A DNA stretch of 48,070 nt from a virus, in the IMG/VR virus record IMGVR_UViG_3300007512_000062, positions 1 to 48,070 of that record. One strand, written 5' to 3'. The notes below the pieces were generated by a model. That model was not told where the DNA came from. It saw only the letters and a program-made list of their open reading frames with translations, and searched no databases. Positions 1 to 48,070 of this stretch are shown here, piece by piece. The position numbers and the translations under genes are program-made. Every line of letters starts with the position of its first letter. Within the stretch, counting starts at the first letter, position 1.

Positions 1-5
1 CTTCT

Positions 6-302
6 ATGGCTGCATATCCAGGAATGATCTTTACTGTTATTAGTGATATTATCAACAATGGTAGAGCTGTAAAGAAGTTTGTTCCTTTTAACAATGAAGA
101 AGGATGGCATGTACCTCATGTTATCTATGAACAAATTAATAATGCTGAGAAGCAGAAATTTAAACCCGTAAAGATGCCTAATGGTGAAAAACAGCTTAAA
201 CCTTATCAAGCTAAAATGTATAACGTTCAAGTTCTTGACCCACTAACTCAAGCAGAACTTGATGAATTAGCAGCATCTCAAAAAGCAAGAGGTGATGCAT
301 AA
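6..302 (+). CDS. Small virion-module protein, possibly the 3' part of a longer gene
   Basis: 98 residues from this ATG. Only five bases precede it and the frame is open to the window edge, so no ribosome binding site can be seen and the true start may lie outside the window. The protein has no signal peptide or membrane segment. It ends in an acidic helix (LDPLTQAELDELAA). Its stop overlaps the next start (TAATG), so it belongs to the virion operon leading to the vRNAP genes. By position it would follow the major capsid gene in an N4-type map. I do not recognise a family. Confidence 0.6.
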   Translation: MAAYPGMIFTVISDIINNGRAVKKFVPFNNEEGWHVPHVIYEQINNAEKQKFKPVKMPNGEKQLKPYQAKMYNVQVLDPLTQAELDELAASQKARGDA

Positions 303-820
303 TGACTATAAGTACCAGTGATTTAACTAGTAATGTAGCTACTACCAGTGGTGTAGTTACAGGAGATGGTGTATTTGATGATTTAATGGAGACTGTAAAT
401 GCTCAATTAGACAATCAATTTAAACTAGGAAGAATCACTGGTAAAGAGTATGCTACGGTGTACCTAGGAGCACTGCAAACAGTGCTCCAACAGTCAGTTC
501 AATTTGCATTAGGTAAAGAGAAAACTAATGCTGAAGTGGATCTACTAGTTCAAAAGAAGATTACGGAGTTTGCTCAAACACAACAGAGTACAGTAACAGC
601 ACCTAACACAGATAGTGTATTAGGCAAACAAGCTACTTTATATGGTGAGCAAGCTAAGGGATTTAAATGGAATGCTGACCAGAAGTTTTTAGACACAGTA
701 CTAAAAGCATGGGCAGTTAATGTTAATACAGCTGGTACTCCTTCATCAGGAGTAGATGTATTAGGTACAACAGGTACAGATAACATTAACACTACTATAT
801 CAAACGCAAAACCTACGTAA
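302..820 (+). CDS. Probable N4-type virion structural protein
   Basis: 172 residues, translationally coupled to the gene before it. Residues 20-95 form a predicted helical core (FDDLMETVNAQLDNQF, then GKEYATVYLGALQTVLQQS) followed by a Gln/Thr-rich linker and a second helix ending LDTVLKAWAVN. This arrangement, with the ATVYLGALQ signature, recurs in virion proteins of N4-like and other short-tailed phages as I recall the family; its exact place in the particle is not established here. The C-terminal 25 residues are low-complexity Gly/Thr/Asn. A perfect palindrome spans the stop codon. Confidence 0.6.
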   Translation: MTISTSDLTSNVATTSGVVTGDGVFDDLMETVNAQLDNQFKLGRITGKEYATVYLGALQTVLQQSVQFALGKEKTNAEVDLLVQKKITEFAQTQQSTVTAPNTDSVLGKQATLYGEQAKGFKWNADQKFLDTVLKAWAVNVNTAGTPSSGVDVLGTTGTDNINTTISNAKPT

Positions 821-828
821 TACGTAGG
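812..828. repeat. 17-base interrupted palindrome over a stop codon
   Basis: CCTACGTA-A-TACGTAGG. As RNA it can form a 6-bp stem with a TAATA loop. It covers the stop codon of the 172-aa gene and ends at the GGAGG ribosome binding site of the 899-aa gene. It could tune translation or protect the upstream mRNA end, or be a protein site on DNA. There is no T-run, so it is not a standard terminator. Confidence 0.6.
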
Positions 829-839
829 GAGGTAAAACT

Positions 840-3539
840 ATGAGTTTCATAGTTGATATCATTGAGGACATCGTTGATGTTATCGTTGATGTCGTAGAAG
901 CAGTTGTAGATGCCGTAGTAGGTATTGTAGAAGCTGTTGTTTCAGGAATAGCTGAATTATTAGGTTTTGATACAGAAGACCAGATAATTGAGCAATTCGA
1001 AGTCTATAACCAAGCCCTCTTTGATTCCAGTATAGTTGATAGTAAACTATCTAAAAAAGCAGTTAACTCTGCTGTTGTAAACAATATTAGTTTACCTGAC
1101 CTAGTTATCTATAACGCTATTTGGGGGGAGTCAGTAGCTAAATCTCTTAAAGACTTTGTACAGTATATTGATGATGGTCATTACTACACAGGATTCCCTA
1201 CTGTTGAATCTCATATTAACTATGTAGATGAAAATGAAGTAGCTAATGTATTAGGCACTAATCATGGAGAACCTTGTACTCTTATAAGTGCTAATTTAGG
1301 AAGATTGCCTATTAGTGTATGGGTAGAGTACTGGTTACAAGAAAATAGAAACTACAATCCTACCTCACATGCTTTAGGCGATATTTCAAATGTTGTTGTG
1401 AATGCTGTTGCTAATTCTAGTAATACAACAGTAAATCAAGTGTTAACTGATTGGGATATTCAAATTAGTGATTCTTTTAATTTTGCTGAAGATGCGACAG
1501 CTGATGCAAGATGGTTTGTAGATTTAGATAATATTACCTACAATACTTCTACTGATGACTATACACTTAATCTGTATACAGGAGCATTAACAAGAACATT
1601 AGCAAATGAAGTTCCTACTAAACCAGTAGGCTCCCATGTGTATTCTTTTTACTATTTAGATAGTAATCCTACACAAACAAAAGTATTTATTTATAAATTA
1701 GGAACAGGTACCTATACTAACTTAGATGATATTGAGCCTAATCAGTCTATTTCATCAAGTGTCCTAAAAACACTACCTGCTGTACCCTTACGCGTAAACA
1801 ATGTGAATTACACTGGGGGTTCTCATGAAACCCAAATTAATGATTTGCTAGCTAAATTAAAAATTGATGGCCCAGGAGTACTACAAGGTATCACCAGTGA
1901 CTATGGTGGTAATATGAATGATTTAGACCATATCTACGTAAACTTTGGAGTACGTTTATGGGATACAACTCAGGGTGGTTTAAAGTATTTATTTAGTTTA
2001 TTTGATAAGTTACACACATCTGCTACTGTAACTGAAGCTGATTACACATCAGCTACTGGAGAGAAACCTTATAACAATATTATTGTTACTCATGATGATT
2101 ATAAGTATATCTTTAAGTATGCTTACTCTACTTACAATCACTCTACTTTATCAGAAGTAAACGCAGATGTTAACTTATCTAACATTTACTACTCTAATTC
2201 ATCTAAATTTGATGACAATAATATATTGATTACCCCTTATTATGCTTCATCTACACAGCTGATGTACAAAGTACAATACCAAGCTGATAACTTAAGTGAA
2301 GTAAATGCTTTCTTAGCTGGTAATGGTGTGGCTGCTCCAGGAAGTACTACTACAGAAGGACAAGGTAAACTACAAGTAACTGTACGTATTAGTTATTCTG
2401 GGACAGTGCAAGATTCTGATGGTGCAGATTCAGGACATACAGTATTAAAACCTGATTTAGTTTATCAAAACAATGGAGGCACTCTTCAAATTGTACAGTC
2501 AGTAGCTGAAGAAACTACACAGTCTCAAGAAATAATATTTTATGAAATTGTGCCTAATGGTTTAAACTCGTATACTGTTAGAGCACCTATTGCAGGACTG
2601 CATGTAAAAGATACGGAATCAGGAGTATTCAAACTAGTTAAGTTTAACTTAGCTAATAAAGATGATTTAATGCTTCCTTTCTTTTATGGGGCTATTGATA
2701 ATATTTCAACACATGAATTGTCATCTATGTGGCTAGCTAGTGCACATACCTCAGTATACTTAGCACATTACGAAGTAATTGAAGCTAGTGGAGGAGGATT
2801 CTTTAAATTATTAATAGCTATTATTATTATTGTAGTGATTGCTATTGCAACAGGATACGTAGATCCTTCTACATGGGGCACAGTAACACAAACTACTGTA
2901 ACTTCAGGTACAGCTACAAATGGAACGATATTAGTTACTAATTCATTTGGTGTAGTTACAGAGCAGATTGTAGTAAATGGAGCAGTAACTTCTAGTTCTA
3001 TTGCTTGGTCTACAACGTTAACTAATGCAGCTATTGGTTTTGTTGAAAATCAGTTAATCAGTTACGCAATACAAGAAGTGCTAGAGGATGTATCTCCAGA
3101 ATTAGGTTTTATCTTAGCAGTAGCATTTCAAGCTAACTATGGGTTAGGTAAAGGTATTGATTATAGTAGTGCTTTATCTGGTCAAGAAATGTTTGATACT
3201 GCAAGAATTGTACTAAACTCATACAGTGGTGTACAATCTATTAAACTAAATAAAGACTTTAAAGCAACAGAAATAGAAAGACAAGGTAATTTACAGCGTA
3301 TTAAAGATGCATATACTCCTTTAGAAGAACTTGAAGAATCAGTATCTTTTATACATGAGTTAGGAGATAACAAAATGCACTTATCTAATACAGATGTTAG
3401 AGGGTATGTAGTTCCAGAGTATCCTGAAATATTCTTCCTTGAAACTTTAGGGACAGTACAAATGGCTGAACAAACATATAATTTTAGCTATATAATGGAA
3501 CAACAATATCAATTTAATGCTTATAGGCAATTAATGTAG
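840..3539 (+). CDS. Large virion protein with membrane-active segments (ejection candidate)
   Basis: 899 residues; start supported by GGGAGG eight bases upstream. The first 45 residues are an unusual repeat of I/V-D-x-V-V units (DIIEDIVDVIVDVVEAVV), an amphipathic acidic helix. Residues about 650-675 form a strongly hydrophobic stretch rich in Ile and Val (LLIAIIIIVVIAIATG), a credible transmembrane helix after a Gly-Gly-Gly turn. The rest is Asn/Ser/Thr-rich beta-type sequence with a helical C terminus (residues 800-899). It lies in the virion operon four genes before the vRNAP core ORF, where N4-type phages keep capsid-internal proteins ejected with the DNA. A channel or membrane role is inferred from the segments; no enzymatic motif was seen. 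Confidence 0.6.
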   Translation: MSFIVDIIEDIVDVIVDVVEAVVDAVVGIVEAVVSGIAELLGFDTEDQIIEQFEVYNQALFDSSIVDSKLSKKAVNSAVVNNISLPDLVIYNAIWGESVAKSLKDFVQYIDDGHYYTGFPTVESHINYVDENEVANVLGTNHGEPCTLISANLGRLPISVWVEYWLQENRNYNPTSHALGDISNVVVNAVANSSNTTVNQVLTDWDIQISDSFNFAEDATADARWFVDLDNITYNTSTDDYTLNLYTGALTRTLANEVPTKPVGSHVYSFYYLDSNPTQTKVFIYKLGTGTYTNLDDIEPNQSISSSVLKTLPAVPLRVNNVNYTGGSHETQINDLLAKLKIDGPGVLQGITSDYGGNMNDLDHIYVNFGVRLWDTTQGGLKYLFSLFDKLHTSATVTEADYTSATGEKPYNNIIVTHDDYKYIFKYAYSTYNHSTLSEVNADVNLSNIYYSNSSKFDDNNILITPYYASSTQLMYKVQYQADNLSEVNAFLAGNGVAAPGSTTTEGQGKLQVTVRISYSGTVQDSDGADSGHTVLKPDLVYQNNGGTLQIVQSVAEETTQSQEIIFYEIVPNGLNSYTVRAPIAGLHVKDTESGVFKLVKFNLANKDDLMLPFFYGAIDNISTHELSSMWLASAHTSVYLAHYEVIEASGGGFFKLLIAIIIIVVIAIATGYVDPSTWGTVTQTTVTSGTATNGTILVTNSFGVVTEQIVVNGAVTSSSIAWSTTLTNAAIGFVENQLISYAIQEVLEDVSPELGFILAVAFQANYGLGKGIDYSSALSGQEMFDTARIVLNSYSGVQSIKLNKDFKATEIERQGNLQRIKDAYTPLEELEESVSFIHELGDNKMHLSNTDVRGYVVPEYPEIFFLETLGTVQMAEQTYNFSYIMEQQYQFNAYRQLM

Positions 3540-3548
3540 GAGTTATAA

Positions 3549-4073
3549 ATGACTATATATAATAATTTATTAGATGAAGAGACACTAAATAAGATTAGGG
3601 CTAATAGTGCTAACTTTGCTAAGAACGTTACGAATGCAGGAATGGTAAATGCAAACAGCATGCCTATAATGCCTGAGATGCAAGATTGGATGAAAGACTT
3701 TAATAGCAATATGGATAATTTCTCAAAGAATATGGATACTTGGGGAGGTAACGAACCAGAATCTGGATTATTTGGTTGGGGTACTAAAAACAATTGGGAT
3801 AACGCTATTGGAGCTATAGGTACTTTAGGTAGTCTTTATGGGCTATCATTACGTAAGGATGCATTAGAAGAAACTAAACGTAATAATGCAGCTAATCTTC
3901 AGTTAGCTCAAGCTAACTATGGACATAAGTATGATACTATGATCCCTAACTTCTTAGAAGCACAAGGTAAAGCTACTGCTATCGGTGACTGGGTTGCTAC
4001 ACAAGGTGGTGATTCTAGTAAATTTATGGATATTAAGAATTTAGCTTTACCCGAAAGAGCGACTTTTTCATAG
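3549..4073 (+). CDS. Small internal virion protein candidate
   Basis: 174 residues; start preceded by AGGAG at good spacing, ten bases after the previous gene. The N half is Asn/Met-rich and helical. Residues 78-100 (WDNAIGAIGTLGSLYGLSL) form a short Gly-containing hydrophobic helix, followed by a polar helix (ALEETKRNNAANLQLAQ). Short proteins with one amphipathic or hydrophobic helix beside the large ejected proteins are typical of podovirus internal-core modules. No family was recognised, so the role is inferred from position. Confidence 0.5.
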   Translation: MTIYNNLLDEETLNKIRANSANFAKNVTNAGMVNANSMPIMPEMQDWMKDFNSNMDNFSKNMDTWGGNEPESGLFGWGTKNNWDNAIGAIGTLGSLYGLSLRKDALEETKRNNAANLQLAQANYGHKYDTMIPNFLEAQGKATAIGDWVATQGGDSSKFMDIKNLALPERATFS

Positions 4074-4082
4074 GAGAATACT

Positions 4083-6296
4083 ATGGCACTTAATTGGCAA
4101 GATGTAGCCCAAGTAAGATTTCAAGATACAACACAAGCTGCAAACAGTATGGCTGATGCCCTATCTAATTTAGGTAGTCCTTTACGTGATGCTATGCAAT
4201 CTCAAACAGAGCGTGAGCAAGCAGCTATTGATAATGTATACAAGCAACATACAGCTAAAGCTCAACAAATGGGTGCTTTAGCTAGTGGTATGAATGCTAT
4301 GTCTAATTACGCAGACGTACAGCATAAGCTATCTCCTGCATACCTAGAAGCACAGAAAGCACAGACAGCAGCTGAATTAGCTAGAGCACAGGCAACACAA
4401 TCTCAAGCTGACGCAGCACATGAAGCTGCACAAGTTGACGCATTTAATGCACGAGTCAAAGTTTGGTATTTAGGTGGTAAACAAGGACCTAGACCTGAGT
4501 TTAATGGAACACCCACTACTCCACCTACTCTTGAAGTACCTACTGATACCAATACTCCTCCTACTGCACCTTCTACTACAGAAAGTAGCATTATGGCACA
4601 AGGAGTAACTACTCCACTAGACTCAGCTATATCTACGTACACTGACGTAAATATGTTCCCTGATTTAAAAGGTATGATGACAGCAGAGAATGATCAATCT
4701 AATGTTAACTATATACGTAAGAACTTTAAACCACCTAGTGCAAACGCAAGTAATGTAGATTGGTTTAACCATAAGAAAGAGATAAATCAATTTCTTTCAA
4801 GTAAAGGTATTACTGATAAAGTAGACCGTAACAGGATTACTGACCAATATTTAGGTGGGTATGATAGAACAGCACAAGATAGTTTAAATGCTGCTAGAGA
4901 TACTGATTTATTAGATAATGTTAGAACTGCTGTGTATAGTTCAAATAGTGAAGATTTTAAACATTTAACTAGAGCTGATTACGCAAAAGTATTAGGACCT
5001 GACGAAGGTGGTAAGCAATTTGATGCTAACCAAAATAAGGTATACCAAGAAGCAGTACAAAGTGCAGGGCAAGTAGCATTTACTCACCCTAATGAAGATA
5101 ACAAAATTGCACCTAAAAATGTACAGCATCGAAATGCTTATGCTAAATTTAAACAATTTTCTTCAAGTATTGCTGAATTACCTAAAGCATCAAGAGAAGC
5201 ATTAGAGACTCGTTACTTTGCTGAAAATGAAAGTGGAATGGACAAAGCAGAGATAACTAGTTTACAGAATGCTCGTACTAGAGATCAAGAAGTGTACACT
5301 AAGCAAGTGATGGATACATTTAATGACCCTAATACTAATTTTTCATCAGCTAATATGAAAAGCATGTTAGCTAATTTAGTTAAGCATGGGCAGTATGATA
5401 GTATTCCTGAAGCTTTCGCAGTAATGGAAGGTAAATTTGTAACTCAAATTGTTAAGAATATTGAAGAAGCTCATAAAAATCCTGGTGAAACTACGGATCA
5501 ATTTGCTGATAGAATTATTTCTAGTCAGTTCTTACAAGATGCTATCACAGGGTATGCTACGGAAATTGGTCTAGGTGAAAAGGGCACTAATTCAATAGTT
5601 AACTTAGTAGACACTAAATTAAATGTAGCTAAGAAAGAAAAGAACTACACGGCTAGATTGGCTAATAGTGAAAAGGCTCTTGCAGATTTTGATGCTTTGA
5701 TAGAAAAAAGTAAGAAAACCCATAGTGCTGATAATATGAATAAAGCACTATTAAGTAACTTCATAAGCCAAGGTGGTGAAGGAGATCCTACTGGTGCTCA
5801 AGGGCAGTTAGCTGATGTATTTAATAGAGTAATTGGGTATAACCCAGAATTGGTACATAACCCGCATATATTTTACAAACTTATCCGTAAATACAATCCA
5901 GGAGTTGATTTAGATTTAACTGATAGTGCCTCAGACCTTGAAATTGGTAGTATGCAAGCTAACCCTGGGCATCTTAAGGATTACTCTATGGAAGGTAATA
6001 ATAACAATGCAGGTAAAAATACTGACTTATTTGAAAGGATATCAAATACTAAAAAATTGTATGCTGCAGATGGTGATTTAACAAAAGAAGGTATTGCACT
6101 AGCAGAAGAATTATTAATGAATAAGACAGCACCAGGTGTGTTAGCTAAAAACAATCTATTCCGTACAGATGAAGAGAAAGAACAAGTTAAGTTACTTAGA
6201 CTTTTAACTAAATACCAATTAAATAAGCAACAAGACAAGAGAGACCCTTTAAAGAAAGAAATTAGAGATATACGTAATAAGCTTATTGCTAAATAG
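4083..6296 (+). CDS. Internal virion protein, ejection-module candidate
   Basis: 737 residues; start supported by AGGAGAATACT. The opening (LNWQDVAQVRFQDTTQAANS) and the following long Ala/Gln-rich helix (residues 1-125) resemble the N termini of podovirus internal core proteins. A Pro/Thr-rich linker covers about 138-170, and the remainder is mostly helical with charged repeats and no membrane segment. It is co-transcribed with the proteins on either side and followed eleven bases later by the vRNAP N-domain gene. Capsid-internal location and co-ejection with DNA are inferred from context and composition, not from a catalytic motif. Confidence 0.6.
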   Translation: MALNWQDVAQVRFQDTTQAANSMADALSNLGSPLRDAMQSQTEREQAAIDNVYKQHTAKAQQMGALASGMNAMSNYADVQHKLSPAYLEAQKAQTAAELARAQATQSQADAAHEAAQVDAFNARVKVWYLGGKQGPRPEFNGTPTTPPTLEVPTDTNTPPTAPSTTESSIMAQGVTTPLDSAISTYTDVNMFPDLKGMMTAENDQSNVNYIRKNFKPPSANASNVDWFNHKKEINQFLSSKGITDKVDRNRITDQYLGGYDRTAQDSLNAARDTDLLDNVRTAVYSSNSEDFKHLTRADYAKVLGPDEGGKQFDANQNKVYQEAVQSAGQVAFTHPNEDNKIAPKNVQHRNAYAKFKQFSSSIAELPKASREALETRYFAENESGMDKAEITSLQNARTRDQEVYTKQVMDTFNDPNTNFSSANMKSMLANLVKHGQYDSIPEAFAVMEGKFVTQIVKNIEEAHKNPGETTDQFADRIISSQFLQDAITGYATEIGLGEKGTNSIVNLVDTKLNVAKKEKNYTARLANSEKALADFDALIEKSKKTHSADNMNKALLSNFISQGGEGDPTGAQGQLADVFNRVIGYNPELVHNPHIFYKLIRKYNPGVDLDLTDSASDLEIGSMQANPGHLKDYSMEGNNNNAGKNTDLFERISNTKKLYAADGDLTKEGIALAEELLMNKTAPGVLAKNNLFRTDEEKEQVKLLRLLTKYQLNKQQDKRDPLKKEIRDIRNKLIAK

Positions 6297-6307
6297 GAGA
6301 AGTATAG

Positions 6308-9300
6308 ATGGGGTTTTTTACTTCAGGTGGTTGGTCTAATGTTGGAACAACAGGGTTATCTAAAAAAGATACTTTACTAGATTCTTTAATACAAAAGCGT
6401 GGTGGCATTGAAAACCTCAAAAGGGTAAAACAAGGGCAGATTGATTACCTAAGTCAATACGATACTACCCGTGCTACTTTTGATGACTTATCAGGTAAAG
6501 GTACTGATTCTGACTCAGGTTATTTTACAACAGATGAAGGTGTTGCATTCGGAGGACGTGCTCCTACTATTTTAGATGCTCCAGAACACTCTGCATACGC
6601 AGGTGAGTCTAGTGTAAGACAATACCAAAAAGAGCATTATGCTAAGTTATGGGGAGTTCCTGTTGAAGCTGTTACTGATGAGCATATCTATGCTATGGGT
6701 AGACAGGCAGATGAAAAGTTCAATGCTTTAGCTTTAGAGGGTCAAGGAACATACGATAAAGATTTAGGCATTGTAGAGCGTTCTGACTATGAAGGTATGG
6801 AACCTCAATGGTATCTACCTGAAACAGATGTTACTTATAATCCAGAAGATACGAAGTTAGAAGGTACAACTAGAGACAGAGTTAATCTAACAAACCCATT
6901 CACAGGTACTAACTTGTACCATGCAATGAATACTCCTGAGTTTAATACTCGATGGTTTGAGAATACACCTGAACAAAATCAAATACGTGCTCAGTATGAA
7001 ACTGAGCATGGTAGTCACTATGGAGACTTTAAAGTTCCTTACTTACATAGTAATGTGTACCAAGCAGAAGATGGCACATTCTCTGTATATTCAAGTGATG
7101 GTGCTATACATGAGAAGGGGCTTACTGAAACTGAAGTAGAAGATTGGCGTAGAGAGATTGAGAAGAACCCTAATCCTCTTATTGCTGATAACTGGTCTAC
7201 AGAAAGAGCAGCACAAGTACTTAAAACAGGCTACACAGGATTAGTAGGTAATATCGAAAGGGCTACAGCAGGAATGCCTAGAACTTTAGATGCAACTGCT
7301 GAGTATTCTAGAGGACAACTATTTAAAGCTGAGAATGAAAACTTTAGTGGTGCTCAAGCAGCAGCACAAAAAGCAGGTAAAACTCCTGAAGACTTCCAAG
7401 CATTTATGGATGATATGCGTAAGGTTGCTACTCAAGAAGTAGTAACTGAAGAGCAGATAGCAGATTTTAAAAAATACTCACTTAACCCTACGTTAGCTCC
7501 TGAAGGGTATAAAGACTCTGCTGATTTTAAATTAGTAAACATGTGGAATACTCGTATTTTAGATAGAAATCTTAAAGATTTATTATCTTTAATGGAATAT
7601 GAAGAAGAAGCTAAAAAGTTAGACAGAAGAGGCCAGCATGTTAGTAAAGCACAGTCTAAAAGAATTGCTGACGACCCTTATGATGGAGGGATGTTTGATT
7701 CTATACTCTTCGATATCGCAAATAGAAAAAAAGAATTTGTAGAGACTTTCCTTGAATCTACTCCACACATGGCTGTAGCTATGATTCCATATGCAGGTGT
7801 TCCTACTTTAGCAACACTGAAGCAAGATGATATGGAAATGGCGTATATTGAGAATTATGGTAAAGCCCCTTCTTCTGAACAAGTAGCATGGATGTGGGGC
7901 ACCTCTCTTATTGCATCTAGATTAGAGAAACTAAGTGGTGAAGTTCTTGTAGGTAAATCTAAAGCAGTAAATGAAACCTTAGATTTAATATATAACAAGT
8001 TAGCTGCTAAATCCCCTCTATTAGCTAAAGCAATGGCTATACCTGCACGTATAGGTTTAAGTGCTACTACTGAATCAGGTAGTGAAATGGGTACCCAATA
8101 CTTTGAACATATTGGTGCTCAAGATGTAAATAAAAATCTTAGTGCACCTACTGCTTTTGAAATGAAAGAAGCAGGCATGGCAGGAATGGTAGGTGGTGGT
8201 AGTATTGCTACTCCTACATCAATTGGGCAAGAATTATTAAATACTAAGAAGAAGCGTTTAAATAAGATTCAACAGAAGTTAGATATTCCTGAAACTATTG
8301 ATGAAACTTCTGCTGTATCACAGGAAGATATACAAGAGGAGCTTAATGATTTAGATAGTCAAATAGAAGATACTTTGGATAGTTCTACTGGGATACCTCA
8401 GAAAGAACGTGCAGCAGCACGTAAAGAGTTATTAGCTCGTAAGAAAGAACTAAGAGAGTCAACTAAAACTACTCAAGTAACTAATCCTGATGCTCCTTCA
8501 CCTAAATATAGAAAACAATTAGTAACAGTTGCTATGCAGTTAACTGAAGAAATTGAAGCTAAAGAGGCTAAGAAAGCAGAGAAAAAAGCATTACAGAAAG
8601 CAAAGCAGAAGAAAGCATTTAAAGGCACAACAGCAGAATACACAGAAGTTTTAGATAAACTAAATACTACTGAAGAGTTATCTATTGACCAACACCAAGA
8701 ACTATTAGATGCATTATCTGACAGTGCTAGTGGGTATATTAAAGAATGGACTGCACTTGATGGTAGTAATCCTGAAGCAGTTGAACAAGCTAAACAAAAA
8801 GCTACTGAAGCTATTAAAGAAGTTAAAGCACAGAAAGCTAAATTTGACGCTAGAGAAGATGTTAACACTACCCAAGAAGACCTTAAAAATACAGAACGTA
8901 AGAATGAGTATGTATATAGTTTAGGTAAAACAGAGACTACTGATGTTGATGATATTAATGCGTATTTAACAAGTAACTCTGAGACACTTACTTCAGCTGA
9001 AATTAGTATCCTAGAAGCTAAGAAAGACGCTATTGCTACTAAACAAAACTTAGATGTAATGTCTAAGAATTTAGAGAGTGTAAAACAAGATGTACTAGGT
9101 AATGAGAATGCTCCTGATGTATCTAAAGATTTCATTTCATTTGAGAAACATAGACGAAATGTAGAATCAGGTAAAAATAGATTAGGTGCAATAAGTAAGC
9201 TTAAGAAATTTGCTACTCATATGCAAGAAAAGGCAAAGCTTTTAAAACAAGCATACGCTAGAGTTGCGGGCAGTGACAGAACAGAAGTAGTTACCTTAGG

Positions 9301-9982
9301 GAATTCTACATGGACTATTCACACTAATTCAGGTGAGTTTGTAGATTACGTAGGTCAAGAGGCTGCTTATGGCCAACGTATTGTTGATTTAGTAGATAAT
9401 ATTGCTGAAACTAAATTAAGTAACCCAGAAGCTAGTATCGACACCTCTAAGCATCAAAGAGATGTTAATGAGCTACTGACGCAAAAGATATCTAAATTAG
9501 AAGATACAGCTCCTAAAGATACTACAAAAGTTGGCGAGTCCGAACAGACGAAGTCTGTGGAGGGCGAGGCTAAAGATGTAAATGAAATTCTTAAAAGTAA
9601 ACAAACACAAAAGAAACACGCTTCTGAACCTAAGAAAGTAGACAAAGAAAACCAAGTAGATCCTAACGACTTGTTGAAGAGTACTACTAAAGAAATCCCA
9701 GCAAAAGATAACAAAGGTGCTGGGACAGAATCTGATACTAAACAAGACCCTAATGATTTACTACAAAGTACTTCTACAGTAGAAACAAAAGAAGTAAAAT
9801 CAACAGAAGAAACTCAAGCACAGGGAGACTTATTTGGGGATTCTACTAATGAAGTTAAAGATGCTTTTGCTAAAGCAGGAGTACTAACTAAATTAGGTAC
9901 TGTGTACGCAGAGGGTTCATTAAGTTTAGATCAATGGAAGACAGCAGCTAAAAAATTAGGAGTATTGCCAGATGGGTGTTAA
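6308..9982 (+). CDS. Virion RNA polymerase, N-terminal domain as a separate protein
   Basis: 1224 residues; start supported by AGGAGAAGTATAG. This matches the N-terminal third of N4 vRNAP, which in N4 is fused to the polymerase. Residues 579-645 have the conserved arrangement PARIG..ATTESGSEMG.Q...HIGAQ...KN followed by Gly-rich AGMAGMVGGG, comparable to the RETVEEGVQ...Q...KNQ...G segment of N4. Hydrophobic patches at about 485-510 and 525-545 precede it. A segment near residue 960 (LKKFATHMQEKAKLL) resembles the helix before the N4 linker. The last 180 residues are a Lys/Glu/Thr-rich linker, as found just before the N4 polymerase core. The gene ends there by a stop overlapping the next start by 11 bases. 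In N4 this region is needed for ejection; here it would act in trans. Confidence 0.8.
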   Translation: MGFFTSGGWSNVGTTGLSKKDTLLDSLIQKRGGIENLKRVKQGQIDYLSQYDTTRATFDDLSGKGTDSDSGYFTTDEGVAFGGRAPTILDAPEHSAYAGESSVRQYQKEHYAKLWGVPVEAVTDEHIYAMGRQADEKFNALALEGQGTYDKDLGIVERSDYEGMEPQWYLPETDVTYNPEDTKLEGTTRDRVNLTNPFTGTNLYHAMNTPEFNTRWFENTPEQNQIRAQYETEHGSHYGDFKVPYLHSNVYQAEDGTFSVYSSDGAIHEKGLTETEVEDWRREIEKNPNPLIADNWSTERAAQVLKTGYTGLVGNIERATAGMPRTLDATAEYSRGQLFKAENENFSGAQAAAQKAGKTPEDFQAFMDDMRKVATQEVVTEEQIADFKKYSLNPTLAPEGYKDSADFKLVNMWNTRILDRNLKDLLSLMEYEEEAKKLDRRGQHVSKAQSKRIADDPYDGGMFDSILFDIANRKKEFVETFLESTPHMAVAMIPYAGVPTLATLKQDDMEMAYIENYGKAPSSEQVAWMWGTSLIASRLEKLSGEVLVGKSKAVNETLDLIYNKLAAKSPLLAKAMAIPARIGLSATTESGSEMGTQYFEHIGAQDVNKNLSAPTAFEMKEAGMAGMVGGGSIATPTSIGQELLNTKKKRLNKIQQKLDIPETIDETSAVSQEDIQEELNDLDSQIEDTLDSSTGIPQKERAAARKELLARKKELRESTKTTQVTNPDAPSPKYRKQLVTVAMQLTEEIEAKEAKKAEKKALQKAKQKKAFKGTTAEYTEVLDKLNTTEELSIDQHQELLDALSDSASGYIKEWTALDGSNPEAVEQAKQKATEAIKEVKAQKAKFDAREDVNTTQEDLKNTERKNEYVYSLGKTETTDVDDINAYLTSNSETLTSAEISILEAKKDAIATKQNLDVMSKNLESVKQDVLGNENAPDVSKDFISFEKHRRNVESGKNRLGAISKLKKFATHMQEKAKLLKQAYARVAGSDRTEVVTLGNSTWTIHTNSGEFVDYVGQEAAYGQRIVDLVDNIAETKLSNPEASIDTSKHQRDVNELLTQKISKLEDTAPKDTTKVGESEQTKSVEGEAKDVNEILKSKQTQKKHASEPKKVDKENQVDPNDLLKSTTKEIPAKDNKGAGTESDTKQDPNDLLQSTSTVETKEVKSTEETQAQGDLFGDSTNEVKDAFAKAGVLTKLGTVYAEGSLSLDQWKTAAKKLGVLPDGC
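9544..9558 (-). promoter_or_regulatory. Promoter-like hairpin ACAGAC-GAA-GTCTGT, antisense to the vRNAP N-domain gene
   Basis: Perfect 6-bp stem with a GAA loop and C-G closing pair on the + strand, the same core as the leftward early hairpins. It lies inside coding sequence for the N-domain linker, in a locally GC-rich patch flanked by GGCGAG copies. If read like the others it would start leftward antisense RNA near 9540, where the template base is C. It could also be a chance product of this coding segment. Confidence 0.3.
9958..9962 (+). promoter_or_regulatory. Ribosome binding site deciding the start of the vRNAP core ORF
   Basis: AGGAG nine bases before the ATG at 9972, inside the end of the N-domain gene. 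In the core frame a TAG at 9957-9959 closes the reading frame upstream, so the overlap is only about 23 bases. The site argues for independent, coupled initiation of the 2713-aa protein rather than a frameshift fusion. Confidence 0.75.
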
Positions 9983-12900
9983 ATGTACTAAACAGTTAAT
10001 CAGAGATGCTATTGTTAAACATTACAATACGCAGTTAGAAAATGTTCAAGGTACCACTCAGTCTATAATCCAATTTAATAATGCTGTAAATAGTTTAACT
10101 GAGTACTTTGATACTTTAGATATACCATCTGACTTATTTAAAGTACACATGCCAGCAAAAGGTGTGTACTCACCTGTATTACATGCTATAGAGTATTTAC
10201 ATTTTTCTATTGAAGAAGGTAAAGTTCCTTTAGATTTATTTGTAACAGCTAATACAGATAAAAAAGTAAATACTTTCCTAGACCCTGCACTATACAATGA
10301 TAGTAAGAAGTTCACTAGTTTTCTATTAGAACAAGGTTTGGATCCAAAAGTAGTAACTACTCTAATTAACTTATACGCACCCTTTAGAGCTTCAGTTAAT
10401 GAAAATTTAGATTTTAAACCTACGCTTTACACAAATAAAGTACTGCCATTATTATATGGTGCAAATAAAGTAGGAGAGAACTACAACTTCCATTTACCTC
10501 AGCCTATTATATTCAGTATGCTGACTCAATTAGTTAGATGGTATTCCACTGATGGACAACGTTCATTAGAAGGTTTTACACAAGACCAAATTGAAGCAAT
10601 TGTAGATTACGCACCTGGTGAAATTATTCCTTCTGAAGTGTATCAAGCATTTGAAGGTAAACCTAGTGGTTCATTAAGACATGAATCAGCTATGCAAATA
10701 GGTAGTCTTATCTACAAATCTCTTAATATTAAGAGTAACACTCCTGAATATGGTAAAGACGTAGATTATTTACTTAGGTATAACTTAGGTTTCTTGGCAT
10801 TAGAAATTGGTAAAAAAGTAGGTATTCTTAACCAGCATGATATTAAATACCAACGTGTATCAGCAAACAAAACTACTACTGAGCAGTATAGCTATTATGC
10901 TATTAATGATGCACAAGGTATTAATGTTGAGGAAATAAGTAAGGATTCTGAAAAGTTAGATGATTTTTTTGGAACTGCACAGGATTTTAATACACCTTCA
11001 TTAACTCCAAATACTAATGAGGTTGTAAAACCTAAAGGCGCAATTGGTAAAGTAGGTGAAAAAGTACGTGAATTATTTAAACAACTAAATAATACAAAAT
11101 GGACAGTTAATGATAGCTTTCATTTGTTTATGGTAGGTGCTGACACTGACAATGTAGCTCTTAGAAAGAAAGCTGTACTACTACGTCAAAAGCTAGCAGG
11201 TATTGTGGATACCACAGATTCTTCGTTATTCCTACATACAGACCTAATTGATTCTATTAAAGCTAAGAATGAGCAATTACAGAATGATATTAAGGCTGTT
11301 AAGCGCTACTTTGACTCAGGACTTATTCACGAGTTCTATCTAAAATGGCAAACACAGAATCAACACAGAATGATGATTCTGTCTGACTTAAACCCACATA
11401 GCTCTAAAACAGTACATCGTTTTTTAGTTAGGCCTAAAGCAGCTTCAAGAGTATCTATTGACCCTAATAGTAATGACGCTAATGAAATCAGTAAGTTTCA
11501 TACATTTAAGATAGCAGTAGCTCAACATTTTGATCTAAGTATTGATAAAACAGATTTAGTAGGTTCTCTTAAACTATATGAGAGTGTTGTTGCTGATTTA
11601 GCTGATGAAACATCAGCGTTAAGTAGAGCTGTGTCTGCTACAAGCACTTTAAAAGATAATGAGGTATCTGAAGAAGCTTTTGTAGATGCTATGTTAGAAC
11701 TCACAGATAAGTACCCTAAAGGCAATACAGCACTTTTAATTGGTGTTAAAGCATTAGCTCAACTAGAAACAGGTACTGCATTTGAAACTGATATTGTATT
11801 AGAAGCTGATGCTGTAACCAGTGGTTATTCAATTGGTTTACTACAATTTGCATCTAAGAGTGTAGATGTAATGAAGAAAGAGCTTAACCGAGTAGGTTAC
11901 ACTTTTGATGATGATGCAACACCATACTCACAACAAGTACAGAATATTGATGGAGCAACTCCAGATGGATATCTTAACTTTGCTAATGCTTTATTAGGTA
12001 AGTTTGAGAATTTAGGAGAATACACTAGACTATATTCTGAAAATGCTATTAAAGCTGCAACTACAAAGTTTAATTTATTTAATCATATTTACATGCCTCT
12101 AGTTACAAACAGACGTAACACAGGTAAACCTCCATTTATGGTTCTAAATTACTCAGGAGGAGTTTTTTCAGTATCTAGAGAGACTGCAGGTTCTTTCCAT
12201 ACAGACTTACTAAAACATATTGGGGCATTACAAAAAGAGTATTCAGCTAAAGACACCAGCACTAAACGTAAAGCAGAAATTGTAGTTAGAGTTAGAGAAC
12301 TATCCGTTAATATTAACAATATTCTTAATTATGAAAAAGCTGCTTACAATATCTGGGTTAAACCTGAAGAAGTTAAAGCAGTATTAGATAGTGGCACTCT
12401 ACATACTATTCCGATGGCTGATTTATCACAGGGTTCAGAAGCTATTGATGAGACACTTAAAAAGGCATTAACAGATACATTAGTTCCTGCAATCAAGCAA
12501 AGTAAAGAAGAAACTATTGTTAATACCGAAGCTATTGACTATTACACTCAATTAGCAGAATTTAGTTTCTTCTTATTTATGCGTAAGTACCAGAATGAAG
12601 TACATTCAATGGACGGTAGAACAGAGTACAACTTACTTCCTGGTGACAGAGATAGAATAACACAGGAACTTATTAAGTACTTCCCTCGTATTCAATTAAA
12701 GCACCACACAGATGAAAAAGGGACTGCGTTTATTGATTTAGTTAAAACTAAAAAATCACAATCTAAGCGTATTATTGAATTGCCATTTAAAGACGAAAGT
12801 CCTCAATTACGTCCAGTAGTTTACACTTATGATGCTGCGGGTGCAGCATCGGTAGTACGTAGTATTCAAGGATTTGATGCTAGTGCTTTACAGAGTACTT

Positions 12901-15900
12901 TAATGGACTTAGTTACTAAAGATGGTCAAGTACCTGTTATTCCAATTCATGATGCTATGATTGGAACATCTGAACAGTTATACAAAGGTAAAGATTCATA
13001 TAATTCACACACTGTAGAACAACAAAAGTTAACTACTCTACTTGGTACGATGGAATCTCGTTTCTTAGACCATTGGAAAGAACTAACAAAAAAAGAAAAA
13101 GCAGAAGTTAATGATGATTTCTTAAAACAAGGACATGTTAACAAAAGTAAAGATGCTGCTGATAAAATCAGTATTACAGATGTATTAACTCAGCACCAAT
13201 CCACATTAAGTGCAGTGACTTATGTACGTCAAGAGTTATTTGAAGAAATTGATAAAGGTACTGTAGAGAACATGTATGTGCCTCATGTTGATTTAAATAA
13301 CACTGAGATTACTAGTGAAGCTTTGCAAGAACAATTAGACGAAGGTAAAGAAGATTACCAGCACAGTAGTCATTACAAAACACTACATGACCATCAAGAG
13401 CTATTTAGAAAATTAGAGTCTCGTTTACAGGCACTGTACCCTAATGTTGAATTAACTGCTACTGAAGATTTAGTAGATAAATATGGTAATGAAGTATTAG
13501 GTAAAGCAATAGGTGCTGCTGCATACTACTCTAAAGGTAAAGCTGCATTAGATACTGTTCCACATGAGTACGCCCATATTTACTTAAATATGCTTGAGCA
13601 TACGACTGATGTTGATAAGATTATCAAGCGTACCATGAAGCATAATAAAGTAGATAGAGTAGGAGCTAAAGAAATTCTAGCTACTGCAATGGGAGAACGC
13701 TTTACAGATGAAGTATTAGGCAAAGAAGCTAAGATTAAAGTTTCTTTAGCTAAGCGTATTTGGAAAATAATTAAGAGTATTTTTACTGAGTTATTTGAAA
13801 GTACTAGTGCATTTGAACAGCGTATATTAAGTTATGACTTATTTAATGACGGACGTGATGAGTATTACAACTTATATGGGGACTTCAAGAAAGGTACTCT
13901 TTCAGGAGCTATTAGAACTACTCCTAAGAAAGGTACTCAAAAGCAAGATGTAGAAACAATCTTACAAGAGAACCCAGAAGGAGCTAAAGTAATTAAGAAG
14001 GTACAAGAATTAATACCTAGTGCTTTAGTTACAGGCAGCCTAGCTCTCACTGCTTTTGGTAATATTTACAGAAAAGGTAAAGGTGCTCTACATGATTTAG
14101 ATTTCAGAGTAGACGCTAATATATTTAGAGGGGGTACTCTCAAAAAGCTTATACATAGTAATTTTAAAAATTCTGAGATTATCTATAATATAGGTGACCC
14201 AAAACGTTCTTTCCAGATGTACACTGTAATAGTACCTCCTGAGAATGTGAAAGTACAAAATATTAAACGTTACCAAGATAAAAAAGATAGTAGAGTTGTT
14301 TACTATGAACTTGTAGATGTTAATAACAACAAGACTGTAGGTACCTATAATGCAAAAGTAGCAGCTAACCCTGCAAAGCCTAAAGGATCTAGCACAGTTA
14401 TTGTAGATGAGAGCACAGTAGGTATTAAAGCTACTCTTGTAGATTTTATGGCTAGTGATACAAGTCTAGAAAATCAAAAAATGCATTTTAGTAGTACACT
14501 AGGAGCAGGCATTAGATTTGTACACCCAAGGTCTGTATTTGCAAAGAAGGGTGAAATAAAGGCATTTGATAGGCCAAGAGCTAAAGATGTCTTAGATTTC
14601 AATTTATATGCTCCTACTGAAGTAAATGGCATCACACCTCCAAATATGTTTAGCAGTGAGTTTGTAGGTAGTAGTTTTAATGAAATGTTAGACGATATGG
14701 TTATGTGGCATCAGAATGCTCCAGTAACCCAGCAAGCAACACAGATATTTAAAGACCTAGGAAGTATTGAGACACACCCTGATAAGGAACACACTAAACA
14801 TTTACATAAAATTTTACAATCTCTAGTACTAGACCACATCCAGAATGTAGATGATGTGTTAGTTGAAACTGGGTTTGTTGAAGGTGCAACAACAGGTGGA
14901 TTTAGTGAAGATTTACGTAAAGTTGTAGTTCAATTAAATAAGAATACTCCTGTTACATACGCTGAGCAAGGTGGACAAGAAGTTTATGTACATGAGTTAC
15001 TACATTCAGTCATTGACCATGTACTAAAAAGTAACCCTCGTTTGAAAGATAAACTTAATAAGTTACATAAAGAAGCAATGCCTCACATTAGTGTAAATAC
15101 TTTCTTAGCTGGGGGTGTTAAATCTAATAGTCAAGCAGAAGTGGAAGTAGCACAGAAGCAGTATAAATATGTATCGCAAAATTCTACAGAGTTCTTAATT
15201 TATGCTTTAACTAATAAGAATTTAACTAACACACTGAAGAAAGTAAAAGTAGCCCCTATAAATAAAGCATGGAGCAAAGATGGTACTTTCTTTGATAAGT
15301 TAATTCACTTATACAACTATATTAAAGAGCAATTCAATACTCGTGTTAGACATAAGAAAATGCCTACAGCTGAGTATGAAAAGTTTTATAACTTTGCACT
15401 AGAAGTAGCAACTATCAATGAGACTCATAAACGTAATTTATTACGTCAAGCAAAAGAGCATCATTTAAGTCAGTTAGTATTTCAATCTAAAGATAAGATA
15501 GCTGATTTCATTATAGATGCAGCGCACATTGGTGCACAGAAGTTAGCTGGAGATACACCAGTAGGCAATATGCTAAAAAATATTGCAGCGTTACCTCCTT
15601 CAATCAAGAAGGCTGCCACTGAAAGAGCTTTTGGTAAGGCTTTTGTTGCTTTAAGTGAAACTGAGCAAGCACAGACAGTAGCTTTAATGACCAAAGAATT
15701 AGTTACTGGTACAGGTTCATTAAGAGCTTCTCAATTAGTATTGAAAGCAAAAGCTTTAGTTGAATCACAACGTTTCCATAGAGCTAAGAGTATGGCACTA
15801 GCTTTACGAAAAGCTGTTAAGAGTAAGAAAGTTACACGTACACAGCAAACAGCGTTAACTGCTACATTGTTGAAGCCAGATTTACGTGCTCTCTATGATA

Positions 15901-18113
15901 GTAATAAGTTTACAATTGATGATATTGTAGAGTTGATTAAAGACCCTGCATTACTACAAAAGACAATTCGCCATTATGAATTGCAAGTAGGTACAGCAAA
16001 TGATACGTTCTATAGATTACAAGTACAAGAATTAGCTAAATTTATGAACAATACAGAAACTAAGAGTTCTTTGCAGGCTCTAAGTGCTCATCGTATGTAT
16101 CAATTGCACCAACAACTATACAAAAAGGAAGTAGACGTAACTAAAGATGCTTCAACTATACAAGCTATTGATATTTTAGTTAGTTTAAAAGCATTAAAGT
16201 ACTCTCCAGAAAAATGGAGAACTTCTACTTTAGAAGTAATTGATAAAGAGTTTGAAGCAGACCCTACTGATAACTTAGTACATTCTATTATTAAGATGCA
16301 CTCAGTTACTCATAATGCTGCTAGAAGGGAGCTATTTAATACGGAAGCTCCATACTCTATGGTTAAAGGGTATACGCGTTCTAAATACAATCCTGACGTA
16401 GATATTATTACAGCTCCTCTTACTGAAGCTAAAGCACTTGCTAAAGAAGGATACGTATTAGAAGAAGAAGTAGGTGAAATCAGAGGAATCACATCTGTTA
16501 AGTATGGTGTATTCATTAATAAGTTTAATCCTGAAGCTCCTAGAACAACGGGTATCGTTTCGTATACTAGTCAACGTTCTAAAGGTACTACAGTATTTGA
16601 ATTATTATCTAAAGAAGAGAAATACCAAAAGAAAGACCCTATTACAGGGAATATGATTGGAGATCCTAGAAAGATTAAACCTATTATTGATGCATTTATT
16701 AAGCAACAAATTACTAAATTAGAAAACGAAGTAATTAGTGGTAAGTTGAACAAGGAATCTCAATTAGTACCTCTATACGATAAGGATGGGGGTATTTATG
16801 ATTTCCGTGTAATGATGTCCAGTGCACACCAAGAACGTCTGTTGAAACCAGATTCTAGATTTGAAACTGTATTAACTCAAATGGAGATGCATCAGGTAGA
16901 TAAGAAGAACTCAGCTAGGATTGAGAAAGAAGCAGTTCAATACATGGTAGATACTTTCAATGCTCATTACAAAGATAAGCATGATAAACGTTTCGTTAAT
17001 CTTTTAGATAAGAAGAACAAAGCAAAGTACTTTATATACTTACCTAAATCTACACAACAGCGTATTTTAGACAATGCTATTGAAACAAAGGAAGGGCCTG
17101 TATTCCCAGTAGTTAAAGAAGAATTACATATTCTCTTTGGATTCAAGGACTTACGTCTTATGGATATTCCAGGTATTCAGAAATTACCTGCTTCAGTTAG
17201 AAAAGGATTAACTTATATAGAGAAGGCTCTACTTACTTTAACAAGTATAGCAGTAGGTAATATTATTTTAAAACACCCAGAAGTATTAGCTGATAACATT
17301 TTCAGTAACACATTGATGTTAATGGTAAATGGGGTAAACCCAGTTAAAGCTGTAAAAGGGCAGGTACGTGCAGCACAAGACTTGCGTAGCTTTAAGAGAA
17401 CAGCAGCTGAGTTAATTGAAACTTATTATAAATTTATGGGAGATCAGCAACAGAATGCAGATTTAGAAAATAGAATTGTTGCTTTAAGAAGAGAATTGAA
17501 CGAAAATCCAATTGCAGAATTGATGGATGAACACTTATTTACTTCTATGGTAGAAGAAATTCACTTAGATGAGTATTCAACTGTGACTACTATGAGTCAG
17601 AAAGTGGAAGATACACTCGGTAAGTATCTTCCAGAGTCGTTCATGAAAGCAGGTAAATTAGCTTACATGAGTAAAACAACAGCTCCTCACAGAGCTGTAT
17701 TAGAAGTTTTTCAAATGTCAGACTTCTTAGCTAGAGTAGTACTTAATGACCATTTAAAGAAAGCACAGCCTAACTTAACTAAAGAAGCTAGGTTAGCTAT
17801 TCTATACGATACATTTGTACTTTATGATATTCCTGGTGTATCCAGAACAGCACATTACATAAATAAATCAGGATTTATTTTATTCTTCCAGTACTGGTAT
17901 AAGATTCAACGAGCTGTATTTAAAACACTGGGAAGACAGCCTGCTAATGTAATGTTACTACTTGGATTGCAGGAATACCTAGATGTAGATGTACCTGATA
18001 TTTATGATTCAGCTATCATAGGTGGTAATTTTGCTCCTCCTATTGCAGGGCCAGAGGCCTTGTTCGAAGAAGTGTTTAGATTACCTGGTGTGGATATTGT
18101 TACAGAGCTTTAA
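9972..18113 (+). CDS. Virion RNA polymerase core plus polyvalent protease/NTase and C-terminal domains
   Basis: 2713 residues. Residues 1 to about 1050 are an N4-type single-subunit RNA polymerase. The TxxGR-equivalent segment QNQHRMM has R466, followed by the conserved NPHSSK. Motif A is EADAVTSG with D613. Motif B is R715xxxK719 with Y727 eight residues later. Motif C is PIHDAMIG with D994. Spacings (147, 102, 8, 267) match N4 (R424, D559, R666, K670, Y678, D951). Downstream lie HEYAH at 1198-1202 (metallopeptidase motif), a nucleotidyltransferase-like GS at 1355-1356 with DLD at 1375-1377, and a second HExxH, HELLH at 1674-1678. The last 500 residues (YMSKTTAPHR..., SDFLAR...) resemble the N4 vRNAP C terminus, which directs packaging. 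It would be ejected to transcribe the hairpin promoters of the early block. Whether the protease and NTase motifs are active is not shown. Confidence 0.9.
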   Translation: MGVKCTKQLIRDAIVKHYNTQLENVQGTTQSIIQFNNAVNSLTEYFDTLDIPSDLFKVHMPAKGVYSPVLHAIEYLHFSIEEGKVPLDLFVTANTDKKVNTFLDPALYNDSKKFTSFLLEQGLDPKVVTTLINLYAPFRASVNENLDFKPTLYTNKVLPLLYGANKVGENYNFHLPQPIIFSMLTQLVRWYSTDGQRSLEGFTQDQIEAIVDYAPGEIIPSEVYQAFEGKPSGSLRHESAMQIGSLIYKSLNIKSNTPEYGKDVDYLLRYNLGFLALEIGKKVGILNQHDIKYQRVSANKTTTEQYSYYAINDAQGINVEEISKDSEKLDDFFGTAQDFNTPSLTPNTNEVVKPKGAIGKVGEKVRELFKQLNNTKWTVNDSFHLFMVGADTDNVALRKKAVLLRQKLAGIVDTTDSSLFLHTDLIDSIKAKNEQLQNDIKAVKRYFDSGLIHEFYLKWQTQNQHRMMILSDLNPHSSKTVHRFLVRPKAASRVSIDPNSNDANEISKFHTFKIAVAQHFDLSIDKTDLVGSLKLYESVVADLADETSALSRAVSATSTLKDNEVSEEAFVDAMLELTDKYPKGNTALLIGVKALAQLETGTAFETDIVLEADAVTSGYSIGLLQFASKSVDVMKKELNRVGYTFDDDATPYSQQVQNIDGATPDGYLNFANALLGKFENLGEYTRLYSENAIKAATTKFNLFNHIYMPLVTNRRNTGKPPFMVLNYSGGVFSVSRETAGSFHTDLLKHIGALQKEYSAKDTSTKRKAEIVVRVRELSVNINNILNYEKAAYNIWVKPEEVKAVLDSGTLHTIPMADLSQGSEAIDETLKKALTDTLVPAIKQSKEETIVNTEAIDYYTQLAEFSFFLFMRKYQNEVHSMDGRTEYNLLPGDRDRITQELIKYFPRIQLKHHTDEKGTAFIDLVKTKKSQSKRIIELPFKDESPQLRPVVYTYDAAGAASVVRSIQGFDASALQSTLMDLVTKDGQVPVIPIHDAMIGTSEQLYKGKDSYNSHTVEQQKLTTLLGTMESRFLDHWKELTKKEKAEVNDDFLKQGHVNKSKDAADKISITDVLTQHQSTLSAVTYVRQELFEEIDKGTVENMYVPHVDLNNTEITSEALQEQLDEGKEDYQHSSHYKTLHDHQELFRKLESRLQALYPNVELTATEDLVDKYGNEVLGKAIGAAAYYSKGKAALDTVPHEYAHIYLNMLEHTTDVDKIIKRTMKHNKVDRVGAKEILATAMGERFTDEVLGKEAKIKVSLAKRIWKIIKSIFTELFESTSAFEQRILSYDLFNDGRDEYYNLYGDFKKGTLSGAIRTTPKKGTQKQDVETILQENPEGAKVIKKVQELIPSALVTGSLALTAFGNIYRKGKGALHDLDFRVDANIFRGGTLKKLIHSNFKNSEIIYNIGDPKRSFQMYTVIVPPENVKVQNIKRYQDKKDSRVVYYELVDVNNNKTVGTYNAKVAANPAKPKGSSTVIVDESTVGIKATLVDFMASDTSLENQKMHFSSTLGAGIRFVHPRSVFAKKGEIKAFDRPRAKDVLDFNLYAPTEVNGITPPNMFSSEFVGSSFNEMLDDMVMWHQNAPVTQQATQIFKDLGSIETHPDKEHTKHLHKILQSLVLDHIQNVDDVLVETGFVEGATTGGFSEDLRKVVVQLNKNTPVTYAEQGGQEVYVHELLHSVIDHVLKSNPRLKDKLNKLHKEAMPHISVNTFLAGGVKSNSQAEVEVAQKQYKYVSQNSTEFLIYALTNKNLTNTLKKVKVAPINKAWSKDGTFFDKLIHLYNYIKEQFNTRVRHKKMPTAEYEKFYNFALEVATINETHKRNLLRQAKEHHLSQLVFQSKDKIADFIIDAAHIGAQKLAGDTPVGNMLKNIAALPPSIKKAATERAFGKAFVALSETEQAQTVALMTKELVTGTGSLRASQLVLKAKALVESQRFHRAKSMALALRKAVKSKKVTRTQQTALTATLLKPDLRALYDSNKFTIDDIVELIKDPALLQKTIRHYELQVGTANDTFYRLQVQELAKFMNNTETKSSLQALSAHRMYQLHQQLYKKEVDVTKDASTIQAIDILVSLKALKYSPEKWRTSTLEVIDKEFEADPTDNLVHSIIKMHSVTHNAARRELFNTEAPYSMVKGYTRSKYNPDVDIITAPLTEAKALAKEGYVLEEEVGEIRGITSVKYGVFINKFNPEAPRTTGIVSYTSQRSKGTTVFELLSKEEKYQKKDPITGNMIGDPRKIKPIIDAFIKQQITKLENEVISGKLNKESQLVPLYDKDGGIYDFRVMMSSAHQERLLKPDSRFETVLTQMEMHQVDKKNSARIEKEAVQYMVDTFNAHYKDKHDKRFVNLLDKKNKAKYFIYLPKSTQQRILDNAIETKEGPVFPVVKEELHILFGFKDLRLMDIPGIQKLPASVRKGLTYIEKALLTLTSIAVGNIILKHPEVLADNIFSNTLMLMVNGVNPVKAVKGQVRAAQDLRSFKRTAAELIETYYKFMGDQQQNADLENRIVALRRELNENPIAELMDEHLFTSMVEEIHLDEYSTVTTMSQKVEDTLGKYLPESFMKAGKLAYMSKTTAPHRAVLEVFQMSDFLARVVLNDHLKKAQPNLTKEARLAILYDTFVLYDIPGVSRTAHYINKSGFILFFQYWYKIQRAVFKTLGRQPANVMLLLGLQEYLDVDVPDIYDSAIIGGNFAPPIAGPEALFEEVFRLPGVDIVTEL

Positions 18114-18268
18114 TCAGCATCTGTGTTCATAATACGGATGATTACATAAATAGCAATAACTACCCCTGCTCCTATGAGTAGGGGTGCTACAAATACACTA
18201 GCTAAGATTACACCTAATACTAGTATTGACCATAGAATGGTCAAAAGTAGTTGCTTTAGCTGGCCCAT
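18110..18268 (-). CDS. 52-aa two-helix membrane protein at the convergence point
   Basis: ATG at 18268, 52 residues, almost all hydrophobic: two predicted membrane helices (about residues 6-28 and 30-46) and an acidic tail (MNTDAD). It overlaps the end of the upstream 98-aa gene by 13 bases and its own stop overlaps the vRNAP stop on the other strand. There is no strong ribosome binding site, so translational coupling is likely. The size and topology would fit a holin or another small membrane effector, but that is inference. Confidence 0.6.
   Translation of the reverse strand: MGQLKQLLLTILWSILVLGVILASVFVAPLLIGAGVVIAIYVIIRIMNTDAD
18162..18185. repeat. 10-bp hairpin in the convergence zone
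   Basis: ACCCCTGCTC-CTAT-GAGTAGGGGT, a continuous 10-bp stem if one G-T pair is allowed. It lies 49 bases after the vRNAP stop, inside the 52-aa gene on the other strand. It is placed where a bidirectional terminator would be useful, but neither side has a T-run, so termination is only possible. Confidence 0.4.
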
Positions 18269-18552
18269 GGGGACTTACTAACACTAAAGTTTTCTCCATT
18301 TGTGTCAAGCTTATCAGCAATTTTAGCAGTAGCTTTTACTGCTGTATCTACAGCGTCTTTTTCTAATTTAGCTGCATCTTCTTGTACTTGTTCAGCTACT
18401 TCTGGTTTAGCCTTAGCTTTAGTTTTACGTTTAGCTTTAGGTTTAGCTGCAGGCATTTCTGTATGATTAGTATTAACAACAACTTCAGTTACTTCTAAGT
18501 TGTTTATAAGCTCTGCAACTTCTTGTGATGACATTTCAATGACGAGTCTCAT
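18256..18552 (-). CDS. Lys/Ala-rich small protein
   Basis: 98 residues, ATG overlapping the RuvC-fold gene stop (ATGA). An alternative start is Met7 (MSSQEVAEL). The N-terminal 25 residues are acidic and helical, residues 36-50 are a basic tract (AKPKAKRKTKAKAKPE), and an amphipathic Ala/Asp/Lys helix follows. The basic stretch suggests nucleic-acid contact, and it is translated from the same unit as SSB and the resolvase. No family was recognised. Confidence 0.6.
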   Translation of the reverse strand: MRLVIEMSSQEVAELINNLEVTEVVVNTNHTEMPAAKPKAKRKTKAKAKPEVAEQVQEDAAKLEKDAVDTAVKATAKIADKLDTNGENFSVSKSPWAS

Positions 18553-19010
18553 AATAAATCCTTGTGGTTTTGTTTAATAAAATGGGCAAGCATTAAAGCA
18601 TCACTTCTACCATCTAACAATCCTCCTCTAGCACCATATAAAGGAGCTTGAGGGTACAAATTATTAGCTATTTCAGCTACTTCTTTCTTTAATTGCTTAC
18701 CACTAGGTTTAGTACAACCTATGTACTTTTGCCATACTTTAGGTTGAATTTTGATAATAGGTATATCAAGTAATTCAGAGAGAGTGGTAACTAGCCCTAA
18801 ATTGTAACCAAATCTAAAATTAGATTTAGCTGACATCCCAAATAAAGAGTGTACATCTTCAATTGCAACAACACTAGCTTGTGAATTACGCATAAAGGTG
18901 TACAAATCTATACTAGAATACTTGTTATGATCAGCAAATACTATGTCTCCCTGTGTAGGAAGACAACAAGTACTGCCATTTTGACCTGGGTCTATAGCAA
19001 GTATAGACAT
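18549..19010 (-). CDS. RuvC-fold Holliday junction resolvase
   Basis: 153 residues. It shows the RNase H/RuvC signature: AIDPG with D7, VVAIED with E51 at the end of the second conserved strand, and LLDGRSDALM with D133 and D137 near the C terminus, giving the acidic residues for two-metal cleavage. Length fits RuvC-type enzymes (about 150-175 aa). The start overlaps the SSB stop (TAATG), so the two are co-translated. It would cut four-way junctions or branched DNA arising in replication and before packaging. An exact match to bacterial RuvC is not claimed; phage versions diverge outside the active site. Confidence 0.85.
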   Translation of the reverse strand: MSILAIDPGQNGSTCCLPTQGDIVFADHNKYSSIDLYTFMRNSQASVVAIEDVHSLFGMSAKSNFRFGYNLGLVTTLSELLDIPIIKIQPKVWQKYIGCTKPSGKQLKKEVAEIANNLYPQAPLYGARGGLLDGRSDALMLAHFIKQNHKDLL

Positions 19011-19729
19011 TAACTAAATACTGATTTCTTAGTTTCAGCTGTTGAAGCTGCTGCAAGATCCTTATTAGTTTGATCAATAGTATTACCAGCATTTTTTTCA
19101 TGCCATGCATCCATGAATGTAGCTTCAGTTTCACCATTAGCCATTTCATCTACTGAAAGACCAGTAGTAGCATTAGCAAAGTAACGTACTTCATTAGTTT
19201 CGAAAGTATCAGCAATATCTACATAACCAGCATCAGTTTTCTTCTGCTTATTACGTTTAAATTTCTGTACTGCAATCTTAATAGGCTTACCAATTAGATC
19301 AGTTAGTACCCACTTCTCAGTTGGAACTTCTTTTTTAGCTTCATAAGACCATACGTTAACCATTTTCTTTCCACCAGCTTTTACAGTAGTGTCTAGATTT
19401 TCACCATTAGCAGCAACACACATACGGTTAGCAGCAGTATAACCAGGTAAAGGCTTCTTAACACCTTTCTGATCTACATAGTAAGGGTTTTGACCTTTAG
19501 CTTTACCACTAGTAGCCCAGAAAGTATCTCTTAGTGGGAATACTTTAGCGTCTGCGTCAGCAGCTTTAATTGTTACGTTTACAGCAGTAGCACCACCTGA
19601 AGATTCTTCAATGGTGGCCATTTCAATAATAGCATTGTATACTCCTGATTCCCATACACGTTGGTTTCCACCACCACCTAGGGTTTCTTTGTCTTGAACG
19701 ACATCAGCGTCTAATGTTAAATTAGGCAT
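19010..19729 (-). CDS. ssb: Single-stranded DNA-binding protein, N4 gp45-like
   Basis: 239 residues from the ATG at 19729, preceded by AGAGGAAAATATT. An upstream in-frame start gives 16 more residues but lacks a ribosome binding site. The pattern GNQRVWESGVYNAIIEMA, SSGGATAVNVTIKA, DTFWATSGKAKGQNPYY and MVNVWSYEAKKEVPTE is that of the N4/T7-type podovirus SSB. The acidic C-terminal region is weaker than usual and ends KKSVFS. In N4 the phage SSB coats replicating DNA and activates late transcription by host RNA polymerase. Here it heads its own unit under a perfect hairpin promoter 70 bases upstream and is coupled to the resolvase. Confidence 0.85.
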   Translation of the reverse strand: MPNLTLDADVVQDKETLGGGGNQRVWESGVYNAIIEMATIEESSGGATAVNVTIKAADADAKVFPLRDTFWATSGKAKGQNPYYVDQKGVKKPLPGYTAANRMCVAANGENLDTTVKAGGKKMVNVWSYEAKKEVPTEKWVLTDLIGKPIKIAVQKFKRNKQKKTDAGYVDIADTFETNEVRYFANATTGLSVDEMANGETEATFMDAWHEKNAGNTIDQTNKDLAAASTAETKKSVFS

Positions 19730-19798
19730 AATATTTTCCTCTGTTGTCAGATATAATTTAAATTTACAATTAGACAACTAATAATTGTAAATTCATTA

Positions 19799-19817
19799 GA
19801 GGGTACGGAGTACCCTC
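19799..19817 (-). promoter_or_regulatory. Early hairpin promoter for the SSB unit
   Basis: GAGGGTAC-GGA-GTACCCTC, a perfect 8-bp stem with a GGA loop closed by C-G. The + strand is the template for leftward transcription, and N4 P2 has the same C-GGA-G core on its template strand. With the loop centre (19808) as -11, the start falls near 19797; position -8 is A, a purine as N4 vRNAP requires. The stem is one pair longer than the N4 range I recall. Confidence 0.75.
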
Positions 19818-19875
19818 ATATATAAAATATGTTGTGTTAAATAAGTATAGAGATTTTCCTATTTTAGCTTTTTTT

Positions 19876-19885
19876 GTTATATAAT
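19876..19885 (+). promoter_or_regulatory. Rightward -10 element GTTATATAAT before a leaderless gene
   Basis: Perfect TATAAT at 19880-19885, nine bases before the ATG at 19895, so the RNA would begin almost at the start codon. The same ten bases occur before the ATG at 41733. No clear -35 box lies at the usual distance. It is the only visible promoter for the two + strand genes inside the leftward block. Confidence 0.55.
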
Positions 19886-19894
19886 GCCACTACT

Positions 19895-20275
19895 ATGAGC
19901 GGATTTGAAGATATTAAAGGGTTAAAGTTACCAGGTGTTGATGCTAAAGGTAACTTTCCTAGTAAACACCCCCAATTTATTACACAAAATGGGAAATCTG
20001 TAATTAACCCTGCTTGGAATAAAGACCAAGCTATCTTACGTGAACAAGCTAAAGAAGTAGTTCGTATGAATCAGCAAGATATTATGAAAGATGCTGCTCG
20101 TCACGAAAAGAATATGTATAAACCTAAACCTCAGAATACTGGTTTTAGATTCCCAGGAGGAACTAAATTACCAGGCGTGTTAGGTATTCCTTTCTTACTG
20201 CAAGACTTTATGCATTTATATAACTTACAAACAGCTCCAGAAATCTTACCATCAGGTGCCCCTAAAGAAATATGA
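19895..20275 (+). CDS. Orphan-orientation protein 1, unknown function
   Basis: 126 residues from the ATG at 19895 (a TTG seven codons upstream overlaps the promoter and is less likely). No ribosome binding site precedes it, and TATAAT ends nine bases before the ATG, which points to a leaderless mRNA. The N half is polar and basic (KHPQFITQNGK, AKEVVRMNQQD). The C half has a Gly/Pro-rich hydrophobic segment (FPGGTKLPGVLGIPFLLQDF). It faces against its neighbours SSB and the 163-aa gene. Its sequence style resembles the internal virion proteins more than replication genes, but no family was recognised. Confidence 0.65.
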   Translation: MSGFEDIKGLKLPGVDAKGNFPSKHPQFITQNGKSVINPAWNKDQAILREQAKEVVRMNQQDIMKDAARHEKNMYKPKPQNTGFRFPGGTKLPGVLGIPFLLQDFMHLYNLQTAPEILPSGAPKEI

Positions 20276-20658
20276 CCTCTGATGAATTAAAGCAGTTATC
20301 TCTTAATACTTTAGCAGGAGCATCTGCTGCACAAGCTGCAGATATGACCAGACATGCTTTAACAGGTAAAGGTCAGTCATGGTTACCTAATTCTATGGCA
20401 GCTAAACAAGGTATTCCTAATCCTTCCACTACTAATTGGTGGAAAGCAGGTAAACTTCCTATGAACCTTCAAGGTTCTTTTATGGGAGCTAAACCAACAG
20501 TAGGTGGTACTCTAGGTCTTGCAGCACTTGCAGGATATGGGGGTTACAAGTTAGGTGATTGGTTTATCAATACTAATGTTGCTGATTCTATAGGATTAGG
20601 TAGAAAAGATCTAGAAGGCTATGGTTCTTACCTAGCAAATCTTAAATTACCTAAATAG
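20272..20658 (+). CDS. Orphan-orientation protein 2, one membrane segment
   Basis: 128 residues, start overlapping the previous stop (ATGA). The N half is Ala/Met-rich and helical. Residues about 76-100 (VGGTLGLAALAGYGGYKLGDWF) form a Gly-zipper-like membrane helix. The stop abuts the stop of the convergent 163-aa gene with no spacer. With its partner it forms an independent two-gene rightward unit; superinfection exclusion, an ejected virion component or lysis are all possible, and nothing in the sequence decides between them. Confidence 0.65.
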   Translation: MTSDELKQLSLNTLAGASAAQAADMTRHALTGKGQSWLPNSMAAKQGIPNPSTTNWWKAGKLPMNLQGSFMGAKPTVGGTLGLAALAGYGGYKLGDWFINTNVADSIGLGRKDLEGYGSYLANLKLPK

Positions 20659-21150
20659 TTATTCCATACTTTCAACAAAGTTTTTCCAAGCTTTGTCATC
20701 TTTAATCTGTTCTAGTAAACTACTGTCTTGAAATACATCAGTAGTAAAGTAGTTACCATCAGTAGCTTTTACAATATCATCATATAAAGCATACCATTCA
20801 GTATCTAAGTCAAATTGATTAAACAGCTTATTTGAAGTCTGTAATGAAAGTAGTTTATTAGTTCCTTTTACTTTGATTCCTCTAGTATCTTTACGAATAC
20901 CAAATCTAGTAAACGATTTATTAAAAGTTATCATTACTGAATCATCATGGTGTAACCCTAATTTTTCAATAGCATTTGCGTGGAAACGCACATAAATACT
21001 ATTATTTTTATGTTGAGCATACTGTTTGATAGTAATATCAATTGCTTGTACGATATCTCCCATTAGTAAATTAAAATCTAAGTTTTCTGTAGATACTCCT
21101 AGATCATTAGGTATTTTTGATTTGAAATTACGGTCTTTAATAAATCCCAT
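20659..21150 (-). CDS. Conserved-looking protein of unknown function
   Basis: 163 residues; start preceded by TAGGAGAATAAT. Mixed alpha/beta composition with no membrane segment or Cys cluster. Residues 60-95 (KLGLHHDDSVMITFNKSFTRFGIRKDT) look like a compact beta-rich domain, and the C terminus is acidic. It is downstream of the 69-aa gene by one base, so the two form an operon in the early/middle block. I recognise no family. Confidence 0.65.
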   Translation of the reverse strand: MGFIKDRNFKSKIPNDLGVSTENLDFNLLMGDIVQAIDITIKQYAQHKNNSIYVRFHANAIEKLGLHHDDSVMITFNKSFTRFGIRKDTRGIKVKGTNKLLSLQTSNKLFNQFDLDTEWYALYDDIVKATDGNYFTTDVFQDSSLLEQIKDDKAWKNFVESME

Positions 21151-21151
21151 A

Positions 21152-21361
21152 TTATTCTCCTAAATGCGTATAACGTTCTTTCATAATCTCATTTACAATG
21201 TGCCAACTAATCTGGGCAACATCAGTTGCATCACAGTAATTACGAGCAGCTATCACAGGTGCTATAGCTAAAACTAATTTATCTTCTAGTTTCATGTCTT
21301 CTGTACCTGTTACTTGTTTGAACAATTTAAGTTGTTCAGGGGTCAGTTCTTTCTTCACCAT
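21152..21361 (-). CDS. 69-aa helical protein
   Basis: Starts at the ATG at 21361, set by AGGAG eight bases upstream; an earlier in-frame ATG at 21394 has no such site and overlaps an inverted repeat. The product is acidic and helical (LTPEQLKLFKQVTGTEDMKLEDKL, then a Cys/Asp segment and ISWHIVNEIMKE). It is unrecognised. It is preceded by a 9-codon leader ORF and a long-range inverted repeat that may control it. Confidence 0.6.
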   Translation of the reverse strand: MVKKELTPEQLKLFKQVTGTEDMKLEDKLVLAIAPVIAARNYCDATDVAQISWHIVNEIMKERYTHLGE

Positions 21362-21375
21362 ATTTGGATCTCCTG

Positions 21376-21405
21376 TTATAATGTGAGTGTCCACCAGGTT
21401 TTCAT
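21376..21405 (-). CDS. 9-codon leader ORF, MKTWWTLTL
   Basis: ATG at 21405 with an excellent ribosome binding site (AAGGAG, ATATTT spacer), nine codons, then TAA. It contains tandem Trp codons. Its codons 3-7 lie in the right arm of an 11-bp inverted repeat, and its ribosome binding site lies in the loop. The stop is 14 bases before the 69-aa gene start. This arrangement resembles a translated leader controlling the next gene; the role is inferred. Confidence 0.4.
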   Translation of the reverse strand: MKTWWTLTL

Positions 21406-21454
21406 AAATATCTCCTTATTACTTTAAAACCCATAAAAGTATACTGGTGGACAC
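21387..21454. repeat. 11-bp inverted repeat around the leader ORF
   Basis: GTGTCCACCAG at 21387-21397 and CTGGTGGACAC at 21444-21454, perfect complements separated by 46 bases. In the leftward RNA the pair would enclose the leader ribosome binding site in a loop and occlude its Trp codons. It could alternatively be a protein-binding operator. Confidence 0.6.
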
Positions 21455-21915
21455 CTGTATATTATGTAAAGAGATATATAGTTTGAATTAGAGTGCCTCT
21501 ACAAATAGGAAAGTAGAGGACTAACATTTACGATGTTTCTAACGATATAAACCTAATTGAGGGAGAACGTCATAGATCGAACTTACGTTTGGATCAACTA
21601 GTTTATACTGAGGGTAGTTATTTTCATAATAGCCACCATCCCTCTATACGCTATTGTAGATTATATAATAGTAGTGCCTAACAACATAGATACCAGTACA
21701 CTACTACACTCCCCTCTACACAGGGATAAAACATTATTACTGGTACCTTTTACATTAATGCCCCTTTTTTACAGGGGACTAGTGATTAATATCCCTTCAG
21801 ATAAGGGCAGCCCCAACAATCGAGGAGTGATCCATAAGGTAGATCATGTTGATCTGCCCCTGCAGCTGATTTAATGGCTCTAATCTGCGTAACCTTGGCT
21901 ATCATACCACGATAC
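21406..21915. other. 510-base intergenic region with many small hairpins
   Basis: No credible protein gene. A 66-codon + strand frame (21674-21874) has no ribosome binding site and is built over hairpin arms. Visible items are CCTCTAC/GTAGAGG (21496-21519), a TTATATAAT box at 21661-21669, then five or more nested hairpins to 21858. No early-type C-GGA-G hairpin is present. It separates the 134-aa repeat protein from the leader-controlled operon. Confidence 0.6.
21661..21870 (+). ncRNA. Candidate structured RNA with its own TATAAT box
   Basis: TTATATAAT at 21661-21669 could start a rightward RNA near 21676. What follows is dense in complementary pairs: TACCAGTA (21691) with TACTGGTA (21738), enclosing CCCT/AGGG (21712/21722); CCCCT/AGGGG (21761/21773); CCCTT/AAGGG (21793/21803); and GGTAGATCA-tgt-TGATCTGCC (21838-21858, nine pairs with one G-T). 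No terminator T-run was found. Either strand could carry the structure, and the strand is inferred from the TATAAT box only. Confidence 0.3.
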
Positions 21916-22320
21916 TTAAGTAGCTTTATTAATTAATTTCCAGAAACCATCTGGGTCAAAGTACATACGTTGTTTAATGATACTAGGTACTGATTTTTCT
22001 TTTTTACGTGTCTTAGTATGTCTAGGTGCTAATACCTTTTTAGGATCTGTATAACAAGATAACCTAGTAGCAGCAGTAGACATTGGAATACTTAAAGCTT
22101 CAGATAATGAAGCAGCATTCCATTTAGTGCCATCATCTAAAGTGTAAAACCTCCCGCCTTTATGGGTTTTATTAACTTTACGATAAACTAACTTAGGATC
22201 TTTCGATGCCATTAATCTTGCATAGGCAGTACTAACACTGCACCCTAATTGTTCACTAAGCTGGTTAGTTGTAATAACAGTACCATCATCTAATGTGAAT
22301 TCTAAATTTTTACTGCCCAC
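21916..22320 (-). CDS. Tandem-repeat DNA-binding-like protein
   Basis: 134 residues, GTG start set by CAGGAG six bases upstream. It consists of two copies of one unit: residues 7-46 (FTLDDGTVITTNQLSEQLG, STAYARL, DPKLVYRK) and 57-98 (YTLDDGTKWNAASLSEALS, STAATRL, DPKKVLAPR). Each unit has a short beta hairpin then a helix-turn-helix-like LSExLxxxxSTAxxRL, followed by a basic stretch (RHTKTRKKEK). This suggests a duplicated DNA-reading module and a regulatory role in the replication block. The family assignment is inference from the repeat pattern. Confidence 0.7.
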   Translation of the reverse strand: MGSKNLEFTLDDGTVITTNQLSEQLGCSVSTAYARLMASKDPKLVYRKVNKTHKGGRFYTLDDGTKWNAASLSEALSIPMSTAATRLSCYTDPKKVLAPRHTKTRKKEKSVPSIIKQRMYFDPDGFWKLINKAT

Positions 22321-22322
22321 AG

Positions 22323-22406
22323 TTACTCCTGGAAGTCGTTAATAATTAAATAAATAAGCCATGCTTGGTATAGAATACTTGCCCCAACTAGGTATTCAAA
22401 TAACAT
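22323..22406 (-). CDS. 27-aa membrane miniprotein
   Basis: ATG at 22406, 27 codons, with AGGGGA at suitable distance upstream. The peptide is one hydrophobic helix (LFEYLVGASILYQAWLIYLI) with a polar C terminus. It fills the gap between two genes, and its last codons contain the CAGGAG that serves the next GTG start, so it may also act as a coupling ORF. Confidence 0.5.
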   Translation of the reverse strand: MLFEYLVGASILYQAWLIYLIINDFQE

Positions 22407-22407
22407 A

Positions 22408-22710
22408 TTAGTCCCCTTGTGTAGGTATTAACCAATACACACGTTTATCAATGGAATCTACTTGACTCTCAATTAAAACACTCTGTTTAAGTTCTAATAC
22501 TGCACGTTTGATTGTAGATATTGATTTATCTGCAAAATACGGATTATGTACAATAGATGAAATATTTGCTTTGTTCGCTGCTATGTAGATAAAGATATCT
22601 TTAGCTGTATTACTTAAATCATATTTATCTAAAGCTTCATCTACTTCAGCTTTAACTAATTGTTTCTTACGCCAAATTTGCGCAATATTTTTTAATGCTC
22701 GATTTTTCAT
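22408..22710 (-). CDS. Winged-helix DNA-binding protein
   Basis: 100 residues; start set by AAGGAG upstream. The N terminus is basic and helical (KNIAQIWRKKQLVK). Residues 35-95 give a helix, a recognition-helix candidate (DKSISTIKRAVLELKQ) and a two-strand wing (VLIESQVDSIDKRVYWLIP). It is likely a small transcription or replication regulator, since it is followed by a membrane miniprotein and the tandem-repeat protein. The 124 bases upstream hold only a weak GGCAGT/ACTGCC inverted repeat. Confidence 0.6.
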   Translation of the reverse strand: MKNRALKNIAQIWRKKQLVKAEVDEALDKYDLSNTAKDIFIYIAANKANISSIVHNPYFADKSISTIKRAVLELKQSVLIESQVDSIDKRVYWLIPTQGD

Positions 22711-22834
22711 TTTTCTCCTTAATTAGAAGGCAGTCTTAGTTAAAGTCATAAACTGCCAAAATGACTAGCAACTTGAGTTTAATTTATAGTCCTCGTCTAC
22801 TAAAGGCTAAACTCTGCATATTTACATAAACACC

Positions 22835-23590
22835 TTAGTCTTCATAGTAAGTATGAAGACGTTCCAGTACATGTTGTATATTGTTATCAATGAATGTTTC
22901 ATTCATTTCCCACATACCTACTGGACTACGCATACGCTCGTTAACAGTTTCTTTAGTTAAACGAGTTTGGTATACATATTTAAAGCCAAGCATCTCTTCT
23001 GTGTCATTAATCTTATATAGAGGAGAGTTAGCAATTTCCATTTTAGTTAATGGCATCTTCTTACAGCTGATAACAGTAGAGAAGAAACTCTCTATACCTT
23101 GATTCATTAATGAGCCTTTAACTTTAACAAGCGTTTCATTAACCATTTCAGACTCATTATAGACATCTGAGGTATGAGCTAAGAAAATGATATTACGAGT
23201 AGATTTAGCTACATCTTGTGCCATCATATTCTTCATAAACTGAGCATAACCTCCCCAGGCTTGCATAGTGTTAGATGAAGTCAGTACTTTAGTACTTTCA
23301 TACATATCCATTAGATACGTTAAACTATCTACTACAACTGTGTGAATGCTACCTGTATCATGGTCTTTACCACCAATATTGATAGACTCTTCAGTCTCTA
23401 ACGCATTGATAATCATAGGAACATGTTCAGGATCTGTGATTGTGTACTGAATAAAATCAGATTTAAAAGGTAATTTTTTATTGTTCTCACAATTAAGATA
23501 CAAAACACCTTTTGGGTCATCAATATGTTGAAGACTTGCTGATTTACCTGATGCGGATTTACCACATACTAATACTAAGTTATTGTTCAT
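22835..23590 (-). CDS. RecA-like recombination ATPase (Sak4-type)
   Basis: 251 residues. Walker A is GKSASGKS at residues 10-17, right after the first strand (NLVLVC). A Walker B-type strand follows (IHTVVVDSLTYLM), and later IIFLAHTSDV resembles the sensor strand of RecA-fold proteins. Length and layout match the phage Sak4 family of single-strand annealing ATPases, which work with the phage SSB; N4 has a comparable ATPase beside its primase gene. The start lies one base after the ATPase-primase stop with AAGGAG inside the end of that gene, so both are made together. Confidence 0.8.
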   Translation of the reverse strand: MNNNLVLVCGKSASGKSASLQHIDDPKGVLYLNCENNKKLPFKSDFIQYTITDPEHVPMIINALETEESINIGGKDHDTGSIHTVVVDSLTYLMDMYESTKVLTSSNTMQAWGGYAQFMKNMMAQDVAKSTRNIIFLAHTSDVYNESEMVNETLVKVKGSLMNQGIESFFSTVISCKKMPLTKMEIANSPLYKINDTEEMLGFKYVYQTRLTKETVNERMRSPVGMWEMNETFIDNNIQHVLERLHTYYED

Positions 23591-25723
23591 TTAAACTCCT
23601 TGACGTTTAATTTTAGAATTAAGAGCTGCATTTACTTGATTTTTCAATTCAGTCTCTGGAAGAGGCACTTCTAACTTATCATTAAAGTTAGCTAGAAGAC
23701 CTTCAATTTCACTCATATCTGCTCCACTATCTATGTATACACAACCTAATCTGTACAGCATATTAGAACGATTACCCATTTCTGTATTAGCTAAGAACCA
23801 TCTTTCCATATTAGAAATAGCTCCTGCATCAATTACAGACTGGTTGAATTTATCTGATTTTTTAGTTTGAGGGATAAATAGTGTAGCGTCTACTAATTTA
23901 CCTTGGTTGTATACATGATGCCCATTATGAGATAACCACTTACGTGAAATGTTCTTAGTTTGTGCATCTACATCAAAAGGTAACCACGAGAATACATTTT
24001 CCATGAATTTACTATAGTCTCTTGATGATAGTTTTAGATAATGACTAATAGGTAGAATGATTCTAAATCTATTTGTATCAGTTGTATGACGTTTAGTAGT
24101 AGCCATTAGATATGTATACTGCTCTAATAATGTTTCAGCAGTACTCATTTGTACAGTACCATCTAAATCTAAGATTAATAGATCAAAACCAGGAATAGCA
24201 TTATCACTATTACGATACCCATCTTTAAATGCATGAGCTGTATAGTGATATCCAGGGTTTGTCACTAATTCATGAAGCTTAGTAAAGTTTGTACAGTCTT
24301 CTTGAAAATTCTCAGTTATGTCAGTACTATGAGATACATGTATTTTATCTAAATCAGTTTTTTTAAGTGCTTCTCCTGAAAAGAACTCAATACCATCAGT
24401 TTCTGATCTACGAATAATAATATTATTCTTATACCCATAAGCAATAGCTAAATTCATTAAAGATTGTTTGTCTCTTTCACTGCCTTTATAAAAAGGTAAA
24501 TCTTCTACAAGATCTACTTGTGTTACTTCAGTACCAATATCAGCAATATACTCAGCTAATCGAATATATGGGCCTTTCTTTTTTAAAATTCTATTGAAAT
24601 GTTCTCCTGAATCTTCAACTAAAGTAATAGCAGCTTCTAAGTGTTCTCTTTTAACTTCTGTTTGGCCATCAATATACGCATAAGCACCAGCTAATTTAAG
24701 TGCTTTATAGTATCTATGCTTTATCTCAGTTTTGTGTAGTTCTTGATGAGCTTTCATTTTGATAGCTCTTTCTTCACAATCTGTTTTATAGGTAAGCAGC
24801 TGTATTGAGATTTCTCTACTCATTTGTATTAGAGTATTAAAATGATTAGAATTACATAAACGCTTTAAATGAAGGCTAATTTGTTGCATCAAATTACTTT
24901 GGTTTTGGTCAACTAGCTTATCAAATTGTTCTTCTGGTGTTAGAGGTGAAACCACAGATTCTGCTTGCTCATAGCCAAATAAGAGTCTACGAGCATACCC
25001 AGTTTCTAACATTTGTTTGAAATCATCTTCAGTCTTACCACCATCTAGTAATTTAGTAGGTGTACCAAATAACATTAGATTAGTAGGAGTTCTACCATCA
25101 ATGTCAGTCATTCTTTTATTTTCAGTAGTGCTCTTAATAAGCTTTTGTTTAGTCTTACCAATATCGTAGAGTTCTAAAAAAGTATTAATCATTTCTAGAT
25201 TACCTAGCAGATTACTACCTACCTCATCCATTTCTAGATTCATAGAGCCTGCACCAGCTAATAGAAGCTTTTGACGCATTTGTTTAATTGCAGGTGTTGT
25301 ACCTGAATCAAAACTAAATAGTAATTCACCACAACTTTCAAATTCACTAGTTAGTTTTTCTTCAATAGTGGTAATGTCTAGTTGACTTGTTTGAGCTAAA
25401 ACTTTTGCTAATCCTGCTATGTTTTTAGCAGCTAAGCTAGGGAATAGTGTCTGTAGGTATTCTTCTTTGAAGTCAGCAATTAAACTTTCTTCAATTAAAT
25501 TTGTAGAATATCCTTTACCTGCTCCTGAAGGCATTAAATTTAGCGCATAGGTATTAATAGGAATTACACCTCTATCTTGTGTTTCAATATTGACTCGCAT
25601 CATAGATGCAACTTTACTTAAGTAGTAAGCAGTAAGAATTCTGAAGAAATGTCTATTGTTAGATTGTGTTTTAGCTACTAATACATCAACTATATCCTCA
25701 GATAATTGAAAATATTTGGACAT
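23591..25723 (-). CDS. ATPase-primase replication protein, N4 gp42-like
   Basis: 710 residues. The N-terminal half is a P-loop ATPase of the DUF3987/primase-associated kind: Walker A LMPSGAGKG at residues 63-71, an acidic LEMDEVGSN segment near 160-170, and GRTPTNLMLFGTP further on. The C-terminal part looks like an archaeo-eukaryotic-type primase: LLILDLDGT with D519 and D521, the conserved TTKRHTTDTNRFRIILPI, and DVDAQTKNISRKW. It would unwind and prime phage DNA for the family A polymerase. The neighbours (RecA-like ATPase, nuclease) repeat the N4 gene order. The helicase activity is inferred; the primase motifs are visible. Confidence 0.75.
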   Translation of the reverse strand: MSKYFQLSEDIVDVLVAKTQSNNRHFFRILTAYYLSKVASMMRVNIETQDRGVIPINTYALNLMPSGAGKGYSTNLIEESLIADFKEEYLQTLFPSLAAKNIAGLAKVLAQTSQLDITTIEEKLTSEFESCGELLFSFDSGTTPAIKQMRQKLLLAGAGSMNLEMDEVGSNLLGNLEMINTFLELYDIGKTKQKLIKSTTENKRMTDIDGRTPTNLMLFGTPTKLLDGGKTEDDFKQMLETGYARRLLFGYEQAESVVSPLTPEEQFDKLVDQNQSNLMQQISLHLKRLCNSNHFNTLIQMSREISIQLLTYKTDCEERAIKMKAHQELHKTEIKHRYYKALKLAGAYAYIDGQTEVKREHLEAAITLVEDSGEHFNRILKKKGPYIRLAEYIADIGTEVTQVDLVEDLPFYKGSERDKQSLMNLAIAYGYKNNIIIRRSETDGIEFFSGEALKKTDLDKIHVSHSTDITENFQEDCTNFTKLHELVTNPGYHYTAHAFKDGYRNSDNAIPGFDLLILDLDGTVQMSTAETLLEQYTYLMATTKRHTTDTNRFRIILPISHYLKLSSRDYSKFMENVFSWLPFDVDAQTKNISRKWLSHNGHHVYNQGKLVDATLFIPQTKKSDKFNQSVIDAGAISNMERWFLANTEMGNRSNMLYRLGCVYIDSGADMSEIEGLLANFNDKLEVPLPETELKNQVNAALNSKIKRQGV

Positions 25724-25726
25724 GAA

Positions 25727-25996
25727 TTACCCCTTTAGTGATTTTTTATATTTATTAATATTGTTATAGTACGTTACATATACTTTGTCATACCCATATT
25801 TTAAATTGCCATAATCTACTAACTTAGCGTACGAAGTAACTCCATATTTCTTGTTCTCAAGAACATTAAGCAAATGCTCTAATTGCCCTTTTGTAAACTT
25901 ACGCTTATCAGCTTTTTTACGTTCTTTCTTAATTACGGTTGGCACTTTTTCTGTGCTTGTAAACAATTTTTTAAATAAATTAATTAAGTATTCCAC
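25727..25996 (-). CDS. Basic small protein
   Basis: 89 residues, GTG start with AAGGAG upstream. Strongly basic: an N-terminal hydrophobic helix (EYLINLFKKLF), a Lys/Arg tract (VIKKERKKADKRKFTKG), and a Tyr/Lys-rich C-terminal half. The 45-80 region (VTSYAKLVDYGNLKYGYDKVYVT) could be a small nucleic-acid-binding fold. It sits between the nuclease and primase genes. No family was recognised. Confidence 0.65.
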   Translation of the reverse strand: MEYLINLFKKLFTSTEKVPTVIKKERKKADKRKFTKGQLEHLLNVLENKKYGVTSYAKLVDYGNLKYGYDKVYVTYYNNINKYKKSLKG

Positions 25997-26005
25997 CTTA
26001 TCTCC

Positions 26006-26986
26006 TTATAAAATTAATCTACCTTCAGCAGCTAATGCTTTAGCTTGTTGGCAGATATCAACAACATCACAGTAACGACAAGCTTTTGCTTCTCCCCGTA
26101 CTGTTTTAACTACCCCAATCATTCCATCATCAGCCATACGTTGGTTAGCTTCTTCTAGAGTGTCAAAGTTCTTAGTAGCTCTTGTACCTTTAGGATTTTT
26201 AAAGTATTTATACTTAGTGTCACTTTCCCAAAGTTCTTCTTTAGTACATACAGGTAACTGCTCCTGTGGAGTGTCTATAAGTTCCTGTAATTTACTGAGC
26301 TTTTCTTTAATATACTGTTCAGTTTGTTCTACTGACCATAAAGGGTAACGCTTTGTCATTACTCTACTTTGAGGATATTTAGGATCTCTAAGAGCTGCAG
26401 CAGATGACCAGTCAGTAAAAATGAATTGAATCTCCATATGCGTATCTGTAATACGTTCTGGAGCTAACCATTTATAAATACTTCCTTGTTGGGTGTATTT
26501 AAGAGCGTTAGAATCGTAAATATATGTCCATACAGAGGTACTTTTATAATCAGATAACGTACCGTTTAAGATTAGGTCATATTTCCCTGAAATGATAAAA
26601 TTATTAAGCTCTTTTTCATGACGTTGTTCTACGTATACAGGAATATCAGTATCTGTTAGTTCATTGTCTTCAGGATTAATATTAATGCGCTCAATTATGT
26701 TAGACATACCTAAGGCTTTTAGAGCTTTTACTACGTTGTCTGGGTTAGTCCATGCTTCTTCAGCAATAGCATGAATAGCAGATCCCATTCTAGAACTGAC
26801 TAAATTTGAAATATCTACTGTTTTATCTAAGTCTTTATTTTGTTTTTGTAAAACTAGTTGACGAATAGGCTTAAGTAGAGATGTCGCACTAATTACATTA
26901 GATCTGCCATCATAATCATAGTCATCATTCATTAGCCATACTGCTAGAGGTAATGAAATGTTCTCATTATTAGTATATTTATACAT
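26006..26986 (-). CDS. PD-(D/E)XK nuclease (RecB/Cas4-like)
   Basis: 326 residues. Residues 66-78 (SRMGSAIHAIAEEAW) contain the GxxxH..E helix of RecB-type nucleases. SGKYDLILNGTLSDYKST provides the D...D-x-K catalytic core, and YTQQGSIYKWL is the Q-x3-Y helix. The C terminus has a Cys cluster CRYCDVVDIC, with an upstream Cys in PVCTKEELW, arranged as in phage exonucleases of this class and possibly binding a metal or Fe-S cluster. It would trim DNA ends for recombination or degrade host DNA. Its start overlaps the end of the 63-aa gene. Confidence 0.8.
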   Translation of the reverse strand: MYKYTNNENISLPLAVWLMNDDYDYDGRSNVISATSLLKPIRQLVLQKQNKDLDKTVDISNLVSSRMGSAIHAIAEEAWTNPDNVVKALKALGMSNIIERININPEDNELTDTDIPVYVEQRHEKELNNFIISGKYDLILNGTLSDYKSTSVWTYIYDSNALKYTQQGSIYKWLAPERITDTHMEIQFIFTDWSSAAALRDPKYPQSRVMTKRYPLWSVEQTEQYIKEKLSKLQELIDTPQEQLPVCTKEELWESDTKYKYFKNPKGTRATKNFDTLEEANQRMADDGMIGVVKTVRGEAKACRYCDVVDICQQAKALAAEGRLIL

Positions 26987-27170
26987 CTTCAGTTTTCTCT
27001 AAATTAATAGGCTTAACACGATATTCTTTGTCTTCATGCCAGCCAGGAGTAACTTCACAGTCTATCCATCTGCCATTTTGTTTAGGTTCACAACAAAGGT
27101 ATACTTTCTTTTGTATAGTGTATCCTTCAGCCCAATGATGAATTACTTCAGCATGTTTATGTGGATTCAT
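26979..27170 (-). CDS. Small conserved phage protein (HAEVI...EYRVKP type)
   Basis: 63 residues, coupled to the upstream 46-aa gene (ATGA overlap). It has the pattern of a widespread tiny phage protein: HAEVIHHWAEG at the start, W in the middle, then PGW..DKEYRVKP. The function of the family is unknown. It contains a CC pair and one further Cys. It overlaps the nuclease start by eight bases. Confidence 0.7.
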   Translation of the reverse strand: MNPHKHAEVIHHWAEGYTIQKKVYLCCEPKQNGRWIDCEVTPGWHEDKEYRVKPINLEKTEDV

Positions 27171-27307
27171 TTCTTCTCCTTGCGTGTAAATACACCCATT
27201 TTTTCTTCAACAGCAAATGACTTATCTAATACCCAACCATGTAATTGGTACTCTCCAAAATCCATGCAACGTCTCTTACCATCTATCATTTGGCAATACC
27301 AGCTCAT
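27167..27307 (-). CDS. 46-aa protein upstream of the conserved 63-aa gene
   Basis: ATG at 27307 with ATAGGAG seven bases upstream, directly after the DNA polymerase stop. 46 codons, ending by ATGA overlap with the next gene. The product has two Cys in the N half (WYCQMIDGKRRCMDF) and a basic tail (FTRKEKK). It is good by context; the function is unknown. Confidence 0.65.
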   Translation of the reverse strand: MSWYCQMIDGKRRCMDFGEYQLHGWVLDKSFAVEEKMGVFTRKEKK

Positions 27308-27315
27308 AGCTACTC

Positions 27316-29766
27316 CTATAACGATTTTAAAATTTTATCTACTTCTTCTAGTGAAGCTCTATTAGGCAATAATGTCATATCTGCCCAAGATTTGCCTATA
27401 TCTAAATCACTTAACATAGGAATATCATCTGACTGAATGAGCGGATGCTCATTCCATTCCATTTCTTCAATTAGAACATCGTTAAGGAATTTAACTACCT
27501 TAGGGTCATCTTTTACTAAGAAATAGGCAGCATCGTGAATCATGTTAACAGGAAGGATATCTGCATACATTTCTGCTTCTTCGATCCTTTGATTCGTAGC
27601 GATTACTGCTCTATTAAGTAGCATCCCCCAGGATTGTGTAACTGCATTGTTAGCACTACGTACTTCTGCAGTTGCTGCATATGGAGTCTTTTTATTATCC
27701 ATTACAGACTTACTAATAATAGGTGTCTTAATTTTTAACCCAAAAGCACATTCCATGTAGCCATGTTTAATAGCAAATTTCTTGTTCTTTTCAGCAAACT
27801 CATCAGATACCTTATATAGTTCATGATAACTATCTTCAATTTCTTTAGCTTCCTTCAATGGGATACCAGCATTCTTATTTAAAGTGAACGCTGTACCTCC
27901 ATAAGTTAAAGCAAATGTAGGTCCTTTACCTTTTTGTCTAAGTTCCTTGTATTTACTAGAAATTGAATTAATACTATCTACATCTTCTGGGTCTATGTCA
28001 GCCATTTGGTCTTTAAAATATGCGTATGCATTTAGACAGTGACTGTCATAACCTTGAGTATAAATCTTAATTCTATTAGGGTCTCCAGATACAATTGCAT
28101 TAATTCTAGCTTCTAGAGCATTGAAATCTGCACCTGCAAATAACCACCCTTCAGGAGCTACAACACAGCTTTTAATTAACTTACCCATCTTACCTTGTGC
28201 AGGTAGATTAGTTAAATTAGGTGAATTACTAGATAGTCTTCCTGATTGTGTTCCACCTAATTTTAGATTACCATGTAAAAAGTTATTTCCAGCTTTAAAA
28301 GCTTTAAGAAATGTACCTGTTATTTTAGATACTTCTGCAATTTTAAGAATACCCTCTATAATTTCAAGAGCTTCTGTATTTTGAGTCTCTTTCTTAAGTT
28401 TTTTAAGTGTTTTAGCATCAGTAGCTGGACTACCTCCAGCAGTTATATCTAATACAGGTAGCTTTAGTATTTCGAAGAGTATTGTTGCTATTTGCTTTCC
28501 TGAACTTGGGTTAAATTGAATATACTGAAAATCTTCAATAGACTTTACTTTAGTTTTTAATTTAGCATTAGCTTGTTCTCGTGCTTGTTCTTGAAATATT
28601 TGATCAGCTTTTTGGATAGTAGGTAATTTATGTAACTTTACACGTACTGCATATTCTTCATCTTTTAGTTGTTTGTATACTGTATCTACTACTGCTTGGT
28701 CTAGTGGTAAGCCTACTAACATCATTTTAAGAATAGGCTTAATACTAGGCTTGAATATATCAATATACGTTTCACTAGTAAGTTGGTTACTATATTTGTT
28801 ATAAACAAACCATGTAGCTAACGTATCAATTAGATTGTATTTCATTAATTCTTCAGAAGTATGTTTAGTAATATCTTTTACATCTAAAGCATAATTTCCT
28901 ACATATTCAAGAGCATTGCCTTTAAGCCCTAAATCTACTTGAGTAGTAGAGTTCTTTTCTAAATAAGCAAGTAACATGGTGTCGTCTACTTGACTAAATA
29001 CTTCAAGACCTTCTTGCAATCCTTTGTAGTCAGTTTCAGATTCCATCCACCAATTAGCTATCATTAGCTTAGCATCAAATAATGCATTGTGCATAATTAA
29101 AGTACCTGAGTAATTTACTAGGAATTCTTTAATATTCCAGTAACCAGTTTCTCTAATATCAATAGCAACACCATTATGTTGATCCCATGCAAAAGCAATA
29201 GTAACAATAGTGTCTGTTAATTTAAGTCCTGTGGTTTCAATATCTACAGTCAGTGCTGGGTATTGGTATAGTTGATCTAAAATATCTAACTCAGTACCTA
29301 GAACTTTAGTGTATTCTTCAGAATGTATGACAGCTTTTTTAGTAAAGCCTGTAATAGCTTTAAGTCCTATATCAATTAGTAATTGATTTTCAGGCTGTTT
29401 ATACAATGATTTGTAGTGAGGTACATGTACACACCTAAAGTCTTCATATTCGTCAAATTTACTCAGTACAGCAGTACCTACATGTGTGGATACCTTTGTA
29501 TTTTTAGTTAACCACTTGTAGTAGTTACTGTCTGCAACAATTAAGTTAGTTACAGTAGTAGGAATTTGTTCCCTTAATTTAGTTAACCATGCTTTACCTA
29601 CTTTAGCAGATACTTTTTTAGGTGTATCGTATATTAGTGGTTTAGCTATTATAGAATCTCTAGCTATACCTAATTTTTCTAAAGGAGCATAGTAGTATTC
29701 ATTTAACGAATATTCATCTATCCCACCTCTCTCATTAATGAGAAGTACGGTAGTAATTGGTTTCAT
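27316..29766 (-). CDS. Family A DNA polymerase with 3'-5' exonuclease
   Basis: 816 residues. The proofreading domain has LTVDIETTG (D175, E177), the exo II helix HNALFDAK, and YNLIDTLAT for exo III. The polymerase domain has motif A FAGADFNALEAR with D547, the O-helix RxxxKxxxFxxxYG with F618 at the position of E. coli Pol I F762, and motif C MIHDAAYF with D745. The protein is of N4 gp39 type and is the replicative polymerase. Phe at the O-helix position differs from Tyr in T7. It lies downstream of the MoxR-VWA pair and upstream of nuclease and primase in one leftward unit. Confidence 0.95.
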   Translation of the reverse strand: MKPITTVLLINERGGIDEYSLNEYYYAPLEKLGIARDSIIAKPLIYDTPKKVSAKVGKAWLTKLREQIPTTVTNLIVADSNYYKWLTKNTKVSTHVGTAVLSKFDEYEDFRCVHVPHYKSLYKQPENQLLIDIGLKAITGFTKKAVIHSEEYTKVLGTELDILDQLYQYPALTVDIETTGLKLTDTIVTIAFAWDQHNGVAIDIRETGYWNIKEFLVNYSGTLIMHNALFDAKLMIANWWMESETDYKGLQEGLEVFSQVDDTMLLAYLEKNSTTQVDLGLKGNALEYVGNYALDVKDITKHTSEELMKYNLIDTLATWFVYNKYSNQLTSETYIDIFKPSIKPILKMMLVGLPLDQAVVDTVYKQLKDEEYAVRVKLHKLPTIQKADQIFQEQAREQANAKLKTKVKSIEDFQYIQFNPSSGKQIATILFEILKLPVLDITAGGSPATDAKTLKKLKKETQNTEALEIIEGILKIAEVSKITGTFLKAFKAGNNFLHGNLKLGGTQSGRLSSNSPNLTNLPAQGKMGKLIKSCVVAPEGWLFAGADFNALEARINAIVSGDPNRIKIYTQGYDSHCLNAYAYFKDQMADIDPEDVDSINSISSKYKELRQKGKGPTFALTYGGTAFTLNKNAGIPLKEAKEIEDSYHELYKVSDEFAEKNKKFAIKHGYMECAFGLKIKTPIISKSVMDNKKTPYAATAEVRSANNAVTQSWGMLLNRAVIATNQRIEEAEMYADILPVNMIHDAAYFLVKDDPKVVKFLNDVLIEEMEWNEHPLIQSDDIPMLSDLDIGKSWADMTLLPNRASLEEVDKILKSL

Positions 29767-29771
29767 AGAAG

Positions 29772-29960
29772 TTAATGTAATACTTTAGGTGGCTTTGAAA
29801 GTAAATCCAATATTTTTTCAGCTTTATCTAAATATTCTTCTTTATGCTGTGTGTAAAACTCTAAAGCTTCTTTTTTTGAAAAAGAAGTAGAAGTCTGTTC
29901 AATAGCACCCATGTAATACTCAAAGCATAATGCTTGAGATAATGTAATGATTTCAGTCAT
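29772..29960 (-). CDS. 62-aa helical protein
   Basis: 62 residues, start overlapping the VWA gene stop, five bases before the polymerase start. Predicted to be all helical, acidic then basic (KKEALEFYTQHKEEYLDKAEKILDLL). Tight packing between the VWA gene and polymerase supports a real gene. No family was recognised. Confidence 0.6.
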   Translation of the reverse strand: MTEIITLSQALCFEYYMGAIEQTSTSFSKKEALEFYTQHKEEYLDKAEKILDLLSKPPKVLH

Positions 29961-31089
29961 TGATATAAATAGTCTCCCCTATTACTGCAGGCTCATGATC
30001 TGAGTTGCATACCCATAAAACATCATATTCTACATTATTTTGTACAGGCTCTGCGTATAAATCCGTGAAGTAGATTAGTATGTTAGGAGGATTATCTTTA
30101 CAATATTCAAATACAGGATCGAAAGAAGTACCCCCTTCACCTTTAAATTGGATATCATGAATATCTGTATATTTATCTACTTTATGTACACCATGTATAA
30201 TGTAATCACAGTCAATTACTACTAGTTCTTCTGGCTGATAGGTATCTCTAATACTTTCAATTTCAGTTAGCATTTCAGTTAGTTCTTCTTGTGTAACTGA
30301 ACCTGAAGTATCAATAGCAATAGTGATATTTCCAATTGTTTCAGAATACATGCTAGGCAAGTAATGATTAGGCATAAACCTTTTATTAGGTCTCATCCAT
30401 GTAAAGTCATTCTTACTGCGTTCACTTACATACCTATCTAATAACTGTTTCCAATCTAATTTAGGATTAATTAGATCATCAATCATTCTAGCTACTTCCC
30501 CAGGGATTTCACCTTGTTGTTTACCAGCCATCATGGATTGTGTCTGTGCTTGTACAATAATACTAGTTAATTGCTCTTTTAGCTTATCAGTACCTTGTGC
30601 AGTATTTTGAGAATCTTGATCATTAGTAGATCCTTCACCAGGTTCTAAGATATCTTGTACAAAGTTTTTATATTGATCTTGCTCTTCAAATATGATGTCA
30701 TACACTTGCTCAGTAGTCATATCAGCATATTTACTATCATGCAAACCATCAGCAGGTAATTTAAAATTTGCTTTAAGTAGCATATCATTAATTACGTAGT
30801 CACCAGCAACGTTCCATAAGCGCTTATCTCTATTTCCTACTCTTGTAATATGTTGGAATGCTACGTGCCACACTTCGTGTGCCAGTAGCCCAGTAAGCTC
30901 TTCTGTATCAATAGAAGCTACGAAATCAGGATTGTATAGAATAGTAAGTCCATTAGTACCTGCTGTAGGTATTACATCTGAAATTTCATGACGTAATCGA
31001 AGACATATAGTAGATAGAAACACAGATTTAGACATTAACTGCACTTTGGCATACCTAATTCTGTCTTCTAAAGTTTTGTTTGTCTCCAT
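29953..31089 (-). CDS. VWA-domain protein with metallopeptidase-like domain
   Basis: 378 residues. The N-terminal domain carries HEVWH at 71-75 inside LLAHEVWHVAFQH, the DUF2201-type metallopeptidase-like region. A polar linker covers about 148-195. The C-terminal VWA domain has a complete MIDAS start, DTSGS at 260-264, and a later FKGEGGTSFDP with the conserved Gly-Thr. N4-like phages carry this protein beside a MoxR ATPase, and the two are four bases apart here. MoxR-VWA pairs usually act as a metal- or partner-loading chaperone; the target in these phages is unknown. Confidence 0.85.
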   Translation of the reverse strand: METNKTLEDRIRYAKVQLMSKSVFLSTICLRLRHEISDVIPTAGTNGLTILYNPDFVASIDTEELTGLLAHEVWHVAFQHITRVGNRDKRLWNVAGDYVINDMLLKANFKLPADGLHDSKYADMTTEQVYDIIFEEQDQYKNFVQDILEPGEGSTNDQDSQNTAQGTDKLKEQLTSIIVQAQTQSMMAGKQQGEIPGEVARMIDDLINPKLDWKQLLDRYVSERSKNDFTWMRPNKRFMPNHYLPSMYSETIGNITIAIDTSGSVTQEELTEMLTEIESIRDTYQPEELVVIDCDYIIHGVHKVDKYTDIHDIQFKGEGGTSFDPVFEYCKDNPPNILIYFTDLYAEPVQNNVEYDVLWVCNSDHEPAVIGETIYIND

Positions 31090-31093
31090 AGTA

Positions 31094-32122
31094 TTATCCT
31101 ACCATTAAGTGTGCATTCTTATTTACCCAATCTAAAATTAATTGATGTCCTTTTAATGCAGGTGTTTTACTATATACATCTTTTAATGTAAGTAATTGCA
31201 TTTCAGGAGGTAGTTTATTAACTACAACTAGTAATTGTGTAATATTTTGTTCATTCATATTATGACTAACTAGAGTAGTTAAAGCGTATTGTTTATCTGG
31301 TTCATCTGGCATCTGAATTCCATGAGGATTTTGTAACATATCCTCAATAGTAGGTAGAGATTCATAAATCTCGCAGTATGCTTTAAATTCAGTAGCAGGT
31401 CCTTGACCTACAGTACCCGACATTAATACATAGTCTGTATAGTCAAAGTCTTCTCTTGAAGCAATAATATCTGACAAGAAGCTCCAAGTTCTAGGACATG
31501 CAAACGTATCATCACTATGATTAGGATCAAATGTATGTAGACGCTCAGGTCTAAATTTAATAAATGAAATTACTCTATGATCAATACCGTTTGTATTAGC
31601 CCACTCTAACCAGTCCTTGTGACTTACAGATAGATTCATATGAATTAATCTAGACTGCATAGCTGTACTTAATTTGTTAACTACTGCCTTATCAGTCTTT
31701 TTATTACCAGCACATACAATCCAAGTATTAGGGTGTAATTCATATTCTCCTACCATACGATCCAGTACAACTTTATAAGCTGCTGATTGTAGATTAGGGG
31801 TAGCTGAATTCATCTCATCTAAAAAGATTAGCCAACCATTCTTACCTTCAGGAATTTTATCAATACCTTTTAATGGAAATAATGATGGTGGTGCGTATTT
31901 CATACGTATACCTGCTTTATCTACAATAGGAAATCCTAGTAGATCAGTAGGGTCTGCTTGTGCTAACCTTAGGTCACGTACTTCTACATTAACTGATTTA
32001 GCTAAATCATTAATAATGTCTGATTTACCAATTCCTGGGCTACCTACAAGCATAGGTACTTTATCTGCTTTAAATAAGCGTTTTAAGCCTTCTGAGGCAT
32101 CTTTAGGTGTGATATCTAACAT
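31094..32122 (-). CDS. MoxR-like AAA+ ATPase
   Basis: 342 residues. Walker A is GSPGIGKS at 27-34, Walker B is WLIFLDEMN with D102-E103, the sensor strand is NTWIVCAGNKK, and the arginine-finger region has MQSRLIH. The layout is that of MoxR/RavA AAA+ proteins. It lies directly upstream of the VWA gene with which MoxR proteins cooperate, and has its N4 counterpart in the same relative place. It probably remodels a phage or host complex early in infection. Confidence 0.9.
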   Translation of the reverse strand: MLDITPKDASEGLKRLFKADKVPMLVGSPGIGKSDIINDLAKSVNVEVRDLRLAQADPTDLLGFPIVDKAGIRMKYAPPSLFPLKGIDKIPEGKNGWLIFLDEMNSATPNLQSAAYKVVLDRMVGEYELHPNTWIVCAGNKKTDKAVVNKLSTAMQSRLIHMNLSVSHKDWLEWANTNGIDHRVISFIKFRPERLHTFDPNHSDDTFACPRTWSFLSDIIASREDFDYTDYVLMSGTVGQGPATEFKAYCEIYESLPTIEDMLQNPHGIQMPDEPDKQYALTTLVSHNMNEQNITQLLVVVNKLPPEMQLLTLKDVYSKTPALKGHQLILDWVNKNAHLMVG

Positions 32123-32123
32123 A

Positions 32124-32714
32124 CTAATTCTCCAGAATATTTAAGGTAACTCTTTGTTGCATAGAAGATGTTGGTGCATCAGGAACTACTTCTTCTTTTA
32201 CTTGTTTAGCTTTACGTGGTGCACGTTTAGGTTCTTCAGGAATATACTTATGAAGCATTTCAGGCCACCCTTTACGTAATTTAGTAGTAGTATTCCAAGT
32301 ATCCAAAGAATCATTTAAGTACTGTTTCATTTCTTGCATTTCTTTTTGCAAATCAGTATCTTGTTGGTGTAGTGTAGATACTTCTTCTTCATGTTCTCTA
32401 GGAACAGTAAAAGGAATTTCCAAAGGTCTCCACTCATCTTTTGGGTCTACTGTTGCTAAATAATAATGAGGATTACGTTTTGTATACCAACGTTCGCTTT
32501 CTTCCTCATTTACTAACATTTGCACTTTATGTTTATGATGAAAAAATCCAGCAGGTAATTTTGAAATATATGGAGTATAGTATGAAATCCATGTTTCATA
32601 ACATTTAGTAGTTAGTTCTGTTTTAGCTGTTTCAATTTTAGTTGTAGGCAGATTAAATAAATCATTCATAATATCTTGTTGAATGCTATATTGGGCTTGT
32701 TGTCCTAATCGCAT
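32124..32714 (-). CDS. 196-aa protein upstream of MoxR, unknown
   Basis: 196 residues, ending one base before the MoxR start and beginning inside the 62-aa gene. Residues 40-100 are aromatic-rich (CYETWISYYTPYISKLP, then YYLATVDPKDEWRPLEIPF), residues 105-145 are a coiled-coil-like Glu/Gln helix, and the C terminus is basic (KRAPRKAKQVKEE). It probably belongs functionally with MoxR and VWA because of the tight spacing. No enzyme motif was seen. Confidence 0.65.
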   Translation of the reverse strand: MRLGQQAQYSIQQDIMNDLFNLPTTKIETAKTELTTKCYETWISYYTPYISKLPAGFFHHKHKVQMLVNEEESERWYTKRNPHYYLATVDPKDEWRPLEIPFTVPREHEEEVSTLHQQDTDLQKEMQEMKQYLNDSLDTWNTTTKLRKGWPEMLHKYIPEEPKRAPRKAKQVKEEVVPDAPTSSMQQRVTLNILEN

Positions 32715-32893
32715 GACGGCTCCTCGTAAAGTAATTGTTTAATTGTAATAAGTAACTCATCTATTTGGTCTTCTTGAATTAATGTTGCATTAAATGTTAA
32801 TTGCAGTATGTCTTCAGAGAGTTCTTCTACTTTATAGACGAGTTGATTTTCAGAATCTAATACTTTAAATTCTGTTTGGTTTTCTTCTAGCAT
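32705..32893 (-). CDS. 62-aa acidic protein, first gene after an early hairpin promoter
   Basis: 62 residues; start preceded by AAGGAGCTATTA. Strongly acidic (LEENQTEFKVLDSE, VEELSEDILQL), ending in EEPSCD. It begins about 15 bases after the predicted start of the hairpin promoter at 32912-32926, and its end overlaps the 196-aa gene. Small acidic first genes of early phage units often act on host proteins; here that is only a suggestion. Confidence 0.65.
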   Translation of the reverse strand: MLEENQTEFKVLDSENQLVYKVEELSEDILQLTFNATLIQEDQIDELLITIKQLLYEEPSCD

Positions 32894-32911
32894 TAATAGC
32901 TCCTTGCAATA

Positions 32912-32926
32912 AGGAACGGAGTTCCT
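32912..32926 (-). promoter_or_regulatory. Early hairpin promoter upstream of the MoxR-VWA-polymerase unit
   Basis: AGGAAC-GGA-GTTCCT, 6-bp stem, GGA loop, C-G closing pair on the + (template) strand. The loop centre 32919 at -11 puts the start at 32907-32908; -8 is A. The stop codon of the 58-aa zinc-ribbon gene lies inside the right arm, so the promoter sits at a gene junction. Confidence 0.75.
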
Positions 32927-33101
32927 ATTTGAACTTGGATTTTAACTTTCTAATTGTACGTTTAAAAAATCCAGGTGCTACATTAGGAATAAGATTGTAA
33001 TGTGATCTACACCACTTACACATCCCTTCTTCTAATTGAGAAGAATAAGAGCCACATGTTTCACATGTAGGCTGTGTTGGGTAATCTGCAGGCTGTTTCA
33101 T
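32925..33101 (-). CDS. 58-aa zinc-ribbon protein
   Basis: ATG at 33101, 58 codons. It has two CxxC knuckles (CETC and CKWC) 13 residues apart, then a basic tail (FFKRTIRKLKSKFK). This is a small zinc-ribbon fold likely to touch nucleic acid or a transcription protein. The ribosome binding site is poor; the start lies two bases after the stop of the gene before, suggesting coupling. The stop codon overlaps the hairpin promoter arm. Confidence 0.6.
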   Translation of the reverse strand: MKQPADYPTQPTCETCGSYSSQLEEGMCKWCRSHYNLIPNVAPGFFKRTIRKLKSKFK

Positions 33102-33103
33102 AA

Positions 33104-33232
33104 TTATTTACAGCGCTTACTATTTGGGTGTCTTGTACAACGATATGTACCATGACTAACTGATTTTTTACTAATTCTGTTACCATTGGCATCTCTTCTT
33201 TGAGTTCTGCCTTCAATAAGTGTTTTACTCAT
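33104..33232 (-). CDS. 42-aa basic protein
   Basis: ATG at 33232, GGAAA upstream, 42 codons. Very basic (TQRRDANGNRISKKS, CTRHPNSKRCK) with two Cys near the C terminus. It is followed two bases later by the zinc-ribbon gene. The 110 bases upstream hold short inverted repeats (GAGAGT/ACTCTC, CCAGT/ACTGG) with no T-run. Confidence 0.55.
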   Translation of the reverse strand: MSKTLIEGRTQRRDANGNRISKKSVSHGTYRCTRHPNSKRCK

Positions 33233-33343
33233 AATATTTCCAAATATAAATTAAATTAAGTGAGAGTTTTTACACACCAGTACTCTCAAACTGGCTAACA
33301 AGGCTGAGGTCTATATGAGGCCTTTGTGTTCTTAAACTAGTTA

Positions 33344-33538
33344 TTAATTTCTTTCTAAATACTCAATGACCATGTCTTGCTTTTCAGCTAGGTCTTCATA
33401 GAATTTTTGTTTAGTTGTGTAATGTTTAGATTTAGCTCGCTGCACTTGGTCTACTAAGTAGTTATGTATTTCAGTTGCCCAACCTATTTCAACACGATTA
33501 TCTTCGTAGTTATGTTTATTATCTCCATAAATAGCCAT
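33344..33538 (-). CDS. 64-aa protein, unknown
   Basis: 64 residues, three bases after the MazG-like gene. Polar and helical, with Tyr/His/Lys-rich segments (KSKHYTTKQKFYEDLAEKQDMV). There is no motif. Co-transcription with the pyrophosphohydrolase is likely. Confidence 0.6.
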   Translation of the reverse strand: MAIYGDNKHNYEDNRVEIGWATEIHNYLVDQVQRAKSKHYTTKQKFYEDLAEKQDMVIEYLERN

Positions 33539-33541
33539 AAT

Positions 33542-33856
33542 CTAATCCTTAATAAACATACCATCTTCTCGAAGATAGCCTGTACGGTCTTTAATTTCAT
33601 CGTAAGCTTGTTGTACACAGTCATCAAATTCAACACCTGCTGTTAAGCATACTCCCCTAAGGGTGACATAGATATCTCCTACTGCATCCATCATAGCGTG
33701 TCTATCGTTACGATTAATAGCATCAATTAATTCAGTAGTTTCTTCCAGTGTTTTAATAGATTGTGTTAATGGATTACCATTCTGTGCAATCTGTCTGTCA
33801 TAAAACCACTGGTCAATCTTCATGTCTGACCATTCATCTAAATTAAATTCACTCAT
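33542..33856 (-). CDS. MazG-like NTP pyrophosphohydrolase
   Basis: 104 residues from the ATG at 33856, set by GAGGAG; a longer frame upstream overlaps the next gene and lacks a site. It has the all-alpha NTP-PPase pattern: KTLEETTELIDAI gives the ExxE metal helix, and MMDAVGDIYVTLRG gives the second acidic helix (ExxD type). The short length fits the phage MazG-like group. It would hydrolyse nucleoside triphosphates, or lower ppGpp-type signals as proposed for phage MazG. The specificity cannot be told from sequence. Confidence 0.75.
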   Translation of the reverse strand: MSEFNLDEWSDMKIDQWFYDRQIAQNGNPLTQSIKTLEETTELIDAINRNDRHAMMDAVGDIYVTLRGVCLTAGVEFDDCVQQAYDEIKDRTGYLREDGMFIKD

Positions 33857-34073
33857 TTTTACTCTCCTCTGGTTCGTAATACCAGTATTTCTGGCTGGTG
33901 TTGTAATGAAATAAGCCATAGTAGTTACCTATTAAAGTTTCTTCACCTACCTTCCAACGACCATAAGCACCATCCATACCGAGGAACTTCATGCTAGTAG
34001 GATTATCATTAGAGTCACGCATTACTACTTTATCCCCTTTAGGGATGTTATATTGTTTAACTGATTCAGTCAT
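33849..34073 (-). CDS. 74-aa beta-rich protein
   Basis: 74 residues, ATGA overlap with the gene before it and GGAG upstream. Aromatic, beta-type sequence (MKFLGMDGAYGRWKVGEETL, then KYWYYEPEE). It overlaps the MazG-like gene by eight bases. No family was recognised. Confidence 0.6.
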   Translation of the reverse strand: MTESVKQYNIPKGDKVVMRDSNDNPTSMKFLGMDGAYGRWKVGEETLIGNYYGLFHYNTSQKYWYYEPEESKNE

Positions 34074-34255
34074 GAGGTTAACTCCACCATGTAGTTATAA
34101 AATTTATCTATTTCCCAGTCATCAGATTCACCATCTTCAATTTCAGATAGCATTAAATCAAATGCATCTTCGATGTTGTCTTTATGTTTAGGAAACTTTT
34201 TAATAGTAGCTTGGGCATCAGTAAATGCTTGGTGTATGTTTGCTGGATAGCTCAT
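34070..34255 (-). CDS. 61-aa acidic protein
   Basis: 61 residues, ATGA overlap at both ends in a chain of coupled tiny genes. Helical N half, then an acidic segment (LSEIEDGESDDWEID). Function unknown. Confidence 0.6.
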   Translation of the reverse strand: MSYPANIHQAFTDAQATIKKFPKHKDNIEDAFDLMLSEIEDGESDDWEIDKFYNYMVELTS

Positions 34256-34434
34256 AGTTTCTCTTCTAAGTAATCAATTATAGCATCTTGCATATCTAGC
34301 AGCTCTCTACTATTCATTTCAACAGTTTTAAGTAGTCTTGTAACTGTAATGTAGTCTTCACTAGGATTTTCAATTTCTAGTAATAGATCTCTTACATTAA
34401 AAGCTTTATCTAGTATTTCATTTAAGTTACTCAT
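34252..34434 (-). CDS. 60-aa helical acidic protein
   Basis: The start is the ATG at 34434 (ATGA overlap and GGAG at seven bases); a longer frame begins six codons earlier without a site. It is nearly all helix with alternating acidic residues (LNEILDKAF, LLLEIENPSED, MQDAIIDYLEEK). Function unknown. Confidence 0.6.
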   Translation of the reverse strand: MSNLNEILDKAFNVRDLLLEIENPSEDYITVTRLLKTVEMNSRELLDMQDAIIDYLEEKL

Positions 34435-34703
34435 TGAACTACTCCAGGACATTCCATAGGGTTATCAGCAGTGCATTCTCTAACAGTAGGACTATCGCCA
34501 GTCCCGTAAGGATCAGTAGTCCTCTGTATGTGATAACATTCTTGGCAGTATTCACCTTCTTCTTCAACTTTTGCCCATTCTTCATAGTCATCCTTGTCTT
34601 TAGCTAATTTAGCTTTAGCATAGTCATCAAAATCAGGTTCTTGGTCACGCATGAATTCATCATGCTCTTGCTCATCAATAAGTTGTTGTTTAACTCTTCC
34701 CAT
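34431..34703 (-). CDS. 90-aa acidic protein with a four-Cys site
   Basis: The start is the ATG at 34703, preceded by GGAG at nine bases; a GTG five codons upstream is possible. A long acidic helix (EQEHDEFMRDQEPDFDDYA) is followed by CQEC, then two Cys in the tail (VRECTADNPMECPG), a plausible zinc site. It overlaps the 69-aa gene by 14 bases. Function unknown. Confidence 0.6.
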   Translation of the reverse strand: MGRVKQQLIDEQEHDEFMRDQEPDFDDYAKAKLAKDKDDYEEWAKVEEEGEYCQECYHIQRTTDPYGTGDSPTVRECTADNPMECPGVVQ

Positions 34704-34899
34704 ACTGGTAGTCTCCACGATTACGCTTTACAGAAAGTGTTCTAGTTTTAGTTTCGTATTTACGAAAGCCTACTTGTTCTTCAGGAGGTTGACCATCTAA
34801 ATCTTCAAGTAATGTGTCTATAGTTGTTTTTACATTTGAGTAACCAGCATTATCTTGGTCACTACAATATGACATGTATTCATTAAAAGCATTGCTCAT
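34690..34899 (-). CDS. 69-aa protein, unknown
   Basis: 69 residues; start preceded by TAGGAGAATATT. Acidic N half (YCSDQDNAGYSNV, LLEDLDGQPPEE), basic C terminus (KTRTLSVKRNRGD). It begins the coupled chain of tiny genes down to the MazG-like gene. Confidence 0.6.
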   Translation of the reverse strand: MSNAFNEYMSYCSDQDNAGYSNVKTTIDTLLEDLDGQPPEEQVGFRKYETKTRTLSVKRNRGDYQYGKS

Positions 34900-34908
34900 A
34901 ATATTCTC

Positions 34909-35073
34909 CTATTTTTCAAATTTAGTTTTAAAGTGTGTGAAATTTGCAGGGTCTTGTTTAATGACTCTACGATTAATATCTTTGTTGATTTCAATAGCCA
35001 TTACAAGACCATAACTAATTATAACTACTCCAATTGTAGCAATTACCAGTGTAAATATAGTAAAGGTATCCAT
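34909..35073 (-). CDS. 54-aa single-pass membrane protein
   Basis: ATG at 35073 with AAGGAG at eight bases, two bases after the stop of the 118-aa gene; 54 codons. Residues 5-25 are a clear membrane helix (TIFTLVIATIGVVIISYGLVM), followed by a basic cytoplasmic-type tail (KDINRRVIKQD), so N-out/C-in is likely. It is one of several membrane miniproteins in the early block. Confidence 0.65.
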   Translation of the reverse strand: MDTFTIFTLVIATIGVVIISYGLVMAIEINKDINRRVIKQDPANFTHFKTKFEK

Positions 35074-35075
35074 AA

Positions 35076-35432
35076 TTAAACTCCTTCTATTCCTTGTGTA
35101 GGGTAAATTTCAAATTCATAGGCTGTACCTAAATGGTCTTCATAATCTCCAAATTCCTCACCTAATCTTACAATAGCACTTGTGTGTGTTAGACCGTCAG
35201 GATCTAATATTTCAGCCATTGTGTTTCTGTCTTGTAAGAAACCAGTAATTTTCTGTACATCTGTGTAACTGTCATACCATTTCCAATCTTCTAGTAAGTA
35301 TGTAGTATGAGTACTCTCAGGAAATAGGTCAGTAGGGTATTTAGAATCCCACCATTCATCTTTTAGTAAGTTTTCAAATTCTTTAGTATACCCATTAGGA
35401 ACTACTAACCATACTGCACTTCTATAACCCAT
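35076..35432 (-). CDS. Conserved phage protein of the MGYRS type, unknown
   Basis: 118 residues beginning MGYRSAVWLVVPN, a start shared by a family of small proteins seen in many lytic phages, function unknown to me. Mixed alpha/beta with Trp-rich centre (EDWKWYDSYTDVQ) and acidic loops; the C terminus ends YEFEIYPTQ. It lies two bases after the 63-aa zinc-ribbon gene and before the 54-aa membrane gene. Confidence 0.7.
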   Translation of the reverse strand: MGYRSAVWLVVPNGYTKEFENLLKDEWWDSKYPTDLFPESTHTTYLLEDWKWYDSYTDVQKITGFLQDRNTMAEILDPDGLTHTSAIVRLGEEFGDYEDHLGTAYEFEIYPTQGIEGV

Positions 35433-35434
35433 TT

Positions 35435-35626
35435 CTAATCTCTAAAGTTTTTAGTAATACGCTTATGAGTTAGCCCACACTCCTGACACTCATAAATAAT
35501 ATATGAAGGTGCTTTAATACCATCACCTTCTGTTTCTTTAGTTTTTTTAAGGGTGTCTGTTTTACATGCATGACACTTACGTTTATGTTCAATCATATTG
35601 TCATAAATAAATGAATAATTTAACAT
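35435..35626 (-). CDS. 63-aa zinc-ribbon protein
   Basis: 63 residues with CHAC at 18-21 and CQEC about 29 residues later, the spacing of a zinc ribbon, and basic flanks (EHKRKCHACK, THKRITKN). A nucleic-acid or polymerase-binding role is plausible but not shown. The start has no strong ribosome binding site; it lies three bases after the previous stop. Confidence 0.65.
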   Translation of the reverse strand: MLNYSFIYDNMIEHKRKCHACKTDTLKKTKETEGDGIKAPSYIIYECQECGLTHKRITKNFRD

Positions 35627-35629
35627 TAG

Positions 35630-35911
35630 TTAATTCCTATGTTGTGAACCACATAAAGGCTCTGTTTTACAATGATGTGTACATTCTGAAGCATAACATT
35701 CCCCACCATTATCTGGTGTTATAGAATTAAAACATTCAGGTTGTGTTCTACCATCTTCAAATCCTGCTGAGTATGCTGTATCTACTTGTTGTTTACTTAC
35801 AGCAATACCTATCCTATTAATTTTCTTTCCTATATGTCGCATTCCTTGCAGGAATGCTACTGTACCTATAATAGAAGTTATGATAGCTAGTTGCCATATT
35901 TCAATTTGCAT
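35630..35911 (-). CDS. 93-aa membrane-anchored Cys-rich protein
   Basis: 93 residues. Residues 5-22 form a membrane helix (IWQLAIITSIIGTVAFL), followed by a basic stretch (RHIGKKINRIG). The C-terminal 40 residues hold five Cys (PECF, GECYASECTHHC, PLC). A membrane anchor with a cytoplasmic metal- or disulfide-type domain is suggested. No family was recognised. Confidence 0.6.
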   Translation of the reverse strand: MQIEIWQLAIITSIIGTVAFLQGMRHIGKKINRIGIAVSKQQVDTAYSAGFEDGRTQPECFNSITPDNGGECYASECTHHCKTEPLCGSQHRN

Positions 35912-35913
35912 AG

Positions 35914-36165
35914 TTAGTCCTCATCAAAGTTTATAATTGTGTGTTCTGGTTCTAGAAGTAAGAAGGTTTGATTCACTTGGTTATTTAGATAAAAAGTGTG
36001 TTCTTCTCCAAATTCAAAACCATGATTACAATATACCTTACGTGAACCTGGGTGCCCTTTTGAAGTACTAACTACTACATGCTTTGTAAATTCACATTTC
36101 CCTCTATCAGTGGGAATTAGTAATCCCATTCCAGGAACAATATCAAATATATCAATAGCATTCAT
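35914..36165 (-). CDS. 83-aa beta-rich protein
   Basis: 83 residues, start overlapping the helicase stop (ATGA). It begins AIDIFDIVPGMGLLIPTDRG and has several short strands. Small beta-barrel proteins after phage helicases are common, but no motif identifies this one. Confidence 0.6.
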   Translation of the reverse strand: MNAIDIFDIVPGMGLLIPTDRGKCEFTKHVVVSTSKGHPGSRKVYCNHGFEFGEEHTFYLNNQVNQTFLLLEPEHTIINFDED

Positions 36166-37550
36166 CTAACTAATACTAACTGTTGCAGTGCTCGTGTACA
36201 TGCTACATAATATAAGTTATCTTCCTGTTGCTGTTCCCATTCCACATTTGTTCTTGTTTTTAGATAATCACAAATATCAGGATTAATGAAGAATACTGTG
36301 TCTGTTTCTAAACCCTTACTTGCATGAATTGTCATTAACTTTCTCTTACTTGCACTATCTTCGTGTAACTTCATAGATTTAATAAAAGTTTTAACTTCTG
36401 CAATTGTGTTGCATCTATCTAAGATAGCAAAAATACCTGAGTATCTGTCATTTAATGCAGCAGTGTTCCAGTTCTTAGATTCATAAATCTGAAGTATCTT
36501 ATGATACTGTGCTTTTGTGTTATCAATTAATGTGTCAATACGACTATTTGTCTTCAGTAGTGGCTTTAGTTCTTTCTCTAATTGAGCTATAAACATTCTA
36601 CCAATTGAGAATTTAATATCTTTCTTGATAAACTGGTAAGCTAGTTTAATCAGTGAAGAATTAGTTCTACTAATAATAAAACAGTCATCAGGGTATTGTA
36701 TACTATGTGCGTATTTTTGCTGTAATACTCCTCCTGTCTTTTGACTAGTGATATGAGGAACTCTACTATGTACTATTGATAGTATTTCCTGAGGACATCT
36801 AAAACTCTCATACATAGGATATTCTTTAGGATTGTATCCTTGTTTAATTAGATCAATAGCATGAGGATCACTACCTCTAAATCCATAAATAGCTTGATGA
36901 GCATCTCCTACAAATACTATCTTGTTTGTTGGTATACAATTCAAGAACTTAATTTGTTGAGGATTTAAATCCTGGCACTCATCTACAAGTACCATATCGT
37001 ACTTTTCTGTTTTCATTCCTAATCGCATAGGGTATTCCAACATTTCATCACCACTAATTTCAGTAGTGTGCATTAATCCCTGTTTCAGGAATACTTTAGC
37101 ATCTTCAATTAGATTAGAAGCAATATTAAATCTATCACACGTTGCTTCCCATGATTTATCACTGGCATTACCTCCTAGTGTCATGTGCTTTTGTGCAAGA
37201 TTTGCAGCTACATCATAGTTAAATAGCTTTGAATATTTTTTAAAATTTACTTTACTAGATTTAAATTTACTGTGTTGTTTCAACATAGAAAGGCCTAGTG
37301 AGTTGAAAGTCTTACAACTCCAACCCATAGGTAACTTATCAACTACATCATTTACAATTGCCTTATTAAACGCTAAATATAGCCCATTACTAGTTGTATT
37401 AGCTAATTGCATAAGTACAGAAGTCTTTCCTGATCCTGCTACAGCATTCACAATAATCGCAGATTCCGTACTATTAATAATATCTTGCTGCTCTTGAGTA
37501 AAGTTTATAGCAGGTGCAGAACTGCCAAAATTAAATGCAAAATTATTCAT
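36162..37550 (-). CDS. UvrD/Rep-like superfamily 1 DNA helicase
   Basis: 462 residues. Motif I is AGSGKT at 38-43, motif II is VDECQD at 189-194, motif III is VGDAHQAIYGFRG, motif IV is ESFRCPQE, motif V is TIHASKGLETD, and motif VI is YYVACTRALQQLV. The TRAL end and KGLE are UvrD/Rep features. N4 has a Dda-like helicase in the same map position. It would unwind DNA 3' to 5' during replication or recombination; the polarity is inferred from the UvrD-type motifs. Its start overlaps the 68-aa gene by eight bases. Confidence 0.9.
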   Translation of the reverse strand: MNNFAFNFGSSAPAINFTQEQQDIINSTESAIIVNAVAGSGKTSVLMQLANTTSNGLYLAFNKAIVNDVVDKLPMGWSCKTFNSLGLSMLKQHSKFKSSKVNFKKYSKLFNYDVAANLAQKHMTLGGNASDKSWEATCDRFNIASNLIEDAKVFLKQGLMHTTEISGDEMLEYPMRLGMKTEKYDMVLVDECQDLNPQQIKFLNCIPTNKIVFVGDAHQAIYGFRGSDPHAIDLIKQGYNPKEYPMYESFRCPQEILSIVHSRVPHITSQKTGGVLQQKYAHSIQYPDDCFIISRTNSSLIKLAYQFIKKDIKFSIGRMFIAQLEKELKPLLKTNSRIDTLIDNTKAQYHKILQIYESKNWNTAALNDRYSGIFAILDRCNTIAEVKTFIKSMKLHEDSASKRKLMTIHASKGLETDTVFFINPDICDYLKTRTNVEWEQQQEDNLYYVACTRALQQLVLVR

Positions 37551-37749
37551 GTAACATCCTTTCAGTCATATGTAAGTCATTTTGTCTTCTTGCCTGACAC
37601 ATTGTAGGATTATGTAATCCTTCTACTAGAGTCCCATATTTCTCAATAGAGAGTAGATTAAGTCTACACCCCTGTCTAGTATGATTTATACATCCTAAAT
37701 GGGTACAATGCTTAATTTCAAAGTGTGAGTAGTGAAGTTTAGATGACAT
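37543..37749 (-). CDS. 68-aa His/Cys-rich protein
   Basis: 68 residues, with C15, C20 and C28 and several His (HFEIKHCTHLGCINHTRQGC), then a later Cys in PTMCQARR. This looks like a small zinc-binding protein. It directly precedes the helicase and overlaps it. The ribosome binding site is weak. Confidence 0.6.
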   Translation of the reverse strand: MSSKLHYSHFEIKHCTHLGCINHTRQGCRLNLLSIEKYGTLVEGLHNPTMCQARRQNDLHMTERMLHE

Positions 37750-37796
37750 TGTGTGTTTTCAATATTAATTATAGCAGTTAGTCTTTCGTCTAACAA

Positions 37797-37925
37797 TTAT
37801 TCGAAATCTACAGAAGTAAAGTAAATTGTTGCTTTTTTAGCTTCAAATGGGATATCTAAATGTTGGCATAGTTGTACCCAACAATCCCCTATAAAGTCTT
37901 GTTTAAAAATAATTAATTGTTGCAT
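37797..37925 (-). CDS. 42-aa early protein
   Basis: ATG at 37925 with AAAAAGGAAATGAA upstream, 42 codons. Sequence MQQLIIFKQDFIGDCW then an acidic end (FTSVDFE). It is the first gene after the hairpin promoter at 37953-37969. After the stop there is a hairpin with a GAAA tetraloop (37774-37791) but no T-run. Confidence 0.6.
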   Translation of the reverse strand: MQQLIIFKQDFIGDCWVQLCQHLDIPFEAKKATIYFTSVDFE

Positions 37926-37952
37926 TTCATTTCCTTTTTATTAATTCACATT

Positions 37953-37969
37953 AGTGGACGGAGTCCACT
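37953..37969 (-). promoter_or_regulatory. Early hairpin promoter downstream of the RNAP gene
   Basis: AGTGGAC-GGA-GTCCACT, 7-bp stem, GGA loop, C-G closing pair on the + (template) strand. Predicted start 37949-37950; -8 is A. It lies just after the RNAP terminator, so transcription is reset here for the helicase and small-gene unit. Confidence 0.75.
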
Positions 37970-37996
37970 TCGTACTTTCAACCACCAACTCATAAT

Positions 37997-38032
37997 AAAA
38001 AAAATAACCCCCTATACCTTACGGCATAGGGG
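37997..38032 (-). terminator. Intrinsic terminator after the phage RNAP gene
   Basis: In the leftward RNA a 10-bp stem CCCCTATGCC/GGTATAGGGG with a GTAA tetraloop, then TTATTTTTTTT (eight T at 38004-37997). It starts seven bases after the RNAP stop. Confidence 0.9.
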
Positions 38033-38038
38033 ATTTTG

Positions 38039-39814
38039 TTAACTTAACATGTATTGACTACTTAGAATATCAACATCTAAATCATTAGACGCTTTAGTAA
38101 CTGGTACATGATGTCCTTTTAACTCACTAAGGATATCACTCAATAGATTACTTCTAGCTATTTCAGCCATAATCTCTTTATACATACCTGTTACTGTTCT
38201 TAAGTAATTAGGGTGGAATACAAAGCAATCATGGATATGTACTAATTCAAAGTCTGCACGTCTTACCATTTCTCTAGCTATATAACCATCAACACTGTGA
38301 ACAATGTTAGCTACAAGGCTTCTATAGTTATTACTAGGTGTTTGCTTAGCGTATCTATAAGTAAACGTTCTATGGTTTAACTCATCTACTTCAATACGAG
38401 TATCAGTCATTTCCATAACTTTAACTTTAGCAACATGCCCATCTGGTAGAGTCCACTGATGTACATCAGCATCGTAGTTCCAGAAGTCATTGATAGTAGA
38501 CATCATAGCTTCAGCACCTTCAAAAGAATCATCTAATACTTTATAGAATACTTCTAACTGTTCCTCTGTAAAGGTATTAGCAGGATTAGCTTGTGAATTA
38601 TAGTAATGAGTCATGATAGGCTTCTTAACTAACTTTCTATCAACAGTATTATTTAAGTGCTTATTCATTTCATCAGCTACCATTTCGTAAAGGTCTTCAC
38701 GTTTACCTGTATCAACCATATTACAAGCTTTAGCAGTCTTCTTACAGCCTGTAAGCGCTGCCATAACCTGTAAACCACTAGCTGTAGCATCTAAGGACAT
38801 TGTATAACCTGTAGCTTTACCATCTAAGGTATCTTGATAAGCTCTAATAGCCTTTCTACCTAAGATAGGTTCATCCCAATCTTTAGTTTCAAAGGTATCA
38901 TTCTGAGCATTAAACCACTGTATACGTTCTCTCCAAGTTAACTTATCATGTCCTGCATGATTAGCAATAGCTATCTTAAGGTTAACAAGTTTAGTAATAA
39001 CTTCTTTATTATGAAGAGATAACAAAGCTTTACCATATTCATTAGATTGAATATTAAGGTCATAGCCACTGCTGTAACTACGCCCACGCTTATCAAATCT
39101 CCATACAAAGTAGAAAGGCATACCAATATACTCTGATGCTATTGTTAAGAACTGATCAGGATCCATAGCAATATTACTATTAGTTTCATTTAGTAACACA
39201 TCTGGGTCTATCTCCCATGGTACTGTCTGTAATTTATTTAAAGCATCTAAGGCTTGAGGTTCTTCATGGTGATTACCCTTACCAAGCAGTACACTCTTTT
39301 GTTCGAATAACCAGCCACCAGTATTGTTGTCTACCCATTCTTGAGGTACTTCTTTCATAGGCGGTAAGAACTGAAGCATATCTAGTTTATGCCTAGTATC
39401 AGTTTCTACTATCAATTTAGGTTTAACCTCTGTACCATCTGTATACAGCAGGATGTCAAATAAGCCTGTATTAGCTGTTACTGCTAATAACTCTGCACCA
39501 GTCTTAACTGCATCAACAGGGTTTCTCATACCTACATCAAAGCCTATAGAAGTAGCTGGGTCTTGAATAGGACGCTGTCTATCAGTCTTAAGAATGTTAT
39601 AAAAGATAGCATTAACTACTTTATTAGTTTTCTTTAGGTGTTTAATACGTAGGTTCTTAGAATCATAGTACTTAGCACTTCTATAATTAGATACTGCTTG
39701 TAGTACATCCATGTATAACTTAACTGGTAATTCTCTGTTAAGGTCTTCTAAGATAATGCTTTGAGTTTGTTGCTTGCTATATTGTTGTTCTGTTTGTAAT
39801 TGATTAGTTTCCAT
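38039..39814 (-). CDS. Single-chain phage RNA polymerase, N4 RNAPII-type
   Basis: 591 residues; start set by CAGAGG. Complete T7-family catalytic set: WRFDKRGRSY (R243-R245), motif A MSLDATASG with D342, motif B R393xxxK397 with Y405 (RKLVKKPIMTHYYNS), motif C HIHDCFVF with D529. It lacks most of the T7 N-terminal domain, as N4 RNAPII does. In N4 this enzyme is two proteins (gp15 and gp16); here one ORF holds everything. It would transcribe middle genes after vRNAP makes it. It is bounded by intrinsic terminators on both sides and has no hairpin promoter of its own, so it is expressed by read-through. Confidence 0.95.
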   Translation of the reverse strand: METNQLQTEQQYSKQQTQSIILEDLNRELPVKLYMDVLQAVSNYRSAKYYDSKNLRIKHLKKTNKVVNAIFYNILKTDRQRPIQDPATSIGFDVGMRNPVDAVKTGAELLAVTANTGLFDILLYTDGTEVKPKLIVETDTRHKLDMLQFLPPMKEVPQEWVDNNTGGWLFEQKSVLLGKGNHHEEPQALDALNKLQTVPWEIDPDVLLNETNSNIAMDPDQFLTIASEYIGMPFYFVWRFDKRGRSYSSGYDLNIQSNEYGKALLSLHNKEVITKLVNLKIAIANHAGHDKLTWRERIQWFNAQNDTFETKDWDEPILGRKAIRAYQDTLDGKATGYTMSLDATASGLQVMAALTGCKKTAKACNMVDTGKREDLYEMVADEMNKHLNNTVDRKLVKKPIMTHYYNSQANPANTFTEEQLEVFYKVLDDSFEGAEAMMSTINDFWNYDADVHQWTLPDGHVAKVKVMEMTDTRIEVDELNHRTFTYRYAKQTPSNNYRSLVANIVHSVDGYIAREMVRRADFELVHIHDCFVFHPNYLRTVTGMYKEIMAEIARSNLLSDILSELKGHHVPVTKASNDLDVDILSSQYMLS

Positions 39815-39838
39815 ACTATCCTCTGTTTGTTAATTAAT

Positions 39839-39880
39839 AAAAAAAATATAAACCTTAAGAGCTATGACACTCTTAAGGCT
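39839..39880 (-). terminator. Intrinsic terminator just before the RNAP gene
   Basis: Leftward RNA: CCTTAAGAG/CTCTTAAGG 9-bp stem (extended by one wobble and one A-T pair), 8-base loop, then TTTATATTTTTTTT. It follows the 154-aa gene and precedes the RNAP start by 25 bases, so it attenuates RNAP expression. Confidence 0.85.
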
Positions 39881-39890
39881 TAATTAGATG

Positions 39891-40355
39891 TTACAAGTTA
39901 CCTACAAGTACTTGTGCATCTGCAGTTGTTAGATGTTTAACAACCTGTTCTGGTTTAACAGCCTCTAACTCTGTCATCATATTACTAATTGTTAGAGCTT
40001 TCTGCTCTTCAGAACTAGTTTCAGTTAGTTCATTATCATAGTAATTGATAAAACCCATACCAACGTATTTACCAGCGTGCTCACCTTTAACAGGTTTAAC
40101 TTTAACTTGGAAGTTAGTATATACCTTGCCATTAACTTTCCTAGGCTTGGTAGTAGTGAACAATACATCGTTAGTTAGATTATTAGTAATAATCTTAAGT
40201 ACTAAGTCTGTATTAAGTACGTTAGCTGTTGCCTCACTGTTAGGTGTGAAAACACAACTTCTTTCATCATCTAAATAGATGTTGTAGTACTCTTGGTTGT
40301 TTTGCTTTTTAGTGTTTTTAGTCTCTGCAGACTTATCAACTAATGTTATAGCCAT
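39891..40355 (-). CDS. 154-aa early protein upstream of RNAP
   Basis: 154 residues; start preceded by AAGGAAATAAAATC. Lys/Thr/Asn-rich N terminus, then a beta-rich centre (EYYNIYLDDERSCVFTP, DVLFTTTKPRKVNGKVYTNFQVKVKP) and an acidic helical C terminus. It lies directly upstream of the RNAP gene. N4 RNAPII needs a small ssDNA-binding helper (gp2, Drc) made early; size, beta character and position make this gene a candidate, but no motif proves it. Confidence 0.65.
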   Translation of the reverse strand: MAITLVDKSAETKNTKKQNNQEYYNIYLDDERSCVFTPNSEATANVLNTDLVLKIITNNLTNDVLFTTTKPRKVNGKVYTNFQVKVKPVKGEHAGKYVGMGFINYYDNELTETSSEEQKALTISNMMTELEAVKPEQVVKHLTTADAQVLVGNL

Positions 40356-40506
40356 GATTTTATTTCCTTATGAAATTACTACCTATATTGAGATTAAGAG
40401 TATTAGCAGGTAGTTAAAACTAATATTCTTTATTAAATACTTTCTGGGTACTATCCTTTAGTTAAAAAGGAAATGAGCAGTTTTGAATCATGCTTAGGAT
40501 ATTGGG

Positions 40507-40764
40507 TTATGCTTTCTTTGTAGTCTTAGAATTGATTTCAGTGATGTTACCGTTGTCATCAATACATACGTTATGCTCGATTAAGAAGTCTGCTAATTCT
40601 TGCTTAGCCTCTACTCTATTCATAACTAATGATTGCTCAAGGCTCTCATTAATGATTGACATTGTATTTCTGGTTGATGCTCTTAGACCCTGTTCACCTG
40701 TGAGTTCATCTACTAAACCTAAAACGTTAACAATTGAATTACTTAAATGTTTCCATATTTTCAT
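40507..40764 (-). CDS. 85-aa early protein
   Basis: 85 residues; start set by AGGAGCAACAT. Predicted all helical, with a basic end (NSKTTKKA). It is the first gene after the hairpin promoter at 40821-40833. The 150 bases between it and the 154-aa gene hold two short inverted repeats (CCTTT/AAAGG, ACTACCT/AGGTAGT) and no promoter I can recognise, so both genes are probably one unit. Confidence 0.65.
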   Translation of the reverse strand: MKIWKHLSNSIVNVLGLVDELTGEQGLRASTRNTMSIINESLEQSLVMNRVEAKQELADFLIEHNVCIDDNGNITEINSKTTKKA

Positions 40765-40820
40765 ATGTTGCTCCTATTAATGTATATAAAGTTATATATA
40801 AAGTATATATAACGCCTGAC

Positions 40821-40833
40821 GTGACGAAGTCAC
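40821..40833 (-). promoter_or_regulatory. Early hairpin promoter, GAA-loop type
   Basis: GTGAC-GAA-GTCAC, 5-bp stem on the + (template) strand. Loop centre 40827 at -11 puts +1 at C40816 and +2 at C40815, so the RNA starts GG, exactly as at N4 P2. -8 is A. The flank (GCCTGAC before the stem) closely matches the promoter at 41213. Confidence 0.8.
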
Positions 40834-40887
40834 CCTATCCTATGTGTAGTCTGTGTGTCTATCTTTTGTGTGATGTGTGGTGTGTGT

Positions 40888-40926
40888 AAAAAAAAGGTAT
40901 GTCCCAACACCCGAAGGTGCTGAGAC
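40888..40926 (-). terminator. Intrinsic terminator with UUCG tetraloop
   Basis: Leftward RNA: GUCUCAGCACC-UUCG-GGUGUUGGGAC, an 11-bp stem counting two G-U pairs, then ATACC and eight T. It ends the first early unit eleven bases after the 76-aa gene. Confidence 0.9.
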
Positions 40927-40936
40927 ATTGCATTCG

Positions 40937-41167
40937 TTAGAATGCAGGCTCTTCGTCAGAAGAGTCAACTTTACCTGTAAGTAAAGCATTAACACCATTA
41001 GGTGCTTGCTTGTCTTTCCAGGCAGTTAAGGTAATATCATAATCACCACCAGTTAAGATGGTAATTAAGTTATCAACATTTACATCAGCACCAGACACAC
41101 TGATGTTCACTCCCTTAAGTTCTGTACCTGAAGCAAGGATGTTGTAGTTTTTGTATGATTTAGCCAT
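40937..41167 (-). CDS. 76-aa first early protein
   Basis: 76 residues; start set by TAGGAG. Beta-rich with repeated Val/Asn/Gly (ELKGVNISVSGADVNVDNL), then a polar acidic tail (VDSSDEEPAF). It forms a complete unit: hairpin promoter 46 bases upstream and UUCG terminator just after. Its place next to the presumed genome end makes it the first gene made by vRNAP. It may target the host; no family was recognised. Confidence 0.7.
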   Translation of the reverse strand: MAKSYKNYNILASGTELKGVNISVSGADVNVDNLITILTGGDYDITLTAWKDKQAPNGVNALLTGKVDSSDEEPAF

Positions 41168-41212
41168 GATAGACTCCTATTTAGTTAAAAGATGACACAA
41201 AATTATGCCAGG

Positions 41213-41227
41213 CGTGACGAAGTCACG
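41213..41227 (-). promoter_or_regulatory. First early hairpin promoter
   Basis: CGTGAC-GAA-GTCACG, 6-bp stem, GAA loop, C-G closing pair on the + (template) strand. +1 falls at C41209 and +2 at C41208 (GG start in RNA), -8 is A. It drives the 76-aa gene. Confidence 0.8.
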
Positions 41228-41383
41228 GGCAATGTGTAAGGAAAAAGATAGTTATGGTCAAGGCATAGGGGGGGGTACCTTTAAGAATCTGCCCCAATAC
41301 AGTAAGTTACTACTCCCGTAAGTAGATTATGAAAATCTGTACTGCTCCATTAGTGTTTTCTAATATACTCCTCCTTCTGATAA

Positions 41384-41421
41384 GGACACCTGTAACCCCC
41401 CCCAAGGGGTGGAAGGTGTCC
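41384..41421. repeat. GC-rich hairpin with C-run
   Basis: GGACACCT and AGGTGTCC enclose an inner CCCC/GGGG pairing beside a run of eight C. It is a stable stem on either strand and lies in the divergent region; it has no T-run. A role at the genome end, in replication or as a transcription barrier is possible. Confidence 0.55.
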
Positions 41422-41514
41422 GTTACTTTATAATTAATATTAATAATACTATTAGTATTAGTTAATCTATGTTGTTTCCTCCTAATTCTATCCTCATTAT
41501 GCTCCTACTTCTGG

Positions 41515-41537
41515 TGGGGGATGCGAATGCTCCCCCA
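41515..41537. repeat. Second GC-rich hairpin
   Basis: TGGGGGA/TCCCCCA 7-bp stem with inner GC/GC pairing and GAAT loop. It follows the AT-rich tract and precedes the GTAAC repeat array. Confidence 0.5.
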
Positions 41538-41595
41538 AACCCCCTTATAGATATAGATTAGGGGAACCCTTTAAAATCAAGGGTTTCAGATACCC

Positions 41596-41720
41596 AAAGT
41601 TACACGATCCACGTAACTTTAGTTCTGCAAACTATGTAACTTTTGTACTAGATTTCCGTAACTTTTAGTTAAGAATAATAAAAAAGTGTAATTGTAGTTA
41701 CATATTTCTGTAATTAGTTA
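41596..41720. repeat. GTAAC-type iterated repeats (iteron- or operator-like)
   Basis: Copies begin at 41613 (GTAACTTTAGTT), 41636 (GTAACTTTTGT), 41658 (GTAACTTTTAGTT), 41688 (GTAATTGTAGTT) and 41710 (GTAATTAGTTA): steps of 23, 22, 30 and 22 bases, near two helical turns. An inverted copy AAAGTTAC at 41596 makes an 8-bp palindrome with the first. The last copies reach the -35/-10 region of the RepL-like gene. This fits binding sites for that protein, as autoregulatory operators or origin iterons. Confidence 0.65.
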
Positions 41721-41726
41721 TATAAT
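41696..41726 (+). promoter_or_regulatory. Rightward host-type promoter AGTTACAT...TATAAT
   Basis: AGTTACAT at 41696-41703 and TATAAT at 41721-41726, 17 bases apart (or GTTACA with 18, matching four of six -35 bases). TATAAT ends six bases before the ATG at 41733, so the transcript should start at the start codon. The same -35-like element and spacing occur before the gene at 45078. Confidence 0.6.
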
Positions 41727-41732
41727 TAGCGC

Positions 41733-42089
41733 ATGAAATCAAATACACCCTATCTCATGGTATACAAACACGGATTTATTGACATCGCTCCTGAGCTAAC
41801 AAAAAGTGAACTTAGGATATTTTCCCATATCTTCAATAAGACTAATTTTGGTAATATCTGCTATGAAAACCAGAAGGACATTGCTAGTGCATTAGAAATG
41901 TATGCATCGCATGTGTCTTCTGGAGTTCGAAAGATAATCAAATTAGATCTAATGCAGAAGTATAGACATGGCTTCATGTTAAATCCTGAGTATTGTGTTT
42001 TAGGTCCTATGGATGAGAAACCTAAATTGCACTCTATTTACACTAAATTAACTAAAAAGGAGAAAGCTGTTGGAATTACTGAAGAATAG
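41733..42089 (+). CDS. RepL-like winged-helix protein (initiator or regulator)
   Basis: 118 residues, ATG six bases after a TATAAT box and without ribosome binding site, so probably leaderless. Layout resembles RepL/MarR-type winged helices: LTKSELRIFSHIFNK (first helix), NQKDIASAL, then SHVSSGVRKIIKLDLMQKY (recognition helix) and a wing with GFMLNPEYCVLG. RepL proteins initiate plasmid replication or act as transcription factors. The array of GTAAC repeats just upstream supports DNA binding to its own promoter region. It overlaps the next gene by 20 bases. The family call rests on pattern only. Confidence 0.6.
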   Translation: MKSNTPYLMVYKHGFIDIAPELTKSELRIFSHIFNKTNFGNICYENQKDIASALEMYASHVSSGVRKIIKLDLMQKYRHGFMLNPEYCVLGPMDEKPKLHSIYTKLTKKEKAVGITEE

Positions 42090-42471
42090 GTTAGAAGATC
42101 AGTTACTAAGTAGTTATCATAGCTATCCTGCTTACGAGAAGAGGGAGATCAAACGTGGGTACATCTACATACTACGAGATGATGTATTTCCTGAGTATAT
42201 CAAAATAGGAATGACTAGAGATTTAGCTAAACGTTACAGAGACTATAATCAACATAAACCCTTTAATACAGCTGAATTTATTGCTGTAAGTGAGGTTTTT
42301 AATGATGTAGTGACTGTAGAGAAGAAAATCTTAGCAGCCCTAGTTAAAGAGATTACTCCTATTGGAGCTAAGAAAGAATGGTTTGAAGCTGTGCACGAAG
42401 ATAGATTAAAAGAAATAGTGGAAGAAGCAGAGCAGCACTTTCACTTATACATGCCAAGTGAGGATATTTAA
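42070..42471 (+). CDS. GIY-YIG / T5orf172-domain protein
   Basis: 133 residues, TTG start supported by AAAGGAG eight bases upstream. Residues about 29-58 (RGYIYILRDD..PEYIKIGMTRD) match the T5orf172/Mug113 branch of the GIY-YIG nuclease fold: GYIYIL and YIKIGMT with the following Arg helix (LAKRYRDYN). Later VEKKILAALVKE and EWFEAV fit the conserved Glu region. Such proteins occur in many phages; some GIY-YIG members are homing nucleases, but the T5orf172 branch has no settled role. It overlaps the RepL-like gene and abuts TerS (TAATG). Confidence 0.7.
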   Translation: MELLKNRLEDQLLSSYHSYPAYEKREIKRGYIYILRDDVFPEYIKIGMTRDLAKRYRDYNQHKPFNTAEFIAVSEVFNDVVTVEKKILAALVKEITPIGAKKEWFEAVHEDRLKEIVEEAEQHFHLYMPSEDI

Positions 42472-43220
42472 TGAGATTGACTGAAAAGACTAACGCTATT
42501 GCTAAGAAAGACCCTGAATCTAAACTGTCTGTTGCACAATTACAGGGTACGCTTCCTTCAAATATGCGTAAGTATGTGACCCAAGATATGGTTGATGTAG
42601 TTAATGACACTGAGGATGGGGACTTCAGAGAGCACTACAGGAACAATGTGCTTAGTTTTGCTTCTGTATTGAAAGCAGGTAAGTACAAAACACTGGATTA
42701 TATTAATGCAGTTAAATTTGTTAGTTACAAGCTGTTAGGAGACGGAAATACGCTAGCGTATAGTAAGACGTTCCCTGAGAGATACCAGAGATTAGTGGAT
42801 AAGGGTATTACAGGTAAGAATATTGCCTCATACTCTACTGCCTACAATCGTAATGATTTAGTTAATAAGATTATGGAGCAGTCTCTTGTACCTGTACATG
42901 TTCTTAATATGGATCTGCATCAGGAAGCTATTAACATGCAAGCGGATCTGATGCGTACTGCTAAGTCTGAAACTGTGAGACAAAAAGCTGCTGAATGTTT
43001 AATTGTACAGCTTAAAGCTCCTGAGACTGCTAAAGTAGAAGTAGATGTTAATTATAACAGTGATGTAGTGGATGACTTAAGAGCTACTACTAAAGCTTTA
43101 GCTCAACAACAGCTTAAGATGATTCAAGCAGGGCATATGAGTGCACAGGAAGCGGCACACTCTGATATTATTGCTAAGAAGACTAGTATAGTTGAAACAG
43201 AATACCAGGAGGTACCTTGA
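42471..43220 (+). CDS. terS: Terminase small subunit, N4 gp69-like
   Basis: 249 residues. The central region (DFREHYRNNVLSF, KYKTLDYINAVKFVSYKLLG, then TFPERYQRLVDKG and VPVHVLNMDLHQEAINMQADLM) matches the helical protein that sits beside TerL in N4-like phages. The last 60 residues are a Gln/Lys-rich helix. TerS recognises the packaging site and feeds DNA to TerL. One tiny gene separates it from TerL. The assignment rests on family pattern and gene order; a classical HTH is not obvious. Confidence 0.75.
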   Translation: MRLTEKTNAIAKKDPESKLSVAQLQGTLPSNMRKYVTQDMVDVVNDTEDGDFREHYRNNVLSFASVLKAGKYKTLDYINAVKFVSYKLLGDGNTLAYSKTFPERYQRLVDKGITGKNIASYSTAYNRNDLVNKIMEQSLVPVHVLNMDLHQEAINMQADLMRTAKSETVRQKAAECLIVQLKAPETAKVEVDVNYNSDVVDDLRATTKALAQQQLKMIQAGHMSAQEAAHSDIIAKKTSIVETEYQEVP

Positions 43221-43414
43221 TACACTGCATGAATGATTGTATAACTAAATTAAAAGCTATTAAGCAATTAGCTAAAGAAGGGATGCATGAATCCCCAGAT
43301 GTAGTACAAAGGATGAAGTTTGAACAGATATCTATGGAAGTCAGCTACTTAATTTCTGAAGCAGAGGATGACGATGCTAAACGAGTTAAAGAGCTACGGA
43401 GTTACCGCCTGTAA
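43217..43414 (+). CDS. 65-aa protein between TerS and TerL
   Basis: TTG start overlapping the TerS stop, with AGGAGG five bases upstream; ATG at 43229 is an alternative. Helical, with two Cys near the N terminus and acidic centre (YLISEAEDDDAKRVKEL). Its last base is shared with the TerL ATG (TAATG). It may assist the terminase; unrecognised. Confidence 0.6.
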   Translation: MIHCMNDCITKLKAIKQLAKEGMHESPDVVQRMKFEQISMEVSYLISEAEDDDAKRVKELRSYRL

Positions 43415-45015
43415 TGTCAGAATTAATTAAAAAGACAGTTGAGGAGTGGCTTAATGATATTAGTTACGCTCCTGATCCAAATTACGTTCCTAGTGAGTTT
43501 GCACTAGAATTTGTTAGTTTTATTAAATTAGTTAATGGTGAAAGGGGAGAGGAGAATAAAACCCCTGTAATTCACTATCAAATGTTAGATAACATTGTAG
43601 GCAAGAAGCAGAATACAGTGAATATGTGTTCTCGTGGTTTAGCTAAGACTACTATCATGGCTGAATACTTATTCTTGTATCTAGCAGTATACGGATCTAT
43701 CCCAGGGTTTGGAGATGTAGATTATGCTTTGTATGTGTCAGACTCAATTGAGAATGGTGTAAAGAAGATGAGGCTACGTTTAGAAAGACGCTGTCAGAAT
43801 AGCCCTTTCCTACTTCAATACTTAGAGGCGGCTAAATTTACTGATATTAGATGGTATTTTAAGAATAAAGAGGGTAAAGAGCTAGTTGTAACAGGTCATG
43901 GTGCTAAGACAGGTGTACGTGGAACCGTGGAACTAAATACTAGACCTCAATTAGCTATTCTGGATGACTTAATCTCTGATGATGATGCTAGATCCCCTAC
44001 TGTAATTGAGAGTGTAGAGAACACTGTATACTCAGCTATTGATTATGCGTTGCACCCAGCTAAACGTAAAGTAATCTGGTCAGGTACCCCTTTTAACGCT
44101 AAAGACCCATTGTATAAAGCAGTAGAATCTGGGGCATGGCATGTAAATGTATACCCAGTATGTGAAGAGTTCCCTGTAAGTGAGGAAAATTTTAGAGGTG
44201 CTTGGGAAGATAGATTTAATTATGACTACGTGTATGGACAATATACTAAATCTAAAGCAGCAGGTAAGATAGATAGCTTCAACCAGGAGCTTATGCTACG
44301 CATTATGTCTGATGAAGAGCGTTTGATTAACGATTCTGATATAACTTGGTACAAACACGCTAATGTTAAGCAGAATATGAGTGCTTACAACTTCTATATT
44401 ACTACTGACTTTGCAACAAGTAACAAGGAATCAGCGGACTTCTCTGTGATTTCAGTATGGGCTTATACTAACAATGGTGACTGGCTATGGGTAGATGGTT
44501 TCTGCAAACAGGCACTGATGAACGAATCTATTGATGAATTATTTAGATTAGCTCAGAAATATGTTCCTCAAGAAGTAGGAATTGAGGTGACAGGACAGCA
44601 AGGAGGTTTTGTTAGTTGGATTCAAGCTGAAATGCAGACTCGTAATATTTATTTTAATTTAAGTAAGGGAAAGAGCTCTACACAAGTTGGTATTCGTCCC
44701 ACTAAAGATAAAATGAGCAGGTTTCAAACAAATGCCCTTCCTTTGTTTAAAGCAGGTAAGATATGGCTACCTGAAGAATTACGAGATTCTAAAGAGTTAG
44801 CTGAAATGTTAAATGAGTTGAATTTAGCTACGATTAAAGGATTTAAGTCTAAGCATGATGATGTTATTGATACTATCACAATGTTAGGTGAAATTAACGC
44901 TTGGAAACCTTCAGAAGTATCTACTGAAATAGATGAGAATGGTAGAAGTGCTTTTAGTAAGTACTGGGATGAACCTGAAACAGCAGAAGAAGGCAATAGT
45001 TCATACTTTGTATAA
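43414..45015 (+). CDS. terL: Terminase large subunit
   Basis: 533 residues. The ATPase has Walker A SRGLAKTT at 73-80 and Walker B LAILDDL with D184-D185, followed by the KVIWSGTPF coupling segment. The RNase H-like nuclease domain has TTDFATSN with D332, GIEVTGQQGGF, and the C-terminal KHDDVID with D482-D483. The type is that of N4 gp68. It pumps DNA into the prohead and cuts it. After the stop there is a new promoter, so expression of the tail genes is reset. Confidence 0.95.
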   Translation: MSELIKKTVEEWLNDISYAPDPNYVPSEFALEFVSFIKLVNGERGEENKTPVIHYQMLDNIVGKKQNTVNMCSRGLAKTTIMAEYLFLYLAVYGSIPGFGDVDYALYVSDSIENGVKKMRLRLERRCQNSPFLLQYLEAAKFTDIRWYFKNKEGKELVVTGHGAKTGVRGTVELNTRPQLAILDDLISDDDARSPTVIESVENTVYSAIDYALHPAKRKVIWSGTPFNAKDPLYKAVESGAWHVNVYPVCEEFPVSEENFRGAWEDRFNYDYVYGQYTKSKAAGKIDSFNQELMLRIMSDEERLINDSDITWYKHANVKQNMSAYNFYITTDFATSNKESADFSVISVWAYTNNGDWLWVDGFCKQALMNESIDELFRLAQKYVPQEVGIEVTGQQGGFVSWIQAEMQTRNIYFNLSKGKSSTQVGIRPTKDKMSRFQTNALPLFKAGKIWLPEELRDSKELAEMLNELNLATIKGFKSKHDDVIDTITMLGEINAWKPSEVSTEIDENGRSAFSKYWDEPETAEEGNSSYFV

Positions 45016-45017
45016 AA

Positions 45018-45047
45018 GTTACATCTAAGTAGATAACGTGGTATGAT
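45018..45047 (+). promoter_or_regulatory. Rightward promoter AGTTACAT...TATGAT after terL
   Basis: AGTTACAT begins at 45017 and TATGAT lies at 45042-45047, separated by 17 bases: the same layout as at 41696-41726. It precedes the GTG-initiated gene at 45078 with about 25 bases of leader. Confidence 0.5.
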
Positions 45048-45077
45048 AAATACACAATAAATATTTTGAGGTATTTT

Positions 45078-45746
45078 GTGAAAGTTTACGAATACATAGA
45101 ATTTCTAGTTAATGGTGAATTAAGTCAGTTATCTGTGGCAGACGTAGGTGACGTATCTCCTGGCGGAGCGTCACCTACTAGTACTCAGACTACAAATAGA
45201 GATAAGTTACGTTCATACATTAACTTAGCTAATATTGAATTACATAAAAAGTTTAATATTGTGCAGAAAGAAATGGAATTAGACTTTGCTTTAAATGGTG
45301 AAGAGTTTAAACTAGATGACGATTTTCTACATGCTATAAGTTGTGCTTTCACTGATGGTACAGAAATTCCTATTAATAATGATAAAACTAAATTTGTTAA
45401 TGGTGTAGATACAAATGTATCTGTGATGTTTAGAGATCCTAGTAAAGTTGTCATTAAGGGCACAGATGATGATGGCAGAAAAGATATGGTAGTTGTGTAT
45501 GCAGCTGCCCCTAAATTAGCTAAATCTATCACTATTAACTTACAACTGCCCCAACTATACACTGAAGCTCTATTAAATTATGTTGCTTATAAAGCACATG
45601 CTTCTATTAATGGTGATATGAAAGCAGAGAATAATACTTATTACTTACGTTACAACGAAAGCTGTAAACAAATTAACATGTTAGGACTAGTAAATCCTGA
45701 TAATTTAGATTCAAATACTAAATTAGAAGATAGAGGGTTTATTTAG
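45078..45746 (+). CDS. Probable tail/neck adaptor protein (N4 gp67 position)
   Basis: 222 residues from the GTG at 45078, placed six bases after TTGAGGT; a TTG four codons earlier overlaps that site. A Gly/Ser/Thr linker (residues 22-40) is followed by helical RDKLRSYINLANIELHKKF and a beta-rich domain. LYTEALLNYVAYKAHASIN near residue 180 is typical of the helical part of podovirus head-tail adaptor proteins. Its position right after TerL equals N4 gp67, the 30-kDa tail protein. A 10-bp inverted repeat lies in its linker-coding DNA. Confidence 0.6.
   Translation: MKVYEYIEFLVNGELSQLSVADVGDVSPGGASPTSTQTTNRDKLRSYINLANIELHKKFNIVQKEMELDFALNGEEFKLDDDFLHAISCAFTDGTEIPINNDKTKFVNGVDTNVSVMFRDPSKVVIKGTDDDGRKDMVVVYAAAPKLAKSITINLQLPQLYTEALLNYVAYKAHASINGDMKAENNTYYLRYNESCKQINMLGLVNPDNLDSNTKLEDRGFI
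45144..45178. repeat. GC-rich inverted repeat inside the adaptor gene
   Basis: GTAGGTGACG (45144-45153) and CGTCACCTAC (45169-45178), perfect, with inner CTCC-TGGC-GGAG. It encodes the low-complexity linker. It may be an mRNA hairpin or a DNA site; no T-run follows. Confidence 0.5.
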
Positions 45747-45754
45747 AAAACTAG

Positions 45755-45763
45755 TGCTATAAT
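45755..45763 (+). promoter_or_regulatory. Extended -10 promoter for the appendage genes
   Basis: TGC-TATAAT, a perfect -10 with the TGn extension, which can work without a -35 box. Start near 45770. The 50-base leader has GCAT/ATGC pairing and a CCTCC segment complementary to the AGGAGG ribosome binding site at 45806-45811. Confidence 0.6.
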
Positions 45764-45820
45764 AGAGACAAATTAATTGCATGCCAAATGCTGAGAACAA
45801 CCTCCAGGAGGAGTTAAATA

Positions 45821-46198
45821 ATGGCTTATTACGATACAATCAACCTTGTTGCAGGAGACGACAAACCTGAATTAAACTTCACGTTAAGAGACTCCAACAC
45901 TGCAGCTACAGGTAAAACGTTAGATGAAGATGATGCTACTACATGGGCACCTATTGATTTAACAGCAGAGACTGTAAAAGTTCATTTTAGACTTCTAGGA
46001 AGTGACACAATTCTTGACACTATGACATGTGGTAAGACAGCGCCTTATACAAGTGGGCAATGTTTTATGCAATGGAACGCCACGACTTTAGATGTTGATG
46101 CTGGTACTTATGAAGGTGAAATCGAGCTAGAAGATTCTTCAGGTAAAAAGCAAACTATATTCGACAAATTAAAGTTTAAGGTAAGAGCCGACTTCTAA
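45821..46198 (+). CDS. Tail/appendage beta-sandwich protein (BppU-N-like pattern)
   Basis: 125 residues; strong AGGAGG upstream. Pattern: opening strand (DTINLVAGDDKPELNFTLRD), central VKVHFRLLGS, then G-Q-x-F-x-QW and AGTYEGEIELEDSSGKKQT. This is the Ig-like domain often found at the start of baseplate or receptor-binding proteins, standing alone here. It probably sits in the tail appendage beside the next protein. Function inferred from fold pattern and neighbours. Confidence 0.6.
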   Translation: MAYYDTINLVAGDDKPELNFTLRDSNTAATGKTLDEDDATTWAPIDLTAETVKVHFRLLGSDTILDTMTCGKTAPYTSGQCFMQWNATTLDVDAGTYEGEIELEDSSGKKQTIFDKLKFKVRADF

Positions 46199-46200
46199 CT

Positions 46201-47007
46201 GTGGCTATTAGAGCTACAATTAACTTAGTTCAGATACAGGCTTCAACGTCTATTGTTAAAGTTGAGGCTCAAACAACTTACGAGAAAACTAACGCTACTG
46301 GTATTTGGATAGACCCAGATAGTAACAATAGAATGCCTAAGGAAGAGCTCCCATTAGCGGATGTTCAGATTAGAGTTCTTACTAAAGTTTTAGAAGACAC
46401 GGCTACTATTGAAGAAAGTAAAGCTTTTGACTTTATAACACCTAAGAGTGACACACTAGGTACTTTAGTTGAGAACTTTATGAAAGCTGTAAGTTACAAA
46501 CGTAATTTTACAGATACGTTTACATTAGATGATGCTAGCCAGATAGACAAAGACTTCTATGGTAACAAGGGCAATATATTCAGTATTATGGATATTATTG
46601 GCTTAGACCAGAGTAAGGTACTAACTGATAGCTACACATTCTCAGAAGTAATTACAGTAGCTTTATTATTTGAAAGAGATTTTACAGATACAGCTACAGT
46701 GCAAGATGTTGCTAGCGCAAACATCATTAAAGCATTAACTGATAGCTTCAGTTTAGATGATGGTTTATATGTAGATAAAGACTACTATGGTAGTAAAGGC
46801 GATGGTTTAAATTTCACTGAGATATTAGATACTAATTTAGGTAAAGGAATATCTGATATTTTCACATTTACTGAGGAACATGGTTTACAATTAAGTAAAA
46901 CATTCACAGGTACTGATACATTTAGTATAGGTGACACAGTAAGTATTAATAGAGTTTCAGGACGTGTACTTAATGGTGCTGCTCTGAATGTTGCAACAAT
47001 AAACTAG
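46201..47007 (+). CDS. Repeat-containing tail appendage protein
   Basis: 268 residues, GTG start two bases after the previous stop, without a clear ribosome binding site (coupled). It contains repeats of D-T/S-F-T-L-D-D: units around residues 103-125 and 179-201 share TDxFxLDD...xDKDxYGxKG, with shorter copies between and after. Repeated beta units like these build fibres or appendages in short-tailed phages. N4 has its appendage gene (gp66) in this place. Confidence 0.65.
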   Translation: MAIRATINLVQIQASTSIVKVEAQTTYEKTNATGIWIDPDSNNRMPKEELPLADVQIRVLTKVLEDTATIEESKAFDFITPKSDTLGTLVENFMKAVSYKRNFTDTFTLDDASQIDKDFYGNKGNIFSIMDIIGLDQSKVLTDSYTFSEVITVALLFERDFTDTATVQDVASANIIKALTDSFSLDDGLYVDKDYYGSKGDGLNFTEILDTNLGKGISDIFTFTEEHGLQLSKTFTGTDTFSIGDTVSINRVSGRVLNGAALNVATIN

Positions 47008-47019
47008 GAGTTTATAAAA

Positions 47020-47451
47020 ATGGTTAACGATAAATTAGCACTGACGGGTGCTTTAGAAATTAAGCTTAATAATGAAGTAGTGCAGAAGACACATAACTTA
47101 GTTGTTACAGCAGGTAAAGAGTGGGTAGCAGATAGAATGAAAGGTACTAACTCAGCTATGTCACATATGGCAGTAGGTACAGGTACAACAGGAGCTGCAG
47201 ATGATACTAAGACTACTTTAGTTACAGAGACAGATAGAAATGCTTTGACTACAGCAGGTGGTACAGTATCAGGTGCTACAATTACTTATGAGTGCACATG
47301 GGCAGCAGGTGATGCTACAGCAGCTATTACTGAAGCAGGTATCTTTGATGCAGCTACAGGTGGTGACATGCTAGCACGTACTGTATTTGCAGTTGTTAAT
47401 AAAGGTGCCTTAGACTCAATGACAATTACTTGGACAATCACAGTAAGTTAA
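47020..47451 (+). CDS. Tail fibre/appendage-associated protein
   Basis: 143 residues; start preceded by AGGAGTTTATAAA. Typical pattern of a phage tail domain: HNLVVTAGKEWVADRM, then MSHMAVGTGTTGA, TETDRNALT, and ITEAGIFDAATGGDMLARTVF near the C terminus, ending in alternating Thr/Ile strands. Usually found as part of baseplate or tail-fibre assemblies. It has no receptor-binding tip of its own. Confidence 0.7.
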   Translation: MVNDKLALTGALEIKLNNEVVQKTHNLVVTAGKEWVADRMKGTNSAMSHMAVGTGTTGAADDTKTTLVTETDRNALTTAGGTVSGATITYECTWAAGDATAAITEAGIFDAATGGDMLARTVFAVVNKGALDSMTITWTITVS

Positions 47452-47455
47452 GATT

Positions 47456-47815
47456 ATGGCAGTTAAATTCAGTAACAATGCAGCAACGACATTAGATGGA
47501 GCTATCACAGCTTTAGCTACGTCTATTACTGTCAATGATGTTACTGCATTACCTACGTTATCAGGTTCAGACTACACATACTTAACATTATCTAATGTTG
47601 CAGGTACAAGCTTAGAGATTGTGAAAGTAACAGCTATAAATAGTACTACTAAAGTATTAACAGTTATACGAGCACAAGATGATACAACTGCTAAAGCATT
47701 TGCAAATGGTGATTTGTGTGAATTAAGACTAACAGTAGCAGGTTTAAATGATGCAGCTAGTCAGAATGATGATGCAGCAGGTACAGCAGTAGCTATGTCA
47801 ATCGCATTGGGCTAG
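47456..47815 (+). CDS. Small tail-fibre type domain protein
   Basis: 119 residues. Pattern NNAATTLDGAITALATSITVNDV, EIVKVTAIN, LTVIRAQDDTTAKAFANGD and CELRLTVAGLND is the short domain common at the base of phage tail fibres. No strong ribosome binding site; it starts four bases after the previous stop. It belongs to the appendage unit. Confidence 0.7.
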   Translation: MAVKFSNNAATTLDGAITALATSITVNDVTALPTLSGSDYTYLTLSNVAGTSLEIVKVTAINSTTKVLTVIRAQDDTTAKAFANGDLCELRLTVAGLNDAASQNDDAAGTAVAMSIALG

Positions 47816-47823
47816 GAGAAATA

Positions 47824-48070
47824 ATGGCAAATACATTCAAATTAAAAACAAAGGCAAGTGTAGGCACATCACTTACGACAGTCTACACAGTTCCAACATC
47901 TCCCTCTACTACTACGGTAGTCATTGGACTAACTGTAGCTAATAAGACAGGTGGCTCAGTAAATGCTAGTGCTCAGATTGTTACAGCTTCTACTACAGGT
48001 GAGAATGCAGATGATGTGTATATCGTTAAGGATATCCCATTACCATCAGGTTCATCAGTAGAGATGATGT
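47824..48070 (+). CDS. Tail protein, truncated by the window edge
   Basis: ATG at 47824 after TAGGAGAAATA; 82 codons are visible with no stop. Thr/Val/Ser-rich beta sequence (TTVYTVPTSPSTTTVVIGLTV). By order it would be a tail protein near the N4 gp64-gp65 place. The C-terminal part is outside the window. Confidence 0.65.
   Translation, partial: MANTFKLKTKASVGTSLTTVYTVPTSPSTTTVVIGLTVANKTGGSVNASAQIVTASTTGENADDVYIVKDIPLPSGSSVEMM

Follow-up and report, generated by a model that had tools for sequence, protein, structure and literature searches.

Template-strand hairpins of two probable promoter classes precede the early and middle operons of a Schitoviridae virus

The window analysed here is a whole virus record, and our scan was restricted to its 48,070 nucleotides. 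It encodes a large virion RNA polymerase (vRNAP), an RNAPII and an N4-type replication block in the gene order characteristic of the Schitoviridae. Markers of the family are phrog_2206, phrog_2051/2166, the primase phrog_2135, the SSB phrog_743 and a DUF2201/ATPase pair, and the primase is approximately 47% identical to those of cultured relatives. The vRNAP homologue retains active-site residues equivalent to N4 K437, R440, E557 and D559. The residues that contact the promoter in N4 (K114, R119, W129, D901 and R904) could not be aligned in vRNAP, even for Pollock, and are therefore uninformative here. In the early region, BLASTP detected no similarity between the 76-aa ORF and N4 gp1, or between the 85-aa and 154-aa ORFs and the N4 gp2-like protein, and a DNA-level BLAST of the region against phages returned no match. 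The coordinates of the genes, hairpins and terminators are listed in Table 1.

Table 1. Features of the window; the template for all five hairpins is the + strand, and all start sites are predictions from sequence.
Feature	Position	Strand	Details
vRNAP homologue	9972..18113	+	2713 aa; phrog_2206, E 5e-194
SSB, Holliday junction resolvase, 98-aa ORF	18256..19729	-	under third class II hairpin
Hairpin GAGGGTAC-GGA-GTACCCTC	19799..19817	-	8 bp, class II; predicted start 19794; loop to likely SSB start (19729), 78 nt
DNA polymerase A	27316-29766		next after DUF2201 middle operon
Middle operon: 62-aa ORF, 196-aa ORF, AAA ATPase, DUF2201 metallopeptidase	29953..32893	-	
Hairpin AGGAAC-GGA-GTTCCT	32912..32926	-	6 bp, class II; predicted start 32905; leader of ~12 nt with AAGGAG, then ATG at 32893
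Middle operon: 42-aa ORF, 68-aa ORF, UvrD-like helicase (36162-37550)	36162..37925	-	
Hairpin AGTGGAC-GGA-GTCCACT	37953..37969	-	7 bp, class II; 82 nt past RNAPII stop; predicted start 37947; ahead of two small ORFs and UvrD-like helicase
Strong intrinsic terminator	38006..38035	-	immediately behind RNAPII
RNAPII	38039..39814	-	one fused 591-aa chain (gp15-like + gp16-like)
Two early ORFs	39891..40764	-	85 aa (40507-40764), 154 aa (39891-40355); under second hairpin
Hairpin GTGAC-GAA-GTCAC	40821..40833	-	5 bp, class I; predicted start 40816; template CC
Strong intrinsic terminator	40899..40928	-	ends unit 1; 13 pairs, then T7
Early ORF	40937..41167	-	76 aa; under first hairpin
Hairpin CGTGAC-GAA-GTCACG	41213..41227	-	6 bp, class I (early, vRNAP-type); predicted start 41209; template CC at 41209/41208; layout as N4 P1-P3 (same scan)

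An earlier note had reported five perfect-stemmed hairpins with C-GAA-G or C-GGA-G cores, and we found all of them in place on the + strand, which serves as template for leftward genes. Beyond these five, the same strand holds no C-GRA-G hairpin of at least 5 bp in the early/middle half. How many would arise at random sites, a question also raised in that note, was addressed by dinucleotide shuffling (n = 300), which yielded a mean of 0.043 such hairpins against the five observed and reached five in 0/300 shuffles. The lone non-template match (30869-30881) sits on the HExxH codons of the DUF2201 metallopeptidase gene and is seen again at the same place in relatives. We also considered the five hairpins as terminators and rejected this assignment, as a T run is absent after each of them in both directions. 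Intrinsic terminators lie ahead of the hairpins at 40821 and 37953.

Applied to N4 as a control, the same scan recovered P1, P2 and P3, on the template strand only. Like all five sites in the window, these promoters are template-strand hairpins with a 3-base G-purine-A loop and a C-G closing pair, and their stems of 5-7 bp compare with 6, 5, 7, 6 and 8 bp here (from 41213 down to 19799). The two GAA sites additionally share with the N4 promoters a location ahead of both the RNAPII unit and the first genes, as well as the template CC at +1/+2 that had been correctly predicted for both; vRNAP is their natural reader. Compared to P1-P3, the GGA trio has no CC at +1/+2, retains G at -6 and A at -3, and lies up to 21 kb downstream. 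Template CC at 10 nt from the loop is found at 41213 and 40821 and is absent at 37953, 32912 and 19799, and the start-like pyrimidines of the GGA sites are three bases farther from the loop than those of the GAA sites. The start points previously proposed for the GGA sites (37950, 32908 and 19797) are probably three bases off, the comparative data fitting 37947, 32905 and 19794. A purine at -8 had likewise been put forward, and all five sites indeed carry A, whereas the three N4 promoters all have G, which is contacted by R904 of N4 vRNAP. In relatives, however, any base occurs at this position, which varies in Pollock and K481 even among their class I sites, and neither A nor a purine at -8 is therefore a family feature.

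The division of loop type by position, recognised in the earlier note, is real and extends beyond the loop to spacing, to stem and flanking bases, and to location. Placement upstream of early genes applies to the GAA pair but not to the GGA trio, which lies 3 to 21 kb beyond that pair and precedes the replication operons encoding the UvrD-helicase, the ATPase/DUF2201/DNA polymerase and the SSB. N4-type hairpin promoters are well supported, but placing all five sites in a single family of early vRNAP promoters is not, because the GGA sites differ in spacing, conserved bases (-6 G, -3 A) and position. We refer to the GAA sites as class I and to the GGA sites as class II.

The comparison set comprised about 110 related genomes and fragments. 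A census of triloops of every closing and loop type in 26 schitovirus genomes gave template/other-strand counts of 42/1 for C-GGA-G, 28/4 for C-GAA-G, 16/3 for C-GTA-G and 3/4 for C-GCA-G, the first three being the most frequent triloop types, with a summed bias of 86 vs 8 for the template strand. Throughout the Schitoviridae, class I lies upstream of the RNAPII gene and class II beyond it, ahead of the replication genes. CC in +1..+3 was present at 28/42 sites before RNAPII compared to 3/50 after it, and +4/+5 pyrimidines without CC at 3/42 compared to 33/50. Held-out loci in new genomes displayed CC near +1 at 44/76 sites before RNAPII and 1/33 after, and in held-out relatives with a fused RNAPII all post-RNAPII sites (12/12) were C-GGA-G with +4/+5 pyrimidines. 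The hairpin following RNAPII, orthologous to that at 37953, is present in 19/19 relatives and displays compensatory stem changes, with 5/6 pairs covarying, a level matched by 0/500 shuffles; the hairpin upstream of SSB was found in 7/7 readable relatives of the window clade. Among the 32 distinct class II sites of this clade, -6 is G in 32/32, -3 is A in 31/32, +4 is a pyrimidine in 32/32 and +5 is T in 27/32, and the spacer is A-rich. The class I distance drifts, from +1 in Pollock and Pylas to +2 at 5/5 K481 sites and up to +3 in pYD6A, whereas for class II, values around +4 prevail in Pollock, Pylas and pYD6A as well as in the window clade. The post-RNAPII sites of XC38 and LIT1 fit this +4 rule poorly.

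The RNAPII of the window carries the N-terminal motif YYDSKNLR (residues 49-56), in which Y49, Y50, S52, K53 and R56 are invariant across the clade. Class II co-occurs with this motif, being present at 28/35 motif-bearing held-out loci vs 7/54 others; in the remaining 7 motif-bearing loci, no hairpin was found within the sequence stretch examined. Joint changes of motif and class II occur at approximately 3-6 independent points of the tree, a number too small to reach significance, and a phylogenetic independent-pairs test gave the right direction with 3 supported pairs only. An AlphaFold model of the fused RNAPII matched only T7 RNAP and chain B of N4 RNAPII in fold, and its mean pLDDT of 58 was too poor for the motif to be placed; the model gave no guidance as to how hairpins are read.

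We consider it likely that the five hairpins represent two promoter classes, with class I being N4-type and used early by vRNAP, and class II being middle promoters probably read by RNAPII. According to this model, the template strand would adopt a small d(GNA) hairpin structure, to be read by a T7-like phage RNA polymerase. At class I sites, injected vRNAP would bind the extruded hairpin and initiate at the template CC, 10 nt away from the first base of the loop, yielding early mRNAs that include the RNAPII mRNA. At class II sites, where the loop is GGA, the -6 pair is invariably G:C and -3 is A, transcription would start on template Y-T at a distance of 13 nt from the loop, restarting past the terminator behind RNAPII and driving the replication operons. 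RNAPII is favoured as the class II reader because the changeover coincides with the RNAPII genes, because the class I distance varies from phage to phage while that of class II stays near +4, and because class II accompanies the RNAPII N-terminal motif. As proposed for class II, the middle promoters of N4 drive replication genes once RNAPII is made, and the A/T-rich stretch from the class II stem to the predicted start resembles the minimal -7..+2 promoter of N4 (PMC4496689). In contrast to class II, however, the middle promoters of N4 are not known to contain a hairpin, and our scan of N4 past RNAPII returned none. This absence speaks against reading by RNAPII, as does the finding that N4 RNAPII reportedly uses AT-rich -7..+2 promoters and lacks sequence specificity on naked ssDNA (PMC4496689). 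Whether schitoviruses ancestrally possessed two hairpin-reading polymerases with different start distances, N4, the sole model studied, having lost both the middle hairpin and the RNAPII N-terminal element, seems to us evenly balanced.

It is possible, but rather unlikely, that all five sites are vRNAP promoters, as the earlier note proposed, with GGA marking a second vRNAP architecture deeper in the genome that perhaps restarts vRNAP and pulls DNA in. The vRNAP gene is present in the window, the d(GNA)/C-G core is shared, and a GGA loop is also found in N4 P2 and P3, both of them vRNAP promoters, so that GGA alone cannot exclude this polymerase. Nevertheless, class II has its start-like bases at another distance and other conserved bases, the switch at RNAPII is strict in many lineages, the distances of the two classes drift separately, and vRNAP promoters are located, according to N4 reviews, at the first-injected genome end.

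We give far less credence to the idea that the GGA elements are mRNA 5'-leader stem-loops with a UCC loop, serving translation control or processing rather than acting as DNA promoters. An RNA element would give the same strand bias and the GGA elements are near start codons, but their distance to the start codon ranges from tens to more than 200 nt, pyrimidines are conserved at fixed +4/+5 positions outside the stem, the elements come after terminators, the GCA loop is avoided, and the core is that of proven DNA promoters. Less plausible still are ssDNA replication signals, for priming or for binding of phage SSB or gp2, that stand before operons by chance: class II precedes replication genes and ssDNA-binding proteins serve as cofactors in N4 transcription (PMC4496689), yet there are several elements per genome, each heading an operon in gene orientation with start-like sequence at a fixed distance. 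Chance hairpins in an AT-rich genome are already refuted by the counts, for although the window holds approximately 200 triloop hairpins of at least 5 bp if any loop is accepted, the shuffled expectation, the strand bias in 26 genomes and the covarying orthologues in 19/19 relatives all stand against it.

To our knowledge, hairpin promoters are understood in detail from three N4 sites only, and have been thought to be restricted to the injected genome end. A long-read transcript start map exists for Pseudomonas phage LUZ7, as do crystal structures of N4 RNAPII; in the reports considered here, on N4, LUZ7/LIT1 and CB1-like phages, class II appears to be undescribed. If true, the presence of a second, conserved class at middle genes would mean that middle transcription begins in an undescribed way across much of a large phage family. 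How RNAPII locates its promoters is unclear in N4 because of the lack of specificity on naked ssDNA, and class II would offer a concrete hypothesis on this point.

Early hairpins, three per genome, were predicted in LUZ7 and LIT1, where they stand ahead of genes 1, 12 and 13 (PMC3715699), and in Pectobacterium CB1-like phages (PMC6027278). With stems of 4-5 bp and 3-nt loops they are akin to the early hairpins here, and both reports treat the early region only. In LUZ7 (NC_013691), we found two class II hairpins, one ahead of gp23 (loop 8246) and one ahead of gp29 (loop 9530), neither of which is mentioned in the passages of those reports considered here. In E. coli phage Pollock, the class I sites are at 68, 689, 1508, 1560 and 3835, and the class II sites at 9216, 10018, 15881 and 18168. 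The two-class model yields exact base-level predictions for many cultured phages, among them Pollock, Pylas, pYD6A and LUZ7, in which class II starts are predicted at 8259 and 9543.

Early hairpin promoters are already known or predicted in N4-like phages, at three per genome (PMC3715699, PMC6027278, PMC4496689), and according to the N4 review (PMC4496689) they are constrained to the first-injected genome end; what appears new here is another class, with its own spacing, at middle genes, of which we found no report in the open-access literature. Numbering the first loop base as -10, we found CC within +1 to +3 in 28 of 42 hairpins upstream of the genes for RNAPII, the second, T7-like phage polymerase, versus 3 of 50 after them, while pyrimidines at +4/+5 occurred in 33/50 after RNAPII versus 3/42 upstream (class I and class II, respectively). 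Because this rule was first seen in the data it describes, we checked it against 89 further loci, each centred on RNAPII. Among held-out heterodimer-type phages, CC was present at 44/76 sites before versus 1/33 after RNAPII (p ~1e-8), and pyrimidines at +4/+5 at 8/76 versus 18/33. In held-out relatives of the window with a fused RNAPII, all 12 post-RNAPII sites combined a C-GGA-G core with +4/+5 pyrimidines, and none of the four pre-RNAPII sites had CC. Sites from related phages are not fully independent, but each of the Pollock/Pylas, pYD6A, K481 and window lineages shows the switch on its own. Class I distance varies by phage: it is +1 for Pollock and for Pylas, +2 for 5/5 K481 sites and as much as +3 for pYD6A. 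In contrast, class II distance clusters at +4.

The earlier note had read five hairpins in the window as one family of leftward promoters for the virion RNA polymerase (vRNAP), all upstream of early genes. A C-GRA-G scan of the 30-kb early/middle part (stem at least 5 bp) returned the five, all of them template-strand, plus a single hairpin on the other strand; shuffles, against the prospect of equally many at random, averaged 0.043 and never reached five. The other-strand C-GAA-G hairpin coincides with the HExxH-encoding codons in the DUF2201 metallopeptidase gene, where relatives have it too; it is explained by coding and serves as a useful negative control. Calculated energies were -2.2 to -6.2 kcal/mol, versus -2.7 to -6.1 for the known N4 vRNAP promoters P1-P3. 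The identical scan of 50 kb of N4, with a 4-bp threshold, found P1 (97), P2 (566), P3 (4555) and one other-strand match, and the published P1 template sequence (PMC12633501) matches the P1 core recovered. The hairpins are thus real, but spacing divides them into two GAA sites of class I and three GGA sites of class II, which would place the likely starts, all predictions, as tabulated. Likewise, only the GAA units precede early genes (three small early proteins and RNAPII); the GGA units carry the genes for helicase, for ATPase/DUF2201/DNA polymerase and for SSB/resolvase.

Features of the window with coordinates and predicted starts
Feature	Position	Strand	Remark
Hairpin, GAA loop, class I	41213	+	likely start 41209
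Strong terminator closing unit 1	40928-40899	-	then class I hairpin 40821
Hairpin, GAA loop, class I	40821	+	likely start 40816
10-bp AT-rich hairpin	40791-40813		directly downstream of predicted start 40816
Terminator-like hairpin and T run	39849-39882	-	between 154-aa ORF and RNAPII
RNAPII gene	38039-39814	-	591 aa
Strong terminator closing RNAPII	38035-38006	-	then class II hairpin 37953
Hairpin, GGA loop, class II	37953	+	likely start 37947
Hairpin, GGA loop, class II	32912	+	likely start 32905
C-GAA-G hairpin in DUF2201 gene	30869-30881	other	negative control
Two ORFs, 133 and 128 aa	19874-20658	+	adjoining SSB promoter
Hairpin, GGA loop, class II	19799	+	likely start 19794
12-bp inverted repeat	19761-19793	-	SSB leader, between predicted start and ATG

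We additionally took a census of all triloop hairpins of at least 6 bp, by closing pair and loop and with no prior choice of type, in the early/middle regions of 26 schitoviruses, leaving out the window. On the template strand, C-GGA-G (42/1, template/other), C-GAA-G (28/4) and C-GTA-G (16/3) were the most frequent types, and C-GCA-G showed no bias (3/4); the loop is therefore GNA, where N is not C. Genomes carried from none to about 14 hairpins, not always N4's three. Early pVa5 sites mostly have GTA loops.

The hairpin behind the RNAPII stop was present in 19/19 relatives, at about 64-109 nt. Across its 15 distinct sequences all cells were paired, with both-side changes in 5/6 pairs and a covariation score that no shuffle reached. 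The hairpin upstream of SSB was found in 7/7 readable window-clade members, at 78-103 nt, and is missing from most outgroups. For the clade's 32 distinct class II sites the consensus was G at -6 (32), A at -3 (31), a pyrimidine at +4 (32) and T at +5 (27); the purine at -8 proposed earlier as a rule fails, since that base is free among these sites. Read directly, the L180 sequence has the closing pair of its post-RNAPII hairpin swapped to T-A, and T-A-closed class II-like hairpins also lie upstream of the ORF196 homologue in L188, L185 and L181 (ATGGCT-GGA-AGCCAT and CCGTTT-GGA-AAACGG across the four loci), so C-G closing is not absolute in class II. Class I in the window itself comprises two sites, for which near-identical records are not independent support; relatives with readable early regions have other class I loops, such as GTA in G001. 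In this relative (L110), whose RNAPII is 71% identical, pre-RNAPII sites 2151, 2389 and 2810 have GTA rather than GAA loops, and 4/4 post-RNAPII sites keep GGA.

The position of class II sites suggests that RNAPII reads them. An N-terminal RNAPII element, [YF]x[ST]KxxR, tends to accompany class II hairpins and is lacking in N4 and close kin; in the window it is YYDSKNLR (residues 49-56), in which Y49, Y50, S52, K53 and R56 do not vary within the clade. Held-out loci had a post-RNAPII hairpin in 28/35 cases with the motif versus 7/54 without, and the seven exceptions include three with motif variants and one missing its N-terminus. With relatedness counted on the tree, the association is not significant, because motif and class II were jointly lost on just a few occasions (N4 group, G006/G009 group, pVa5 and L198); on the same tree, class II looks old and N4 seems to have lost it. 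Counting against RNAPII as reader, the promoters used by N4 RNAPII are AT-rich, and on single-stranded DNA the enzyme lacks specificity (PMC4496689). Alternatively, vRNAP may read both classes: the active site of the window enzyme is conserved, and it stays a candidate because its promoter-reading residues could not be aligned.

Leaders from predicted starts 37947 and 32905 have ribosome-binding sequences ahead of ATG. No further hairpin promoter was found between the 154-aa ORF and RNAPII, and RNAPII may be expressed through read-through of the terminator-like hairpin there. Unit-2 mRNA from the predicted start would open with a stem-loop (GTTATATATA-AAG-TATATATAAC). The SSB leader holds a perfect inverted repeat, AATTTACAATTA / TAATTGTAAATT, with a 9-nt loop, a possible autoregulation site.

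The window spans an entire 48,070-base IMG/VR record, classed as linear. It encodes a 2713-aa protein homologous to the N4 virion RNA polymerase, T7-like RNAPII, a DNA polymerase of family A, primase, SSB and an ATPase/DUF2201 pair, in N4 order and running leftward (~41.2 to 18.2 kb). The phage is a divergent schitovirus: its primase shares ~47% identity with those of the closest cultured phages, and IMG/VR contains near-identical records and relatives at 50-75%. According to the N4 review (PMC4496689), RNAPII has two subunits in every vRNAP-bearing species except two; here, as in about 20 relatives, the enzyme is one fused chain, which makes the window clade a real single-chain exception. The two rightward ORFs, of unknown family, lie within the leftward middle block.
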